Source of the DNA: Azonexus sp.
GTDB lineage: Bacteria > Pseudomonadota > Gammaproteobacteria > Burkholderiales > Rhodocyclaceae
Assembly: GCA_030691385.1 (NCBI GenBank)
Contig: JAUYEI010000018.1
Location: forward strand, 1-64,000
DNA length: 64,000 bases
Direction of reading: 5' to 3'
In this document: positions 1 to 64,000 of the stretch, piece by piece
How positions within the stretch are numbered: position 1 is the first letter of the stretch
Layout: every line of letters begins with the position of its first letter
Position numbers and translations under genes: made by a program
Notes under the pieces: model-generated
Seen by the model: only the letters and a program-made list of their open reading frames with translations
Databases searched by the model: none
Told to the model about the DNA's origin: nothing

Positions 1-138
1 CGTCAGGCCAGCGCTTTGTCTTCGGCTTCCTTCAGATTCGCAGTCGCCGGCGACACCCTTGCCGTTCAGCTAACGCTTCCCCTTGTCGGGCGAGTAGAGG
101 TCTTTCACCTCCAAGTAAGTGCGCCCTGCCGGGCGCAC
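1..138 (-). mobile_element. 5' end of a group II intron (domain I), cut by window edge
   Basis: Read on the minus strand from position 138, the sequence begins with GTGCGCCC, which fits the GUGYG 5' end of bacterial group II introns, and runs into a domain I-like stretch with the hairpin GGAGGTGAAAGACCTC and the words GGGGAAGCGTTAGC and TCTGAAGGAAGCC. I recall these words from group II intron RNAs; I have not searched for them. The first intron base lies a few bases behind the T-run of the ksgA terminator, the kind of site favoured by terminator-targeting introns. The reverse transcriptase and the 3' end would lie left of the window. No reading frame here is convincing as protein. Confidence 0.7.
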
Positions 139-142
139 CCAC

Positions 143-169
143 AAAAAAACCCGCCTCGGCGGGTTTTTT
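143..169 (-). terminator. Rho-independent terminator behind ksgA
   Basis: A six-base-pair GC stem (CCCGCC/GGCGGG, two-base loop) is flanked by seven A on the left and six T on the right, so it can work in both directions. It follows the minus-strand ksgA stop by about 60 bases, and the group II intron begins just beyond it. Confidence 0.85.
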
Positions 170-183
170 CATGGGCCCGAAAA

Positions 184-223
184 TTTCAATTTCGGGCATT
201 TTTTCCGGTTGACCGTGGGATTC
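184..223 (+). repeat. Short dispersed repeat, copy 1 (intergenic)
   Basis: Contains a T-run followed by CCGGTTGACCGTGG, the core of a ~33-base repeat found about ten times in this window. Here it lies between the ksgA stop codon and its terminator. Confidence 0.7.
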
Positions 224-226
224 CGG

Positions 227-1003
227 CTACGCCCCGGCTGACAGGTAATTGGCGATGCGCACGTAGTCCTCGACCGAAACATCCTCCGGACGCAGGGTCG
301 GCGCTATGCCAAGTTCGGCGAATCCGGCGTCGCTGAGCATGCCCTTCATCGTATTGCGCAGCATCTTGCGGCGTTGCGAGAAGGCGGTCAGGACGACCTG
401 CGACAACTTTTCCTGACTCTTGGCATTGAGTTCCGACACCGGTTTCGGGATCAGGCGGACGACGGCCGACTGAACCTTGGGTGGCGGATCGAAGCTTTCC
501 GGCGGCACGTCGATCAGCCATTCCAGATAAAAACGGTATTGCAGCATGACCGACATGCGGCCGAAATCGGCATTGCCCGGCTCGGCGACCATGCGCTCGA
601 CGACTTCCTTCTGCAGCATGAAATGCATGTCGTGAAGGACGTCGACGTAGTCGGCGAGGTGGAACAGCAGCGGCGTCGAGATGTTGTAGGGCAGGTTGCC
701 GACCAGCCGGAGATTCTTGCCGATGCTGGCGAAATCGAAGGCCAGCGCGTCGCCTTCGTGGATCGTCATGCGCTCCGGCGCGTGCTGCTTTTTGAGGCGG
801 GCAATCAGGTCGCGGTCGATTTCGACGACGTGCAAGTGATCGACACGTTGCATGAGCGGCTCGGTAATTGCCCCGAGGCCAGGGCCGATTTCGACGACAA
901 CATCGTCGCGCTTGGGGTTGATCGCCGAAACGATGGCGGCGATGACGCCGTGGTCGACCAGAAAGTTCTGTCCGAAGCGTTTGCGAGCGACGTGACCCTT
1001 CAT
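227..1003 (-). CDS. ksgA: 16S rRNA dimethyladenosine transferase
   Basis: RsmA/KsgA transfers four methyl groups from S-adenosylmethionine to the two adjacent adenosines of the 16S rRNA 3' hairpin during small-subunit assembly. The 258-residue protein has the family's usual length. It begins with the signature GQNFL (residues 11-15), has the SAM-binding loop EIGPGLG (38-44) and the catalytic NLPY (103-106). It is the last gene of the minus-strand group lptD-surA-pdxA-ksgA, a common proteobacterial order. It is separated from pdxA by a ~160-bp palindromic repeat instead of the usual close junction, and is followed by a strong terminator. Confidence 0.97.
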
Positions 1004-1018
1004 GATTTTTTCCTTAGG

Positions 1019-1179
1019 TGCTCTGCTTCGTGATTAGCGAGCCACGATGAAAGCGCCGGATTTGTGTTCATGGCTAGGCGCGAACCGGAGCAATAGCCGC
1101 ATCTATTGCGAGGATGAGCAACGACGCCAGGGACGCAAAGACAAGTTTTCATGGCTCGTCTAATTGCGAAGCAGAGCAC
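1019..1179. repeat. Nested-palindrome element, copy A (pdxA-ksgA gap)
   Basis: The outer arms 1019-1055 and 1143-1179 are inverted repeats (both start GTGCTCTGCTTCG when read inward). The inner hairpin is GCAATAG...CTATTGC, preceded by GGCGCGAACC. The same core occurs at 23135-23297 and 28742-28899. The right arm contains the last codons and stop of pdxA. I see no coding capacity. Confidence 0.8.
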
Positions 1180-2155
1180 TTGCCATGCGGGCGGCTTCGG
1201 CAACGGCTTCGAACAGGCTGCCGGGGTCAGCCTTGCCGGTGCCGGCCAGTTCGAGCGCCGTGCCATGATCGACCGAGGTACGGATGATGGGCAGGCCGAG
1301 CGTGACGTTGATGCCCTTGCCGAAGGTGGCGTATTTGAGCGCGGTCAGCCCCTGGTCGTGGTACATGGCGAGCACGGCGTCGCCCTGGGCGAGGATGGGC
1401 GGCGTAAACATCGTGTCGGCCGGGTAGGGGCCGGACAGCGCCATGCCTTCGCCGCGCAGCTTGTCGAGAACGGGCGTGATGACTTCGATTTCTTCCATGC
1501 CGAGATAACCGCCCTCGCCGGCGTGCGGATTAAGGCCGGCGACGAGGATGCGCGGCTGCGCGATGCCGTACTTGCCGCGCAGGTCGGCGTGCAGGATGCG
1601 CAGGGTCTTTTCCAGCACCTCGGCAGTGATCGCTGCCGAGACATCCTTGAGCGGCAGATGCGTGGTGGCCAGCGCGACACGCAGCGGGCCGAGCTCGGTA
1701 TCGCCGGCCAGCATCATGACGACGAGCGGCGTGTTGGTCTTGTCGGCCAGGTATTCGGTGTGGCCGGTGAAGTGCACGCCGGCGTCGTTGATGACGCCTT
1801 TATGCACCGGCGCCGTCGCCATCGCGGCAAACTCGCCGGACTGGCAACCGGCCAGCGCACGGTCAAGCAGGGCCAGCACGTAGGGGCCGTTGGCGGCATC
1901 GAGCCGGCCGGCCTGCGCGGGTACGGCGAGCGGAATGTGGAGAACCGGCAGACTGCCACGGTCAACCGGAATTTTCGGCGAAAAATCGACAACGCGAACC
2001 GGCAGCCCGAGCGCGGCCGCCCGCGCTTCAAGCAGATTGCGGTCGCCAAGAATGACCGGCTGGGCATCGCCTTCATAGCCGGCCAGGCGCAGGCAGAGTT
2101 CCGGACCGATGCCGGCCGGCTCGCCGCTGGTCACGGCTATGACCGGGTGTATCAC
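1160..2155 (-). CDS. pdxA: 4-hydroxythreonine-4-phosphate dehydrogenase
   Basis: PdxA oxidises 4-phosphohydroxy-L-threonine in the DXP-dependent pathway to pyridoxal phosphate. The start chosen is GTG at 2155, which gives 331 residues beginning [19 protein letters not shown]; the reading frame is open further upstream but that part overlaps surA and does not look like PdxA. Metal and substrate motifs are visible: [15 protein letters not shown], the MYHDQG histidine segment and SVDHGTA near the C-terminus. The GTG overlaps the surA stop by four bases (GTGA), so the two are probably translationally coupled. Codons around 1956-1989 come from a dispersed repeat and encode [10 protein letters not shown]. 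Confidence 0.95.
1956..1989 (-). repeat. Short dispersed repeat, copy 2 (inside pdxA)
   Basis: On the minus strand this reads ...CCGGTTGACCGTGG, identical in its core to copy 1, but it lies in frame inside pdxA and is translated as part of it. Confidence 0.65.
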
Positions 2156-3471
2156 TTTTCTTCGAGTCGGTTTTCGACGTAGGCGCGGTCGCGTAGCTGG
2201 CGCAGCCAGTCCTGGTAGGCTTCGTCGAGCTTGCGCTCGCGCAGCGCCTGGCGGGCCACGCCGCGCTGGCGTTCGACCGAGACGTCGCGCTCGCGGCGTT
2301 CCTGGACCTGGATCAGGTGCATGCCGAACGGCGACTGGACAACCGGGCTGAGTTCTCTGATTTTCAAGGAGTCCATCGCCCGCTCGAATTCCGGCACGGT
2401 GTCGCCCGGATTGAGCCAACCGAGGTCGCCACCCTTGGCGGCCGAGCCGTCCTGCGAATTGAGTCGGGCCTGCTCGGCGAAATCGACGCCATTGACGATG
2501 CGTTCACGAATGCTTTCCAGCTTGCGCCGCGCTTCGCCTTCGGAGATCACTTCGTTCATGCGGATCAGGATGTGGCGGGCGTGGGTCTGTTGGACCGAGG
2601 CCGGTGCACTGCCGCCGCGCTTGTTGAGCAGCTTGACGACGTGAAAACCGGCCGACGAGCGCAGCAACTCGCTGACCTGGCCGGCCTGCAGACGGCCGGC
2701 CACTTCGGCGTACAGGGACGGCAGTCGATTCAGCGCACGCCAGCCGAGATCACCGCCTTGCAGGGCATCCGGCGCATCGGAGAAAGCGGCGGTCAATTGG
2801 GCGAAGTTTTCGCCGGCCTGCGCCCGCTTGAGCGCCTGCTCGCCGCGCAGACGCAGCTTTTGCAGTTGCTCGGGGCTGGCCGATTCCGGCGCACGCAACA
2901 GGATGTGCGCTAGCTGATACTCCTCGCCACCGCCACCACTGGCCGCCTGACTGGCCAGATAATTGTCGATTTCGCCATCGGAAATGATCAACTTGCTGTC
3001 GACCTCGCGTTCGCGCAGACGAACGGTCACCATCTCGTTGCGAATTTCCTCACGGAACTGGGCGTACTGCACGCCGTCCTTTTCCAGCGCGGCGCGGAAC
3101 TGCGGCAGCGTCATATTGTTGCCGGCGGCAATGCGGCCGATGGCTTGTTCGAGCTGGTTGTCGTCAACCCGCATGCCCGAATCGCGGGCATATTGCAGTT
3201 GCACGCGCTCCATGATCAGGCGTTCGAGCATCTGTCGCTCCAGCACATCCTGTGGCGGCAGCGGCGTTCCCTGCTTCTGCAACTGCTTTAGCGCAGCGGC
3301 GAGACGGGTCCGCAGTTCGACATGGGTGACGACCTCGTCACCGACAACGGCGACGATGCGGTCGGCTTCGATGGGTTCCGCCGGCGCAGCGGACACGGAC
3401 TTCGCCAACAGGCCACCGAGGCAGCAGATGAGGACAAGCAGGGTGCGAATAAATGAGGTCATGGTCTTCAT
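2152..3471 (-). CDS. surA: Periplasmic chaperone / peptidyl-prolyl isomerase SurA
   Basis: SurA escorts unfolded outer-membrane proteins, LptD among them, across the periplasm. The 439-residue product starts with a signal peptide (hydrophobic [13 protein letters not shown], cleavage after VSAA). An N-terminal chaperone domain follows, with [12 protein letters not shown] typical of SurA. Two parvulin (PpiC) domains lie at about 185-280 (start YQLAHILLR) and 295-395 (start THARHILIR). The gene overlaps lptD upstream by four bases (ATGA) and pdxA downstream by four bases, so it sits in a tight operon with its main client. Its length is usual for the family. Confidence 0.96.
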
Positions 3472-6005
3472 TGGGAGGTGAGCAGGCTGCTGCTATTGGG
3501 CAGCTCGTTGATCTTGCCATAGCCCGGAATGCTGCGCCGGAGCAGGCCTATCGGATTGGTGCCGATACTACCGAAATCATTGAGTTCCAGCTGGAAAAAC
3601 AGCGTGTCGTTGGGGGTGCCGGAAATCGCCGCCAGGCGCTGGCCGACGACGCGAACGGCCCAGCAACCGGCGTTGTACTCGATGCCGGCAATCGACTCAA
3701 GGGTCTTCTTGTCACGCAAGGAGTAGTTGTAGCGCCCGACGGCATACCACTTCGAGGAGATCGGCCACTGGCCGGCAACATCGATCTGGTCGACTGTCGA
3801 ATTGCCGGTCAGCGGATTGCGCCTATAGCGATAACTGCCCGACAGCACCTTGCCGAGCTCCGGCTGGAAACGAACGCCGGCCGAGAAGCGTTCGCTGACG
3901 TTGTCCAGATAGTTGTACTCCCAGGCCACATCCGTATAGGTTTTTGGCGCAACCAGACCGTTGACCGCAGCCACCAGATTGGAGAAGTCGGAAGAACGAA
4001 CGGTTTCGCCGGTAATGGCGACGCGCTGTCCCTTGAAGTATTGACGCTGGCCTATCATGGCCTTGAAGCGCTCGACACCGGTTGCGCCGTCGAGCAGGCG
4101 CGTCGTCACGGCGGCGGTCAGCTGGTTGGCGTCGTTGATCCGGTCGTAGCCGCTGTAGCGGTTCTCGGAAAAGATCTGGGCGAAGTTGAAGTCGGAGAGC
4201 GCTGTATCGAAGAGTGGAATCTGGCTCTGGTTGCTGTACGGAATATTCACGTAGTAGAGGCGCGGCTCGAGCGTCTGGATATAGCCATTGCCGAACCAGT
4301 CGCCCTCGCGCTCGAAAATCATTGTCGAATCGAGCGTGAAGGTCGGCAGAACCCGGTTGATGCTGCTCTCCTGGCCGGCGAGCTGATTGCTCAGGCCGTA
4401 GTGGCTCATGTGCAGGCCGACCTTGGGCGTGATCTGGAAGGCCGGATGAACAAAGGGCAGCGAGACCTGCGGATAGAAAACGAGACGGTCACCCTGGACC
4501 CTGGTGCTATCGACATGGGTAAAACGCGAGAACTGGCCGATCATGCTGAGATCGGTGTGCAGCACATTCGGCCGGTAGCCCGTGATGTTGAGCTGCGGCT
4601 CGAGAAAATAGGGGCGGCTGACGGGCACCGTCGGGTCAAGTTGCAGGGTCTGGTAACGCAAGACCTGCATGCTGCTCTGCAGCCAGGGTGATGGCGCATA
4701 GCTCAGCGACACCTGCTTGGGCAATTGCGTCGCGGAAGTCTGCAACAGGCGGGACGACAGATCCTGCCAGTAGTAGTCGTCGGAAACACCGTTCCAGTTG
4801 ATGGCGGCCGACACCCCTTGCCCGAGGTTGTGCTGATGCTGGATCCGGTAGCCATAGCGTTGCCGATTCTGCGACTCGTCGTTCGGCAGATATTCAACGC
4901 GGGTCACACCCTGGAAATTGTGGTCGAGATAGCGTGCCTCGACTCCGAGTTGGAAGCCACGCTTGCTCATGTAGCGCGGGAACAGCGTCAGGTCGTAGTT
5001 CGGCGCGATGTTCCAGTAATAGGGCAACGTGAAGTCGAGGCCACTGCGCGTCGAGGTCGAGAAATGCGGGTGCAGCAGGCCGGAGCGGCGTTGGCCGTTG
5101 AGCGAAAAGGAAGCGACCGGTGAGTAGAAGAGCGGCACGCCACCAAACCACAGCGAAGCATGCTTGGCCGTCCCCTCGTTGTTGTCGTAATCGAGATGCG
5201 TTTCCGCGGTTTGCAGATACCAGTCTTCCTGCCCCGGCTTGCAGGTCGAAAAGGAATTCGAGAAAAAGGTGTACTGGTTTTCGCCCTCGAAATCGACGCG
5301 TTCCGCCCGCCCGTTCGCTTCCGTCGGGCGTTGCGGCGGCGATTGCGTCGGCAGGCCGTAGCTGTTTGCAATATTGAGCATCATCGGCGCGCCAGAGGTA
5401 TTGGCATTGGCTCCGGCGACCGTCACGACAGTCGGCGTCGATCGGTAAAAGCGGCTCGGTTTTTCCCTGAGAATACGGTAGCGCACGTCCTCGGCCGAGC
5501 CGATCTGTTCATCGAGCTTCATCTTCAAATGCGGCGTATTGATTTCGGTGCCGTCCTGCAGCACACGCACCGAGCCAAAGGCTTCGATCTCGTCGTCAAG
5601 CATGCGATAAGTCAGACGGTCGGCCAGAATCAGCGACCCCCTCTTGCGCAGCTCGACATTGCCCTCGGCCACCGTGAGCTCTTCAGCCTGGCCTTCGATC
5701 TGTTCGGCGCTGAGAAACAGCGGGTAATTATCATCTTTCTTCAGCACGGCCGGAAATTCGATACCGACCACGACCGGTGTCGACGCCTGCCGCTTCCTGC
5801 CCTGGATATTGAAACGACGTTCCTGGCGGAGGCGAAGCGGCACATCGGCGGCCGCCAACAGCATGACTTCGGGCAATTCCCCCGGCGCCTCGGCACCCGA
5901 AAGCTGCAAGCGCAGTGCGTCGTCGGCGGCATGGCTCGCCGGCGCCCCGACAAACAGGCAGCAAACGAAGACAGCAAGCGGACGGCGGGAAAAACCGGGC
6001 ATCAA
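3468..6005 (-). CDS. lptD: LPS-assembly outer-membrane protein LptD
   Basis: LptD, with the lipoprotein LptE, is the beta-barrel that inserts lipopolysaccharide into the outer leaflet. The 845-residue protein has a signal peptide ending in ASHA, an OstA/LptA-like periplasmic domain (about 85-215, [10 protein letters not shown] and [16 protein letters not shown]) and a large C-terminal barrel that begins near [14 protein letters not shown]. Only two cysteines are seen in the mature part (FSTCK and NAGCWAV), so the double disulfide of the E. coli protein is probably reduced to one pair. It is first in the lptD-surA-pdxA-ksgA operon and divergent from amgK, with 88 bases between the starts. Confidence 0.95.
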
Positions 6006-6093
6006 GGCAATCAGTAGATGTTTGGGACCGGAACGGCCGATGCCCGAGTGTTAAAATCGCGCCATTTTACAACGAAGCGAACCCTAGCCGCTT

Positions 6094-7116
6094 ATGGAAC
6101 CCATGCCGCGCGATCAACTTGTTTCCGACTGGGTTGCCAGTCGTTTTCCTGACCACTCCGTCCGGATCACCCCGGCTTCGGCCGATGCCAGTTTCCGCCG
6201 TTATTTTCGCCTGACCTGGCCGGACGGCCAGACGCGCATCCTGATGGATGCTCCGCCGGAAAAGGAGGACTGCAAGCCCTTCATCCACGTCGCCGGCCTG
6301 CTCGCCAAGGCCGACCTGGCCGCGCCGCGCATCCTCGACAAGGATCTCGACCACGGTTTCCTGGTCCTCACCGACCTCGGCCGCATCGGCTATCTCGACG
6401 CGCTCAACGCTGACCTGTCGCTGGCCGACATGCTGATCCGCCCGGTCCTCGACATGCTGGTCAAGTGGCAATGTTCCTCGACCGCCGCCACCCTGCCGCC
6501 CTACGACGCCACCCTGCTGCGCCGCGAACTCGATCTTTTCCCGGAATGGTTCATCGGCCGTCACCTCGGCGTCGAACTCGACGACGGCGAAAAGTCCATG
6601 CTCGACCGGACCTTCAAGTTCCTCATCAACAACGCGCTCAATCAGCCCAAGGTCTTCGTCCATCGCGATTTCATGCCGCGCAACCTCATGGTCATCGAAA
6701 GCGCCGAGCGCCTGACGCCGGGCATCATCGACTTCCAGGACGCCGTGTACGGCCCGATCACCTACGACGTCGTCTCGCTCTTCCGCGACGCCTTCATCTC
6801 CTGGGAAGAAGAACAGGAAATCGACTGGGTCGTCCGCTACTGGGAAAAAGCCCGCGCCGCCGGCCTGCCGGTGCGCGAAGACTTCGGCGCCTTCTGGCGC
6901 GACTACGAACTGATGGGCCTGCAACGCCACCTCAAGGTGCTCGGCATCTTCTGTCGCCTCAAGTACCGCGACGGCAAGGAAAAATACAGCGAAGACCTGC
7001 CCCGCTTCATGAACTACGCCCGCAAGACGGCCCACCGCTACGTCCAGCTCAAGCCGCTGCTCAACCTGCTCGACAAGCTGGAAGGCAATACCGAGCAGAT
7101 CGGCTATCGCAGGTAG
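6094..7116 (+). CDS. amgK: Anomeric sugar kinase AmgK (N-acetylmuramate/GlcNAc 1-kinase)
   Basis: This is an aminoglycoside-phosphotransferase-fold kinase. HRDFMPRN carries the catalytic Asp and metal-binding Asn, and IIDFQDAVYGP carries the Mg-binding Asp. Members that sit beside murU phosphorylate recovered N-acetylmuramic acid at C1, starting a recycling route that bypasses de novo UDP-MurNAc synthesis and gives intrinsic fosfomycin tolerance in pseudomonads. murU follows 84 bases later on the same strand. The first ATG (6094) is used; a second ATG lies three codons on. The substrate is inferred from the neighbour, not from residues. Confidence 0.88.
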   Translation: MEPMPRDQLVSDWVASRFPDHSVRITPASADASFRRYFRLTWPDGQTRILMDAPPEKEDCKPFIHVAGLLAKADLAAPRILDKDLDHGFLVLTDLGRIGYLDALNADLSLADMLIRPVLDMLVKWQCSSTAATLPPYDATLLRRELDLFPEWFIGRHLGVELDDGEKSMLDRTFKFLINNALNQPKVFVHRDFMPRNLMVIESAERLTPGIIDFQDAVYGPITYDVVSLFRDAFISWEEEQEIDWVVRYWEKARAAGLPVREDFGAFWRDYELMGLQRHLKVLGIFCRLKYRDGKEKYSEDLPRFMNYARKTAHRYVQLKPLLNLLDKLEGNTEQIGYRR

Positions 7117-7200
7117 TTGCGAGTTGTTAGTCATTAGCTGCTAGTTAAAGGCTAACTTCTAACCGCTGACTGCTGCCGACTAATAACTAATGACTAGACA
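7117..7200. repeat. TAGT-rich intergenic dyad (amgK-murU gap)
   Basis: The spacer is full of TTAGT/ACTAA words with dyad symmetry (TTAGTCATTAG near the left end, CTAATGACTAG near the right). Similar spacers lie behind purH (16163-16260) and hemF (20101-20142). It is unlike the surrounding GC-rich DNA and has no coding capacity. Confidence 0.55.
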
Positions 7201-7884
7201 ATGAAAGCCTTCATCCTCGCCGCCGGCCGTGGCGAACGCATGCGGCCACTGACCGACCACACGCCCAAGCCGCTGCTCGTGGCCGGCGGCAAGCCGCTCA
7301 TCGTCTGGCATCTGGAAAGACTGGCGGCGGCGGGGTTCAGGGACATCGTCATCAACCACGCCCACCTCGGTTCGCTCATCGAGCAGACGCTGGGCGACGG
7401 CTCGCAGTGGGGCTTGAAGATTCAATATTCGCCCGAACCGCCGGGCGCGCTGGAAACGGCTGGCGGCATCGCCACCGCCCTGGCGCTGCTCGGCGACGAA
7501 CCCTTCCTGGTGGTCAATGGCGACGTTTATTGCGATTTCGATTTTGGCCGTTTTTTCCGGTTGACCGTGGAAGGCTGGAAACCAGCCGCCCATCTGGTCA
7601 TGGTAGCCAATCCGGCGCATCACACCGGCGGCGACTTCAGCCTGGAAGGCGAGCACGTCATTTACGCCAGCGGTGAGCAAACCGTCACCTACGCCGGCAT
7701 CGGTGTTTTCTCGCCAGCCTTCTTCGCCGAGATACCGCCGGGGACTGTCATGAAACTGCGCCCCCTGCTCGACACCGCCATCGCCGCCGGGACGCTGACA
7801 GGGGAACGCTTTGCCGGCCACTGGGTCGATGTAGGTACGCCACAACGTCTGGCCGAACTGGATCAGGAACTCAAAAACGCATGA
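7201..7884 (+). CDS. murU: N-acetylmuramate alpha-1-phosphate uridylyltransferase
   Basis: MurU turns MurNAc-1-phosphate, the AmgK product, into UDP-MurNAc, closing the peptidoglycan recycling loop. The 227-residue nucleotidyltransferase shows the start MKAFILAAGRGERMRPLT, the sugar-nucleotide loop KPLLVAGGKPLI, and the metal-binding VVNGDVY. The stop overlaps the pepP start by four bases. Residues FGRFFRLTVEGWKP (about 117-130) are encoded by a copy of the ~33-base dispersed repeat, in a region where homologues have a variable loop, so the protein has absorbed the repeat. Confidence 0.92.
   Translation: MKAFILAAGRGERMRPLTDHTPKPLLVAGGKPLIVWHLERLAAAGFRDIVINHAHLGSLIEQTLGDGSQWGLKIQYSPEPPGALETAGGIATALALLGDEPFLVVNGDVYCDFDFGRFFRLTVEGWKPAAHLVMVANPAHHTGGDFSLEGEHVIYASGEQTVTYAGIGVFSPAFFAEIPPGTVMKLRPLLDTAIAAGTLTGERFAGHWVDVGTPQRLAELDQELKNA
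7540..7574 (+). repeat. Short dispersed repeat, copy 3 (inside murU)
   Basis: One of the best copies: ATTTTGGCC, then a T-run and CCGGTTGACCGTGG. It is in frame within murU and encodes FGRFFRLTVEG. Confidence 0.75.
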
Positions 7885-9179
7885 CCCACGCCCACTTTCT
7901 CGCCCGCCGCAAGCGACTGCTGAAAACCATCGGCGACGGCGTCGCCATCGTGCCGACGGCGCCGGAGGTCATCCGCAACCGCGATGCCCACCATCTCTAC
8001 CGCTTCGACAGCTATTTCTGGTACCTGACCGGCTTCCCGGAACCGGAAGCAGTCGTCGTGCTGATCGGCGGCAAGAAGCCGAAATCGATCCTCTTTTGCC
8101 GCGAGAAGCACGAAGAACGTGAAGTCTGGGACGGCTACCGCTACGGCCCCAAGGCCGCAAAAACCGCCTTCGGCTTCGACGCCGCCTACCCGATCGAGAA
8201 ACTCGACAAGAAACTGGCCGAATTCCTTGTCGACCGCAACACGCTGTGGCACGCCATCGGCCACGACGCCGAATGGGATGCCCGCATTGCCAAGGCGCTC
8301 AACGAAGTCCGCGCCCAGACCCGGGCCGGCAAGCGGGCGCCGCGCGCCATCCACGATCTGCGGGCCGAACTTGACCGTATGCGTCTGGTCAAGGACGCGG
8401 CCGAAGCCGGCATCCAGCAGCGCTCGGCCGACATTGCCAGCGCCGGCCACGCCCGCGCCATGCGCGCCTGCCGCCCCGGCCTGGCCGAATACGAACTGGA
8501 AGCCGAACTGACTTACGAATTCCGCAAACGCGGCGCGGACGCCCACGCCTACACGCCCATCGTCGCGGGCGGCGCCAATGCCTGCGTGCTGCACTACGTC
8601 AGCAACGACAAGGTGCTCAACGACCACACCCTGGTCCTCATCGACGCCGGCTGCGAAGTCGAAGGCTACGCCGCCGACATCACCCGGACCTTCCCGGTCA
8701 ATGGCCGTTTCAACGCCGCGCAGAAGGACGTTTACCAGATCGTCCTCGCCGCGCAGGCCGCCGCCATCGCCGCCACCGCCCCCGGACGCCATTTCATGGA
8801 AGGCCACGATGCGGCCGTGCGCGTGCTGACCCAGGGCATGATCGACCTCAAGCTGCTCACCGGCGACCTCGACAACCTGATCGACAAGGGCGACTACAAG
8901 CGCTTCTATATGCACCGCACCGGCCACTGGCTCGGCCTCGACGTGCACGATGCCGGCGAATACAAGGTCGGCGACGAATGGACCCGGCTCGCCCCCGGCA
9001 TGACGCTGACCGTCGAACCCGGCCTCTACATCCGCCCCGGCGCCGACATTCCGCCAGCGCTGGCCGGCATCGGCATCCGCATCGAAGACGATGTGCGCGT
9101 CACCGAAACCGGTTGCGACGTCTTCACGACGGCGCCGAAGACGGTGGCCGAAATCGAGGAAGTCATGCGCCATGACTGA
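7881..9179 (+). CDS. pepP: Xaa-Pro aminopeptidase (M24B)
   Basis: A metallopeptidase that removes N-terminal residues preceding proline. Of the 432 residues, the first ~170 form the aminopeptidase P N-terminal domain (YFWYLTGFPEPEAV) and the rest the pita-bread catalytic domain. All metal ligands can be read: Asp in LIDAGCE, Asp in ADITRTF, His in HRTGHWLG, Glu in TVEPGLY and Glu in RIEDDV. It overlaps murU by four bases and the following ubi gene by eight, so murU-pepP-ubi form one transcription unit. pepP next to ubiH-type genes is a common proteobacterial arrangement. Confidence 0.95.
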   Translation: MTHAHFLARRKRLLKTIGDGVAIVPTAPEVIRNRDAHHLYRFDSYFWYLTGFPEPEAVVVLIGGKKPKSILFCREKHEEREVWDGYRYGPKAAKTAFGFDAAYPIEKLDKKLAEFLVDRNTLWHAIGHDAEWDARIAKALNEVRAQTRAGKRAPRAIHDLRAELDRMRLVKDAAEAGIQQRSADIASAGHARAMRACRPGLAEYELEAELTYEFRKRGADAHAYTPIVAGGANACVLHYVSNDKVLNDHTLVLIDAGCEVEGYAADITRTFPVNGRFNAAQKDVYQIVLAAQAAAIAATAPGRHFMEGHDAAVRVLTQGMIDLKLLTGDLDNLIDKGDYKRFYMHRTGHWLGLDVHDAGEYKVGDEWTRLAPGMTLTVEPGLYIRPGADIPPALAGIGIRIEDDVRVTETGCDVFTTAPKTVAEIEEVMRHD

Positions 9180-10317
9180 ATCGCTTGTTGAACAGATTCA
9201 CATCCTGATCATCGGCGCCGGCCCGGTCGGCCTGACGCTGCACCTGGCGCTCGCCGCCGGTGGCCAGAAATCGCTGCTGCTGGATCGTCGCCCGCTGCAA
9301 GACCAACAAGGCGACCCGCGCGCCCTCGCCCTGTCGCACGGCGCCCGCCAGTTGCTCGAACAGATCAATAGCTGGCCGGCGCGGGCCGCGACACCGATCG
9401 AAACCATCCACATCTCGCAAAAGGACGGCTTCGGCCGCACCCTGATCGATCACCAGGAATACGACCTGCCCGCCCTCGGCTACGTCGTCCGCTACCGCGA
9501 TCTGGCCGGTGCGCTGGCCGCCAATCTGGCCACCGACGCCGTGCTGGCCGAGGCTGAAATCCTCGACATCACGCCGGACGACGACGGCGTCACGGTATCG
9601 CTGCGCCATGCCGGCCAGTTGCGCACGATCCGGGCAAAACTTCTCGTTCACGCCGAAGGCACGCCCGGCGACGACCCGGCCGTCAAAGTCAGCGACTACG
9701 CCCAGCACGCCGTGATCTGCGAAGTCACGCCGACGCCCGGCCACAACAAACGCGCCTGGGAACGCTTCACCCCCGACGGTCCGCTCGCCCTGCTCCCGCT
9801 CGGCGACGAATTTTCCATCGTCTTCACCCTGCCGCCGGCCAAGGCCGATGCCGTCATGGCAATGGACGACGAGGCCTTCATCACCGCCCTGCAACAACAG
9901 TTCGGCCAGCGCATGCGCTTCGCCAAGCCCGGCCAGCGCAGCCGCTTCCCGCTGTTTCTTCGCCTGCGCGACACCCTGGTCAAGGGCAACGAAGTGTGGA
10001 TCGGCAACACCGCGCAGACCCTGCATCCAGTCTCCGGCCAGGGCTTCAACCTGGGCATCCGCGACGCTTGGCAGCTATCTGAAATTTTGCTCAAAAACGG
10101 CGTTGACCGTGGAAGCCTAGAAAACTACGCCGCCAGCCGCAAACTCGACCGCCAGGGCGGCGCTTTCTTCACCGACAAGATCGTCCGCGCCTTCTCGAAC
10201 GATTTCGCCCCACTCAAACTAGCCCGCGGCCTCGGCCTGCTGGCGCTGGACATCTGCCCGCCGGCCCGCCACTTCGTCGCCAAGCGCATGATCTGGGGCG
10301 CCCGCGCCTGGCCTTAG
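9172..10317 (+). CDS. UbiH/UbiF-family FAD-dependent hydroxylase (ubiquinone biosynthesis)
   Basis: A flavoprotein monooxygenase of the UbiH/UbiF/VisC/COQ6 family, which hydroxylates the ring of ubiquinone precursors. The start ATG at 9172 gives 381 residues, beginning MTESLVEQIHILIIGAG; the frame is open upstream but overlaps pepP. The FAD fold GAGPVGLTLHLA is at 17-28 and the second FAD motif GNTAQTLHPVSGQGFNLGIRD near the C-terminus. Its position after pepP favours a UbiH role (C6 hydroxylation), but ring specificity cannot be read from sequence. A weak copy of the ~33-base repeat (10081-10115) encodes NGVDRGS near the C-terminus. Confidence 0.88.
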   Translation: MTESLVEQIHILIIGAGPVGLTLHLALAAGGQKSLLLDRRPLQDQQGDPRALALSHGARQLLEQINSWPARAATPIETIHISQKDGFGRTLIDHQEYDLPALGYVVRYRDLAGALAANLATDAVLAEAEILDITPDDDGVTVSLRHAGQLRTIRAKLLVHAEGTPGDDPAVKVSDYAQHAVICEVTPTPGHNKRAWERFTPDGPLALLPLGDEFSIVFTLPPAKADAVMAMDDEAFITALQQQFGQRMRFAKPGQRSRFPLFLRLRDTLVKGNEVWIGNTAQTLHPVSGQGFNLGIRDAWQLSEILLKNGVDRGSLENYAASRKLDRQGGAFFTDKIVRAFSNDFAPLKLARGLGLLALDICPPARHFVAKRMIWGARAWP

Positions 10318-10327
10318 AAATGAAAAG

Positions 10328-10337
10328 TTGAGTTTCA
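10328..10337 (+). repeat. 10-bp direct repeat, left copy (TTGAGTTTCA)
   Basis: The same 10 bases recur at 12268-12277, where they are the first codons of the menA-like gene. The pair brackets the AlbA_2/ATPase gene exactly, as a target duplication or a recombination footprint would. Confidence 0.6.
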
Positions 10338-10339
10338 AG

Positions 10340-12271
10340 ATGACCGCCCAAGAACTACTGGAATGCCTCAACCTGCTCGACGAGAACGAGCAGATCGAGG
10401 CCAAACGCGCCTCGGAGGCTGGCAAGTCCGTCCTGGAGAGCATTTGCGCCTTTGCCAACGAGCCGGGCCTGGGCGGTGGCTGGATTGCATTGGGCATCGT
10501 GCGCGAGGAAATGGCACTCTTTCCGGCCTATGAGGTCGAGGGTATTGTCCATCCCGACAAGATCAGCAGCGATATTGCCAGCCAGTGCCGCGACAGTTTC
10601 AGCACCCCGCTGCGGGTCGACATTTCGACGGAAAACCTCGACGGAAAGAACGTCGTGGTGGTTTTTGTGCCCGAGGCTCAGCCTCAGGACAAGCCTATTT
10701 TCTTCAAGTCGCAAGGTTTGCCACGAGGCGCTTACCGACGAATCGGTAGCACCGATCAACGCTGTACCGAGGACGATCTGGCGATCTTCTACCAAGGACG
10801 TCAGCAGGAGAGTTTCGATGCTGGGATCGTCGCTGATTCCGCGCTTGACGATCTTTCACCGGAGGCCATTGCGGACTACCGGAAATCCCTCGCTGAGGCC
10901 AATCCGGATGCGGAAGCGCTACGTTGGTCTGACGAAGATCTGTTTCAGGCCTTGGGCTGTATTCGGCGCAACCAAAAAGACGAATGGCAGCCGACGGTCG
11001 CCGGGCTAATCCTGTTCGGCAAGCCTTCGGCCCTGCGCCGTTGTTTCCCGATGACTCGCGTCGATTACATCCGCGTACCAGGCCGTGAATGGGTGCCAGA
11101 TCCTGACCGCCGCTTTGACACCGTTGAACTGCGCGATCCGCTTTTCCGCCTGATTCGCCGCGCCCAGGCGGCCGTACTCGATGATTTGCCGAAGAGCTTC
11201 GGCCTCGATGAGGGCGAACTTCAACGGCAAGACAAACCGGTGATTCCCCTGCGAGTCATTCGCGAGGCACTGGTTAACGCGTTGATGCACCGCAGCTATC
11301 GTAGCCACAGCCCGGTGCAGATCATCCGTTACGCCAACCGGCTGGAAATCCGCAATCCGGGCTTTTCGCTCAAATCGCCGGAACATCTGGGCGAACCCGG
11401 TTCGCAGCCGCGCAACCCAAAAATTGCCGCGGTTTTGCACGAAACCCGCTTTGCCGAAACGAAGGGCAGTGGCATTCGTGTGATGCGCGAGAGCATGGAA
11501 CAGGCGGGGCTGACGCCGCCTTTGTTTGAGTCCGACCGTGGCAACGACCAGTTCGTTGCCCGGTATTTCTTCCACCATTTCCTTGGCGAAGAGGACATCG
11601 CCTGGCTGGCCCGCTTCCGCGATTTGCACCTCTCTGACGAGGAGGCCAAGGCGCTGATCGTCGTGCGCGAGGCTGGCGCCATCGACAATGCAACCTACCG
11701 CGAACTGAACAAGGTCGATACGCTTGCTGCCAGCCAAGCCCTACGCCGATTGCGTGATGCTGGACTACTGACCCAAAAAGGACGCGGGTCGGCCACCTAC
11801 TACATCCCGACCGGAAAACTGGCCGCTGAAGACAACAATCTGTCCGGAAAACCCGCCCCGTTATCTAGCAAGCCCCCTGCCTTATCTAGCAACCCTTCCC
11901 TCTTATCTAGCAACCTCTCTCCCTTACCTAGCAACCCCCACACCGTGCGGGATACGCCAACGGGCTTAGCCGGCAAGTTCGATGAAGACTTAGTCCGCCC
12001 CCTTCTGGATTCCCTGCCAGGCTCTCTGGCGGCAAGACTTGGCGCGATCGGCAAACGCCACCCCCCCGAAGAAATACGCAGCCTGGTCGTGGACTTATGC
12101 ACCCTGCGAGAGTGGCGCGTGGAAGAACTTTCTGCCCTACTGCGCCGCAACCCAGAAGTTGTACGCCAGAGCTACCTGCGCCCCCTAATGCGTGACGGCC
12201 TGCTAACCATGACCAAACCTCTGGAGCCAAACAATCCTCAGCAGGCTTACCGAGCGCTCGAAAGAAATTGA
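10340..12271 (+). CDS. AlbA_2 (Schlafen-type) / RecG-like ATPase-domain regulator
   Basis: A 643-residue protein; the start taken is ATG 10340, with an in-frame TTG at 10328 as the alternative. The N-terminal ~135 residues are a Schlafen AlbA_2 putative DNA-binding domain (IEAKRAS, ESICAFANEPGLGGGWIALGI). In the middle lies the GHKL-type ATPase segment seen in 'ATP-dependent DNA helicase-related' proteins (REALVNALMHRSYR, ETKGSGIRVMRESME). Winged-helix-like segments follow at about 455-495 and at the C-terminus. Between them is a linker of five seven-residue repeats (LSSNPSL type). It lies between the ubi hydroxylase and a prenyltransferase with no mobility gene. Function unknown; regulatory or defence roles have been proposed for relatives. 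Confidence 0.8.
   Translation: MTAQELLECLNLLDENEQIEAKRASEAGKSVLESICAFANEPGLGGGWIALGIVREEMALFPAYEVEGIVHPDKISSDIASQCRDSFSTPLRVDISTENLDGKNVVVVFVPEAQPQDKPIFFKSQGLPRGAYRRIGSTDQRCTEDDLAIFYQGRQQESFDAGIVADSALDDLSPEAIADYRKSLAEANPDAEALRWSDEDLFQALGCIRRNQKDEWQPTVAGLILFGKPSALRRCFPMTRVDYIRVPGREWVPDPDRRFDTVELRDPLFRLIRRAQAAVLDDLPKSFGLDEGELQRQDKPVIPLRVIREALVNALMHRSYRSHSPVQIIRYANRLEIRNPGFSLKSPEHLGEPGSQPRNPKIAAVLHETRFAETKGSGIRVMRESMEQAGLTPPLFESDRGNDQFVARYFFHHFLGEEDIAWLARFRDLHLSDEEAKALIVVREAGAIDNATYRELNKVDTLAASQALRRLRDAGLLTQKGRGSATYYIPTGKLAAEDNNLSGKPAPLSSKPPALSSNPSLLSSNLSPLPSNPHTVRDTPTGLAGKFDEDLVRPLLDSLPGSLAARLGAIGKRHPPEEIRSLVVDLCTLREWRVEELSALLRRNPEVVRQSYLRPLMRDGLLTMTKPLEPNNPQQAYRALERN
11840..11944 (+). repeat. 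Five tandem 21-bp repeats inside the AlbA_2/ATPase gene
   Basis: Five in-frame 21-base units encode LSGKPAP, LSSKPPA, LSSNPSL, LSSNLSP and LPSNPHT. The middle units share TTATCTAGCAA almost exactly. They form a flexible linker between the ATPase/winged-helix part and the C-terminal helix bundle. Copy number probably varies between strains. Confidence 0.85.
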
Positions 12272-13155
12272 GTTTCATACCGCCTTCCCGCCTACAAGCC
12301 TGGTTCCTCGCCTGCCGCCCGAAAACGCTGTCCGTCTCGCTGTCGCCGGTACTCGTCGGCACGGCCGTCGCCTGGCACGGCAGCGGCACCCTGCTCTGGC
12401 TGCCGCTACTCGCCGCCACGCTCGGCGCTGCCTTCATCCAGATCGGCACCAACCTGTTCAACGACGTCGGCGATTTCCTGCGCGGCACCGACACGCCGGG
12501 CCGCCTCGGCCCCAAACGCGCCACGGCCGAAGGCTGGCTGACGCCGGGCAAGGTCAAGACCGGCGCCTGGCTCAGTTTCGCCCTGGCCTTCCTGTGCGGC
12601 ACCTACCTCGCCTGGCATGGCGGCTGGCCCATTGTCGCCATCGGCCTCGCCTCGCTGGCCGCTGGCTGGGCCTATACCGGCGGGCCGAAACCGATTGCCT
12701 ACGGCCCGCTCGGCGAAGTTTTCGTCTTCATTTTCTTCGGCCTGGTTGCCGTTGGCGGCAGCTATTACCTGCAGACCGCCGGCCTGACAGCAATGGCTCT
12801 GATCGCAGCCGCACTGGTCGGCATTCACGCTGCCGCGGTGATCACCGTCAACAATTACCGCGACCTCGACGGCGATGCCAAAAGCGGCAAAAACACGCTG
12901 GCCGTCCGCCTTGGCCGGCCGCTGACGCGCCGCCTCTACGCCGCCGAAATGCTCGCGCCCTATGCCTTGCTGCCGCTGCTCGCCGGGCTCGGCTGGCCGG
13001 GCACCCTGCCGCTGCTGTCGCTACCGCTCGCTGTCAAATTGATCCGCCGCTTCCACCAAGAGGCCCCCGGCCCGGTGTTCAACAGCATCCTCGCCGCCAC
13101 CGCCGGATTGCAACTTGTCTTCGCCTTGCTGCTAACCCTCGCCTTTACAATTTGA
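12268..13155 (+). CDS. menA: UbiA-family prenyltransferase, MenA-like
   Basis: An integral membrane prenyltransferase of 295 residues with about eight hydrophobic segments. The first Asp-rich site NLFNDVGDFLRGTD is followed by the MenA-like RLGPKRA, and the second site by NNYRDLDGDAKSGK. The start LQAWFLACRPKTL closely resembles 1,4-dihydroxy-2-naphthoate polyprenyltransferase (menaquinone synthesis). The start codon is TTG at 12268, overlapping the stop of the upstream gene by four bases; its first ten bases are the direct repeat also found at 10328. Whether the cell makes menaquinone cannot be told from this window. Confidence 0.8.
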   Translation: MSFIPPSRLQAWFLACRPKTLSVSLSPVLVGTAVAWHGSGTLLWLPLLAATLGAAFIQIGTNLFNDVGDFLRGTDTPGRLGPKRATAEGWLTPGKVKTGAWLSFALAFLCGTYLAWHGGWPIVAIGLASLAAGWAYTGGPKPIAYGPLGEVFVFIFFGLVAVGGSYYLQTAGLTAMALIAAALVGIHAAAVITVNNYRDLDGDAKSGKNTLAVRLGRPLTRRLYAAEMLAPYALLPLLAGLGWPGTLPLLSLPLAVKLIRRFHQEAPGPVFNSILAATAGLQLVFALLLTLAFTI

Positions 13156-13224
13156 CTATTTTTTAAGCGCCGACTCAGGTAAAATTCCCGGCTTCCCGAG
13201 ATTTACCCGAGCCTTCGTACGCCC

Positions 13225-14241
13225 ATGGAATTTGCCGGTTTTCAGCTTCGCAACAATCTGTTCGTCGCCCCCATGGCTGGCGTGACGGATCGTCCTTTCC
13301 GCCAGCTTTGCAAGAAAATGGGCGCCGGACTGGCTGTTTCGGAAATGGTCACCTCCAACTCCCTGCTCTACGGCAGCGCCAAGACGCTGCGCCGGGCCAA
13401 TCACGAAGGTGAAGTGGCGCCGATCTCGGTGCAGATCGCCGGGGCCGATCCCAAAATGATGGCCGAAGCGGCCAAGCACAACGTCGACAACGGCGCCCAG
13501 ATCATCGACATCAACATGGGTTGCCCGGCCAAGAAGGTGTGCAACGTGATGGCCGGCTCGGCGCTGATGCAGGACGAAGAGCAGGTCGGCCGCATTCTCG
13601 ATGCCGTCGTCGCCGCTGTCCCGAACACCCCGGTCACCCTCAAGTTCCGAACCGGCTGGAACATCGCCAACAAGAACGCGCCGACCATCGCCCGCATCGC
13701 CGAATCGGCCGGCATCCGTGCCGTCGCCATTCACGGCCGGACGCGTTGCCAGCAATACACCGGCGAGGCCGAGTACGACACCATCGCCCTGGTCAAGACG
13801 CTGATCCGCATTCCGGTCATCGCCAACGGCGACATCACGACGCCGGAAAAGGCCAAGTACGTTCTCGACGTCACCGGCGCCGACGGCATCATGATCGGCC
13901 GCGCCGCCCAGGGCCGCCCCTGGCTGTTCCGCGAGATCGAACACTATCTGAAAACCGGCGAGCATCTGCCGCCGGCCAGGGTCACCGAGATCCACGGCAT
14001 CCTGCTGGCGCACCTCGAAGACCTTTACGTTTTCTATGGCCCGGAAACGGGGTTCAAGGTCGCCCGCAAGCACATCTCCTGGTACACCAAGGGATTGGTT
14101 GGCTCGGCGGCCTTCCGTAAGGAAATGAACGTCCTGCCCAGCATCGAACAACAGATGCAGGCAGTGAACGCGTTTTTCATCCGCCAGGCGGAAGAAAACG
14201 ACACCTTAAAATATAACGAAGAGGAGGCGTTGGCAGCATGA
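13225..14241 (+). CDS. dusB: tRNA-dihydrouridine synthase B
   Basis: A flavoenzyme that reduces specific tRNA D-loop uridines to dihydrouridine. The 338-residue protein shows the FMN-binding start APMAGVTDRPFRQLC, the catalytic cysteine in NMGCPAKKVC, and MIGRAAQGRPWLF near the end of the barrel. It overlaps fis by four bases (ATGA), the classical dusB-fis arrangement in which dusB carries the promoter and fis the growth-phase regulator. A TAAAAT box lies 40 bases upstream, but the matching -35 TTGACT is 22 bases away, too far to call a promoter with confidence. Confidence 0.95.
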   Translation: MEFAGFQLRNNLFVAPMAGVTDRPFRQLCKKMGAGLAVSEMVTSNSLLYGSAKTLRRANHEGEVAPISVQIAGADPKMMAEAAKHNVDNGAQIIDINMGCPAKKVCNVMAGSALMQDEEQVGRILDAVVAAVPNTPVTLKFRTGWNIANKNAPTIARIAESAGIRAVAIHGRTRCQQYTGEAEYDTIALVKTLIRIPVIANGDITTPEKAKYVLDVTGADGIMIGRAAQGRPWLFREIEHYLKTGEHLPPARVTEIHGILLAHLEDLYVFYGPETGFKVARKHISWYTKGLVGSAAFRKEMNVLPSIEQQMQAVNAFFIRQAEENDTLKYNEEEALAA

Positions 14242-14471
14242 GCCAACATGATTTGGGGAGGTGCGTGATCAACGCACTGGAACAATATTTCCGCGACCTG
14301 GATGGGGAAAAACCGGGCGCAATCTATGACATGGTTTTGAAGAGCGTTGAAAAACCGATGCTCGAAGTGGTACTCGCCAAGGCCGGCACCAACCAGACGC
14401 TGGCGGCGGAGATGCTCGGCATCAACCGCAACACGCTGCGCAAGAAACTGACTGAGCATCAACTGCTGTAA
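14238..14471 (+). CDS. fis: Nucleoid-associated regulator Fis
   Basis: A 77-residue Fis, shorter than the 98 residues of E. coli and typical of betaproteobacteria. The C-terminal helix-turn-helix is intact ([20 protein letters not shown]). It acts as a dimeric DNA-bending protein controlling rRNA, recombination and growth-phase genes. It is translationally coupled to dusB and followed by an 86-base AT-richer spacer before purH. Confidence 0.95.
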
Positions 14472-14557
14472 GGCGTTATCGGGGATCAGGGATTGGTAAT
14501 TGGGAATCCCTCCCCACCGCCCACTTCCTAATAACCCATCACCAATCACGCCTCACC

Positions 14558-16162
14558 ATGACAATCAAACAAGCACTGATTTCCGTTTCCGACAAAACCG
14601 GCGTTCTCGAATTCGCCCAGGGCCTTGCCGCCCAGGGCGTCAAGCTGCTGTCCACCGGCGGCACCGCCAAGATGCTGCGTGATGCCGGCCTCGCCGTCAC
14701 CGAAATCGGCGACTACACCGGTTTCCCGGAAATGCTCGATGGCCGCGTCAAGACCCTGCACCCGAAGGTGCATGGCGGCATCCTGGCCCGGCGCGATCTG
14801 CCGGAACATCTGGCAACGATTGAAGCGCACGGCATTCCGACCATCGATCTGGTTTGCGTCAACCTCTATCCCTTCGCCACAACCATCGCCAAGGCCGGCG
14901 TGACGCTGGAAGACGCCATCGAGAACATCGACATCGGTGGTCCGGCCATGGTCCGTTCCTCGGCCAAGAACTACGCCGGCGTTGCCATCGTCACCGATCC
15001 GGAAGACTACGCCCCGCTGCTTGATGAAATGAAGGCCAATGGCGGCACCCTGCAACTGGCGACCCGTTTCGGCCTGGCCAAGAAGGCCTTCACGCACACC
15101 GCCCGCTACGACAGCATGATCGCCAACTGGCTGACCGGACTCGACGACGGCGCCGCAGCTACGTCACTGTCCAAGCCGGCCGAAGCCGCGCCGCTCCCGG
15201 CCATCTTCCCGGCCAGGCTGCAACTGGCCTTCGACCGCAGCGAAATCCTGCGCTACGGCGAGAACTCGCACCAGAGCGCCGCTTTCTACCGCGAAACCAA
15301 CCCGGTCGCCGGCAGCATCGCCGCCTACACCCAGTTGCAGGGCAAGGAACTGTCCTACAACAACATCGCCGACTCCGATGCCGCCTGGGAGTGCGTCAAG
15401 TCCTTCGATGCCCCGGCCTGCGTCATCGTCAAGCACGCCAACCCGTGCGGCGTGGCCATAGCCGGCACCTTGCTTTCTGCCTACGAAAAATCCTTCAAGA
15501 CCGATTCGACCTCGGCCTTCGGTGGCATCATCGCCTTCAACGGTGAAGTCGGCCTCGACGTGGTCAACGCCATGAACGAGCGCAAGCACTTCGTCGAAGT
15601 GCTGATCGCCCCGTCCTTCACGGCTGAAGCCAAGGCCGCGCTGGCCGGCAAGACCAACCTGCGCGTCCTCGTCGTGCCGATTTCCCGCGTGCTGAATACG
15701 CTCGAATACAAGCGCGTCGGCGGCGGCCTGCTGGTCCAGACGCCGGACAACTTCACGGCCCAGGCTTCCGGCCTGAAGATCGTCACCAAGGCTCAGCCGA
15801 CCGCCCAGCAGATCGAAGACCTGCTCTTCGCCGAGCGCGTCGCCAAGTTCGTCAAGTCCAACGCCATCGTCTTCTGCGGCAACGGCATGACGCTCGGCGT
15901 CGGGGCAGGACAGATGAGCCGCGTCGATTCGACCAAGATCGCCAGCATCAAGGCCCAGCACGCCGGCCTCGACCTCAACGGTTCGGTCGTCGCCTCGGAT
16001 GCCTTCTTCCCGTTCCGTGATGGCGTCGAGGTGCTGGCTGCGGCCGGCGCCAAGGCTGTCATCCAGCCGGGTGGTTCGATGCGCGACGAGGAAGTCATCG
16101 CCGCCGCGGACGAGCATGGCTTGGCCATGGTGTTCACCGGCGCTCGCCACTTCCGCCACTGA
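14558..16162 (+). CDS. purH: Bifunctional AICAR formyltransferase / IMP cyclohydrolase
   Basis: PurH carries out the last two steps of IMP synthesis. Of the 534 residues, the first ~140 form the MGS-like cyclohydrolase domain ([28 protein letters not shown]). The rest is the formyltransferase domain ([26 protein letters not shown], and [11 protein letters not shown] near the end). The length is usual. purD follows after a 98-base TAGT-rich spacer, giving the common dusB-fis-purH-purD order. Confidence 0.97.
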
Positions 16163-16260
16163 AAGGCAGTCGGGAGTCGTTAGTAGCGAGTCGCTAGCAA
16201 AACCGCTCATCACAGACCGCTCCCGACTAATAACTTATAACTAGGAACTAGGATCTCCCC
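16163..16260. repeat. TAGT-rich intergenic dyad (purH-purD gap)
   Basis: AGTCGGGAGTCGTTAGTAGC on the left is mirrored by GCTCCCGACTAATAAC on the right. It resembles the spacers behind amgK and hemF in base composition and words. No coding capacity. Confidence 0.5.
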
Positions 16261-17538
16261 ATGAAACTACTGGTAATCGGTTCCGGCGGCCGCGAGCACG
16301 CCATGGCCTGGCGCCTGGCCCAGACCCAAGGCATGCAGAAGGTGTTCGTTGCCCCGGGCAATGCCGGCACGGCACGCGAGCACGAGTTGGAGAACGTGAA
16401 CATCACCGACCCAGAAGCCCTGGCTGATTTCGTCGAGCAGAACAAGGTTCACCTCACCGTCGTCGGCCCGGAAGCACCGCTCGCCGCCGGCGTCGTTAAC
16501 GTCTTCCGGGCCCGTGGCCTGAAAATTTTTGGCCCAACCAAGGAAGCCGCCCAGCTTGAATCCTCCAAGGATTTCGCCAAGCGCTTCATGGCCCGCCACA
16601 ATATTCCAACCGCCGGTTTCGAGACTTTTTCCGATGCCGCCGCCGCGCACGCCTACATCGACAAGCAGGGCGCACCGATCGTCATCAAGGCCGACGGCCT
16701 GGCTGCCGGCAAAGGCGTCGTTGTCGCCATGTCGCTGGAAGAAGCCCACGCTGCCATCGACGACATGCTGTCCGGCAACAAGCTGGGCGATGCCGGCGCC
16801 CGAGTCGTCATCGAGGAATTCCTCGATGGCGAGGAAGCCAGCTTCATTGTCATGGTCGACGGCAAGAACGTGCTCGCCCTGGCCTCCAGCCAGGATCACA
16901 AGCGCATTTTCGACGGCGACCAGGGACCGAACACCGGCGGCATGGGCGCCTATTCGCCGGCCCCGTGCGTCACCCCGGAAGTGCACGCCAAGGCCATGCG
17001 CGAAATCATCCTGCCAACGGTTCGCGGCATGGCGGCCGACGGCATCCCGTTTACCGGCTTCCTCTACGCCGGCCTGATGATCAACAAGGATGGCTCGGTC
17101 AAGACGCTGGAATTCAACTGCCGCATGGGCGACCCGGAAACCCAGCCGATCCTGATGCGCCTGAAGTCCGATTTCGTCGACCTGCTCGAACACGGCATAG
17201 CCGGCACGCTTGATCAGGTCGAAGCCGAGTGGGATCGCCGCATCGCGCTCGGCGTCGTGCTCGCTGCGGCCAACTACCCGGACACTCCGAAGAAAGGCGA
17301 CGTCATTCAAGGCCTGCCGGCCGGCAACAGTTTCAGTGAGGACGCGCACGTCTTCCATGCCGGCACGGCCGAGCTGGATGGCAAGGTGGTTACCAACGGT
17401 GGCCGTGTGCTGTGCGTCACGGCCCTCGGCGAAAACGTCAAGCTGGCCCAGAAGCGGGCCTACGAGACGGCTGTCCAGATTAGCTGGGAAGGCATGCAGT
17501 TCCGCAAGGATATCGGCTACCGGGCCATCTCCCGCTAA
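16261..17538 (+). CDS. purD: Phosphoribosylamine-glycine ligase
   Basis: PurD joins phosphoribosylamine and glycine using ATP, the second step of purine synthesis. The 425-residue ATP-grasp enzyme begins MKLLVIGSGGREHA. It has the ATP-binding KADGLAAGKGV, the signature NTGGMGAYSP, and the metal-binding EFNCRMGDPE. The ATG at 16261 follows a short purine stretch. A diguanylate cyclase gene starts 12 bases after the stop, so it may be co-transcribed. Confidence 0.97.
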   Translation: MKLLVIGSGGREHAMAWRLAQTQGMQKVFVAPGNAGTAREHELENVNITDPEALADFVEQNKVHLTVVGPEAPLAAGVVNVFRARGLKIFGPTKEAAQLESSKDFAKRFMARHNIPTAGFETFSDAAAAHAYIDKQGAPIVIKADGLAAGKGVVVAMSLEEAHAAIDDMLSGNKLGDAGARVVIEEFLDGEEASFIVMVDGKNVLALASSQDHKRIFDGDQGPNTGGMGAYSPAPCVTPEVHAKAMREIILPTVRGMAADGIPFTGFLYAGLMINKDGSVKTLEFNCRMGDPETQPILMRLKSDFVDLLEHGIAGTLDQVEAEWDRRIALGVVLAAANYPDTPKKGDVIQGLPAGNSFSEDAHVFHAGTAELDGKVVTNGGRVLCVTALGENVKLAQKRAYETAVQISWEGMQFRKDIGYRAISR

Positions 17539-17550
17539 GGACTCAGGGCG

Positions 17551-19185
17551 ATGATGCCGACCTTCGGCAGCAGTCTGAAAGTGCGGATTGCCGTCGCATC
17601 GGTTCTGCTGTTTCTGGCCGGCATCAGCCTGATTACCTTCTTCGCCACCCGCATCCTGCACGACGACATGCAGGAGGTGCTGTCCAAACAGCAACTGACC
17701 ACGGTCAATTACATTGCCCGGGACATCGACGCCAAGGTCACATTGCGCCTGGAAAGCCTGAAGCGGGTTGCCCTGAACATGCCGGAAGCGCTGTTCAGCG
17801 ACCCAGCGGCGATGCAGACATGGCTGGAAGACCGCAAGGCCATCCATACCCTGTTTCCGATTGGGCTCATGGTCGTGCCGCCCGATGGCGGACCAACCAT
17901 CGGCGACGCCCCGCGTCTGAAAACACGGCCAAAATCCTTTGTCGACCGTGACTGGTTCATCGGTGCAACAACCACCCGCCAGCCCTTCATCAGCAAACCG
18001 CTGATCGCCCGGGCCACCGGCGAACCCGCGCTGGTCATCGCCATTCCCGTTTTCGACAGCCAACAAAAACTGCTCGGCATTCTGGCCGGCGTAACCCCGC
18101 TGGCCGCACCGGGTTTTCTTGACCTGATTCTCGGCACCAGCCCCGGCAAGGATGGCAGCTACCAGCTCATTGCCCCGCTGCATCGCCTCATTGTGCTCGC
18201 CTCGGAGCTCAATCGAGCCGTAACGCCGATGCCAAATATAGGCGATGACCCGATACTCGATGCTGCGGTCAACGGACAGCGCGGCATCAAAATCATTCGC
18301 AATGCACCCAATCAGGACGAACTGGTGGCCACCGCCGAAGTGCCGCTCGCCAACTGGCTGCTGATCGCCCGACAACCGACTGGCGAGGCCTTCGAACCGG
18401 TCTCTAACACGCTGCGCAACACGCTGCTGATCACGGCCCTGCTTTCATTGCCGAGCATCATCGTCTTGCTCGCCGTGCTCAATCGACTGCTCCAGCCGAT
18501 CGCGCTGCTCGCCCGCGAACTGCACGAAATGGCGGAAGGAAAACGCCCGATGCAACCGGTGGCAACCCATACCGCCGACGAAGTGGCCGATGTCGCCCAT
18601 AGCTTCAATCGCCTGCAGGACCGCCTGCTGGAGCAGGAGCAGCGTCTCGCCGAAATGGCGCACCATGACATGCTGACCGGCCTGCCGAATCGCCGGCTGA
18701 TTGACGAACGACTGGAAAACGAACTGCACCGCATCCAGCGCAACCAATTGGGACTGGCCCTGCTTTTTCTTGACCTTGATGGCTTCAAGCCGGTCAATGA
18801 CAAGCATGGTCATGGCATCGGCGACCGCGTGCTGGGTGAAATTGCCCACCGCCTGCAGGCCGCCGTTCGCGATGTGGATACCGTCGCCCGCCTCGGCGGC
18901 GATGAATTCCTGATCCTCCTCACCGATACCGAAAAGCCGCAGAAAGCCGCCGAGCGGGTTGCCCAGAAATGCATCGATGCGCTTGCCGAAGCGATCATCA
19001 TCAACGACCTGCAGATTCATGTCGGCGTTTCGATCGGCATTGCCGTCTGTGCCGGAGAGCAGGCCGGGACGACGACCGTCAAGCAACTGGTCAGCCAGGC
19101 CGACAGCGCGATGTACCGGGCCAAGGCGGAAGGCCGAAACCGCTATGTATTGCAGGCCTCGGCCGCCCCCTCAACAAATTCCTGA
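17551..19185 (+). CDS. Membrane diguanylate cyclase with periplasmic sensor domain
   Basis: A 544-residue c-di-GMP synthase. A first membrane helix (about 12-32) is followed by a ~250-residue periplasmic region resembling a double-Cache sensor (VDRDWFIGA, TGEPALVIAIPV). A second helix (about 290-312), a HAMP-like segment and the GGDEF domain complete it. The catalytic RLGGDEF is intact (GGDEF 449-453), and the product-inhibition site RDVD sits at 440-443, five residues before it, so the enzyme is probably active and feedback-controlled. It starts 12 bases after purD; hemF begins 9 bases after its stop. The sensed ligand is unknown. Confidence 0.92.
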   Translation: MMPTFGSSLKVRIAVASVLLFLAGISLITFFATRILHDDMQEVLSKQQLTTVNYIARDIDAKVTLRLESLKRVALNMPEALFSDPAAMQTWLEDRKAIHTLFPIGLMVVPPDGGPTIGDAPRLKTRPKSFVDRDWFIGATTTRQPFISKPLIARATGEPALVIAIPVFDSQQKLLGILAGVTPLAAPGFLDLILGTSPGKDGSYQLIAPLHRLIVLASELNRAVTPMPNIGDDPILDAAVNGQRGIKIIRNAPNQDELVATAEVPLANWLLIARQPTGEAFEPVSNTLRNTLLITALLSLPSIIVLLAVLNRLLQPIALLARELHEMAEGKRPMQPVATHTADEVADVAHSFNRLQDRLLEQEQRLAEMAHHDMLTGLPNRRLIDERLENELHRIQRNQLGLALLFLDLDGFKPVNDKHGHGIGDRVLGEIAHRLQAAVRDVDTVARLGGDEFLILLTDTEKPQKAAERVAQKCIDALAEAIIINDLQIHVGVSIGIAVCAGEQAGTTTVKQLVSQADSAMYRAKAEGRNRYVLQASAAPSTNS

Positions 19186-19194
19186 AAATATAAA

Positions 19195-20100
19195 ATGACC
19201 ATAGACACAGTCCAGGTGAAGACCTGTTTCACGGGCCTGCAAGCCCGCATCGTCGCCGAACTTGAAGCCTTCGACGGCCAGCCTTTCCGCACCGATTCCT
19301 GGGAGCGCCCGGAAGGCGGCGGCGGCATTTCGCGTTTGATCGAGGAAGGCAATTTTTTTGAACGCGGCGGCGTCAACTTCTCGCACGTCACCGGCCAGTC
19401 GCTGCCGGCCTCGGCCACCGCCGTCCGCCCGCAACTGGCCGGCCGCGCCTGGGAGGCGATGGGCGTTTCGCTGGTCCTCCATCCACGCAATCCGTATTGC
19501 CCGACGGCGCACATGAATGTGCGCTGCTTCGTCGCCCGCAAGGCAGGCGAAGAGGACGTCTGGTGGTTTGGCGGCGGCATGGACATGACGCCTTACTACG
19601 GTCAAACGGAGGATGTGGTCCATTTTCACCAGACCTGCAAGGATGCGCTGGCGCCGTTCGGCGACGAGGTCTATCCGAAATACAAGAAATGGTGCGACGA
19701 GTATTTTTTCCTGAAACACCGCAACGAACCGCGCGGCGTCGGCGGTGTGTTTTTCGACGACCTCAACGAAGGCGGTTTCGAGCGCTGCTTTGAACTAACC
19801 CGGTCGGTCGGCAATGCCTTCACCGAGGCCTACCTGCCGATGCTGGCCAAGCGTCGCGACACGCCTTACGGCGAGCGCGAACGCGATTTCCAGGCCTACC
19901 GCCGCGGACGTTACGTCGAGTTCAATCTGGTCTGGGACCGCGGCACACTGTTCGGCCTGCAATCGGGCGGGCGCACCGAGTCAATCCTGATGTCGATGCC
20001 GCCGATCGTCAAATGGCGCTACGACTGGCAGCCGGCAGCCGGCACGCCGGAAGCCGAACTCTACGAAGTATTTCTCAAGCCGCAGGACTGGGCGGTTTAG
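19195..20100 (+). CDS. hemF: Oxygen-dependent coproporphyrinogen-III oxidase
   Basis: HemF oxidatively decarboxylates coproporphyrinogen III to protoporphyrinogen IX in aerobic haem synthesis. The 301-residue protein has the expected length and motifs: [33 protein letters not shown], the conserved [16 protein letters not shown] and [12 protein letters not shown]. It starts just after the diguanylate cyclase. The hemY-hemX-hemD-hemC group converges on it from the other strand. Confidence 0.97.
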
Positions 20101-20142
20101 TTGTTAGTCGGGCGTAGTGAGTTGTTAGCTAAAAACCAGCAA
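20101..20142. repeat. TAGT-rich spacer between hemF and hemY
   Basis: Words GTTAGTCGGG and GAGTTGTTAGC resemble the dyad spacers at 7117 and 16163. It joins two convergent genes, and no standard terminator hairpin is seen. Confidence 0.4.
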
Positions 20143-21327
20143 CTACCGACTATCAAGCAGCGCGCTGGCCCGGTAGTGCTTGTTGGCTTCTTCGGTCCGT
20201 TCGAGCTGGTCGAAAAGCCGGGCCAGTTCGAGATGGGCCTGCAGCGACGGTTCAACCGACAGCGAAGCCTCCAGATAACTTTGTGCCTTGCCCCACAGGC
20301 GCAGGCGGATGCACATGCGGCCCAGCGCCTTGAGCAGGCGGGCATCGTCGGGGTGCTGGCGTAACCAGCCCTCGGCCTTGGCGATGCGGGCGGTCTGCTC
20401 GCTGTTGCTCAAGCGGCCGTAAATGGCCACCAGCTCGGGTTGCCATTCTTCATTCTTCGCGGCGTCAAGCACGGATTCGATCAGTTTCTGTACCTCGGCC
20501 TCGCCCCCCAGCGCAACCAGTGCCCGCGCCGCAGCGAGGACGACGCGACGACCGCGTTCCTCTACCGGCATCGAACGCAAATATGTAGTCAGTTTGCCCT
20601 GATCGGCTACCCGTTTGGCAATATTGCCAAGATGGGCCTGCGTGCGGACTTCGCTGACCACCTCAAGCGGCAGCGCATCGCGCTTGACTAGCTGGCGGGC
20701 CAGCTTGAGCACGCCATCCCAATCGCCGACGCCCTGACGGGCGCGCAACTCGAGACGTAACGCGGCGATGTGGCGGCCCTGCTTGCCTTGCAGTTTTTCG
20801 AGAGCGGCCAGTGCGACATCAAAACGACGCGCCTCGTTGGCCATTTCGGCATCAAGCATGAGCGTTGCCGCCTCGGTGCGCGGGTCGTCGGTCTTGGCAT
20901 GCTCCAGCCAGTATTGCTGCTTTTCCGGCTCGCGCATGCGCTGGGCGGCGCGGGCAGCGATCAGCGCCGAGAGACCGGGAGCCGTACCGGCGCCGTGGGC
21001 TTCGCTGGCCTTTTTGAGCGCCTGGCCGAAACGACCTTCGAAGAGAAGACGCACAGCGTCCTGAAAAACCAGCCCGGCACTTTCGCGCTGGCGCTGGGCG
21101 CGGTATTCACGCACCCGCTTCGGCAAGCCGAAGGTCACCGCCAGAGCCCGCATTCCTGCATAGAGCACGAAGAAAAGGGCGAGCAGCGCGATGATAAAGA
21201 GATTGAGCGAAATCTCGGCCCGCCACGGCGGGAAAACCACCAGCACGTAGCCGTCGTTGTAGCGGGCGCCTAGCGCGACGGCGACAGCCAGCCCGCACAG
21301 GGCGACAATCCAGAACAGCCCTCTCAC
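20143..21327 (-). CDS. hemY: HemY: TPR protein of the haem-synthesis operon
   Basis: A 394-residue inner-membrane protein with two N-terminal hydrophobic segments (VALCGLAVAVALGA and FIIALLALFFVLYAGM) and a cytoplasmic tail of tetratricopeptide-like repeats ending in SYLEASLSVEPSLQAHLELARLF-type helices. This is the proteobacterial HemY, unrelated to protoporphyrinogen oxidase; it is implicated in haem-pathway protein interactions. It starts with GTG overlapping the hemX stop by four bases. Confidence 0.92.
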   Translation of the reverse strand: MRGLFWIVALCGLAVAVALGARYNDGYVLVVFPPWRAEISLNLFIIALLALFFVLYAGMRALAVTFGLPKRVREYRAQRQRESAGLVFQDAVRLLFEGRFGQALKKASEAHGAGTAPGLSALIAARAAQRMREPEKQQYWLEHAKTDDPRTEAATLMLDAEMANEARRFDVALAALEKLQGKQGRHIAALRLELRARQGVGDWDGVLKLARQLVKRDALPLEVVSEVRTQAHLGNIAKRVADQGKLTTYLRSMPVEERGRRVVLAAARALVALGGEAEVQKLIESVLDAAKNEEWQPELVAIYGRLSNSEQTARIAKAEGWLRQHPDDARLLKALGRMCIRLRLWGKAQSYLEASLSVEPSLQAHLELARLFDQLERTEEANKHYRASALLDSR

Positions 21328-22364
21328 CGCTTTTCCTTGCCCGGACGCAGGTTGCGCAAGGCCGCCTGAGTTTCATTGAGAGTCGGCAGCTCGACGTTGA
21401 TTTCGCTTGCCGTCATCTGACGCAACGTGGTCTGGGCCGTCTGCACAGCCTTGTCGTTGGCCTCGAAATGGCGGGTCAGCATGTCCTGGGCGACTTTGAG
21501 TTCGTTGCGGTAAGTCCATTGATCGCGTGCGAACAAGGCGAGCCTGGCGTTGAGCAGGCGCAGCTTGAGATTTTCACGGAGCAGGTAGCCCTGGCCGGGC
21601 GCCAGCAGCGCCGCGTCCTCGCGGTCGAAGCGCTGGATGCGAATCAGCCCCTTCATTTCCTGCCAGATGGCGCCGCCGGTGCGCTGCCACCACGACTGTG
21701 CGGCCGCCGGTTTTTCATTTTCGGCCTTTTTTTCCGGTCGACCGTAGGAAACGAGCGGCAGCTTGTCGACGCCGACCAGAACCTGTTCCAGACGCAGGCT
21801 GATGCCCGGCATGTCGACAAAAGGCAGGGCATTGAGGCGGGCCAGATCCTTGGCCAGCGCCTTGCGCAAGGTCAGGTGGGCCGGACGGTCGAGGCGGGCC
21901 AGTTGGGCGTCGGCAGTTTGCAGTGCGAGCACGGCAACCGGCAGATTACCGGCCAGTTGCAGTTGCTGTCCGGCCAGGATGATGGCCTGTTCGACTTCGA
22001 GCAGGGTGATCTCTTCGCGACTACGGGCGATGTCCTGATAGAGCGCCTGCAGGGTCGTGGACTGGGACTGGAATTCGGCAATCTTGCCATCGACGGCGCC
22101 GAGGCGGGCCTGCAGCGCTTCGACCTGTTCGCGCGACTGCTTCTGGGCGCCGCGATCTTCCTTGTGGCCGGTGTCGAACTCGGCCAGTTTCTGGCTGACT
22201 TGCTGCTGGACATCAAGCAGCTTCTGGCGGGTTTCGAACCACTGCCAGGCAGCCAGCGCCAGCGCAGCAATCGCCACGAACAGCCACGGGCTGGTCCGCT
22301 TGGCGCGCGGCGCCGGGAGATAGGGCATGGTCGACGGGGAGGGATTTTCGTTTTCGGGCATCAT
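21324..22364 (-). CDS. hemX: HemX-family membrane protein
   Basis: A 346-residue membrane-anchored protein of the HemX family, called 'uroporphyrin-III C-methyltransferase-like' although it has no methyltransferase motifs. One transmembrane helix (SPWLFVAIAALALAAW) is followed by a coiled coil (about 45-110, rich in Q, E, K) and a C-terminal domain. The start ATG at 22364 overlaps the hemD stop by four bases; an upstream TTG in frame is less likely. The dispersed-repeat copy at 21711-21750 is read here in the antisense direction, in a low-complexity stretch (GRPEKKAENEKP) where homologues vary. Confidence 0.9.
   Translation of the reverse strand: MMPENENPSPSTMPYLPAPRAKRTSPWLFVAIAALALAAWQWFETRQKLLDVQQQVSQKLAEFDTGHKEDRGAQKQSREQVEALQARLGAVDGKIAEFQSQSTTLQALYQDIARSREEITLLEVEQAIILAGQQLQLAGNLPVAVLALQTADAQLARLDRPAHLTLRKALAKDLARLNALPFVDMPGISLRLEQVLVGVDKLPLVSYGRPEKKAENEKPAAAQSWWQRTGGAIWQEMKGLIRIQRFDREDAALLAPGQGYLLRENLKLRLLNARLALFARDQWTYRNELKVAQDMLTRHFEANDKAVQTAQTTLRQMTASEINVELPTLNETQAALRNLRPGKEKR
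21711..21750 (+). repeat. Short dispersed repeat, copy 4 (inside hemX, antisense)
   Basis: Reads ATTTTCGGCC, a T-run, CCGGTCGACCGTAGG on the plus strand, with two changes from the core. hemX reads it in the opposite direction, so both orientations are tolerated in coding DNA. Confidence 0.6.
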
Positions 22365-23149
22365 GCCGGCCAATTATAAGCAACTAAGCCGGCGAGGATG
22401 CCGGCGTCGGCTGCTTCGGTGAGGAGAATGTTGCTTAAACCCAAAGCCCGGGCGTTTTCGGCGATGCGGGCGTGGGGGACGAAAAGCGGCGTCTTTTGCA
22501 GGAAGGCACGGCCTTCGGCGTCGAGCCGATCGACCAGATAGCGCAGGCCTTCGCTGCTCGACACGGTCAGCGCATCGAGGCGGCCGGCCCGCCATGCGGC
22601 CATCAGCGGCGCCATGCCGGCGGATGGCCCGGAACGGCGGTAGCAGGTGATGCAATCGACCGTCGCGCCGCGTTCGCGCAAGGTTTCGGCGAGCAGTTCG
22701 CGACCGCCATCGCCGCGGAAGATGGCGACACGTTTGCCCGTGACGCGCTCGGCAGCGAGCTCAGGCAATTCGAGCAGGGCTTCGGAATCGAAACGCTCGG
22801 TTGGAGCAATGCAGCCATGAATGCCGCGCTCGGCCAGCACTTTGACTGTGCCCTGACCGACTGCGGCGGGAATCAGGGATTCAGGCCAGGCTCGCTGCGC
22901 CAGCAAAACCGGCAGCGCGTGATCGGCGGCGTTCGGGCTGATGAACACGGCCAAGGCATATTCGCCCAGCCGGGCAGCCGCTTCGGCCAGCGGTCGCGAA
23001 TCGGCGGCCGGCGATATTTCAAGCAGCGGGAAAATCAGCGGCGTGCCGCCAGCGGCAACGATCGCCTCGGCCAGCGGCGCAGCCTGCGCCTGCGGCCGGG
23101 TGACGACGATGGTTCGGCCGGCGAGCGGGCCGCCAGTGCGGTGTTGCAT
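22361..23149 (-). CDS. hemD: Uroporphyrinogen-III synthase
   Basis: HemD closes and inverts hydroxymethylbilane to uroporphyrinogen III. The 262-residue protein starts MQHRTGGPLAGRTIVVTRPQAQAAPLA; it has the weak but typical family pattern (FISPNAADHAL, VGQGTVKVLAERG, RGDGGRELLAETLRERGA, TVSSSEGLRYLVD). An in-frame upstream extension runs into a palindromic repeat, and the arm of that repeat covers the first codons. It lies between hemC and hemX. Confidence 0.9.
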   Translation of the reverse strand: MQHRTGGPLAGRTIVVTRPQAQAAPLAEAIVAAGGTPLIFPLLEISPAADSRPLAEAAARLGEYALAVFISPNAADHALPVLLAQRAWPESLIPAAVGQGTVKVLAERGIHGCIAPTERFDSEALLELPELAAERVTGKRVAIFRGDGGRELLAETLRERGATVDCITCYRRSGPSAGMAPLMAAWRAGRLDALTVSSSEGLRYLVDRLDAEGRAFLQKTPLFVPHARIAENARALGLSNILLTEAADAGILAGLVAYNWPA

Positions 23150-23297
23150 GCTATGAGGCACCTGATAAAACCGATGCATTTGGCCTCGTGGCAAGGCGCA
23201 AACCGCAGCGATACCCGGAGGTATCGCGAGGATTTGCAACGCGGCCACGGGGGCAAAGGCGCGGTTTTATGGTCCGAATAGCGTGCAACACCGCACT
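23135..23297. repeat. Nested-palindrome element, copy B (hemC-hemD gap)
   Basis: The arms 23135-23173 and 23262-23297 are inverted repeats of about 36 bases (AGTGCGGTGTTGCA at both outer ends). The inner hairpin is GCGATACC...GGTATCGC, preceded by GGCGCAAACC. Relative to the other copies several stem bases differ on both sides so that pairing is kept. The element fills almost all of the hemC-hemD spacer, and its left arm includes the hemD start. Confidence 0.8.
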
Positions 23298-23301
23298 CAG
23301 C

Positions 23302-24237
23302 TCATTTGCAGTGCGCGAGTTTCTCGAGGATCGCGTCGGCGCCCTTGGCCCGCAGTTCGGCTGCCAGTTGCAGGCCGAGCGCTTCGTCGTCAGCCGGATT
23401 ACCGCGCAGTTCGGCGCTGACCACTTCCTTGCCGTCAGCCGTCGCAACAAAGCCGCGCAGCCAGAGCTGGCCGTTTTCGATGATCGCGTAGCCGCCCAGC
23501 GGCACCTGGCAGCTACCGCCGAGGGCACGCGAGAAGGCGCGTTCGGCCTTGACGCAGTGCGCCGTTTCCGGATCGTTGAGCGGCGCGACAATGTCGGCCA
23601 TATCGGCAGCCCCATCGATCAGCTCTATGCCCAGCGCGCCCTGACCGGGCGCCGGCAGCGACTGTTCCGCGGTCAACACGGATTTGATGCGACTTTCCAT
23701 ACCGAGGCGGATCAGGCCGGCCGCCGCCAGAATGATCGCGTCGTATTCACCGGCATCGAGTTTCTTCAAACGGGTGTCGAGGTTGCCGCGCAGGCTCTTG
23801 ATGACGAGCTGCGGATACTTGGCGCGCAGGATGGATTCACGACGCAGGCTCGAGGTGCCGACAATGGCGCCGGGCGGCAGATCGTCCAGCTCGTTGTACC
23901 TGTTCGAGACGAAGGCATCGCGCGGATTTTCGCGGGCCGAGATGGCGGCCAGCACGAAGCCTTCCGGCATGACCATCGGCACGTCCTTCATCGAATGCAC
24001 GGCGAGGTGGGCCTTGCCTTCCTGCATGGCAACTTCGAGCTCCTTGATGAACAGGCCCTTGCCGCCGATTTCGGCGAGCGGCCGGTCAAGGATCTGATCG
24101 CCCTTGGTGGTCATGCCGAGAATGACAACTTCAACCCCGGGATTTAAACTCGATAAGCGATCTCTGACATGCACCGCCTGCCACATGGCCAGACGGGATT
24201 CGCGGGAGGCAATGACAATCTTCGAAGGACGGGACAT
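23302..24237 (-). CDS. hemC: Hydroxymethylbilane synthase (porphobilinogen deaminase)
   Basis: HemC polymerises four porphobilinogens into hydroxymethylbilane on a dipyrromethane cofactor. The start ATG at 24237 gives 311 residues, beginning [17 protein letters not shown], which matches the family; the open frame continues upstream without similarity. It has the conserved [24 protein letters not shown] and the cofactor cysteine in [12 protein letters not shown]. The start codon overlaps the divergent thioredoxin-like gene by two bases, so the two promoters must lie inside each other's coding DNA. Confidence 0.96.
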
Positions 24238-24718
24238 GGGCAGGCAATGGGCAGGGCTTTTGGGAGGGCTGATTCTAGCATGGCTGGCCGCACCATCCCT
24301 GGGCGCGACCGACCTGCCGGCCGCCATCGACCTGCGCGCCGAGTCGGCGCAGGCGGCCAGGGCCGGCGGCCCGCTGATCGTCATCTACAGCCGCCAGGAC
24401 TGCAAATACTGCGAAGCCGTCAAACGCGACTACCTCAAGCCGCTCGCCGCCAACCCGCGCTTCCGCGACCGCGTGGTCATCCGGCAGATCAATCAGGACG
24501 GCGAAACGCAGGCGCTCACCGACTTCAGGGGTGGCACCACGACGCACGCTCGCGTCGCCAGCGCCGAGAAGGTCAAGCTGGTGCCGGTCGTCGCCTTCTA
24601 TGGCCCGGATGGCCGCCAGTTGGCCAGCCCTATCGTTGGCGCCCGGCTGCCTGACTTTTACCAGAGCTATCTCGAAGATGCCGTCGAGCTATCGGCCCGC
24701 GCCCTGAAAAAGCCATGA
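24236..24718 (+). CDS. Exported thioredoxin-fold protein
   Basis: A 160-residue product with a signal peptide ([18 protein letters not shown]) and a thioredoxin-like domain with the redox motif CKYC ([16 protein letters not shown]). The residues [14 protein letters not shown] correspond to the cis-proline region of such folds. It resembles SoxW-like or thioredoxin_2 proteins; the partner is unknown. The start overlaps the divergent hemC start, and its stop overlaps the next gene by four bases. Confidence 0.8.
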
Positions 24719-25320
24719 GCGAAGCCATCAAGCCAGCGGAGCAGCGCCCGGAACACCCGGATTTCTGGTGCAAGCGCTTCGGCGAGGGCGTCACGCCGTG
24801 GGATGCCGGCAAGGTGCCGGATGCCTTTGCCGACTTCATCGCCCGCCAGCCGGCGCCGCTCAAGACGCTGATCCCCGGCTGCGGCAGCGCCTGGGAAGCG
24901 GTCCATCTGGCCGAACTCGGCTGGCCGGCCACCGCGCTGGACTTCTCGCCAGCCGCCATCGAGACGGCGCGCAAAATTCTCGGCAATGCCCCGGTCGATT
25001 TGCTCTGCGCCGATTTTTTCACCTTCTTCCCGGCCCGGCCGGTCGAACTGATCTACGAACGCGCCTTCCTCTGCGCCCTGCCGCGCAAGCTGTGGGCCGA
25101 CTGGGGCCGGCGCGTTGCCGAACTACTGCAGCCGGGCGGCCGGCTGGCCGGCTTTTTCTTCCTGTGCGACCAGCCGAAAGGCCCGCCTTTCGGCATCCTG
25201 CCCGGGCAACTGGCCGAATTACTCGCTTCAAATTTTGAACTGATCGAGGATGCCGCCGTCGACGATTCAATCCCGGTCTTCGCCGGTCGCGAACGCTGGC
25301 AGGTCTGGCAACGGCGTTAA
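24715..25320 (+). CDS. TPMT-family SAM-dependent methyltransferase
   Basis: A 201-residue class I methyltransferase of the thiopurine S-methyltransferase family. FWCKRFGEGVTPWDAGKVP, typical of the family's start, is followed by the SAM-binding loop IPGCGSAWEAVHLAELG and the acidic ALDFSPAAIETA. The bacterial members are known to act on small thiols, selenium or tellurium compounds or halides; the substrate here is unknown. It is coupled to the upstream thioredoxin-like gene by a four-base overlap. Confidence 0.85.
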   Translation: MSEAIKPAEQRPEHPDFWCKRFGEGVTPWDAGKVPDAFADFIARQPAPLKTLIPGCGSAWEAVHLAELGWPATALDFSPAAIETARKILGNAPVDLLCADFFTFFPARPVELIYERAFLCALPRKLWADWGRRVAELLQPGGRLAGFFFLCDQPKGPPFGILPGQLAELLASNFELIEDAAVDDSIPVFAGRERWQVWQRR

Positions 25321-25437
25321 TTCGCCGAAAAACAGGCCGCCACGCGGCCCATCAACTTACAATTTGTTTCAGGTCGCCGCGTCATCGCGACGACGATTCA
25401 CCGCGTTATTCAGCCACACCCCAACGAGGAACACACC

Positions 25438-25926
25438 ATGAAACGTATCCTGATGGCGATGGCCATGACCATCGCCGCCGTTACACTAAGCGCCCCCGCC
25501 GCCGCCCAGGTTTCGATCAATATCGGCCAGCCCGGCTTCTACGGCCGGCTCGACATCGGCGGCTTCCCGCCCCCGCCCCTGCTCTATCCGGAACCGATGA
25601 TGATCCAGCGGGTGCCGGTCGGCCGCCCGCCGCTCTATCTGCACGTTCCGCCCGGCCACGCCAAGCACTGGGGCAAGCATTGCCATCGCTATCGCGCCTG
25701 CGGCGAACGTGTCTATTTCGTGCAGGACAACTGGTACCAGCAGGAATACGCCCCGCGCTACCGCGAACGGCACGGCCACCGCGACGACCGTCATGACGGC
25801 TACCGCGACGACCATCGCCGTGACCACCGGCACGACTACCGCGACGATCATCGCGGCCGGGATCGCCACGACGACCGCGGTCGCGGACGCGGTGACGACC
25901 GTGGCCATGGCCGCGGCCGCGACTAG
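25438..25926 (+). CDS. Exported Arg/Asp/His-rich protein, function unknown
   Basis: A 162-residue protein with a clear signal peptide (MKRILMAMAMTIAAVTLSAPAAA). A proline-rich middle (PPPPLLYPEP, VGRPPLYLHVPPGHAKHWGKHC) leads to CGERVYFVQDNWYQQEYAPRYRE, which looks conserved. The last ~55 residues are almost only Arg, Asp, His and Gly in a DDRHDGYRDD pattern. Such tails can bind metals or polyanions, but nothing here shows what they bind. A ribosome-binding site AACGAGGAACACACC precedes the ATG. Confidence 0.75.
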   Translation: MKRILMAMAMTIAAVTLSAPAAAQVSINIGQPGFYGRLDIGGFPPPPLLYPEPMMIQRVPVGRPPLYLHVPPGHAKHWGKHCHRYRACGERVYFVQDNWYQQEYAPRYRERHGHRDDRHDGYRDDHRRDHRHDYRDDHRGRDRHDDRGRGRGDDRGHGRGRD

Positions 25927-26018
25927 CCGCCCCCGACTGCCCGCCCACCGCTTGCCTGGCAGGTTGTGGGCAGCGGTTTGACGTATCATCGGCAGTCTCC
26001 CCGACTGCCTGTCAAACC

Positions 26019-28613
26019 ATGAAAACCGATACCCCCCAGACCGTCCATCTCAAGGACTACACCGCCCCCGCCTACCTGATCGACACGGTCGATCTCGACT
26101 TCAATATCGAAACCGGCGGCACCACCGTCAGCGCGACGCTGGCCATGCGCCGCAACCCCGCCGGCCCGGCCCGGCCGCTCGTACTCGACGGCGAAGAGCT
26201 GCAAACGCTCAGTGTCACGGTGAACCGGAAAAATTGGCCAAAATCGGAAACGCCAAGCTCGCTGACGCTCAGCGATCTGCCCGACGCTTTCACGCTGGAA
26301 ACCGTCGTCCGCATCGATCCCGACCAGAACACCCGCCTTTCCGGCCTGTACCGTTCGACGGACGGCTATTTCACCCAGTGCGAAGCGCAGGGTTTCCGCC
26401 GCATCACCTGGTTTCTCGACCGGCCGGACGTCATGTCCATCTACGCCGTCACCGTGCACGCCGACAAGGCGACTTTCCCGGTCCTGCTCGCCAATGGCAA
26501 CCCGGTCGCCGCCGGCGATGAGCCCGGCGGCCGTCACTGGGCCAAATGGGCCGATCCGTTCAAGAAGCCGGCCTACCTGTTCGCCGTCGTCGCCGGCAAG
26601 CTCGATGTCCTCAAAGACAGCTTCCAGACCGCCTCCGGCCGCAGCGTGCAGCTCGCCATCTACGTCGAACCGGGCAAACTCGACCAATGCCCGCACGCCA
26701 TGGCTGCCCTGCAAAAATCCATGCAGTGGGACGAAGAACGCTTCGGCCTCGAATGCGACCTCGACCATTACATGATCGTCGCCGTCGGCGATTTCAACAT
26801 GGGGGCCATGGAGAACAAGGGCCTCAACATTTTCAACACGAAATACGTGCTGGCGCGCAGCGATGTCGCCACCGACGTCGATTTCGAGAACATCGATCGC
26901 GTCGTCGCCCACGAATATTTCCACAACTGGACCGGCAACCGCGTCACCTGCCGCGACTGGTTCCAGCTCTCGCTCAAGGAAGGCCTGACGGTTTTCCGCG
27001 ATCAGGAATTCGGCGCCGACCTGCACAACCGGCAAATCGCCCGCATCCGCGAAGTACGCGGCCTGCGCGCCGCCCAGTTCCCCGAAGATGCAGGCCCGAT
27101 GGCCCACCCGATCCGCCCGAGCAGCTTCGTCGAGATCAACAATTTCTACACCTCGACGGTCTATGAAAAGGGCGCCGAAGTCATCCGCATGATCCAGACC
27201 CTGATCGGCCGCGACGCTTTCCGCGCCGGCATGGACGAATACTTCCGCCGCCACGACGGCCAGGCCGTGACCTGCGAGGATTTCGTCGCCGCCATGGCTG
27301 CCGCCTCCGGTTTCGACTTCACGCAATTCATGCGCTGGTACAACCAGCCCGGCACGCCGCATGTCACGGTCGACGGCTTTTTTGATGCGGAATCGAAAAC
27401 TTACACGCTGACCTGCACGCAAACCAACCCGCGCGCCAGCGATGACGCGCCGACGCTGATCCCGATCCGCGTCGCCCTGTTCGCCGACAACGGCGACCTC
27501 CTGCCCGGCACCGAGCGCACCCTGCACCTGACCGCCACGACGCAATCCTTCGTCTTCAACGACATCGCCGCCGAACCCGTGCCCTCGCTGCTCCGCGACT
27601 TCTCGGCCCCGGTCATTCTCGATTTCGGCTACACGCCGGAACAACTGACCCTGCTGCTGGCTCACGAAAGCGACCCGTTCAACGCCTGGGAAGCCGGCCA
27701 GCGCCTGGCCTCGATGCTGATCCTCGACGCCACCGCCGCCATCGCGGCCGGCCAGTCTCCCGTCTGGCCAGACAGCTTCGTCAACGCCGCCCGCCGCCTG
27801 TTGCAAACGCAAGCCGGGCGCGGCGCCGCCTTCGTTGCCGAAGCCCTGACCCTGCCCGGCGAATCGACACTGGCCGAAGCCATGGCGGTCGTCGATCCCG
27901 ACGCCCTGCACGCCGCCCGCAACGCCCTGCGCCGACATCTGGCCGAACAGCTGGAAAGCGAATTCGTCAGCCTCTATGTCGCTCTCGCCCCGACCGGCGC
28001 CTACACGCCGAGCAGCGCCGAAGCAGGCCGCCGCGCGCTGCGCAACGTCTGCCTCGCCTACCTGCTTGAACTCGACAGCGAGGCAAGCCGCCAACTGGCG
28101 CTCGATCAGTTCACCGGCGCCGACAACATGACCGACCAGTTCGCCGCGCTGTCGGCGCTGGCCAACGTCAATGCCCAGACCTGCCCACAACGTGAAACGG
28201 CACTGGCCGATTTTTACGCCCGCTGGCAGCATGAGGCGCTGGTCGTCGACAAATGGCTGGCCGCGCAATCGACCAGCCGCCGCCCGGACACGCTGACCAC
28301 CGTCAAGGCACTGACCGCGCACCCGGCTTTCGACATCACCAATCCGAACAAGGTCTACGCGCTGCTGCGTGCCTTCGGCGCCAACCTCGTCCGCTTCCAC
28401 ACCGCCGAAGGCTATGCCTTCATCGCCGACTGCGTTCTCCAGTTGCACGACCGCAACCCGCAGGTCGCCTCGCGCCTGGCCCGCAGCTTCGACCGCTGGA
28501 AGAAGTTCGACGCCGACCGTCAGCGTCACGCCCGCACCGCCCTCGAACGCATCCGCGACCACGCCGGCCTGTCGCGCGACGTCCTGGAGGTGGTTTCCAA
28601 AGCACTCGGCTGA
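26019..28613 (+). CDS. pepN: Aminopeptidase N (M1)
   Basis: A cytoplasmic zinc aminopeptidase, 864 residues, close to the E. coli length. The exopeptidase signature GAMEN is at 262-266, the zinc site HEYFH at 298-302, with the third ligand in LKEGLTVFRDQEF about 19 residues further on. The alpha-helical C-terminal half is intact to the end. Residues near 70 (VTVNRKNWPKSE) are encoded by a copy of the ~33-base dispersed repeat in reverse orientation. A strong terminator follows. Confidence 0.96.
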   Translation: MKTDTPQTVHLKDYTAPAYLIDTVDLDFNIETGGTTVSATLAMRRNPAGPARPLVLDGEELQTLSVTVNRKNWPKSETPSSLTLSDLPDAFTLETVVRIDPDQNTRLSGLYRSTDGYFTQCEAQGFRRITWFLDRPDVMSIYAVTVHADKATFPVLLANGNPVAAGDEPGGRHWAKWADPFKKPAYLFAVVAGKLDVLKDSFQTASGRSVQLAIYVEPGKLDQCPHAMAALQKSMQWDEERFGLECDLDHYMIVAVGDFNMGAMENKGLNIFNTKYVLARSDVATDVDFENIDRVVAHEYFHNWTGNRVTCRDWFQLSLKEGLTVFRDQEFGADLHNRQIARIREVRGLRAAQFPEDAGPMAHPIRPSSFVEINNFYTSTVYEKGAEVIRMIQTLIGRDAFRAGMDEYFRRHDGQAVTCEDFVAAMAAASGFDFTQFMRWYNQPGTPHVTVDGFFDAESKTYTLTCTQTNPRASDDAPTLIPIRVALFADNGDLLPGTERTLHLTATTQSFVFNDIAAEPVPSLLRDFSAPVILDFGYTPEQLTLLLAHESDPFNAWEAGQRLASMLILDATAAIAAGQSPVWPDSFVNAARRLLQTQAGRGAAFVAEALTLPGESTLAEAMAVVDPDALHAARNALRRHLAEQLESEFVSLYVALAPTGAYTPSSAEAGRRALRNVCLAYLLELDSEASRQLALDQFTGADNMTDQFAALSALANVNAQTCPQRETALADFYARWQHEALVVDKWLAAQSTSRRPDTLTTVKALTAHPAFDITNPNKVYALLRAFGANLVRFHTAEGYAFIADCVLQLHDRNPQVASRLARSFDRWKKFDADRQRHARTALERIRDHAGLSRDVLEVVSKALG
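26215..26247 (-). repeat. Short dispersed repeat, copy 5 (inside pepN)
   Basis: The minus strand reads GATTTTGGCC, AATTTTTCCGG, TTCACCGTG: one change from the core. It is translated within pepN from the opposite strand. Confidence 0.6.
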
Positions 28614-28654
28614 TCAGCGGCCCGCCAAACCGCTGCGCCTGGTGCGGCGCTGAA

Positions 28655-28691
28655 ACACAAAAGCCCCGGTCGCATCGCGCCGGGGCTTTTG
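28655..28691 (+). terminator. Terminator behind pepN
   Basis: AAAAGCCCCGG and CCGGGGCTTTT form a long GC-rich stem with flanking A and T runs. It lies about 45 bases after the pepN stop and, being symmetrical, could also stop transcripts from the right. Confidence 0.85.
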
Positions 28692-28741
28692 CATCAGGCA
28701 ATCAGCAGCGAGGTTTTGCCGTTTCCGGCCGGCAGCTTTGC

Positions 28742-28899
28742 TGGTCTGCTTTGTAAATATCGGACCAGAGAAAGCGCCGGATTTGCGATTCTGGCAAGGC
28801 GCGAACCGCAGCAATAGCCGTAGCTATTGCGAGGATGAGCAACGCCGCCAGAAGTGCGAAGACAAGCTTTATCGGTTCGAACATTTGCGAAGCAGACCA
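28742..28899. repeat. Nested-palindrome element, copy C (pepN / TonB receptor gap)
   Basis: The arms 28742-28775 and 28866-28899 are inverted repeats (TGGTCTGCTT at both outer ends). The inner hairpin is GCAATAGC...GCTATTGC after GGCGCGAACC. The core is over 80% identical by eye to copy A. The right end abuts the stop codon of the TonB receptor gene exactly. Confidence 0.8.
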
Positions 28900-31107
28900 C
28901 TAGAACGCGTAGGTGACCCCGCCAAGGATTTGCCGGGTGCGACCGACAGCCATGCCATCGACCCGGGTCGCCAGATACTCCTTGTTGGCCAGATTGTGGC
29001 CGCTGAGGAAGAACGATACCTTGCTGCCCTGCGGCTTGTAACGCAAAGAGGCATTGACCAGGGTGTAGGACGGAATCGTCCCGGACAGACCGGAAAGCGC
29101 CGCATCCACCGGCGGCAGAACGCGGGCGAAACTATCCGGTTCCTGGCTGCTGACATAGTCCACGCCGACGCGGGCATCGATCCCGAACGGGTGCTGATAA
29201 CCGACATTGAACGAGGCCAGATGGCGTGGCGCATAAGGCAGGCGGTCACCACTGACGATGCCATCGACGGCGGCATTCGGGCTGCTTCTGGCAAATTTTG
29301 CGGTGAACAGGTTGGTATAGGAACCCATGACGTAGACGTTGTGCGCCGTATCGAAGAGACGCCCGAAATCGACCCGGCCCGCCAGTTCCAGACCGGACAT
29401 TTTCGATTCACCGCCATTGATGAAGGTGCCGGCGCCATTGTTGATAACGATTTCGTCAAAGTCGGTATGGAACAACGTGGCCTCAAAACCGACGCCCTTG
29501 AAATAACGGGAGCGCAAGCCCATTTCCCAGTTGGTGCTCTCCTCCGCCCTGGTCTTGCCAGCCACGGCGGTGTTCGCACCCCCTCCCTCGTTGATGTCGC
29601 GATCCGGGCGCGGCGGCGCAAAGCCCTTATGCACGCCGGCAAAGAGCGTGGTCTTGGCAATGCCGTTCCAGGCCAGGCCGAAGCCGGGCAGGACAACCGT
29701 CTGGCGGTTGCTCAGTTTCGATTCGGGATTGTTCTGCACATTACCGTCGGCCCGGACGATGTCGGTCCTGATTTCATAATCCTCAACCCGCACACCGGGG
29801 GTCAATGACCAGTTGCCGACATGGAAGGTGTTTTGCGCGTAGTAAGACCAGGCTTTGGTGTCGATGCGAATATCTTCGCGGTGCGTACCGAACTGCTCCG
29901 CCCAGGCCTGACTTTGCGCCAGCGGGCTGGCATCGCGGAACTGGTTGCGCCTGATGCCTTCAACATGGTAGCGCAGGCCAATCACCGCATCACTTTCAAT
30001 ACCGAACAGATTGTGGCTGAAGTCCAGGCGCGGTTCGATGCCCCAGTAATCGTACTCGCGCGGGCGCCAGCGACCGCCGCAAGTGGCGGCATTGGCTTCA
30101 GTTGCTGCGGTATTGCAACGGTCGGTCACCGAATACCCGGTCGAGTTATTGCCGGCATCGTCAAAGCCGCCCGGATCGTTGATTTGCCGGAACGAGGCGC
30201 GCTTGTTGCTGACCCGGTAAAACTGGGTGCTGAGTTTGGTCCGTTCATTGATCTCGAAAACATGCTGCAACTGGAAAGTGTTGCGCTCCTGCTCGAATTT
30301 GTCGTTCTTGCCGGTGGGCGCCTGGAACTTGTTTTCCGCATATTCGAGGGTACCCAGGCCGGTTTCCGAAATATGCGAGTCCTCAATGAACTGACTGAGC
30401 TTCGCATGGATTGTTTGCCGTTCGCTGATCTTCAGTTGCCCCTTCAGGGTGTACTCGCGAACGTCAAAATCGTGGTTCTTCCGAATCCCGTCGCCCTTTT
30501 TCTGCAGGACATCAAGCATGACGCCACCCAGTTCGCCGCCGTAACCGACATTGGCATGCAGGCCTGAGAAATCATTGTTGCCGAGCGTGGCCGTGACACT
30601 GCCGGCGAGGCCATTCGCCGGCAGCGGGCGGCTGACGAAGTTGATCATGCCGCCGACTGTTTGCGGGCCGTACAGCACCTGTCCCGAACCCTTGAGGATT
30701 TCGATGCGCTGCACCCGCTCGAGCGGCGTCGAGTAATGGGCCGACGGATCACCGTAGGGCGCCAGGAACAGGGGCATGCCATCTTCGAGCAGCAGCGTGC
30801 GGCTGGTCCGCCGCGGGTCCATGCCGCGCACGCCAATGTTCAGGCCAAGCCCGAAGGAATCTTCGCCAACGCTGTGCACACCCGGGGTGCGCGTCAGCGC
30901 CTCGCGAATGGAGAACGGGGCACTCTCCTTCAGTTCTTTCTCATCAATAACCGAGAAGGCGCCTGGCACGGACTCCAGGCGATCGGGAAGAATCCCGCTG
31001 ATGGATACCTGCTCGGCAATGATCTGGTCTTTTGCATGGGCCGTCAGCGCCATGAGCATCATGGCGGATGCGACGGCGCTGGCGATTGTCCTGGGTTTGA
31101 ACTGCAT
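28900..31107 (-). CDS. TonB-dependent outer-membrane receptor, FecA-like
   Basis: A 735-residue TonB-dependent transporter with a signal peptide (AVASAMMLMALTAHA). The plug domain (about 35-160) carries TRTPGVHSVGEDSFGLGLNIGVRGMDPRR and the YGPQTVGGMINFV segment typical of FecA/ferric siderophore receptors. A beta-barrel ends in aromatic GGVTYAF. There is no N-terminal signalling extension for a FecR-type anti-sigma factor. The substrate is probably a ferric chelate, by family only; no Fur box was recognised upstream. Confidence 0.88.
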   Translation of the reverse strand: MQFKPRTIASAVASAMMLMALTAHAKDQIIAEQVSISGILPDRLESVPGAFSVIDEKELKESAPFSIREALTRTPGVHSVGEDSFGLGLNIGVRGMDPRRTSRTLLLEDGMPLFLAPYGDPSAHYSTPLERVQRIEILKGSGQVLYGPQTVGGMINFVSRPLPANGLAGSVTATLGNNDFSGLHANVGYGGELGGVMLDVLQKKGDGIRKNHDFDVREYTLKGQLKISERQTIHAKLSQFIEDSHISETGLGTLEYAENKFQAPTGKNDKFEQERNTFQLQHVFEINERTKLSTQFYRVSNKRASFRQINDPGGFDDAGNNSTGYSVTDRCNTAATEANAATCGGRWRPREYDYWGIEPRLDFSHNLFGIESDAVIGLRYHVEGIRRNQFRDASPLAQSQAWAEQFGTHREDIRIDTKAWSYYAQNTFHVGNWSLTPGVRVEDYEIRTDIVRADGNVQNNPESKLSNRQTVVLPGFGLAWNGIAKTTLFAGVHKGFAPPRPDRDINEGGGANTAVAGKTRAEESTNWEMGLRSRYFKGVGFEATLFHTDFDEIVINNGAGTFINGGESKMSGLELAGRVDFGRLFDTAHNVYVMGSYTNLFTAKFARSSPNAAVDGIVSGDRLPYAPRHLASFNVGYQHPFGIDARVGVDYVSSQEPDSFARVLPPVDAALSGLSGTIPSYTLVNASLRYKPQGSKVSFFLSGHNLANKEYLATRVDGMAVGRTRQILGGVTYAF

Positions 31108-31421
31108 GTTGTCTCCGGATGGATTTGCTAATATTTTTGCTGCTGCCTTAAAACCGATCTGGCCGCACGGCTCGGCCTTAAGCCGACTGGTTATCTTCGC
31201 TGCCTTTGCCTCGGGTGGCTCGGGAACTCTTCACTGCAAACCCGGGAAAATTTCCCGGGTTTGTCACATAGCGATCGAATATTTCCCAGCCACCCGCAAA
31301 TAGCTGAGAACAAATGCATAAGGCGCTCTAGAATACCGGGCTACAGCCAGAGACAGCGGGCGGCCGGATTATCCGCAAACGATACTCGGCACCAGGTATT
31401 GCATTGATCAAGGGGGCAGTC
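31108..31421. other. Intergenic region with a perfect 27-base palindrome
   Basis: The divergent spacer between the TonB receptor and the receiver-domain gene. It contains CAAACCCGGGAAA, one central A, then the exact inverted repeat TTTCCCGGGTTTG (31237-31263). There is no T-run, so it is more likely an operator or an unusual hairpin than a standard terminator. I see no clear Fur box, B12 element or small gene. Confidence 0.5.
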
Positions 31422-31991
31422 GTGGGCATTCTCGAACAATTCCGCTCGCTATTCCGGCGCGAACCGCCAAGCATCGCGCCGGCTCCGGCACCTGAGCCCG
31501 CCATCGCCAGCCGCGCCCCGCAGATCAACGAACGGCGCGGCAAGGAACGGATCAACGCTCGCGAAGGCACGCGCGTCCTGATCATTGACGACTCGAAAAC
31601 CATCATCACCGTACTGAAAAAATTTCTCCGCTCGGCCGGCTATGAAACCCTCGAAGCGCTCGACGCCGAAAGCGGGCTGGCGCGCTTGCACCCGGAGCCA
31701 CCGGAACTGATCTTTCTCGACATCATGCTGCCCGGCATGAACGGCTTCGCCGCCCTGCGCGCCATCCGCCGCGACCCGGCGACACGCCACATCCCGGTCA
31801 TCATGATGAGCGGCAACGAACAGGCCATGGAGCAGTTTTTCGGCACCCGGATCGGCGCCGACGACTTCATGAAAAAGCCCTTCTCGCGCTACGAGGTTTT
31901 TTTCCGGATCGAACGTCTGCTCGACGCCAATCTCGTTCCACAGCGCGCCATGCCCCGCCTTGCCGAACAAGGCATGCCGTCACCGGCCTGA
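31422..31991 (+). CDS. Single-domain response regulator (PilG/PilH-like)
   Basis: A 189-residue protein; GTG 31422 is preferred because AAGGGGG lies seven bases upstream, with a TTG six codons earlier as the alternative. After a ~50-residue Pro/Ala-rich lead comes a complete receiver domain: VLIIDDSKTI with the acidic pair, the phosphorylated Asp in FLDIMLPGMNGF, and Lys in DFMKKPF. There is no output domain, so it probably acts through protein contacts, as in chemotaxis-like or twitching systems. No kinase gene lies beside it. Confidence 0.85.
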   Translation: MGILEQFRSLFRREPPSIAPAPAPEPAIASRAPQINERRGKERINAREGTRVLIIDDSKTIITVLKKFLRSAGYETLEALDAESGLARLHPEPPELIFLDIMLPGMNGFAALRAIRRDPATRHIPVIMMSGNEQAMEQFFGTRIGADDFMKKPFSRYEVFFRIERLLDANLVPQRAMPRLAEQGMPSPA

Positions 31992-32017
31992 CCTGAAACG
32001 GCGCTACGTCGGGGCGA

Positions 32018-32536
32018 TCAGCTTCGCGTCCACGGCGCCAATAGGCGGCGCAATGCCTGCTCGTTCCAGCCCTTGACGACATCATCGCCGATGACGATCA
32101 GCGGCACGCCGTTGCCGCCCAGCTTCTTGTGTTGCTGGAGCGCCGTCGAACTCTGCTCGATGTCCTCTTCCCTGTAACGGATGCCGTTGGCGGCAAAGAA
32201 CTCGCGCGCCATCTTGCAGTAGCCGCACCAGCTGGTGGCGTAGAGGACGACTTCCGGCTGTTCGGTCGACGCCGCCGCCGTTGCCTGCGGCGCGCTACCG
32301 TACTGCAGCAAGGGCCGGCCGAACCAGAAGGCGGCGCCGAAAGCGATCAGGATGAGCAGCCACTTGCCCGCTCCGGCGCTGCGTGTTTCCACGTTCGGAC
32401 CATACTGGACTAGGGTTTCCGGCGGCAGCGGAGGCGCGGTCTTGGCGTAGGCTTTTTGACAGGACGGACATTGCCAGTCCGGCGCGTTATCGGTGGCCCG
32501 GCGGGCGTAGTTGCAATGCGGGCAGATTCGGCTCAT
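32018..32536 (-). CDS. Zinc-ribbon, membrane-anchored glutaredoxin
   Basis: A 172-residue protein with three parts: an N-terminal zinc ribbon (CPHC and CPSC about 18 residues apart), one transmembrane helix (KWLLILIAFGAAFWFG, about 60-77), and a C-terminal glutaredoxin domain with CGYC and the substrate-binding GGNGVPLIVIG. The predicted topology puts the zinc ribbon on one side of the membrane and the redox domain on the other. The start ATG at 32536 is chosen because it opens the zinc ribbon directly. The redox partner is unknown. Confidence 0.82.
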   Translation of the reverse strand: MSRICPHCNYARRATDNAPDWQCPSCQKAYAKTAPPLPPETLVQYGPNVETRSAGAGKWLLILIAFGAAFWFGRPLLQYGSAPQATAAASTEQPEVVLYATSWCGYCKMAREFFAANGIRYREEDIEQSSTALQQHKKLGGNGVPLIVIGDDVVKGWNEQALRRLLAPWTRS

Positions 32537-32556
32537 TGGGGTATCTCGGAGAACAT

Positions 32557-33342
32557 TCAGGAATTCTTGACCAGGGCCTTGGCCGGCACCCATTGGCGGC
32601 GGCTCACCGGCAGCTTTTCCGGCACGCCACGCAGCAGCGCCCAGCCATAAGCCTCGGCATCGTCGCCGGCGGTCTTCTCGAATCCAGCCAGGGCCGCCTT
32701 GGCGACCAGCACGGCGCGGTGCAGACGCAGGAAGCGCTCGGCAAACTCGGTTTCGAGATGGGCCAGCGTGTCGTCGAGCAGGTATTCGCGCTCCAGGGTC
32801 CGGGCCGTCACGTATTTGAGGTCAGCCATGAAGTAGAGCACTTCGCCGATCGGCACGAGCAGCAGCCGGCCGCGCTCGTGACAGGAAAGGTGGGTCCGCC
32901 CGCTGCCGCGCATTTCGTGGCCAATGCCGGCGAGCAGCGCGGCATCCGGCGGCGGCCCCGGGACTTTCTGCAGGGCGGCGAGCAGGCGCTGGGTGCGCAC
33001 GGGTTTGAGCAGGTAATCGACGGCATTGAGGTCGAAGGCCTGCACGGCGTAGTTGTCGTAGGCTGTGGTAAAAATGACGGCCGGCGGCTTTTCCAGGCGG
33101 CCGAGGTGGGTCGCCAGTTCGATGCCGTCCATGCCCGGCATGCGGATGTCGGCGAGCACGACGTCGACCGGCTTTTCACGCAGGATGTCGAGTGCCGCCA
33201 GGCCGTTGCCAGCATCGCCGATGACTTCGCTCGGCAGTTGCCTGGCAATGTCGGAAAGCAGGGCGCGCAGACGGTCGCGCGCCAGCGGCTCGTCATCGAC
33301 GATGAGAATTTTCAGCGGGGCGACGGCTTGCGGCGTTGGCAT
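32557..33342 (-). CDS. LytTR-family response regulator (AlgR-like)
   Basis: A 261-residue transcription factor. The receiver domain (residues 10-130) shows KILIVDDEPLARDRLRALL and the phosphorylated Asp in LADIRMPGMDG. The C-terminal LytTR DNA-binding domain includes LLLVPIGEVLYFMADLKYVTA and the end pattern SRRQWVPAKALV. It overlaps the upstream kinase gene by 31 bases. An AlgZ/AlgR pair beside argH is also the pseudomonad order, where it controls twitching motility and exopolysaccharide; the targets here are unknown. Confidence 0.9.
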   Translation of the reverse strand: MPTPQAVAPLKILIVDDEPLARDRLRALLSDIARQLPSEVIGDAGNGLAALDILREKPVDVVLADIRMPGMDGIELATHLGRLEKPPAVIFTTAYDNYAVQAFDLNAVDYLLKPVRTQRLLAALQKVPGPPPDAALLAGIGHEMRGSGRTHLSCHERGRLLLVPIGEVLYFMADLKYVTARTLEREYLLDDTLAHLETEFAERFLRLHRAVLVAKAALAGFEKTAGDDAEAYGWALLRGVPEKLPVSRRQWVPAKALVKNS

Positions 33343-34334
33343 GGCAGGATGATGCGAACCTCATAAAAATTGTCGCCCGTCTCGATTTCCAGACGAGCTT
33401 CGAGATCGTAATACAAGGCCAGGCGTTCGCGGATGTTGGCCACCGCTATCTGGTTGCCAGCGGCATGATGGACCTGACCGACGGTCGGATTGGCCACTGA
33501 AATGCGCAGCTCCTGGGCGCGCTGTTCGATGCCGATGCGCACCGTGCCGCCCTCCGCAGCCGGCTCGATACCGTGATAGACCGCGTTCTCGAGCAGCGGC
33601 TGCAGCATGAGCGGCGGAATCGGCAGATCCAGCGCAATGGCGCCGATTTTCCAGTCGACCACCAGACGCTCGCCCAGCCGTAGCGTTTCGAGTTCGAGAT
33701 ACTGTTTGCCGAGGGCGATTTCGTCGGCCAGGCTGACCATTTCCCCGGGGTCGCGCATGGCGGCGCGAAAGAGGTCGGACAGGGACTCGAGCGCCGCTTC
33801 GGCCTGCTGCGGCCGGGCGCGGATCAGCGAGAGCACGGCATTCAGCGAATTGAACAGGAAGTGCGGCCGGATGCGTGCATTCAAGGCGGCCAGCCGTGCC
33901 TCGCTGAGCACGGGAGAGAAGGCGCGCGAACGCAGGTCGAAATAGACCAGAAGCAAGGCCGTGGCCGCCATCGCCAGCAGAACGGCACGCAAGGCACTGC
34001 CGCCATCGGTCAGCCCGAGCGAAGTTGCATAGAGAAACAGGGCTGCCGCGATGCCGCCAGCCAGTGCCAGCACGCAAGCCTGGCCGAAACGCAGCGGCAG
34101 ACGCCACAAGGCATCGCGCAATAGCGACAGGAGACCAAGGCCGATCAGCAAGAGCGGCTGAACCACCGCCGCCAGTTCGATGTAGTGCCCCACCCACCCA
34201 GCCAGATCGGGCGACTGCACCAGCGCAGCCAGGGCGGCCAGGACATTGATGCCGAGCAGGACGCGCAGCATGACGCCAAAATTGCGCCAGTCAGGCAGGG
34301 GGTGAGTCGCCGGAAAGTGCCGTATACTTGTCAT
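33312..34334 (-). CDS. LytS/AlgZ-type sensor histidine kinase
   Basis: A 340-residue membrane kinase; the start ATG 34334 (MTSIRHFPATHPLPDWRN) is chosen because the open frame upstream overlaps argH antisense. Four or five hydrophobic helices cover residues 20-145. The phospho-accepting His lies in ARIRPHFLFNSLNA, followed by an ATPase domain with PPLMLQPLLENAVYHGIE and VANIRERLALYY. It pairs with the overlapping LytTR regulator. argH is divergent, its start 57 bases away. Confidence 0.9.
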   Translation of the reverse strand: MTSIRHFPATHPLPDWRNFGVMLRVLLGINVLAALAALVQSPDLAGWVGHYIELAAVVQPLLLIGLGLLSLLRDALWRLPLRFGQACVLALAGGIAAALFLYATSLGLTDGGSALRAVLLAMAATALLLVYFDLRSRAFSPVLSEARLAALNARIRPHFLFNSLNAVLSLIRARPQQAEAALESLSDLFRAAMRDPGEMVSLADEIALGKQYLELETLRLGERLVVDWKIGAIALDLPIPPLMLQPLLENAVYHGIEPAAEGGTVRIGIEQRAQELRISVANPTVGQVHHAAGNQIAVANIRERLALYYDLEARLEIETGDNFYEVRIILPCQRRKPSPR

Positions 34335-34391
34335 CTTTGTGCGGATTTGTTCCAAATTCGTCGCCGATTTGCCCCATTCTAGACCAGAGTC

Positions 34392-35780
34392 ATGACTTCC
34401 AACGCCAATCAATACACTTGGGCCGGACGCTTCTCCGAGCCGGTTTCCGATCTCGTCAAACGCTACACCGCCTCGGTCGATTTCGACCAGCGCATGTGGC
34501 GCCAGGACATCCGCGGCTCGCTGGCCCACGCCCGCATGCTGGCCAAACAGGGCATCATCGCCGCCGCCGACCTCGCCGACATCGAACGCGGCATGGCCGT
34601 CGTCACCGAAGAAATCGAGTCGGGCCAGTTCGAATGGTCGCTTGACCTCGAAGACGTGCACCTCAATATAGAAAAGCGCCTCACCGCAATCGTCGGCGAT
34701 GCCGGCAAGCGCCTGCACACCGGCCGCTCGCGCAACGACCAGGTGGCCACCGATATCCGCCTCTACCTGCGCGACTCTATCGACGACATCCTCGTGTTGA
34801 TCAAGGCTTTCCGCAGCGCGCTGGTCGATCTGGCCGAGAAGGAAGCGGCGACGCCGATGCCCGGCTTCACGCATTTGCAGGTCGCCCAGCCGGTGACTTT
34901 CGGCCATCACATGCTGGCCTACTTCGAAATGTTCGGCCGCGATGCCGAGCGTCTCGTCGATTGCCGCAAGCGCGTCGCCCGCCTGCCGCTCGGCGCCGCC
35001 GCACTGGCCGGCACGACCTACCCGATCGACCGTGAATTCGTCGCTGAACAACTCGGCTTCGAAGGCGTCTGCGAAAACTCGCTCGATGCCGTGTCGGATC
35101 GCGACTTCGCCATCGAATTCACCGCCGCCTGTGCGCTGCTCATGATGCACATCAGCCGCCTGTCGGAAGAACTAGTCATGTGGATGAGCCCGCGCATCGG
35201 CTTCATCCAGATCGCCGACCGCTTCTGCACCGGCTCGTCGATCATGCCGCAGAAGAAGAACCCGGACGTGCCGGAGCTGGCGCGCGGCAAGACCGGCCGC
35301 GTGTACGGCCAACTGATGTCGTTGCTGACCCTCATGAAGTCGCAGCCGCTGGCCTACAACAAGGACAACCAGGAAGACAAGGAACCGCTGTTCGACGCTG
35401 TCGACACCGTCACCGACACGCTGCGTATTTTTGCCGACATGGCCGGCGGCATCACGATCAAGCCGGAAGCGATGAAAGCCGCGCTGACCCAGGGCTTCGC
35501 CACGGCCACCGACCTCGCCGACTACCTGGTCAAGAAAGGCCTGCCCTTCCGCGACGCCCACGAAGCGGTCGGCCACGCCGTCAAGGCCGCCGAGCAGAAG
35601 GGTGTCGACCTGCCGCAACTGACGCTCGACGAGCTGAAAGCCTTCTGCCCGCAAGTCGAAAATGACGTTTTTTCCGTGTTGACCGTGGAAGGTTCGCTGG
35701 CCAGCCGCAATCACATCGGCGGTACCGCACCCGAACAGGTCAAGGCCGCCATCGCCCGCGCCCGCCAGCGTCTGGGCTGA
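34392..35780 (+). CDS. argH: Argininosuccinate lyase
   Basis: ArgH splits argininosuccinate into arginine and fumarate. The 462-residue protein begins [13 protein letters not shown] and has the substrate motif [12 protein letters not shown], the helix [17 protein letters not shown] and the catalytic-loop signature [12 protein letters not shown]. Its length is usual. It is divergent from the kinase pair and ends in a terminator. A weak match to the ~33-base repeat at 35658-35692 falls in [11 protein letters not shown], but homologues read almost the same there, so it is probably native sequence. Confidence 0.97.
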
Positions 35781-35810
35781 TCCGCCCGGGTTCTGGCCAA
35801 GTCGCCGACA

Positions 35811-35839
35811 GAACCGCCGGTTGCCCCGGCGGTTTTTTT
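35811..35839 (+). terminator. Terminator behind argH
   Basis: ACCGCCGG and CCGGCGGT pair around a short loop and are followed by seven T. It lies about 32 bases after the argH stop. Confidence 0.88.
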
Positions 35840-35886
35840 ACGTCAGAATATAAGCATTCAATTATAAACAGCAAAGGGAAGGCAGC

Positions 35887-36264
35887 ATGTACCGCACCGT
35901 CGTCGACAACACGCCGCAGGTCCAGGTCACCGGCGGCAAGCACACCGCCAGCTACGCGCTGGACGGTTCGCAGATGAACCCGCTGGAAGCCTTCTACGCA
36001 ACGCTGGCCGGCTGTGCAGCGGTCTACGCCAAAAAGGCCTGTAAATCGCTGGGCGTGCCGGCCGCCGGCATCGAAATCGACTGCAAGCCCGTGGCCGGCG
36101 CCGGCGGCCCGTTGACCCTGGGCAGGTTCCAGACGACGGTACACTTCCCGGCGCATTTCACGGCGGAACAGAAAACCGCCGTCCTCGACAGCATCGCGCA
36201 TTGCGCCGTCAAGAAAATCGTCGCCGACGGACCGGGCATCGACTTCCGGGTCACCGAGGCCTGA
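35887..36264 (+). CDS. OsmC-family protein
   Basis: A 125-residue protein of the OsmC/Ohr fold. NPLEAFYATLAGCAAVYAKKAC holds the first conserved cysteine on the central helix and DSIAHCAVKKIV the second, the pair used by the family to reduce organic peroxides. Whether it is a true peroxidase or the YhfA-like branch cannot be decided. A ribosome-binding site AAAGGGAAGGC lies before the ATG. It is a single gene between the argH terminator and the convergent gcdH. Confidence 0.82.
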   Translation: MYRTVVDNTPQVQVTGGKHTASYALDGSQMNPLEAFYATLAGCAAVYAKKACKSLGVPAAGIEIDCKPVAGAGGPLTLGRFQTTVHFPAHFTAEQKTAVLDSIAHCAVKKIVADGPGIDFRVTEA

Positions 36265-36270
36265 TCGCCG

Positions 36271-37440
36271 TTAGAACGCCGCGATGCCGGTCTGGGCCCG
36301 ACCGAGGATCAGTGCATGGATGTCGTGGGTGCCTTCGTAGGTATTGACCACTTCCAGATTCACCAGGTGGCGGGCCACCGGGTATTCGTCGGAAATGCCG
36401 TTGCCACCCAGCATGTCACGGGCCAGGCGGGCGATGTCGAGGGCCTTGCCGGCGTTGTTGCGCTTGATCAGCGAGACCATTTCCGGCGTCGCCGCCCCGG
36501 CTTCGAACAGGCGCCCGACGCGGAGCGCCGCCTGCAGGCCGAGGGCGATTTCCGTCTGCATGTCGGCCAGCTTCTTCTGCACTAGCTGGTTGGCGGCCAG
36601 CGGCCGGCCGAACTGGCGGCGCGCCAGCGTGTAGTCGCGGGCCGTCTGCCAACAGGTTTCGGCCGCCCCCATGCTGCCCCAGGCAATGCCGTAGCGGGCG
36701 TCGTTGAGGCAGGCGAAGGGCGCCTTGAGCCCGGCCGCCGCGGGTAGCCTATGGTCTTCCGGGACAAAGACGTCGGCCATGACGATCTCGCCGGTGAGCG
36801 AGGCGCGCAGCCCGATCTTGCCGTGGATGGCCGGCGCCGACAGGCCGGGCCAGCCCTTTTCGAGTACGAAGCCGCGCAGCCGGCCGTCGTCGTCCTTGGC
36901 CCAGACGATGAACAGGTCGGCGATCGGCGAATTGCTGATCCAGGTCTTGCTGCCGTTCAGCACGAAGCCGCCGGCCACCGCCCGGGCCCGCGTGCTCAGG
37001 CTGCCCGGGTCGGAACCGGCGTCGGGCTCAGTCAGGCCGAAGCAGCCGATGGCCTCGCCCTTGGCCAGCCGGGGCAGGAAGTGGTCGCGCTGGGCCGGAC
37101 TACCGAAGCGGTCGATAGCGCCCATGACCAGCGACGACTGGACCGAGAACATCGAGCGGTAGCCGGAATCCACCGCCTCGATCTCCCGGGCGATCAGGCC
37201 ATAGGCGACCTGGCCGACCCCGGCGCAGCCGTGGCTGCTCAGCGTGGCGCCGAGAAAACCAAGGTCGCCGAGTTCGCGGAAAATGGCGGGGTCGCTGCTT
37301 TCCTGGCGGAAGGCCTCGCGGACCCGGGGCAGCAGGCGCTCCCGGCTGTAGGCGCGGGCGGTGTCGCGGATCAGGCGCTCCTCGGCGGTCAGTTGGTCGT
37401 CGAGGCGGAGCGGATCGTCCCAGGCGAATTTGGCAGGCAT
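36271..37440 (-). CDS. gcdH: Glutaryl-CoA dehydrogenase
   Basis: A 389-residue acyl-CoA dehydrogenase. The start [18 protein letters not shown] and the end [21 protein letters not shown] are typical of glutaryl-CoA dehydrogenase, which oxidises and decarboxylates glutaryl-CoA to crotonyl-CoA; the catalytic Glu lies in TYEGT. FAD and substrate motifs [13 protein letters not shown] and [22 protein letters not shown] are intact. The start ATG 37440 lies 15 bases after the ALDH gene, so the two form an operon, probably for lysine breakdown via glutarate. Confidence 0.92.
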
Positions 37441-37454
37441 AGCGTTTTCCTTCC

Positions 37455-38966
37455 TCAGACGAACTTGACGCCTTGGGCCAGCGGCAGTTCCCGGGAGTAG
37501 TTGATCGTGTTGGTCGCCCGCCGCATGTAGGCCTTCCAGGCGTCGGAACCGGCCTCGCGGCCGCCGCCGGTCTCCTTCTCGCCGCCGAAGGCGCCGCCAA
37601 TCTCGGCACCCGAGGGCCCGACATTGACATTGGCAATGCCGCAGTCGCTGCCGCTGGCCGAGAGGAACAACTCCATCTCCCGCAGGTCGTTGGTGAAGAT
37701 CGCCGAGGCGAGGCCCTGGGGAACGGCGTTGTGCAGTTCGATGGCGGCGGCAAAGTCGCGGTAGGTCATCGCGTAGAGGATGGGGGCGAAGGTTTCCCGG
37801 CACACCAGCGGCGTCTGGCCCGGCATCTCGACCAGGGCCGGGCGGACGTAGCAGCCGCCCGCCGCCCCCGGCACGACGACCGCTTCACCGCCGTGGACGC
37901 GGCCACCGTCGGCGGCGGCTTCGGCCAGCGCCGCCTGGTGGGCGGCGAAGGCGGCGGCGTCGATCAGCGGGCCGACCAGGACGCCGTCGTCCCGGGGATC
38001 GCCGACGCTGAGGCTGGCGTAGGCCTGGGCAAGGCGGGGGAGCAGCTTTGCGGCCACGGCTTCATGGACGAACAGCCGGCGCAGGCTGGTGCAGCGCTGG
38101 CCGGCCGTGCCGGCGGCGGCGAAGACGATGGCCCGCAGCGCGAGGTCGAGGTCGGCGCTGGGGGCAACGATCATGCCGTTGTTGCCGCCCAGTTCAAGAA
38201 TGCTGCGCCCGAAGCGGGCCGCCACCCGCGGCGCCAGGAGGCGGCCCATGGCGCAGGAGCCGGTCGCCGAGACGAGCGCGACGGCCGGGTCATCCGCCAG
38301 CGCACTGCCGACCACCTCCCCGCCGCCAACCAGCACCGCGAACAGCCCGGGCGGCACTTCCTGGAGATCGGCCGCGGCACCGCTCAGCAGCGCCTGGCAG
38401 GTGAGCGCGGTAAGGGGCGTTTTCCCGGATGGCTTCCACACCACCGCATCGCCGCAGACCAGCGCCAGGGCGGCGTTCCAGGCCCACACTGCGACCGGGA
38501 AATTGAAGGCGGTGATGACCCCGCAGACGCCCAGCGGGTGCCAGGTTTCCATGAGCCGGTGGCCGGGACGCTCGGAGGCGATGGTCAGGCCATGCAACTG
38601 GCGGGAGAGGCCAACCGCGAAGTCGCAGATGTCGATCATTTCCTGCACTTCGCCCAGCGCCTCGGAACGGATCTTGCCGCTTTCGAGGATGACCAGTTCG
38701 GCCAGCTCCGCCTTGTGCCGGCGCAGCGCTTCGCCGAAGCGGCGCACCAGTTCGCCGCGCCGGGGCGCCGGCACCGTCCGCCAGGCGAGAAAGGCCTCGT
38801 GGGCGGCAGCGATCGTCGCCGCCACATCGGCCGGCGTGGCGGCAACCAGGCTGGCGATGGAACTGCCGTCGATCGGCGAATGAACGGTGAAATTGCCGGC
38901 TGCCAGCGGTACGGCGATGCCAATATCGGCAAGCAGACGGCGAGTTTCGGCGGCAGTGTCTCTCAT
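37455..38966 (-). CDS. ALDH7-type aminoadipate-semialdehyde dehydrogenase
   Basis: A 503-residue NAD-dependent aldehyde dehydrogenase. [17 protein letters not shown], the catalytic Glu in ELGGNNG and Cys in [10 protein letters not shown] identify the antiquitin/AmaB branch (ALDH7), which oxidises 2-aminoadipate 6-semialdehyde or its ring form. With gcdH directly behind it, a role in lysine catabolism is likely, though the steps between aminoadipate and glutaryl-CoA are not encoded here. The RIT element starts about 230 bases upstream of its start codon, so its promoter may have been altered. Confidence 0.85.
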
Positions 38967-39172
38967 GGCAGTCTCCTGGTCGGCGTTTGCACAACCCCGA
39001 CGCTTTTCTTCATCTTAGGAAACAGGTGCCCCCGGGGCAATGCGCCGTTGTGCCATGCCTCAAGCAAACCGGCCACCTGCGCCGCTGCAGTCAGTCCACC
39101 TTGCAGTCAGTGAATGGCTACTGACTGAGGTTGAGCAGGCACACGTTGTGAGGGTTTGAACTTCAGCTCATC

Positions 39173-39200
39173 GGCCTTATGTGGAGCTCCACATAAGGCC
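39173..39200. repeat. Perfect 28-base palindrome at the RIT left end
   Basis: GGCCTTATGTGGAG followed by its exact inverted copy. The last four bases overlap the left terminal repeat. The half-site TTATGT-N-GAG matches words in the terminal repeats, so it may be a recombinase-binding site. Confidence 0.75.
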
Positions 39201-39230
39201 AATTATGTAGATGCCTCGATTATGTTGAGC
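39197..39230 (+). repeat. RIT left terminal inverted repeat
   Basis: Thirty-four bases, starting GGCCAATTATGTAGATGCC, match the reverse complement of 42348-42381 at 33 of 34 positions. Confidence 0.9.
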
Positions 39231-39350
39231 TTCTAGCGACTTGGTTCAGAGAAGCTGTGACCATGGGCCTTGCCGGCGGCTGATGGAATTTTGAGCTCGA
39301 CATAATTTCAGCGTTCCCCTGAAGTGGAATTTTCACTCCAGGAGACGCTC

Positions 39351-40304
39351 ATGAACCGAACCTCACCCCGGAGCGCGCAGCGTGTGCGCTCTTCTGCAGA
39401 AATCCCCGACCCCATCGCCGACGAACTGCGTCGGTACGACGACCACATGCGTGACGTTCGCGGCCTGGCGGCAGGAACGCGTCATAACCATTGCCGCATC
39501 GTTGCGCAGTTGTTGCGAAAGAAGTTCGCCGGTGGCGTCGTCACCATGGCCAAGCTGCGTGCAGTCGATGTTCGCCGCTTTATCGCTCGGCAACTTGGGG
39601 ACAGCCCTTCGCATTCGGCTGCCGCCCAAGTGGCAACGGCCTTGCGAAGTTACCTCCGCTACCGGACCGTCCGTGGTGATTCCGTTGTCGGGCTGAGCGC
39701 GGTCATTTCCTCGCCGGTGCAGTGGAAGCTTGCATCGCTGCCACGCGCACTCACGCCGGACGAAGTTCAACGGCTGCTCGCCGCACTGCCTTACGGACGA
39801 AAGCCCCGGCGTGGCTATGCCATCGTCCGCTGCGCGCTGGACATGGGGCTGCGCGTTGGCGAGATCGCGAACCTGTCGATCGACGCCATCGACTGGCGCG
39901 AAGGCACGGTCACCCTGAAGGGCACAAAGTCGCGACGGCAAGACATCCTGCCGCTGCCGATGGCCACCGGACAAGCCTTGGCGGATTACCTGCAGCATGA
40001 ACGCCCGGCAAATGCGAGCCGGGCACTCTTCCTTTGCCGCCGCGAATCGCTTGACGTCCCGATCACAACTTATGCGGTTGAGAACGTAATCCGCCGTGCC
40101 TGCCGACGGGCTGGTCTGCCCGACTCTGGTTCGCACCTGCTGCGTCACACGCTGGCCTGTCGCCTGGTCGAGCACGGTGGCTCGCTCAAGGAAGTTGCCG
40201 ATGTCCTGCGTCACCGTTCTCTGGAAACCTCCCGAATCTACGCCAAGCTCGACACACCAAGCCTTGCCGGGGTCGCGTTGCCTTGGCCGGGGAGCGAATC
40301 ATGA
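39351..40304 (+). CDS. RIT tyrosine recombinase A
   Basis: A 317-residue tyrosine recombinase, first of the trio. The start ATG 39351 follows CAGGAG; an in-frame upstream ATG at 39324 is less likely. The N-terminal SAM-like arm-binding domain (about 25-115) is followed by the catalytic domain with Arg in DMGLRVGEIANL, the HLLRH box in SGSHLLRHTLACRL, and Tyr in RSLETSRIYAK. The stop overlaps the next start (ATGA). In RIT elements the three proteins are thought to act together; single roles are not known. Confidence 0.9.
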   Translation: MNRTSPRSAQRVRSSAEIPDPIADELRRYDDHMRDVRGLAAGTRHNHCRIVAQLLRKKFAGGVVTMAKLRAVDVRRFIARQLGDSPSHSAAAQVATALRSYLRYRTVRGDSVVGLSAVISSPVQWKLASLPRALTPDEVQRLLAALPYGRKPRRGYAIVRCALDMGLRVGEIANLSIDAIDWREGTVTLKGTKSRRQDILPLPMATGQALADYLQHERPANASRALFLCRRESLDVPITTYAVENVIRRACRRAGLPDSGSHLLRHTLACRLVEHGGSLKEVADVLRHRSLETSRIYAKLDTPSLAGVALPWPGSES

Positions 40305-41275
40305 GCCGGCACCCAAGCCTGCAGGCCAGAATCGACGACTATCTGGCTGAGCGCCGCCGCCAGGGTTTCCACCTGCGCTCGCGTGACACCTTCCTCTCCG
40401 GCTTTGCCCGCTTCGTTGCGGCGAAGCGCCATCGGGGTCCGCTGACGGCTGAACTCATGGCCGAATGGGTGCGTGCCGGCAAGGATGGCCATGGCGACGC
40501 GGGCACCTGGGCGCGCAGTTGGGGACGGCTGCGGCATTTCATCTGCTACCTGCAGCAGTTCGAGCCGGACACCGAGATTCCCGAGGCGTCGCTCTTCGGT
40601 CCGGAACCCGGCCGCGTTGCACCGCACATCTATCGTGACGACGAGATCGACGACTTGCTCGCTGCGGCAGGCAGACTCGGCCCCGCCGGCAGTATTCGGC
40701 CGTTTACCTACGAAACTCTGTTCGGCCTGATGGCTTCGACCGGGTTGCGCATCTCCGAAGCCATTCACCTGCGCGATGCGGATGTCGACCTCAAGCGCGG
40801 GATGCTGACGATACGGCAGACCAAGTTCGCCAAGTCCCGGCAACTGCCGATCCATCCCAGCACGGTCAAGGCGCTGGTGCGCTACCGGAAACAACGGGAG
40901 CTGCATCTTCCAACGACAGAAGGTATGCCATTCCTGATCGGCAGCCGTGGCCGCCGACTGGGTCTACCGCTTAGCGAGCGGCAGGCACACCGCGTCTTTA
41001 CCGGCGTGCGTGACAGTCTCGGCTGGGTCAATCGCGGCGGACACGAGGCTCCCCGTTTGCATGACCTGCGCCACACCTTTGCCGTCCGGCGGCTGGTGCG
41101 CTGGTATGCCGCCGGCGCCGAGGTCGACCAGAAGATGCTGGCGCTGTCGACCTACATGGGTCATGCCGAGATCTTCTACACGTACTGGTATCTCACCGCC
41201 GTTCCCGAGTTGATGGCAATCGCTGCCGGCCGGTTCGAGCAATTCGCCGATCTCGCAGGAGATGATGATGCGTAG
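40301..41275 (+). CDS. RIT tyrosine recombinase B
   Basis: A 324-residue tyrosine recombinase. Catalytic residues are visible as Arg in ASTGLRISEAIHL, the LHDLRHTFAVRRL box, and Tyr in HAEIFYTYWYL. The start ATG 40301 overlaps the stop of recombinase A by four bases; an in-frame ATG at 40283 would overlap further. The C-terminus DLAGDDDA overlaps the start of recombinase C by 14 bases. The tight overlaps imply one polycistronic message. Confidence 0.9.
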   Translation: MSRHPSLQARIDDYLAERRRQGFHLRSRDTFLSGFARFVAAKRHRGPLTAELMAEWVRAGKDGHGDAGTWARSWGRLRHFICYLQQFEPDTEIPEASLFGPEPGRVAPHIYRDDEIDDLLAAAGRLGPAGSIRPFTYETLFGLMASTGLRISEAIHLRDADVDLKRGMLTIRQTKFAKSRQLPIHPSTVKALVRYRKQRELHLPTTEGMPFLIGSRGRRLGLPLSERQAHRVFTGVRDSLGWVNRGGHEAPRLHDLRHTFAVRRLVRWYAAGAEVDQKMLALSTYMGHAEIFYTYWYLTAVPELMAIAAGRFEQFADLAGDDDA

Positions 41276-42281
41276 GCAACCCAAACCCCCGCCATCGTTT
41301 CCCTCGCTCGTGCAAGCCTTCTTCGTCGAGCACCTGACGCAACAACGCGCACTCAGCCTGCAGACGGTTGCCGCCTACCGGGATGCCTTCATGCTCTTCC
41401 TGGGCTTTGCCGAGGCGCGCCTTCGTCGGTCGCCGGCGCTGATCACTCTGGCCGACATCACGCCGGACCTGATCATGGCCTTCCTCGATTATCTGGAACG
41501 CGAGCGACACAACAGCGTGCGCAGCCGCAACGCCCGCCTCGCGGCACTACGTTCGTTCCTGAAGTTCGTCGCACACCGCGACGTGTCATCGCTGCAGGTG
41601 ATCGAGCAGGCGCTCGGTGTTCCGGCAAAGCGCTTCGAGCGCCCGATGCTCGGCTATCTGTCCCGGGAGGAAATGCTCGCGGTGATCGGAACGTCGGCTG
41701 GAACATGGTTCAGCCAACGGGATCATGTGTTGCTGCTGTTGCTCTACAACACTGGCGCCCGGGTTTCCGAGATTACCGGCGTGAAGGTCGGTGAGGTGGT
41801 GCTCGACGATGGGGCCGCCTGCGTTCATTTGCACGGCAAGGGGCGCAAGCAGCGCAGCGTGCCGCTGTGGCGTTCGACCGTTAGGGCAATCCGAGCCTGG
41901 CTCCGGCGAAATCCGCAGTTTGATTTGGACTCGCCATTGCTGCCCAATCGGGACGGCCAAGTGATGTCGCGATGGAACGTGATGCAGCGACTGGATCACG
42001 CCGTACAGCTTGCCGCAGAATCTTGCCCCGATTTGGCAACACGCCACATCTCGCCGCATGTGATTCGCCACACGACGGCAATGCATCTGCTGCAGGCCGG
42101 TGTCGACATCAGCGTCATTGCGCTTTGGCTTGGCCATGAGAGTCCGGCAACGACGCACCAATACGTCGAGGCCGATCTGGCCATGAAGGAACGGGCGCTG
42201 GCCCGGCTTCAAGAGCCAGAGACCAAGCTTCGCCGCTATCGGGCGCCTGACTCGCTGATCGACTTCCTGCGGACGCTCTGA
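41262..42281 (+). CDS. RIT tyrosine recombinase C
   Basis: A 339-residue XerC/D-like tyrosine recombinase. The N-terminal phage-integrase SAM-like domain (AFFVEHLTQQRALSLQTVAAYRDAF) is followed by a catalytic domain with Arg in NTGARVSEITG, the SPHVIRHTTAMHLL box and Tyr in SPATTHQYVEAD. Three consecutive ATG codons open the frame at 41262. The gene ends at the inner right recombination site, 66 bases before the terminal repeat. Confidence 0.9.
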   Translation: MMMRRQPKPPPSFPSLVQAFFVEHLTQQRALSLQTVAAYRDAFMLFLGFAEARLRRSPALITLADITPDLIMAFLDYLERERHNSVRSRNARLAALRSFLKFVAHRDVSSLQVIEQALGVPAKRFERPMLGYLSREEMLAVIGTSAGTWFSQRDHVLLLLLYNTGARVSEITGVKVGEVVLDDGAACVHLHGKGRKQRSVPLWRSTVRAIRAWLRRNPQFDLDSPLLPNRDGQVMSRWNVMQRLDHAVQLAAESCPDLATRHISPHVIRHTTAMHLLQAGVDISVIALWLGHESPATTHQYVEADLAMKERALARLQEPETKLRRYRAPDSLIDFLRTL

Positions 42282-42347
42282 TTATGTAGAGCTCGAAATC
42301 GGCGCCTGCCGCTCCAGATGGGTGGTTGGCGCACGACAACGGTCGTG

Positions 42348-42381
42348 GCTCAACATAATCGAGGCATCTACATAATCGGCC
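42348..42381 (-). repeat. RIT right terminal inverted repeat
   Basis: Inverted partner of 39197-39230 with a single mismatch. Host DNA resumes at about 42382 with TTTGCTGTCC. Confidence 0.9.
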
Positions 42382-42516
42382 TTTGCTGTCCTTGGGTGGT
42401 CTCAGTGGCATCGTCAGCAAAGTAGATTGCTGACAGCGGTGAAGTTTGGCGCCCCAAGGGTTGCTTGCGCCATCGACTAAAACGTAGGGCAGCCATCCGG
42501 TCTGTCAAATCACCTG

Positions 42517-42960
42517 TCAGCTTTCATCTGGCGTGACCATGCGCATGGGGCGAGTCCCGATTCTCGCCCCGGTGACTTCATCCACGGCCACCGCTTTAAT
42601 TTCTGTTCCGGTTTCGGCGTCGAAGAAACGAACCAACTTGCCGCCGCCCCGGTATTGACGTCCCCAGGCGCCAATCATGAAAAGCACTGGCAAAAAATCG
42701 CGACCGGCAGCGGTCAGTAAATACTCCTCACGCGGCGGGTGCTCCGAGTAGCGCCGTTTCTCCAGCAAGCCTTCCTCGGTCAGGGTCGCCAGCCGGCGGG
42801 TCAGGATCGTCGGGGCGATGCCCAGGCTTTTCCGGAATTGATCAAAGCGCGTCAGGCCGGCATGGGCGTCCCGCAGGATCAATATGCTCCACGCGTCACC
42901 AGCGAAAGCCAGGCTGCGCGCTACCGGGCATGGGTCATTGCAACTATTTTCGTCGTCCAT
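42517..42960 (-). CDS. HxlR-family transcriptional regulator
   Basis: A 147-residue winged-helix protein. CPVARSLAFAGDAWSILILRDAHAGLTRFDQFRKSLGIAPTILTRRL is the HxlR domain. The start ATG 42960 gives an N-terminus with Cys7 and Cys11; N-terminal cysteines in HxlR members such as YodB sense quinones and diamide, so a redox-sensing role is plausible. It is divergent from the hydrolase-MDR-SDR-OYE genes and probably controls them. Three TGATAGT-type repeats lie in the 104-base gap. Confidence 0.9.
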   Translation of the reverse strand: MDDENSCNDPCPVARSLAFAGDAWSILILRDAHAGLTRFDQFRKSLGIAPTILTRRLATLTEEGLLEKRRYSEHPPREEYLLTAAGRDFLPVLFMIGAWGRQYRGGGKLVRFFDAETGTEIKAVAVDEVTGARIGTRPMRMVTPDES

Positions 42961-42966
42961 ACTGTT

Positions 42967-43020
42967 TTGATAGTGACCTGCTTTCAAATTGATAGTATCG
43001 TTCGTTTCAATTCGATAGTA
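42967..43020. promoter_or_regulatory. Probable HxlR operator: three direct repeats
   Basis: TTGATAGTG (42967), TTGATAGTA (42989) and TCGATAGTA (43012) are spaced 22 and 23 bases apart, about two helical turns, between the divergent HxlR gene and its likely target operon. The regular phase suggests side-by-side binding of dimers on one face of the DNA. Confidence 0.65.
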
Positions 43021-43064
43021 ACACCTTGACGACAGGCAATCCAGCCTGCACGGAGATTTGATTG

Positions 43065-43904
43065 ATGAACAATATGATGTGGAAAAATGTACCGACCCGC
43101 ACGGTTGACGTGGGCGGTGTGCCTTTCGCCTATCGGGCACTCGGCCCCGATTCCGGCGTGCCGGTGATCTTCCTGCACCACCTGATGGCCGTGCTCGATG
43201 ACTGGGACCCGCGGGTTATCGATGGCATTGCCGCACATCGCCGGGTGATCGCGTTCGACAACCGCGGGGTCGGTGCGTCGGGAGGATCGGTACCGCACAC
43301 CATCGAAGAAATGGGGCGGGATGCCATCGCCTTCATTCGTGCCTTGGGACTCAGGAAGGTCGATCTTCTCGGCTTCTCGTTGGGCGGCGGCGTCGCGCAA
43401 ATGGTTGCCTTGCAGGCCCCAGATCTTGTACGTCGGATGATCCTGGCCGGAACGGGGCCTCGGGGCGGCGGCGGTATCGACGAAATCAACAGAATCGCCG
43501 TCATCGCTTACCTCAAAGCGGCGCTCACGCTAAGCGATCCAAGGAATTTCCTGTTCTTCCCCCGCACCCCGGATGGCAAGCGCGCCGCGAAAGACTACTT
43601 CTCGCGGCTGAAGGAACGCACCGAGGGCCGCGATAAACCCATTTCCCTGCAAGCACGGCGAGCTCAACTGAAGGCCATCCGAACGGCGGGGCTGAGCGCG
43701 CCCGACGATCTCTCGGCCATTACGCAACCCGTTTTCGTCGCCAACGGCGACCATGACCTGATGGTGGACAGCAGCCATTCGGCCGACATGGCTCGCCGTC
43801 TGCCGAATGCCCAGCTCACGATCTATCCGGATTCCGGGCACGGCGGCGTCTTTCAGCACCACCGGGCTTTTGTGCCTGCGGTTCTGGACTTCCTCGCCGA
43901 CTGA
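43065..43904 (+). CDS. Alpha/beta hydrolase
   Basis: A 279-residue hydrolase: oxyanion HHLMAVLDDWDP, nucleophile Ser in GFSLGGG, acidic residue in NGDHDLMV, and His in SGHGGVFQHH. It resembles haloperoxidase- or esterase-type enzymes in redox operons. The ATG at 43065 follows CGGAGA; an in-frame TTG one codon earlier is possible. It is first in the operon divergent from the HxlR regulator. The substrate is unknown. Confidence 0.85.
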   Translation: MNNMMWKNVPTRTVDVGGVPFAYRALGPDSGVPVIFLHHLMAVLDDWDPRVIDGIAAHRRVIAFDNRGVGASGGSVPHTIEEMGRDAIAFIRALGLRKVDLLGFSLGGGVAQMVALQAPDLVRRMILAGTGPRGGGGIDEINRIAVIAYLKAALTLSDPRNFLFFPRTPDGKRAAKDYFSRLKERTEGRDKPISLQARRAQLKAIRTAGLSAPDDLSAITQPVFVANGDHDLMVDSSHSADMARRLPNAQLTIYPDSGHGGVFQHHRAFVPAVLDFLAD

Positions 43905-43922
43905 CCTGAATTGGAGAAGCTG

Positions 43923-44921
43923 ATGAAAGCATTCATTCTCGAACGCTATGGAAAAAAGAGCAGTCTGCGTCTCGGCGAAATGCCCGAGCCTGAACTGCAC
44001 GATGACGAAGTATTGGTCCAGGTGCACGCGGCAAGCGTCAATCTGCTGGACGCCAAGATCAAGAGCGGCGAGTTCAAGCTCGTCCTGCCCTACCGCTTGC
44101 CGCTCATCCTGGGCCACGACGTGGCCGGGGTCGTGCTCCGGGTCGGGCCACGGGTGCGGCAATTCAAGCCTGGCGACGAGGTTTACGCCCGGCCCGATGA
44201 TTTTCGGATCGGTGCTTTCGCGGAATTCATCGCGATCAAGGAAAGCTCGCTGGCGATCAAGCCCGAATCACTGACCATGGAAGAGGCTGCTTCCATCCCC
44301 TTGGTCGGCTTGACCGCCTGGCAAGCGCTGATCGAAAGGGCGAATCTCAAGCCGGGGCAAAAGGTTTTCATCCAGGCCGGCTCCGGGGGCGTCGGCACAT
44401 TTTCCATCCAGCTGGCGAAGCATCTCGGAGCCTTCGTCGCGACCACGACGAGCACGGCCAATGTGGATTGGGTAAAGCGCCTCGGCGCCGATGTCGTCAT
44501 CGACTACAAGCAAGACGATTTCGAAAACATCCTGCATGGCTACGACGTCGTCCTGAACAGCCAGGACAGCGAGACGCTCGCCAAATCCCTGGGCGTACTG
44601 AAGCCCGGCGGAAAACTGATCTCCATCTCCGGCCCGCCCGATCCGGCTTTTGGCGAAGAAATCGGGGCGCCGTGGTGGTTGAAATCGGTGATGCGCCTGC
44701 TGAGCTTTGGCATCCGGAGAAAGGCCAAGCGCCGCAAGGTCGGCTTTTCGTTCCTGTTCATGAAAGCCAACGGCGCCCAGCTGCGCGAGATCAGCGCACT
44801 GATCGATTCGGGCGCCATCCGCCCGGTCGTGGATCGGGTCTTCCCGTTCGAATCGACCCGGGAGGCGATGGATTACGTCGAAACCGGCCGTGCCAAGGGC
44901 AAGGTCGTCATCAAGCTGTAA
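43923..44921 (+). CDS. MDR-family NADP-dependent oxidoreductase (quinone oxidoreductase-like)
   Basis: A 332-residue zinc-independent medium-chain reductase. ILGHDVAGVVLRVG and the NADP-binding FIQAGSGGVGTFSIQLAKHLGA are clear; the structural zinc cysteines of alcohol dehydrogenases are missing. Family members reduce quinones or activated alkenes. The start ATG 43923 follows GGAGAAG. It lies 18 bases after the hydrolase. Confidence 0.88.
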   Translation: MKAFILERYGKKSSLRLGEMPEPELHDDEVLVQVHAASVNLLDAKIKSGEFKLVLPYRLPLILGHDVAGVVLRVGPRVRQFKPGDEVYARPDDFRIGAFAEFIAIKESSLAIKPESLTMEEAASIPLVGLTAWQALIERANLKPGQKVFIQAGSGGVGTFSIQLAKHLGAFVATTTSTANVDWVKRLGADVVIDYKQDDFENILHGYDVVLNSQDSETLAKSLGVLKPGGKLISISGPPDPAFGEEIGAPWWLKSVMRLLSFGIRRKAKRRKVGFSFLFMKANGAQLREISALIDSGAIRPVVDRVFPFESTREAMDYVETGRAKGKVVIKL

Positions 44922-44987
44922 CGAATATGTCCATCCCAGGGCGCAAGCAGCTACTCCGGGCCGGCAGTTAACTTTAAGGACAAAACC

Positions 44988-45782
44988 ATGAGCTCATCCA
45001 AAAAAATCGCTGTTGTAACCGGTGCTTCTTCCGGCATCGGAGCCGTCTACGCCGATCGTCTGGCCCGGCGCAGCTATGACCTCCTGCTCGTCGCCAGGCG
45101 CGGCGAGCGCTTGCAGAATCTCGCCGCGAAACTGGCGCAGGCTTACGGCATCAAGGCCGAAACGCTGGTGGCCGACCTCGCGAAGGAGGACGATCTGGCG
45201 CGCCTGGAAAGCGTTCTCGCCGGCAATCCCGCCATCCGGCTCTTGGTCAACAACGCCGGCATTGCCAAGCTGAGCCCGGTTGCCGAGACGCCGATGAAAG
45301 AATCCTTGGCGCAGATCGCCTTGAACATCACTGCCCTGACGCGCCTGACGCATGCCTTATTGCCCGCTTTCAAGGAGCGCAACGAAGGCGCCATCATCAA
45401 TATCGCCTCGGTGCTGGCGCTGCATGCGCTGCCGGTGAGCGCCGTATACAGCGGCACGAAAGCTTTCGTGCTCAATTTCAGTCGCGGCCTGCAACAGGAA
45501 CTGGCGAATACCGGCGTCAGGGTTCAAGTGGTTCTGCCCGCTGCCACCGCTACCGATCTCTGGAACATCTCGGGGGTACCGCTGGCCGCGCTGCCGCAAG
45601 AAACCGTCATGTCGGCCGAGCACCTGGTCGATGCTGCGCTGGCTGCCTTCGACCAAGGCGAGTCGGTCACCTGGCCATCGATGGCCGATACCGGTCTCTG
45701 GGAGCGATACGACACGGCGCGGTCGACTCTCTTCGCTGCGACGCAAACCGGCAAACCGGCGCCACGGCTACTTGCGCTTTGA
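44988..45782 (+). CDS. Short-chain dehydrogenase/reductase
   Basis: A 264-residue classical SDR: cofactor motif VTGASSGIG (10-18), NNAGIA, catalytic Ser in NIASVLALHA and Tyr/Lys in YSGTKAF. It resembles the DltE/YqjQ-like branch. Its substrate is unknown. It lies 66 bases after the MDR gene with AAGGACAAAACC before the ATG. Confidence 0.88.
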   Translation: MSSSKKIAVVTGASSGIGAVYADRLARRSYDLLLVARRGERLQNLAAKLAQAYGIKAETLVADLAKEDDLARLESVLAGNPAIRLLVNNAGIAKLSPVAETPMKESLAQIALNITALTRLTHALLPAFKERNEGAIINIASVLALHALPVSAVYSGTKAFVLNFSRGLQQELANTGVRVQVVLPAATATDLWNISGVPLAALPQETVMSAEHLVDAALAAFDQGESVTWPSMADTGLWERYDTARSTLFAATQTGKPAPRLLAL

Positions 45783-45826
45783 CCATTCAACAACTTGATC
45801 TGAACTCGACACCCAGGAGAATTTTT

Positions 45827-46894
45827 ATGAGCAGCACCCTATTCGCCCCCACCCAACTCGGCAGTCTGCCGCTGAAGAACCGCATCGTCATGGCACCGCT
45901 GACGCGTAGCCGTGCGATCGGGAACCTGCCCAATGCCCTGATGGAACAGTATTACCGCTTGCGGGCGGAGGCCGGTCTGATCATTACCGAAGGCACCTCG
46001 CCTTCCCCCAACGGCCTGGGCTATGCACGCATTCCCGGACTGTTCAACGAGGAACAGGTGCAGGCCTGGCGACGCGTGACCGATGGCGTCCATCAAGCCG
46101 GCGGCAGGATTTTTGTGCAACTGATGCATACCGGACGGGTCAGCCATCCCGCCAACCTGCCGCTCGGCGCCAGCATCCTGGCGCCCTCGGCGGTCGCGGT
46201 TCCGGGGGAAATGTGGACCGACGCCGACGGCATGCAGCCGCATCCCGTGCCACGCGAAATGAGCGAGGCGGACATCGCGCAGAGCATCGCCGAATATGCA
46301 GCCTCGGCCAAACTGGCCATGCAGGCCGGCTTCGATGGTGTCGAGTTGCATGCGGCGAATGGCTATCTGATCGACCAATTCCTCAATACCGCCGCCAATC
46401 AGCGCACCGACCGCTGGGGCGGTAGCGTCGAAAATCGCATCCGCTTCGCCGTCGAAGTCGCTAGGGCCACCGTCGCAGCCATTGGCGCCGAACGCGTCGG
46501 CATGCGGATCTCGCCTTACGGCGTATTCAACGCTCAGGTACCGGATGTAGAGATGGATGACTTGTACCTGCGCCTGATCGACAAGCTGAATGGGCTCGGG
46601 CTGCTCTACATCCACGTCGTCGATCACAGCGCCATGGGGGCTCCGGAAGTCAGTCCCGAATTAAAAGCCGGGATCCGCACCGCGTTCAAAGGAAAATACA
46701 TACTCTCCGGCGGCTACGATGTCGCGCGCGCCGATGCCGATCTCGACGCACAACTTGGCAACCTGGTGGCTTTCGGTCGCCCGTTTATTTCGAATCCGGA
46801 CCTGGTAGCCAAGCTCAAATCGGGCCAGGAACTGGTTGCGCCCGATTTCTCTACCTTCTACACGCCGGGAGAAAAGGGCTACACCGATTATTGA
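45827..46894 (+). CDS. Old yellow enzyme-family ene-reductase (NemA-like)
   Basis: A 355-residue FMN oxidoreductase. APLTRSRAIGNLPN opens the barrel, the substrate pair His/Asn is in ELHAANGYLIDQFL, and SGGYDVARAD and AFGRPFISNPDL bind FMN phosphate. NemA-type enzymes reduce electrophiles such as maleimides, nitro compounds and quinones. The start ATG 45827 follows CAGGAGAATTTTT; the open frame upstream overlaps the SDR gene. It ends the HxlR-linked operon and fits an electrophile-detoxification role. Confidence 0.92.
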   Translation: MSSTLFAPTQLGSLPLKNRIVMAPLTRSRAIGNLPNALMEQYYRLRAEAGLIITEGTSPSPNGLGYARIPGLFNEEQVQAWRRVTDGVHQAGGRIFVQLMHTGRVSHPANLPLGASILAPSAVAVPGEMWTDADGMQPHPVPREMSEADIAQSIAEYAASAKLAMQAGFDGVELHAANGYLIDQFLNTAANQRTDRWGGSVENRIRFAVEVARATVAAIGAERVGMRISPYGVFNAQVPDVEMDDLYLRLIDKLNGLGLLYIHVVDHSAMGAPEVSPELKAGIRTAFKGKYILSGGYDVARADADLDAQLGNLVAFGRPFISNPDLVAKLKSGQELVAPDFSTFYTPGEKGYTDY

Positions 46895-47323
46895 TGAAAG
46901 CCTGAGCGGGCTGTGCATTTCACGGCATCGGTCACGATCCTGTGAAATGCGCACCCACGCCACATATTCACCAAAATTTAGCGGACTTGTTTTGCCCCCT
47001 TGGGTGTGTGCCAAGGCTGCAAACAGAACCTGAATGCCCTGCGGTTTCTCAAGGAACGGGGCTACGTTACCAAAAGTTCTCTGCCTTGATGCGATGAGCC
47101 GACTTTAATTCAAAGCTCAGCGACGGACTGCTCAGGCCAAACTGCGGGAGTTGGCGGGGATCTTCCGAACCTCAATTCCCTGGCGTGCTGCTGACGTTCA
47201 TCCCACCGGTTTCAGCATCGAGTGAAGCCAATTCCGCACCTGCTCCAAACCAGCCCAATAGCATATCCACACCCGCTTAACAAAAAGCCCGCCAAAGCGG
47301 GCTGGCCGTTTGGCCACCAAAAA
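46895..47323. other. 429-base intergenic region with one hairpin, otherwise unassigned
   Basis: An inverted repeat TGCATTTCAC / GTGAAATGC (46914-46923 and 46942-46950), without a T-run, lies behind the old yellow enzyme gene. Around 46998-47086 a short open stretch reads CQGCKQNLNALRFLKERG and then stops; it could be a gene remnant, but I cannot assign it. The right end holds the terminator of grxD. Confidence 0.4.
47280..47307 (-). terminator. Terminator behind grxD
   Basis: AGCCCGC and GCGGGCT pair around a short AAA loop, with A-rich DNA on the left side that reads as a T-run on the minus strand. It lies about 20 bases after the grxD stop. Confidence 0.75.
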
Positions 47324-47644
47324 TCAGGCGGCAATGCCTTCCAGCATCTGCTGCAGTTCGCCGGTCTGGTACATCTCTTTCATGATGTCGCAGCCGCCGA
47401 CGAATTCGCCCTTGATGTAGAGCTGCGGAATGGTCGGCCAGTTGGCGTATTCCTTGACGCCATTGCGGATTTCCTCATCGGCCAGGACATTGACCGTGAC
47501 AAAGTCTTCAACGCCGCAGGCTTTGAGGATCTGCACGGCGGTCGCCGAAAAACCGCACTGCGGGAAACGGGCGTCGCCCTTCATGTAAAGGACGACCGGG
47601 TTGCCGGTCACGGTAGCGTGGATGCGTTGCTGAACGTCGGACAT
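47324..47644 (-). CDS. grxD: Monothiol glutaredoxin (Grx4-type)
   Basis: A 106-residue CGFS glutaredoxin that, in its family, binds and passes on [2Fe-2S] clusters with BolA partners. The active site is in FPQCGFSATAV, followed by the glutathione-binding WPTIPQLYIKGEFVGGCDI. The start ATG 47644 opens MSDVQQRIHATV; the frame continues upstream into prmC but without similarity. It lies 14 bases behind prmC, the usual prfA-prmC-grxD neighbourhood. Confidence 0.95.
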   Translation of the reverse strand: MSDVQQRIHATVTGNPVVLYMKGDARFPQCGFSATAVQILKACGVEDFVTVNVLADEEIRNGVKEYANWPTIPQLYIKGEFVGGCDIMKEMYQTGELQQMLEGIAA

Positions 47645-47658
47645 GAACTTCTCCTGAT

Positions 47659-48495
47659 TTAAAAATGGGCGCCTGAAACGCGGGCTATGCCGGCCAGGTC
47701 GGTGAAAGTCGATGCGGCTTTGAACCCCGCAGCGGTCAATAAGTTCCGGCTTGCTTCGCCCTGGTCGTAGCCGTGCTCGAAGAGAAGCCAGCCGCCGGGA
47801 TTCAGATGGGCTGGCGCGTCGGCAACGATGCGCCGGATGCAATCGAGGCCATCAGCACCGTCGGTCAGTGCCATTTGCGGCTCGAAGGGCAGGCCGTTGA
47901 GCAGCAGATGCGGGTCGCCATCGGCGACGTAGGGCGGATTGGAAACGATGAGGTCGAAGCGCTCGCCGGCGAGCGGCGCGAACCAGTCGCCTTTGTGAAA
48001 CTCGATCCTGGCACCGAGTCGGCCGGCATTGTTGCGCGCCACGGAAACCGCCTCGGGCGACAGGTCGACCGCAGCAAGCTTCGCCGGCGGACATTCAAGC
48101 ACCAGGGAAATGGCGACGATGCCCGAGCCGGTGCCGAGATCGACGACCGTCGGCGCAGCCAGTCCCTGCAACTTTTCGAGTGCCAGTTCGATCAGCACTT
48201 CGGTCTCCGGACGCGGAATCAGCACAGCCGGCGACACCTGAAAAACCCGCCCGCGAAACTCCGCCTCGCCGGTCAGGTAGGCCAGCGGCTCACCGCTCGC
48301 CCGCCGCATCAAAAATTCGTCAAACACCTGCTGGGCCGGGAGCCCCAGTGGACTTTCCGGGGACATCAGCAGATCGGCGTGGCGGCAGCCGGCGACGTAT
48401 TCGAGCAGCAGGCGCGCATCGAGCCGCGCTGACTCGATTCCCGCCTCGGCGAGCAGCTTCTGCCCCTTGCGCCAGTTTTCACCCAGTGACTGCAC
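47659..48495 (-). CDS. prmC: Peptide chain release factor N5-glutamine methyltransferase
   Basis: PrmC methylates the Gln of the GGQ motif in release factors RF1 and RF2. The 278-residue protein has the N-terminal helical domain (DARLLLEYVAGC), the SAM loop VVDLGTGSGIVA and the catalytic NPPYV. In most betaproteobacteria it directly follows prfA, its substrate's gene; here the two are separated by about 5.2 kb holding PEP-CTERM and TonB receptor genes. Confidence 0.95.
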   Translation of the reverse strand: MQSLGENWRKGQKLLAEAGIESARLDARLLLEYVAGCRHADLLMSPESPLGLPAQQVFDEFLMRRASGEPLAYLTGEAEFRGRVFQVSPAVLIPRPETEVLIELALEKLQGLAAPTVVDLGTGSGIVAISLVLECPPAKLAAVDLSPEAVSVARNNAGRLGARIEFHKGDWFAPLAGERFDLIVSNPPYVADGDPHLLLNGLPFEPQMALTDGADGLDCIRRIVADAPAHLNPGGWLLFEHGYDQGEASRNLLTAAGFKAASTFTDLAGIARVSGAHF

Positions 48496-48712
48496 GACGA
48501 ATCTTTCGCGATAAATGAAAAGAGCCGTCAGTACGGCCGTCCCGATTATACCGGCGGGGCCGGCAAGCCCCTAACGAGAAGGGGTGCGACGATATGCCAC
48601 ATTCATTTACCCCGCATGGCGCCCTAAACTGGCCGCCGAAAAATCGATCCGCCCGATCCCTCACGGCTGATTGCGAAGTAGTCACCGGTTTTCAACAAAA
48701 AGGGGAGCATCA

Positions 48713-49405
48713 ATGTTTGATAGAAAAATCAGGAATGCGCTGATCGTCGGCGCGCTTTCCGCAATGGCCAGTGTTCAATCGGCTCAGGCGACCGTGACCA
48801 CCTACAACGTCACGGAAAGGTTCAATCAGCTTGTCTATAACAGCACTCCGGACCGGGACACCTACTTCACCGGGACATTCGACTTTGATTCCGCCACCCA
48901 GACTGTATCGAATCTGCAAGGTTTGCTGACTCAGGCCATGACCAATGCTGATCCCGCTTTGCAGGCCACGAGATACCTCAGCCATCAATTGTCGTCGATC
49001 TACGATGCGGCGCTGGGCGGCCTTCTGGTAAGCAGTTTTTACCAGAACACGACCGACGTTTTTCAGGACGGCGGCTTTGCCACCGGGGGCAGGAGGCAGT
49101 TTGGCAACCAGAATGCCTACGTCACGATCTTCGTCAATCTGCTTGACCCTGAGGCGGCTCTGACTCCGGCCCAGAACTATGAATTGGCATATGGCGACTG
49201 CACGACAGGGTCGCTGATGGGCTCGATGGGCACCTGCATGACCGGGTGGCTGACATCAACCGGCGCCAAGGGCGGAACGATGCAGGGTGTGGATCAGATC
49301 ACCCAGACGATCACCGCAGCAGTACCCGAACCGGAAACCTATGCCATGTTCATGGCCGGTCTCGGGCTGATCGGCTTCATCGCCCGTCGGCGCAGGACCA
49401 ACTGA
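48713..49405 (+). CDS. PEP-CTERM exported protein 1
   Basis: A 230-residue protein with signal peptide (LIVGALSAMASVQSAQA) and a C-terminal PEP-CTERM sorting signal: VPEPETYAM, a hydrophobic helix and the basic end RRRR. Such proteins are exported and processed by an exosortase, whose gene is not in this window. The mature part is about 30-35% identical by eye to the next gene and carries the cluster GDCTTGSLMGSMGTCM, rich in Cys and Met. The start follows AAAGGGGAGC. Function unknown; copper binding is a hypothesis. Confidence 0.88.
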   Translation: MFDRKIRNALIVGALSAMASVQSAQATVTTYNVTERFNQLVYNSTPDRDTYFTGTFDFDSATQTVSNLQGLLTQAMTNADPALQATRYLSHQLSSIYDAALGGLLVSSFYQNTTDVFQDGGFATGGRRQFGNQNAYVTIFVNLLDPEAALTPAQNYELAYGDCTTGSLMGSMGTCMTGWLTSTGAKGGTMQGVDQITQTITAAVPEPETYAMFMAGLGLIGFIARRRRTN

Positions 49406-49496
49406 TATCCGCAGCCTGCGCCTCGCGAGGAGCGCAGGCCTCTGGTGAGAGATGCAGGTGAAGGTTCACCTGATAACTGCAAGAAAGGAAACACCC

Positions 49497-50228
49497 GTGA
49501 AGAAAATGCTGTTGATCAGTAGCGCACTGGCCATGATCGGTGCCGTTCAGGTGGCAGAGGCCGCTGTTACGACTTACAAGGTCCAGGAAACGTTTTTTGA
49601 GCCCGATACCCAGCCGAATGACTCGATATTCATCGGCACCTTCGACTTCGATGACGTGACCAAGACGGTCACCAACCTCAGGGGTATCCTCAGTGAGTCG
49701 ATGACCGGCACCTCTGCCGTCTATCCGAATGACACCATGACCTGGCTGACGCTCGATTATCAGCTATCGTCGGTTTACGATCCGGTGCTGGGCGGCCTGC
49801 TGGTCACCACGTTCAAGAACAACAGCACCAATACCTTCTGGACAGGAACGGGCGGCGACGGCTGGAGTCCGCAGGCCGGCGTGGATGCAGGCGGGGTCTA
49901 TTACGGTTTCCCAAGGGCAGGCAACAATCCGGGCAACGCTTACGCCATGATCTTCGTGAATACCACCAATCCGCTGGCAGCCCTGACACAAGCCCAGATC
50001 GACAAGTTGGCCTACGCCGACTGCGCGCCCGGCGGCATGATGGGCGCCGTTTGCATGACCGGAACCAGCGCGGCCGGTTATGGCGCCATCGGAACCATGA
50101 GTGGTTATCCGGTTTCGCAGACGATCACCCTGGCGGCGCCGGTTCCGGAACCTGAAACCTACGCCATGCTGATGGCCGGCCTCGGCTTGATGGGCTTGGT
50201 TGCCCGCAAACGGCGCAAGAACGGCTAA
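49497..50228 (+). CDS. PEP-CTERM exported protein 2 (paralogue)
   Basis: A 243-residue paralogue of the preceding product. The start is GTG 49497 with AAAGGAAA eight bases upstream. A signal peptide ends at VAEA; the end is VPEPETYAM, a helix, and RKRRK. Shared blocks are YxGTFDFDxxTxTVxNLxG, LSSVYDPVLGGLLV and LAYADC followed by MMGAVCM. The Cys/Met segment is kept although the surroundings have diverged, which suggests it matters. It lies 91 bases after gene 1 and 69 bases before the TonB receptor, probably in one operon. Confidence 0.88.
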   Translation: MKKMLLISSALAMIGAVQVAEAAVTTYKVQETFFEPDTQPNDSIFIGTFDFDDVTKTVTNLRGILSESMTGTSAVYPNDTMTWLTLDYQLSSVYDPVLGGLLVTTFKNNSTNTFWTGTGGDGWSPQAGVDAGGVYYGFPRAGNNPGNAYAMIFVNTTNPLAALTQAQIDKLAYADCAPGGMMGAVCMTGTSAAGYGAIGTMSGYPVSQTITLAAPVPEPETYAMLMAGLGLMGLVARKRRKNG

Positions 50229-50297
50229 TTTTGACGGTCTGCGCGCCACTCCGGTGGGCAGACCGCTACCCGGCAACTCCAAAGATGTCAGGCAATC

Positions 50298-52673
50298 TTG
50301 ATTCCATTTCATTCGACTGCAGCCGCCAGGAAATTACTGGCCAATTCCTTCGTTGTGCTGCTTTCCGCCACCTCGCTTGAGGCGACGGCTCAGGTAACAG
50401 CCCCTGCACAGACGACTATCGCCCCCCCGCCATCGGCGAACCCGGCAGAACCCAATCCGGACGGCGCCGATACGACAGCACGGACCATGCCCTCGGTCGT
50501 CGTTACAGCCGGCCGTACAGGCGACTCACTGCAAAGCGCCACTCGCCTCAGCGAGCAGGATCTGGCCCCGCAACGCACTGCGACCAGCGACAGCGCGCAA
50601 CTACTCAAGGATATTCCCGGCGTCAGTCTCTACGGCGCCGGCGGCATTTCCAGTCTGCCCGTGATTCACGGCTTGGCCGATGACCGTTTGCGCACGCTGG
50701 TCGACGGCATGGACCTCATGACGGCCTGCCCGAACCACATGAACTCGGCGCTTTCCTTTATCGACCCGACGAGCGTCGCCAGCGTCGAGGTGTTTGCCGG
50801 CATCACGCCGGTCAGCCTGGGCGGCGACAGCATCGGCGGCACGATCCAGGTGAAATCGGCGCCGCCGAAATTCGCCAAAGCCGATCAAAGCTTCCTCGCC
50901 GAAGGTCGGGCTGGCACCTTCACCCGCAGCAATGGCAACGCCCGCGGCTACAACGTTGGCGCCACGCTGGCTGGCCAGCATGTCAATGTTTCCTACGCCG
51001 AATCGAATTCCGAATCCGACAATTACCGGGCGGCAAAGGACTTCAAGACACCCGGCCTCTGGCAGATGATGGGCGAGCGTCCTCTGGCCGGCAACGAGGT
51101 GGGTTCGAGCGAATACGGCGGCTCAAGAAACCGGCGCCTCGGGCTGGCGCTCAATCTCGCAGATCATCTGCTCGAACTGACCTTCAGCGAACAACGGCAG
51201 CTTTATCAAGGCTTCCCGAACCAGCGCATGGACATGATCGCCAGCGCCCCCGATCCGGGCAATCCAGCCAATTACGTCGTGGACAAGGACAAGCCATCCA
51301 ACGTCAACAAGCTGGTCAATCTGGCCTACACCGGGCAATACCAGTGGGGTCAGCTCGAAGCGAGGGTGTTCCATCAGGACCTCAAGCACCACATGGACAT
51401 GATCCAGGACCGTTTCTACGGCATGGTCATGCCGATGGACACCGAAGCGACGACCCTGGGCGGGCTGCTCAAGGGCAGCTTCGAGCTTTCGCCGACGGAT
51501 ACACTGCGCGTCGGCAGCAACTTCCAGAACTACCGTCTGAACGACTGGTGGCCGCCGCTCGGCCCGACGCCGGGATCGATGTCGGGCGACAACTTCTGGA
51601 ACATTCGTGACGGCCGCCGCGACCGCCTCGGCTTCTTTGCCGAATGGGAGGCGCAATGGACCCCGAAATGGCTGACGCTGATCGGCATGCGCAGCGACAC
51701 CGTCACCTCGGATGCCGGATCGGTACAGGGCTACGCTCCCGGCTTTGGCAACTACGGCGCCGACTCGGCCAGATTCAACGCCCGCGATCGCCGGCGCCAG
51801 GACAACAATCTCGACTGGACGCTGCTCTCGCGCTACACGGTGGACGCGATGCAGACCTACGAGGCCGGCTTCGCCCGCAAAACCCGCTCGCCCAATCTCT
51901 ACGAACGCTACCCCTGGTCGGCCTTTTCGATGGCGGCCCTCATGAACAACTTCGTCGGCGATGGCAATGCCTATATCGGCAACCTCGACCTCAAGCCGGA
52001 AGTCGCCCATACCTTCAGCAGCACCGCCGACTGGCATGCTGCCGACAAGGCCGGCTGGCGTTTCAAGGCGACGGCCTACCTGACCTACGTTGACAATTTC
52101 ATCGATGCCAGGCGCTGTAACCTCTCCGGCTGCGGCGGCACCAGCAACCTGACCAAGACCAACGGCTACGTGTCGCTGCAGTACGTCAATCAGTCGGCCC
52201 AGTTGTACGGCCTGGATTTGTCCGGCCACAGCCTGCTCGGCCGCAGCGAGAATTTCGGCAGCGTCACGCTGAGCGGCGCGCTCAATTACGTCAGGGGCAA
52301 GAACCGGACAACCGGCGACAACCTCTACCACATGATGCCGCTCAACGTGAAACTGGCCCTGACCCATCGCCTCGCTGGCTGGACAACGACGGCCGAAGCC
52401 CTGTGGGTCGACAACAAGGACACCATCTCGCGGGTCAGGAACGAGGTACGGACCGCGGACTACACCTTGCTCAACCTGCGCACGAGCTACGACTGGAAAT
52501 ACGCCCGCATCGACATCGGCCTTGAAAACGCCCTCAACAAGTTCTACCTGATGCCGTTGGGTGGCGCTTATCTGGGCCAGGGCAACTCGATGACGACCAA
52601 CGGTATTCCGTGGGGCATGTCGGTTCCCGGCAAGGGACGTTCGTTCAACGTGGCCCTGAATGTGCATTTCTGA
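50298..52673 (+). CDS. TonB-dependent receptor, OprC/NosA-like copper receptor
   Basis: A 791-residue TonB-dependent transporter starting with TTG 50298. A signal peptide ending near ATAQ is followed by a Pro-rich stretch and a TonB-box-like segment (PSVVVTAGR), a plug with DIPGVSLYGAGGISSLPVIHG, and a barrel ending in the aromatic NVALNVHF. The plug has CPNHM (Cys144, Met148) and the barrel KHHM (His364, Met366). This matches the CxxxM plus HxM copper site reported for Pseudomonas OprC, at similar positions. Copper uptake is therefore likely but not proven. It follows two PEP-CTERM genes on the same strand. Confidence 0.82.
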   Translation: MIPFHSTAAARKLLANSFVVLLSATSLEATAQVTAPAQTTIAPPPSANPAEPNPDGADTTARTMPSVVVTAGRTGDSLQSATRLSEQDLAPQRTATSDSAQLLKDIPGVSLYGAGGISSLPVIHGLADDRLRTLVDGMDLMTACPNHMNSALSFIDPTSVASVEVFAGITPVSLGGDSIGGTIQVKSAPPKFAKADQSFLAEGRAGTFTRSNGNARGYNVGATLAGQHVNVSYAESNSESDNYRAAKDFKTPGLWQMMGERPLAGNEVGSSEYGGSRNRRLGLALNLADHLLELTFSEQRQLYQGFPNQRMDMIASAPDPGNPANYVVDKDKPSNVNKLVNLAYTGQYQWGQLEARVFHQDLKHHMDMIQDRFYGMVMPMDTEATTLGGLLKGSFELSPTDTLRVGSNFQNYRLNDWWPPLGPTPGSMSGDNFWNIRDGRRDRLGFFAEWEAQWTPKWLTLIGMRSDTVTSDAGSVQGYAPGFGNYGADSARFNARDRRRQDNNLDWTLLSRYTVDAMQTYEAGFARKTRSPNLYERYPWSAFSMAALMNNFVGDGNAYIGNLDLKPEVAHTFSSTADWHAADKAGWRFKATAYLTYVDNFIDARRCNLSGCGGTSNLTKTNGYVSLQYVNQSAQLYGLDLSGHSLLGRSENFGSVTLSGALNYVRGKNRTTGDNLYHMMPLNVKLALTHRLAGWTTTAEALWVDNKDTISRVRNEVRTADYTLLNLRTSYDWKYARIDIGLENALNKFYLMPLGGAYLGQGNSMTTNGIPWGMSVPGKGRSFNVALNVHF

Positions 52674-52683
52674 GCGACGCGGA

Positions 52684-52724
52684 CGGATTTCAATTTTGGC
52701 GATTTTTTCCGGTTGACCGTGGCA
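52684..52724 (+). repeat. Short dispersed repeat, copy 6 (intergenic)
   Basis: CAATTTTGGCG, a T-run and CCGGTTGACCGTGG, directly after the TonB receptor stop and before its terminator. Same placement as copy 1 behind ksgA. Confidence 0.75.
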
Positions 52725-52750
52725 ATCCGGCCTGCAGGCACGCACCAATG

Positions 52751-52777
52751 CAAAAAGGCCGCATTTGCGGCCTTTCT
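52751..52777 (+). terminator. Terminator between the TonB receptor and the third PEP-CTERM gene
   Basis: AAAAAGGCCGC and GCGGCCTTT pair around ATTT. It serves two convergent genes. Confidence 0.8.
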
Positions 52778-52803
52778 GGCATTTCCGGTACCGCCAACGG
52801 CGA

Positions 52804-53508
52804 TTAAAGCTGCTTGGCGCGACGGCGAACCAGTGCACCGATAAGGCCAAGGCCCGCCAGCAACATGGCGTAGGTATCAGGTTCCGGAACAGCGCTCACC
52901 TGAACGGTAAAGTACGACACGTCGTGGGAAATGCTGGCCGAACTGTTGCGACCGGCAACGCTCACCCAGCCACCGGTCTGGAAGTAGGTCAGGTCAGCCC
53001 GCTGGATACCGCCCAGATTGGCACTGCCAGAGACACTGTAGGGGCCGTTGGCACCCAAACTGGCAGAGCCATCCTTTTCCGAGTAGGTCGCGGTGTCGCT
53101 GTAGAAGCCGCCCCTGCCGTTCCACTGGGCGTAGGTATCGGCACCGGCGTAGGCATAGGCCCCTTCAGCACCGCCGACCGTCGTCGCAATCTGGCCGACT
53201 GCACCGGAAATGATCGATTGAATCTGGTAGCCGGACTTGGCCTGGACGGAAACCGCCCCGACATAGGCCCAGTCAAGGAATTCCGAAGAACTCTCGCCAC
53301 TGCGCTGGCCAGCCGCCGCAGCCGAGTAGCCGAGATTGCTAAAGGTGAAGGTATTGCCGCTCCGGCCAAACACCGTGCCCTGGGCAATGCCCCAGAAGCT
53401 GTCGTCATAGGCGAAGGTGTAATTGCCGGCATCGACGGACTGCACGGCAGCGCTGGCCGAACCGGCGAAGGCAGCGGCAAAGGCCAGAACGAGAAGGGAT
53501 TTTTTCAT
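52804..53508 (-). CDS. PEP-CTERM exported protein 3
   Basis: A 234-residue protein with signal peptide (LLVLAFAAAFAGSASA) and PEP-CTERM end (VPEPDTYAM, helix, RRRAK). The middle is Gly, Ser, Tyr and Ala-rich and has no cysteine, unlike the two PEP-CTERM proteins facing it, so it is probably not of the same function. The start ATG 53508 follows a G/A-rich site on the minus strand. The open frame upstream has no similarity. Confidence 0.85.
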   Translation of the reverse strand: MKKSLLVLAFAAAFAGSASAAVQSVDAGNYTFAYDDSFWGIAQGTVFGRSGNTFTFSNLGYSAAAAGQRSGESSSEFLDWAYVGAVSVQAKSGYQIQSIISGAVGQIATTVGGAEGAYAYAGADTYAQWNGRGGFYSDTATYSEKDGSASLGANGPYSVSGSANLGGIQRADLTYFQTGGWVSVAGRNSSASISHDVSYFTVQVSAVPEPDTYAMLLAGLGLIGALVRRRAKQL

Positions 53509-53657
53509 GGGATAGCCAGAGCGAATAATTGACGATCGATTATCAGCCAGGCTCAACAAGCCCGCCAATGAGCCATTCGGACTAAGGCCGCCCTGACAGC
53601 CGCCAAAAACCGGAAATATTTCACGGACCCGCGTCGAAACATTGCGGGTCGCCAGGC

Positions 53658-54743
53658 TCAACCGTTCGTTTCGGCCAGTTCCGCCAGCAGATCGGCCTGA
53701 TGTTCCGCCGCCAGCGCACCGAGCAGTTCGTCCATGTCGCCGTCCATGATCGAGGCGATCTTGTACAGCGTCAGGTTGATGCGGTGATCGGTGATCCGCC
53801 CCTGCGGGAAGTTGTAGGTGCGGATGCGCTCGGAACGGTCGCCGGAACCGATCAGGCTCTTGCGGGTGCTGGAAATGTGCGCCTGCTGGGCGCGCACCTG
53901 AACGTCCTTGATGCGTGCCGCCAGCACCTTCATGGCCGAGGCCTTGTTGGCGTGCTGTGAGCGGCCGTCCTGACATTCGGCAACGATGCCGGTCGGCAGG
54001 TGCGTAATGCGCACGGCCGAATCGGTCTTGTTGATGTGCTGACCACCGGCGCCCGAGGCGCGGAAGGTGTCGATGCGCAGATCAGCCGGATTGAGGTTCA
54101 CATCCTCGACCTCGTCAACTTCCGGCATCACCGCCACGGTGCACGCCGAGGTGTGGATGCGGCCCTGCGTTTCGGTTTCCGGCACGCGCTGGACGCGATG
54201 ACCGCCGGACTCGAACTTGAGCCGCGAGTAGGCGCCATTGCCGGCCAGCCGGCAGATGATTTCGCGATAGCCGCCGAGCTCCGACTCGCTGGCCGACATG
54301 ACTTCGACCTGCCAGCGTTGGCGTTCGGCGTAGCGCGAATACATGCGGAAGAGGCTGCCGGCAAACAGCGCCGACTCATCACCACCGGTGCCGGCGCGGA
54401 TTTCGAGCAGCACGCTGCGCTCGTCGTTGGGGTCTTTCGGTAGCAACAGCTTTTGCAATTCGATTTCGAGTTCGGGCAGGCGGGCCTTGGCGCTGGCGAT
54501 TTCCTCTTCGGCGAAGTCGCGCATTTCCGGATCGTTGCGCATCGCTTCGGCCTCGGCCAGATCGTTTTCAGCCTGGCGGAAAGCGTTGAACTGAACGATG
54601 ACCGGTTCGATTTCGGAACGTTCGCGCGACAGCTTGCGGAACTGGTCCATGTCGCTGGCTGTGCTCGGGGCCGACAGCATGCGGTCGATTTCATCGAGAC
54701 GGTCGACCAGCAGATCGAGTTTCTGGCGGATGGATGGCTTCAT
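53658..54743 (-). CDS. prfA: Peptide chain release factor 1
   Basis: RF1 reads UAG and UAA and triggers release of the finished peptide. The 361-residue protein has the GGQ loop [21 protein letters not shown], the anticodon-like PAT-type region near [11 protein letters not shown], and [27 protein letters not shown] near the end. It follows hemA by 45 bases on the same strand. Its usual partner prmC lies 5.2 kb further on. Confidence 0.97.
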
Positions 54744-54788
54744 GGGAATATCAAAAAGTGCGCGCGCGGCAGCAACCCGACAGGGCCG

Positions 54789-56039
54789 CTACTCGCCGGA
54801 ATGGAGGTGAAAGAGACGCGCGGCGACGCCCGTCATTTCGGCGCGTTCGTTGCCGTCGGCCTGGTTCAGCGCCTGCGTCGGCGCGTGCAGGAATTTGTTG
54901 GTCAGGCGCAGCGACAGTTGTTCGAGCACTTTTTCCGGCGCCTCGCCCTTGGCCAGCAGTTTCATCGCATGTTCCATCTCGTGCCGGCGCATGCGTTCAG
55001 CCGAATCGCGCAGCGAGCGAATGACCGGCACGGTATCGCGCGATTCGAGCCAGCCGAGAAAATCCTGGACGCGGTTGGCGATGATCGCTTCGGCGTCGAT
55101 CACCGCCGCCTGCCGCGACTCGAGGCCGCTTTCGACCACCTGCGCCAGGTCGTCAACGGTATAGAGAAAGACGTCGTCGAGCTTGCCGATGTCTTCCTCG
55201 ATATCGCGCGGCACGGCGAGGTCGACCATAAACATCGGCCGGTGCCGGCGCACCTTGATCGCCCGCTCGACCATGCCCAGACCGATGATGGGCAGCGGGC
55301 TGGCGGTGCAGGAAACGACGATGTCGTGGGCGGCCAGATGCTCACCCAGTTCGTCGAGGCGGATGGCCGTGCCGCCGTATTGTTCGGCCAGCGCCCGGCC
55401 GCGTTCCAGCGTCCGGTTGGCGATGGTGACCTGCTTCGGCTTGCCGGCGCAGAAGTGGGCGGCGCACAGTTCGATCATTTCGCCGGCGCCGATGAACAGG
55501 ATGCGCTGGCCGGCAATCGACTCGAAAATGCGTTCGGCCAGATGGACGCCGGCGGCGGCCATCGAGACGATGTTGGCGCCGATGGCGGTCGTGCTGCGCA
55601 CCTCCTTGGCAACCGAGAACGAGCGCTGGAAGAGCTTGTGCAATTGTGTGCCAAGGGTGCCGTTTTCTTCGGCGGCACGCACGGCGTCCTTCATCTGGCC
55701 GAGAATCTGCGGTTCGCCAATGACCATCGAATCGAGGCCGCTGGCCACACGGAAGGCATGACGGATGGCTTCCGGCTGGCTGTGCGTGTAGATGTAAGGG
55801 GCCAATTCCTCGCGGCCGACCTGGTGGTAATGGGCCAGCCAGTCGATGACGACATCGGGCGATTCGGCCGAGCAGTAGATTTCGGTGCGGTTGCAGGTGG
55901 ACAGGATGGCCACCTCGCGGACCGGCCGGTCGCGCGTCAGGTCACCCAGCGCGTGGCCCAGTTTATCGGCGCCAAACGCTACCCGCTCGCGGATGGCGAG
56001 CGGCGCGGAGTGATGGTTGATGCCGAGGGTAAAAATCAC
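54789..56039 (-). CDS. hemA: Glutamyl-tRNA reductase
   Basis: HemA reduces glutamyl-tRNA to glutamate-1-semialdehyde, the entry step of C5 haem synthesis. The 416-residue protein begins [18 protein letters not shown]; the nucleophilic cysteine is in [11 protein letters not shown], and the conserved [16 protein letters not shown] and NADP-binding [12 protein letters not shown] follow. It lies 72 bases after cysA and before prfA. Together with hemCD and hemF it covers much of the haem pathway within this window. Confidence 0.97.
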
Positions 56040-56111
56040 CGGATAGGGCTGGCGCGCACGAAATGGGCGCTGATTATAACATCCGCCCGTGACGCCCTTC
56101 CCCGATGTAAA

Positions 56112-57179
56112 TCAGAACAAAAATGCCTGCTTTTCCGGCGTTGACCGTGGCAAGGCATCGGCGCCGAACACCTTCATCTGGCGTGGCCGGAACCAGACCG
56201 ACTGGCCGACGGCCAGTTGCAGCGATTCATGGCGCTCGCGCGACAACTCGACTTCGACGATTTCGCTGCCGTGCAGCAGTTCGATGCGAACCACCGGGCC
56301 AATCGGATGGACGTGCTGGACGGTGGCCTGCAAGCCGTCGTCGGCCGGCTGATGGGTGATGTCGATATCGTGCGGACGGACGAAAGCCGTCGCTTTCTCG
56401 GCCGCCTCGCCACGCTCGACCTCGGCGTAGGCGCCCTGCTGCCGGCTGTGGAAGACGTTCACGTTGCCGAGGAACTGATAGACGAAAGGCGAGGCCGGGC
56501 TGGAATAAACCTCGTCGGGCGAGCCTATCTGCTCGATCTTGCCGTGGTTCATGACGACGACGCGGTCGGCGACCTCGAGCGCCTCTTCCTGGTCGTGCGT
56601 GACGAAAACGCTCGAGATGTGCATGTCGTCGTGCAGGCGGCGCAGCCAGCGGCGCAGTTCCTTGCGCACCTTGGTGTCGAGGGCGCCGAAGGGCTCGTCG
56701 AGCAGCAGCACTTTCGGTTCGACGGCCAGGGCGCGGGCCAGCGCGATACGCTGCCGCTGACCGCCGGACAGTTGCGACGGGTAGCGGTCGGCCAGCCAGT
56801 CGAGCTGGACGAGGCCGAGCAACTCCATGACCCGACGCTTGATCTCGGCGTCCGAAGGCCGCTCCTTGCGCGGCTTGACGCGCAGGCCGAAGGCGACGTT
56901 CTCGAACACCGTCATGTGGCGGAACAGGGCGTAGTGCTGAAAGACGAAACCGACATTGCGGTCGCGGGCGTGCAGGTGGGTCGCCTCGGCGCCGGAAAAC
57001 AGTACCTCGCCGCCATCGGCACTTTCCATGCCGGCGATGATCCGGAGCAGGGTCGTCTTGCCGCAGCCGGAAGGACCGAGCAGGGCAACGAGTTCGCCGG
57101 TCGGGATGTCGAGGTTGATATTGTCGAGCGCAACGAAATTGCCGAAGCGCTTGGAGATGTTGCGGATTTCGATACTCAT
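56112..57179 (-). CDS. cysA: Sulfate/thiosulfate ABC transporter, ATPase
   Basis: A 355-residue ABC ATPase: Walker [10 protein letters not shown], signature [16 protein letters not shown], Walker [14 protein letters not shown]-loop FVTHDQEEA, and a C-terminal TOBE-like domain. The start ATG 57179 coincides with the cysW stop. The last residues ([12 protein letters not shown]) are encoded by a divergent copy of the ~33-base dispersed repeat, so the C-terminus looks recently extended or replaced. Confidence 0.95.
56126..56155 (+). repeat. Short dispersed repeat, copy 7 (3' end of cysA)
   Basis: TTTTCCGGCGTTGACCGTGG, one insertion relative to the core; read antisense as the last codons of cysA. 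Confidence 0.55.
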
Positions 57180-58042
57180 CAGGTTTTCTCCGGTGCCAGC
57201 ACCGTGTTCAGCATTTCGGTTTCCTGCTTCATGCGCCATTCGACGATGGTCTTGGCGACCAGCGTGACCAGGGCGAGCAGGGCAAGGATGGACGCCGCGG
57301 CGAAGGCGCCGATGGCGTTGTATTCGTTGTAGAGGATTTCGACGTGCAGCGGCAGGGTGTTGGTCTCGCCGCGGATGTGGCCGGAAACGACCGACACGGC
57401 GCCGAATTCACCCATCGCCCGGGCGTTGGACAGGATCACACCGTAGAGCAGGCCCCACTTGATGTTGGGCAGGGTCACCCGCCAGAACATCTGGAAGCCG
57501 GAAGCACCGAGTGATACCGCCGCCTCCTCCTCGTCCTTGCCCTGCGCCTGCATGAGCGGAATGAGTTCGCGGGCGATGAAGGGAAAGGTGATGAACAGGG
57601 TGGCGAGGATCATCCCCGGCACGGCGAAGATGATCTTGATGTCGTGTTCGGAAAGCCAGTTGCCGAAGGTGCCCTGCGAGCCGAAGAGCAGGATGAAGAT
57701 CAGGCCGGCAACCACGGGGCTGACCGCAAACGGCAGGTCGATCAGCGTGATGAGCAGGCTCTTGCCCTTGAACTCGAACTTGGCGATGGCCCACGCCGCG
57801 GCGACGCCGAAGGCGATGTTGAAGGGCAGCACGGCGAGCGCGATACCGATGGTCAAGCCGATGGCCGAGGCGGTTTCCGGCTCTTTGAGGGCTTCGAGAT
57901 AGATCGGCACGCCCTGGGCCAGCGCTTCGACGAAGACGGCGACGAGCGGCAGGCCGAGGAAGAAGAACAGGAAGCCGAGGCCGACGGTCAGCAGGCCGTA
58001 GCGAACCCAGGCCGGTTCCTGCGTGGCACGTGTCGATTTCAT
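57179..58042 (-). CDS. cysW: Sulfate ABC transporter permease CysW
   Basis: A 287-residue inner-membrane permease with six hydrophobic segments and the ABC-contact loop [27 protein letters not shown]. It starts at ATG 58042, overlapping the cysT stop by four bases, and shares its stop position with the cysA start. The end [18 protein letters not shown] is typical of CysW. Confidence 0.95.
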
Positions 58043-58914
58043 GCCGTCACCCCGCTCGCCTTGGCGGCCGCCACTTCGAGCGGTTCGCTGTTCTTGTGGC
58101 GATTGGCCGTCCACCATTGCAGCAGATTGACGCTGAGCAGCAGGATGAAGGAGAGGCCGAGCATGACGACGGCCAGCGCCGTGGCGCCGAGCACGTCGTA
58201 CTGTTCGAGCTTGGAGATGATGAGCAACGGTGTGATTTCGGAAATGAGCGGCAGGTTGCCGGCGATGAAGATGACCGAGCCGTACTCGCCGACGGCACGG
58301 GCAAAGGCCAGGGCAAAGCCGGTGAGCAGCGCCGGGAAAATGGCGGGGAAAATGACTTTGACGAAGGTCTGCCAGCGCGAGGCGCCGAGCGAGGCAGCAG
58401 CCTCCTCGACTTCGGTTTCGATGTCCTCGATCACGGGCTGCAGGGTGCGCACGACGAAGGGCAGCGTAATGAAAGTCAGCGCGACGACAATGCCGAGCGG
58501 CGTGTAGGCGACCTTGAAGCCGAGCGGCTCAAGATACTGGCCGAGCCAGCCATTGCCGGCGTAGAGCGTGGCCAGGGTGATACCGGCGACGGCAGTCGGC
58601 AGCGCGAAGGGCAGATCGACCAGCGCATCGACGAAGCGCTTGCCGGGAAACGGGTAACGCACGAGTATCCAGGCGACGATCAGGCCGAAGAAAGCATTGA
58701 TCCCAGCAGCCAGGAAGGAGGCGCCGAAGGTGACGCGAAAGGCCGCCAGCGAACGCTCGCCGAGGGCGATGTCGATGATCTGCCCGAAACCGAGTTCGGA
58801 GGCCTTGAGGATCAGGCCGCCGAGCGGCAACAGGATCAGGATCGAGAGATAGACCAGCGTGTAGCCCAATGCCAGGCCGAAGCCCGGTAGCACGCGGTGA
58901 GTTTTTGCAGCCAT
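58039..58914 (-). CDS. cysT: Sulfate ABC transporter permease CysT
   Basis: A 291-residue permease (also named CysU). It begins HRVLPGFGLALGYTLVYLSILILLPL, with the contact loop VEEAAASLGASRWQTFVKVIFPAIFPA and the conserved FARAVGEYGSVIFIAGN. It is the partner of CysW in the transporter channel, and is second in the sbp-cysT-cysW-cysA operon, 89 bases after the binding-protein gene. Confidence 0.95.
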   Translation of the reverse strand: MAAKTHRVLPGFGLALGYTLVYLSILILLPLGGLILKASELGFGQIIDIALGERSLAAFRVTFGASFLAAGINAFFGLIVAWILVRYPFPGKRFVDALVDLPFALPTAVAGITLATLYAGNGWLGQYLEPLGFKVAYTPLGIVVALTFITLPFVVRTLQPVIEDIETEVEEAAASLGASRWQTFVKVIFPAIFPALLTGFALAFARAVGEYGSVIFIAGNLPLISEITPLLIISKLEQYDVLGATALAVVMLGLSFILLLSVNLLQWWTANRHKNSEPLEVAAAKASGVTA

Positions 58915-58920
58915 GTTTTT

Positions 58921-58952
58921 TATTTTTTGCCAAAATTTCCGGTTGACCGTGG
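58921..58952 (+). repeat. Short dispersed repeat, copy 8 (sbp-cysT gap)
   Basis: TTTTTTGCCAAAATTTCC then GGTTGACCGTGGG. It fills part of the 89-base spacer between sbp and cysT, inside an operon. Confidence 0.65.
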
Positions 58953-59003
58953 GAAGGGGCCAGGCCGCAGTTCAAGCGACCCGCCCGACGGCGGCGTTAC
59001 CGA

Positions 59004-60002
59004 TTACTTGGCAACGTAAATCTGGTCGAAGCTGCCGCCATCCTTGAAGTGCGTGGCAAAAGCCTTGTTGGCGCTGCCGAAGACTTCATCGACGGTGAAG
59101 GTCTTCACGGCCGGGAAGGAGGCGGCGTACTTCTTGAGCAACTCGGCATCACGCGGCCGCAGGTAATTCTGCGCGGCATTTTCCTGGCCTTCCTTCGACC
59201 ACAGATATTCGAGATACGCCGTCGCCTGCTTGCGCGTACCCTTCTTGTCGACGACCCTTTCGACGACAGCCACCGGGAACTCGGTCTGCATGGTCAGGCT
59301 GGGATAAACCACCTCGAACTCGCCCTTGCCGAATTCCTTGGCGATCATCTCGGCCTCGGATTCGAAGGTGATCAGCACGTCGCCCATCTTGCGCTGCATG
59401 AAAGTCGTCGTCGCATCACGGCCGCCGGCAGCAAACAGCGGCGCATTCCTGAGCAACTTGCCGAGGAATTCCTGCGCCTTGGCATCGTTGCCGCCCGGCT
59501 GCTTCAAAGCCCAGGCCCAGGCCGACAGATAGGTGTTGCGGCCATTACCGGTATTCTTCGGATGCGGAATGATCACCTGGACGCCCGGCCCGGCGACATC
59601 TGACCAGTCCTTGATCGCCTTCGGGTTGCCCTTGCGCACGATGAAGACCATCGCCGAGGTGTAGGGCGAGGCGTTGTTCGGGAATTTCTTGGCCCAGTCC
59701 TTGGCGACCAGACCTTTTTCGGCCAGAAATTCGATATCGTTGGCCTGGTTCATGGTCACCACATCGGCCTCCAGGCCGTCCGCCACAGCCCGCACCTGCT
59801 TGCTCGAACCGCCGTGCGACTGCTTCAACTCAAGGCTCTCACCGGACTTTGCCTTCCAGTATTTCTGGAACAGGGGGTTATAGTCCTTGTACACATCGCG
59901 GGCGACGTCGTAGGAAGTATTGAGCAAGCTGGCATCGGCCAGCGCGGCGCTCGCCACCAGCGACAGCAGAACGGAAACGATGGATTTGCGAAAATGGGTC
60001 AT
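59004..60002 (-). CDS. sbp: Periplasmic sulfate-binding protein
   Basis: A 332-residue solute-binding protein with a signal peptide (SVLLSLVASAALA). LLNTSYDVARDVYKDYN and the substrate region QSHGGSSKQVRAVADGLEADVVTMNQ identify the sulfate/thiosulfate family (Sbp/CysP). It delivers sulfate to CysT-CysW-CysA. Control by a CysB-type regulator is usual for such operons, but I recognise no binding site upstream. Confidence 0.95.
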   Translation of the reverse strand: MTHFRKSIVSVLLSLVASAALADASLLNTSYDVARDVYKDYNPLFQKYWKAKSGESLELKQSHGGSSKQVRAVADGLEADVVTMNQANDIEFLAEKGLVAKDWAKKFPNNASPYTSAMVFIVRKGNPKAIKDWSDVAGPGVQVIIPHPKNTGNGRNTYLSAWAWALKQPGGNDAKAQEFLGKLLRNAPLFAAGGRDATTTFMQRKMGDVLITFESEAEMIAKEFGKGEFEVVYPSLTMQTEFPVAVVERVVDKKGTRKQATAYLEYLWSKEGQENAAQNYLRPRDAELLKKYAASFPAVKTFTVDEVFGSANKAFATHFKDGGSFDQIYVAK

Positions 60003-60157
60003 GATTCACCTCGAAGGACAATGAAAGCGAATCTACCCGAGCCGCTTATAACCACAAAGATGAAATGTGAATTTACTTATTCCAACAAGCAAATTCGCCT
60101 CGCCCTCATGCGCCATCCATCCACCGACAAGACTATTCGCCAACCATGCGAGGGGCT

Positions 60158-60778
60158 ATGATTCGAGCTTCCTCACGCCGCCGAAAAAACAAGATGCGCG
60201 CCTCCCTGCCGATCGCTTTCCTGCTGTCCACACTACTTACTGCCTGCGCCTTCAAAGGCGACATCCCGCCGAGCAAGCACATCGCGCAAAGCGGCCCGCT
60301 CAAGGTGCACCCCGGCCTGCTCGGCAAACCGGTGCCGGCCGAACTGCAACCGGGTTCCAGCCTGCCGCCAGCCAGCCCGGCCCCACTCGCCGCCAGCCCA
60401 AGGCCCGAAGCCCCGATCAAGATCGACCCCGTCGGCCTGCGCACCCAGCGCAGCATCTATTTTGACCTCAACAGCGCCGCCATCAAGGCTGATTACGACC
60501 CGGCACTACGCGCCCATGCCCGCTACCTGCTCGATCACCCAAAGGCGCGCGTGCGCATCGAAGGCAACGCCGACGAACGCGGCAGCGCCGATTACAACCG
60601 CCATCTGGGCTTGAAGCGCGCCGAAAATGTACATGCCGCACTGGCCAGCCATGGCGCCAGGAAAAAACAGATGAGCATCAAAACGCTGGGCGCCAGCAAC
60701 CCGAAAAAAATCGGCTATGACGAAGAGTCGTGGGCTGAAAATCGCCGTTCTGACATAGTTTACGAACGGGAAGAATAG
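60158..60778 (+). CDS. OmpA-like peptidoglycan-binding lipoprotein
   Basis: A 206-residue lipoprotein: lipobox LLTAC, a Pro/Ala-rich spacer, and an OmpA/Pal C-terminal domain with SIYFDLNSAAIKADYDPALRAHARYL and the peptidoglycan-binding GNADERGSADYNRHLGLKRAENV. ATG 60158 is preferred since GAGGGGC lies just upstream; ATG 60194 would give a shorter signal peptide. It differs from Pal by its place (not next to tolB) and basic N-terminus. It probably tethers the outer membrane to the wall. Confidence 0.85.
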   Translation: MIRASSRRRKNKMRASLPIAFLLSTLLTACAFKGDIPPSKHIAQSGPLKVHPGLLGKPVPAELQPGSSLPPASPAPLAASPRPEAPIKIDPVGLRTQRSIYFDLNSAAIKADYDPALRAHARYLLDHPKARVRIEGNADERGSADYNRHLGLKRAENVHAALASHGARKKQMSIKTLGASNPKKIGYDEESWAENRRSDIVYEREE

Positions 60779-60794
60779 TCTCCGCCACCGAACA

Positions 60795-60826
60795 AAAAGG
60801 CCTCGCAATCTGGCGAGGCCTTTTTC
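60795..60826 (+). terminator. Terminator behind the OmpA-like gene
   Basis: AAAAAGGCCTCGC and GCGAGGCCTTTTT pair around a short loop; a strong bidirectional terminator. Confidence 0.88.
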
Positions 60827-61082
60827 CATTGCACGATCCGGATTATCCTTGAAAACTCAGTTGGACGCGGCTGATGGTGCGCCTGGGCGGGATGGCCGGC
60901 GCCAAGCGAGGCCGCAGCAGGCTCATGCCTGCAAGGCGAAGCGACCAAGCCGGACGCCCGAGCAGGCGTGCCAGCAGCCGCGTCGCGCTGTCACCCAACG
61001 GGTGAATGGCATCGAAGGCAGGGGAGCCCGTATTCACGCGGCAGACCAGACAGGGATGAGCGGTCAACTGAGGTTTCAAGGT
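60827..61082. other. Intergenic DNA with a doubtful minus-strand ORF
   Basis: A 78-codon TTG-started frame on the minus strand (61079 to 60843) begins KPQLTAHPCLVCRVN and has many Arg and Leu. It follows the small ORF at 61083-61265 closely, but codon choice and composition do not persuade me. I see no RNA gene here. Confidence 0.3.
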
Positions 61083-61265
61083 TTATTTTTGCGTCTCGCT
61101 CGCGGCTCGAACCGGCCGGTACGCCAGCCATTCCGAAAACGGAATTTCATCGACCTCGAGACGTCGCCTCTCCACGCTCTTGCGACGCTCACGCCAGCCG
61201 TTTGGCGGGCCGAACTCCTGGGCGCGGCGTTCGTACCCCATTCGTTTCTCGTTCTTCACGACCAT
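61083..61265 (-). CDS. Small basic protein, function unknown
   Basis: A 60-residue, highly charged protein beginning MVVKNEKRMGYERRAQEFG. The block ERRAQEFGPPNGWRERRKSVERR and then LEVDEIPFSEWLAY has the look of a conserved short protein: paired Glu-Arg-Arg units around GPPNGWRE, and an aromatic C-terminal half. GAGGT lies upstream of the ATG. It follows amtB on the same strand with a 142-base gap. There is no signal peptide or membrane segment. Not recognised as a named family. Confidence 0.55.
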   Translation of the reverse strand: MVVKNEKRMGYERRAQEFGPPNGWRERRKSVERRRLEVDEIPFSEWLAYRPVRAASETQK

Positions 61266-61407
61266 CGCACACCTCGCTTCGCCATCGTTCGGGAACTTGA
61301 CCTCCCTGCTTCAGTTTCAGGATATGGCCAGGCGGTGAACAGCTCAGTGAAGAAAATCACGCCGGCCAATAAAAACGGCCCGAACGTCTTGGGCCATCGA
61401 TCACTGA

Positions 61408-62610
61408 TCACCAGTTCGGTTCGCGCTCCGGCGTAGACGTAATCCGGTGAATACTGAGGTCAGCGCCCTCGTATTCCTCTTCCTGATCAAGGCGCAAACC
61501 CATGGTCGCCTTGAGGGTGCCATAGACCAGCGCGCCACCAATCAAGGCGACGGCGATGGCCATTACGGTCATGATTAGCTGCGGCATGAAGGCTATGCCG
61601 CCAGCGCCGCCCAAGGCCTTGCTGCCGAAAATGCCGGCGGCGATGCCGCCCCAGGCGCCGCACATGCCGTGCAGCGGCCAGACACCGAGTACGTCGTCGA
61701 TCTTCCAGCGGTTCTGCACCAAGGTGAACATCATGACGAACAGTCCACCGGCCACGCCGCCGACGACCAGCGCACCGATCGGGTGCATCAAGTCAGAGCC
61801 GGCACAGACGGCGACCAGACCGGCCAAAGGCCCGTTGTGCAGGAAGCCCGGGTCGTTCTTGCCGGCAACCAGAGCGACCAGCGTGCCGCCGACCATGGCC
61901 ATCAGCGAGTTGAGGGCGACCAGGCCGGAAATCTTGTCGAGGGTCTGGGCGCTCATGACGTTGAAGCCGAACCAGCCGACAGTCAGGATCCACGCACCGA
62001 GCGCGAGGAAGGGAATGGATGACGGCGGGTGCGCCGAAATCCGGCCATCCTTGCTGTAGCGGCCATAGCGCGCACCAAGCAGGAGCACGGCCGGCAAGGC
62101 GATCCAGCCGCCCATGGTATGGACGACGACGGAGCCGGCGAAGTCGTGGAATTCCTCGCCGAATGTTGCCTTGAGCCAGGCCTGGACGCCAAAGGCCTGA
62201 TTCCAGGCAATGCCTTCGAAGAAGGGGTAGACGAAACCGACAAGCAGGAAGGTGGCGATCAGTTGCGGATTGAACTTGGCCCGTTCGGCGATGCCGCCGG
62301 AAATGATGGCCGGAATCGCCGCCGCGAAGGTGAGCAGAAAGAAAAACTTGGTCAGTTCGAAGCCGTTTTTCTCCATCAGCGTCTCGACGCCGCTGAAGAA
62401 ATTGACGCCGTAGGCGATGCTGTAGCCAACGAAGAAGTAGGCCACGGTCGACACGCCAAAATCGCTGAGAATCTTGACCAGCGCATTGACCTGGTTCTTT
62501 TTGCGGACCGTACCGACCTCAAGGAAGGCAAAGCCCGCGTGCATGGCCAGCACCATGATGGCGCCAAGCAGGATAAACAGCACGTTGCTGCTGGATTGAA
62601 CCGTTTCCAT
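61408..62610 (-). CDS. amtB: Ammonium transporter
   Basis: A 400-residue Amt/Rh channel with eleven membrane helices. The pore histidines lie in GSVVVHTMGGW and LHGMCGAWGG; the family signature DLMHPIGALVVGG-like region is intact. ATG 62610 is chosen because GGGGTGG precedes it; an in-frame TTG lies four codons upstream. A sigma-54 type promoter and an NtrC box lie directly upstream, so it should be induced by nitrogen limitation. The usual partner glnK is not beside it. Confidence 0.95.
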   Translation of the reverse strand: METVQSSSNVLFILLGAIMVLAMHAGFAFLEVGTVRKKNQVNALVKILSDFGVSTVAYFFVGYSIAYGVNFFSGVETLMEKNGFELTKFFFLLTFAAAIPAIISGGIAERAKFNPQLIATFLLVGFVYPFFEGIAWNQAFGVQAWLKATFGEEFHDFAGSVVVHTMGGWIALPAVLLLGARYGRYSKDGRISAHPPSSIPFLALGAWILTVGWFGFNVMSAQTLDKISGLVALNSLMAMVGGTLVALVAGKNDPGFLHNGPLAGLVAVCAGSDLMHPIGALVVGGVAGGLFVMMFTLVQNRWKIDDVLGVWPLHGMCGAWGGIAAGIFGSKALGGAGGIAFMPQLIMTVMAIAVALIGGALVYGTLKATMGLRLDQEEEYEGADLSIHRITSTPEREPNW

Positions 62611-62643
62611 GAACCACCCCAATCAAAGAATGGGGAGGCCAAA

Positions 62644-62659
62644 AGCAAGCACCATTCCA
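62644..62659 (-). promoter_or_regulatory. Probable sigma-54 promoter of amtB
   Basis: The minus strand reads TGGAATGGTGCTTGCT. The GG and GC doublets are exactly ten bases apart and the -12 half TTGCT is perfect; the -24 half departs from TGGCAC at two bases. The expected start site lies about 20 bases before the amtB ATG. Confidence 0.65.
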
Positions 62660-62714
62660 GTGCGCCAATATTGTTATAAATCAGTGCATTGCCAAATGCC
62701 ATAACGGCCGATAT

Positions 62715-62731
62715 GGCACCATGCAGGTGCA
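62715..62731. promoter_or_regulatory. Probable NtrC-binding site upstream of amtB
   Basis: GCACC-ATGCA-GGTGC is a perfect inverted repeat matching the NtrC pattern TGCACC-N5-GGTGCA except for the first base. It lies about 60 bases upstream of the sigma-54 -24 element, within the range of enhancer sites. Confidence 0.7.
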
Positions 62732-62770
62732 ATTTCACAGAGCGGCGCTCGGTAACGGTGCGTCCACGCC

Positions 62771-63997
62771 TTATTTCGGGGCAAGCTCCATCGGCAAAAG
62801 AACCCACAAACGGCCACTCTGTTTCATGCGCCCGGCCTGCTCGCCCGCTTCCTTGCCGAAGCCCCAGAAAAAGTCAGCGCGCACCGCGCCCTTGATCGCC
62901 CCGCCGGTGTCCTGCGCCATGACCAGGCGGTTCATCGTCGTGGCCGTATTCGGCCGGGTGGTTGCGAGGAAGACCGGCGAGCCAAGCGGCACCGAACGCG
63001 GATCGATGGCGATGCTGCGCTCGGCCGTGAGCGGCACGCCCAGCGCCCCGATCGGGCCATCAGGACTGTTCGGCACTTCACGGAAGAAGACATAGCTCGG
63101 GTTGGTGTTGAGCAGGTTGTCGAGGCGCGTCGGATTGGCCCGCGCCCAGGCCTGGATGCCCTGCATCGATGCCTCTTCGAGCTTCAATTCGCCACGCTCG
63201 ACCAAGGCCTTGCCGATGGACTGGTAGGGATGGCCGTTCTGGTCGGCGTAGTTGAGGCGAACGACGCTGCCGTCGGCCAACCTGACGCGGCCGGAACCCT
63301 GGACCTGCAGGAAGAAGAGCTCGACGGCATCATCGACGTAGAGCAGGGTTTTGCCGGGCAACTTTTCGCCGCGCGCCGTAATTTCGGCCCGCGACCAGTA
63401 GGGCACGACCTTGTTGCCCTCCAGCCGGCCGCGCACGCGCTTGTCTTTGAGCTCGGGAAAGACGGCCGACAGGTCGATGCTCAGCAGGTCGTCCGGCACG
63501 CCACGCACAGGCTGCTCGAAGCCCCGGGTACGAGCCCGGCTGCCCTGCAACAGCGGTTCGTAGTAGCCGGTGACCATGCCGCTCGTCGCACCGTCGCCAT
63601 TGGCGACAGCGTAAGGCTGCAAATGCTGCTCGAAGAAGTGGCGCGGGTCGTGGCCCGGCTTGCCATCGGCCGCCCGGGCCAGATCGCAGACGCGCTTCCA
63701 GCCGGCACCATTCGGCTTGCTGGCAACGCCGCGACAGGATTGCAGGAAGGCCGGCCAGGCGGCGGCTACGTCATCGTTGGCCCAACCGGGCAGATCGCCC
63801 CAGCCAGCCGGCTGGAAGGAGCGCGTGAAAGCGGGCGGTGTTGCCGCAACGGGAGGCAGCGCGACAGGCGCTACCGCCGGGCAGGCAGCACAGGCCGGAC
63901 ACGGGGCGCAAGCCGCCGGCGCGACGCTGGGCGGCACGGTCGAACAGCCGGCCAGCAGGGTGAGAAATAAAAGGGCTGCTGCTTGGATTTTTCGCAT
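62771..63997 (-). CDS. mltA: Membrane-bound lytic murein transglycosylase A
   Basis: MltA cuts peptidoglycan glycan strands, leaving 1,6-anhydro-MurNAc ends that feed recycling (see amgK/murU). The 408-residue lipoprotein has the lipobox LLAGC, a Cys/Pro/Ala-rich linker with CAPCPACAACPA, the MltA domain (VTGYYEPLLQGSR) and the C-terminal 3D domain with the catalytic Asp in MAQDTGGAIKGAVRADFFWG. The unusual CxxC-type linker has six cysteines in about 15 residues. The whole gene lies in the window, ending three bases from its right edge. Confidence 0.94.
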   Translation of the reverse strand: MRKIQAAALLFLTLLAGCSTVPPSVAPAACAPCPACAACPAVAPVALPPVAATPPAFTRSFQPAGWGDLPGWANDDVAAAWPAFLQSCRGVASKPNGAGWKRVCDLARAADGKPGHDPRHFFEQHLQPYAVANGDGATSGMVTGYYEPLLQGSRARTRGFEQPVRGVPDDLLSIDLSAVFPELKDKRVRGRLEGNKVVPYWSRAEITARGEKLPGKTLLYVDDAVELFFLQVQGSGRVRLADGSVVRLNYADQNGHPYQSIGKALVERGELKLEEASMQGIQAWARANPTRLDNLLNTNPSYVFFREVPNSPDGPIGALGVPLTAERSIAIDPRSVPLGSPVFLATTRPNTATTMNRLVMAQDTGGAIKGAVRADFFWGFGKEAGEQAGRMKQSGRLWVLLPMELAPK

Positions 63998-64000
63998 GGC

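Follow-up and report, generated by a model that had tools for sequence, protein, structure and literature searches.

The question raised by the 64-kb window, the whole stretch of Azonexus sp. DNA analyzed here, is why one short sequence without a transposase gene occurs in it three times as a long hairpin whose two sides have changed together. A sequence-only reading had taken such covariation as a sign that selection or copying acts on the folded form, had left the choice among a MITE-like repeat moved in trans, a processing or stability element, and an unnamed structured RNA, and had proposed a covariance-model search and a comparison of filled with empty sites as checks. Our analysis places the copies in a MITE superfamily of many members, in which a structured center is conserved and the transposon-like ends vary. 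Most likely they are short hairpin passengers, belonging to a family that is large in betaproteobacteria and moved by the transposases of other elements.

Each copy in the window is about 166 bp long and folds as one long imperfect hairpin at -81.1 to -106.2 kcal/mol (Table 1). The positions given earlier were correct to within a few bases, and the inner-stem sequences of the three copies were as quoted; the next stem, quoted as CTGGC/GCCAG, reads ATGGC/GCCAG with an A·G mismatch in copy 1, while the covariation as a whole stands. In an alignment of eight copies from the same genome, two-sided changes were found in 28 of 58 pairs (none of 500 shuffles was as high), with the structure derived from the same eight copies on which it was scored. 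Standard pairs made up 94.8% of the 464 cells in this alignment, and sliding the partner by 1 to 3 columns left pairing at only 33 to 46%. The count of three copies holds for the window and not for the genome, in which the full-length covariance model R1 found 11 distinct places (8 of its 19 rows repeated one of these on the reverse strand). Among relatives, the proposed search gave R1 matches, some weak or partial, in 18 of 41 genomes, the genome of the window counted.

No already named family emerged for the element from the Rfam scan of the window, in which only the edge of a group II intron at positions 1 to 53 of the minus strand (RF02001, 38.8 bits) scored above its gathering score, and a scan of copy 2 at a loose threshold gave nothing relevant (best E value, 2.8). 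A genus set was assembled from 75 copies in 15 genomes, with reverse-strand duplicates, the partial matches L038, L039, L040, and L086, and some weak R1 matches left out. These copies measure about 153 to 195 bp, contain no transposase gene, and end in terminal inverted repeats, as MITEs do. From 20 further loci, 16 elements were used, giving 91 elements in all.

Table 1. Element copies, structured cores, and gene boundaries within the arms, in window coordinates
Feature	Position	Strand	Description	Basis
Copy 1	1015..1182	+	Type A ends, GTGCTCTGCTTCG / CGAAGCAGAGCAC	Covariance model R1, 164.9 bits
Structured core of copy 1	1060..1137	+		Core model, 82.0 bits
Stop codon in right arm of copy 1	1160..1162	-	TAG, present pdxA stop	
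Copy 2	23133..23299	+	Type B ends, GTGCGGTGTTGCATGC / GCGTGCAACACCGCAC	R1, 171.7 bits
Start codon in left arm of copy 2	23147..23149	-	ATG, likely present hemD start (MQHRTGGPLAGR)	
Structured core of copy 2	23178..23255	+		Core model, 93.0 bits
Copy 3	28738..28903	+	Type A ends	R1, 155 bits
Structured core of copy 3	28781..28858	+		Core model, 87.6 bits

Copy 1 lies between pdxA and a ribosomal RNA adenine dimethylase gene and copy 2 between hemC and hemD, with all four genes on the minus strand; copy 3 lies between pepN (plus strand) and a TonB receptor gene (minus strand). Mobility of the elements is indicated by relatives, which have both filled and empty sites at the places of copies 1 and 2, which is the comparison that the earlier reading had called for. 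The place of copy 1 is filled in the relative G002 and empty in others. The distance between its anchors, measurable at 20 of 27 loci, was 178 in the two filled loci (the genome of the window and G002). Of the 18 other measured loci, 12 had a distance of 15; the remaining six had distances of 9, 21, 21, 22, 53, and 91, and the locus with 91 (L136) contains a fragment resembling part of an element. The place of copy 2 is filled in contig C70 of G005. In several relatives with an empty site there, the hemC stop and the hemD start overlap as ATGA. G005 has two hemC-hemD loci, on contigs C70 and C77, one filled and one empty, and its assembly has a listed contamination of 10. The best 5 of the 24 records obtained in a plasmid search with positions 20000 to 30000 of the window all lay at one stretch of about 1.1 kb in pepN.

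Thirteen copies in genome G041, with identities of 0.90 to 0.99, stop at TA amid different flanks. Their boundaries are mostly YTA followed by GTGTAGTG and CACTACAC followed by TAR, with a few ends eroded; TA is present at both ends in most of the 13 and is eroded at copies 1 to 3. IS630 elements prefer CTAG-like target sites, and the G041 boundaries would fit a 2-bp TA duplication at such a site, although none of the empty sites examined had kept an intact TA. In 33 of the 75 genus copies, the element overlaps the end of a neighboring gene by exactly 4 bases, gene ends here being calls from codon usage, by a script for which the window was the training set, rather than annotation. This overlap is expected if the TAG of CTAG is, or became, the stop codon. 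CTAG itself occurs only 26 times in the window.

IS630 elements with TAGTGTAGTG ends were found in the genomes of four relatives (L172, L173, L376, and L377), and the two of these tested contain an IS630 transposase according to NCBIfam (E values, 5e-77 and 6e-81). Arms were compared with the L172 end against 2,000 shuffles of the full arm and 2,000 shuffles of only the bases after position 10. The type B arm of G041 was equaled by 0 and 7 shuffles, respectively, the G031 arm by 0 and 49, and the arm of L018, a copy from the genome of the window, by 1 and 143. The arm of copy 2 itself gave no clear match (76 and 196), and no match was obtained with the type A arm (651 and 1,151) or the Extensimonas arm (853 of 2,000 beyond the first ten bases). 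Type B ends, the end type of copy 2, are shared with autonomous IS630 elements, and for this one end type there is fairly good support for the proposed route of movement. On sequence grounds the proposal of a MITE moved in trans is well supported, with a partner known for the end type of copy 2 only.

For the type A ends of copies 1 and 3, an IS630 element was not found among the fetched IS630 loci, which were part of the matches from 76 genomes of the genus and many of which had no findable ends. The two IS630 loci in the genome of the window have no TAGTGTAGTG-like ends. The IS630-type family PF13358 had no match in G031 (a complete genome), G041, G012, G018, G005, G003, G045, or G014, all of which contain elements, and G011 has IS630 and no R1 match. 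An IS630-type transposase gene is therefore not always found where copies are many: in the element-rich G031 and G041, the mobilizer may have been lost or may be another enzyme. Because of such element-rich genomes, we hold the explanation preferred below with slightly less confidence than before, as probable rather than strongly so. In G013:C43 (L384 and L034), about 0.6 kb separates a hairpin element from an IS630 gene whose ends are of another kind. G288 has 18 PF13358 matches, many of them equal in score, and the two copies fetched from it have TATTAACC ends.

MITEs are usually described as the remains of an insertion sequence without its transposase. A conserved middle with differing ends stands in contrast to that picture, and this is what the wider family presents. 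A center of about 50 nt (CWAGGCGCRAACCGCAGC, a short stem-loop, and GCGAGGATKWGCAACGMCGC) is kept while the ends resemble those of IS630 or IS5 elements. The center-only pattern was found in at least 120 stretches in named genomes. Among the 80 titles listed, many belong to Comamonadaceae and other Burkholderiales, some have no label finer than Proteobacteria, and bins of Gammaproteobacteria or Desulfovibrionaceae account for a few. For the core model R2, 15 copies were skipped and 51 diverse cores kept, of which 50 entered the model. Of the 250 genomes sampled from the order, 104 had R2 matches, covering 61 of 120 genera.

The 97 elements extracted from the named genomes (the named set) have several kinds of ends. 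In Tibeticola sediminis, the GGGCAACGCTGAATAAGT end had 94 and 110 matches with at most 2 mismatches and a reversed control had none, from which about 100 copies are estimated for this 2.7-Mb genome (L234). A Tibeticola sediminis locus (L336) combines TTAAGGCAACGCTGA ends with an IS5 transposase (E value, 1.5e-62), the likeness of the Tibeticola elements to IS5 ends being judged by comparison of the end sequences. The occurrence of IS630-like and IS5-like ends around one center indicates that the center goes with ends like those of two DDE transposon families. Length was surveyed in 74 elements with a clear inverted repeat, grouped by end patterns of our own definition, within a frame of 80 bases on each side of the 97 elements that is blind to elements much over 200 bp. 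It was 164 to 165 bp in 32 of 39 IS630-like elements, 167 bp in 11 of 14 IS5-like elements, 163 to 174 bp in 6 AGAGCSTGTT elements, and 116 to 195 bp in 15 elements with other ends, the usual length being 163 to 168 bp.

Two groups of elements deviate around this core. L076, L084, and L087 (G031) have different arms, yet their cores contain a common 13-bp insert, GGATGGCCGCCCC, at one and the same position, which may mark conversion between subfamilies. We considered this insert as proof of core exchange and set it aside as only suggestive, since it is a small palindrome and its neighbors differ. L217, L225, L237, L252, L259, L260, L270, and L288, from Methylobacillus, Pelomonas, and others, have the same core and a different right side, which looks longer and in many cases includes CCGAAGGGCA or a similar sequence.

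The imperfect pairs of the arms distinguish the two strands. In the outer arms of the genus set, 374 G·T cells stand against 113 A·C and 263 G·A against 42 C·T, and G·T exceeds A·C in 65 of 75 copies and falls below it in 3. The named set gave 547 against 203 and 406 against 191, with G·T in excess in 80 of 95 copies and in deficit in 9; here 95 of the 97 elements passed the pairing filter, and the arms often extended into the flanks, which adds noise. The outer arms of subfamily consensuses contain 25 G·U and 3 A·C. The scoring treats both strands alike, and the common ancestry of the copies means that cells do not count independently. A single plus strand that folds, be it RNA or single-stranded DNA, would leave this pattern, which indicates that the fold of one strand was favored. 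In the core the bias is reversed (25 G·T to 175 A·C in the genus set and 9 to 269 in the named set), which stems from fixed internal-loop positions; over the whole length of the genus set, the counts are 423 and 326.

Two-sided changes are not enriched in transitions, and adjacent ones occur at 1.7 to 2.6 times the shuffled expectation, against 1.2 to 1.3 times for one-sided changes. Clustering of this kind fits template switching that would copy one arm onto the other. With the strand bias, it supports the claim of selection on the folded form or of its copying. Five orthologous pairs showed 3 compensatory and 35 one-sided changes, with 6 G·T and 10 A·C; 181 other pairs, which are not independent, showed 403 and 2,019, with 1,031 and 391. 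The differences between the two groups are not firm (P = 0.19 and 0.05, with five pairs) and weakly suggest that resident copies just decay.

The explanation that we consider probable is an IS630-type MITE with a shared core, of which the plus-strand hairpin is favored during spread and decays afterwards. A nonautonomous element, about 160 bp long, bounded by TA and with its arms serving as terminal inverted repeats, would be recognized at these arms by an IS630-family transposase encoded elsewhere and inserted at CTAG-like sites. The conserved center of about 50 nt would define the superfamily, with the same center joined in other genomes to IS5-family-like ends. The single plus strand folded as one hairpin would be favored while the element spreads, and copies would decay after insertion. 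Two-sided changes would arise in part by template switching from one arm to the other, by which a new end could become symmetrical. That the fold serves spreading, helped by such switching, is probable.

A mutational origin of the symmetry, in which template switching homogenizes long inverted repeats and the fold has no role, is rather unlikely. It would account for the clustered two-sided changes and their lack of transition enrichment, and template switching can maintain stems (PMC8794818). It does not predict the excess of G·T over A·C and of G·A over C·T on one strand, and homogenization would erase the fixed asymmetric internal loops of the core. A hairpin useful to the host in operon mRNAs, as a processing, stability, or RNase III site selected at each locus, is also unlikely. 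Copies 1 and 2 do lie between codirectional genes, and Correia elements in mRNA are described in part of PMC2649163 as RNase III substrates. However, the ratio of G·T to A·C in the genus set is similar in copies antisense and sense to the genes (193:61 and 77:18), which argues against read-through mRNA as the explanation, and selection on such mRNA was rejected. The better-folding plus strand is antisense in 39 of 53 codirectional copies of the genus set and in 24 of 41 of the named set, the latter without orientation bias. Presence also varies among relatives, and the ortholog pairs show little compensation. Neither the stability element of the earlier reading nor a structured segment of operon mRNA finds support in these counts. 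Strong covariation of a repeat need not point to an RNA function in the host; it can stem from mobility and from template switching.

We give little probability to a REPIN-like element for which a tyrosine (HUH) transposase would be the mover and a single-stranded hairpin the mobile form. REPINs, as a portion of PMC3116915 describes them, are hairpins with two-sided changes and a kept spacer length, and in these respects and in their kept length the present elements are alike; the strand-specific fold bias and the several element-rich genomes without an IS630 match would also suit such a mover. Against it, TA is found at both ends, and the ends match those of IS630 and IS5 elements, which are of the DDE type. 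REPINs are associated with RAYT transposases and conserve their ends, whereas here the center is conserved and the varying ends are shared with DDE transposons. A separate small RNA gene, driven by a promoter of its own and mobile by chance, is similarly improbable: the strand-specific fold and the wide occurrence of core matches in the order would agree with it, and the lack of an Rfam match and the free variation of the arms speak against it.

A broader and more tentative reading, which we consider possible but do not favor, makes the core the heritable unit, a passenger indifferent to the transposase, with ends acquired from IS630, IS5, and the Correia mobilizer. New ends would be mirrored by palindrome template switching, a folded strand of fixed length would be needed for spread, and Correia elements would be one branch. 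R2, built without Correia sequences, finds the Correia elements of Neisseria: of the five fetched contigs that carry such elements, four together gave five matches (E values, 5.8e-8 to 1.4e-5; best score, 32.9 bits). Four of these matches sit at Correia copies already recognized by their ends, two of the four having the same sequence, and the fifth (L360:220-298) is a candidate by its core; contig L361, with a Correia copy lacking its closing end, gave no match. Across 217 kb of other loci, with one true element (59.9 bits) set aside, background matches did not exceed 19.1 bits. Part of the Correia score stems from paired arms; a sequence-only profile was not significant against Correia (2.0 bits; 14 of 3,000 shuffles higher), and R1 found nothing in Correia elements. 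The Correia core is therefore likely a distant relative of this core rather than a member of the family.

Correia elements (CREE, NEMIS) are described in part of PMC2649163 as short and protein free, with inverted-repeat ends, a directional core, and a long form of 153 to 157 bp. The present elements are alike in being short, without protein, and with inverted-repeat ends and a directional core, the R2 matches lying between the CREE ends. In contrast, the Correia ends, TATAGTGGATTAA, are unlike those of the window family, and the Correia copies seen whole by their ends are 106 to 107 bp long, against about 164 bp here. Passages of PMC2649163 and PMC5039591 state that Correia elements are found only in Neisseria, and one of PMC2649163 gives their mobilizing mechanism as undetermined. 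No paper linking them to a wider core family was found in the open literature searched. Should Correia elements share the core, the question of their mobilizer becomes testable through DDE transposons with Correia ends (TATAGTGG).

By description, the elements can also be compared with RUP of Streptococcus pneumoniae, an IS630-type MITE with TA at its ends, as here, for which movement by an IS630 element is proposed in part of PMC2229807. Unlike RUP, they are paired over nearly their whole length of about 164 bp, and their core is common to elements with other ends. They are likened, again by description and not by sequence, to the small mobile repeats ERIC and YPAL of enterobacteria, of 127 and 168 bp (PMC2759123) and named RU-1 and RU-2, respectively, in PMC2229807.
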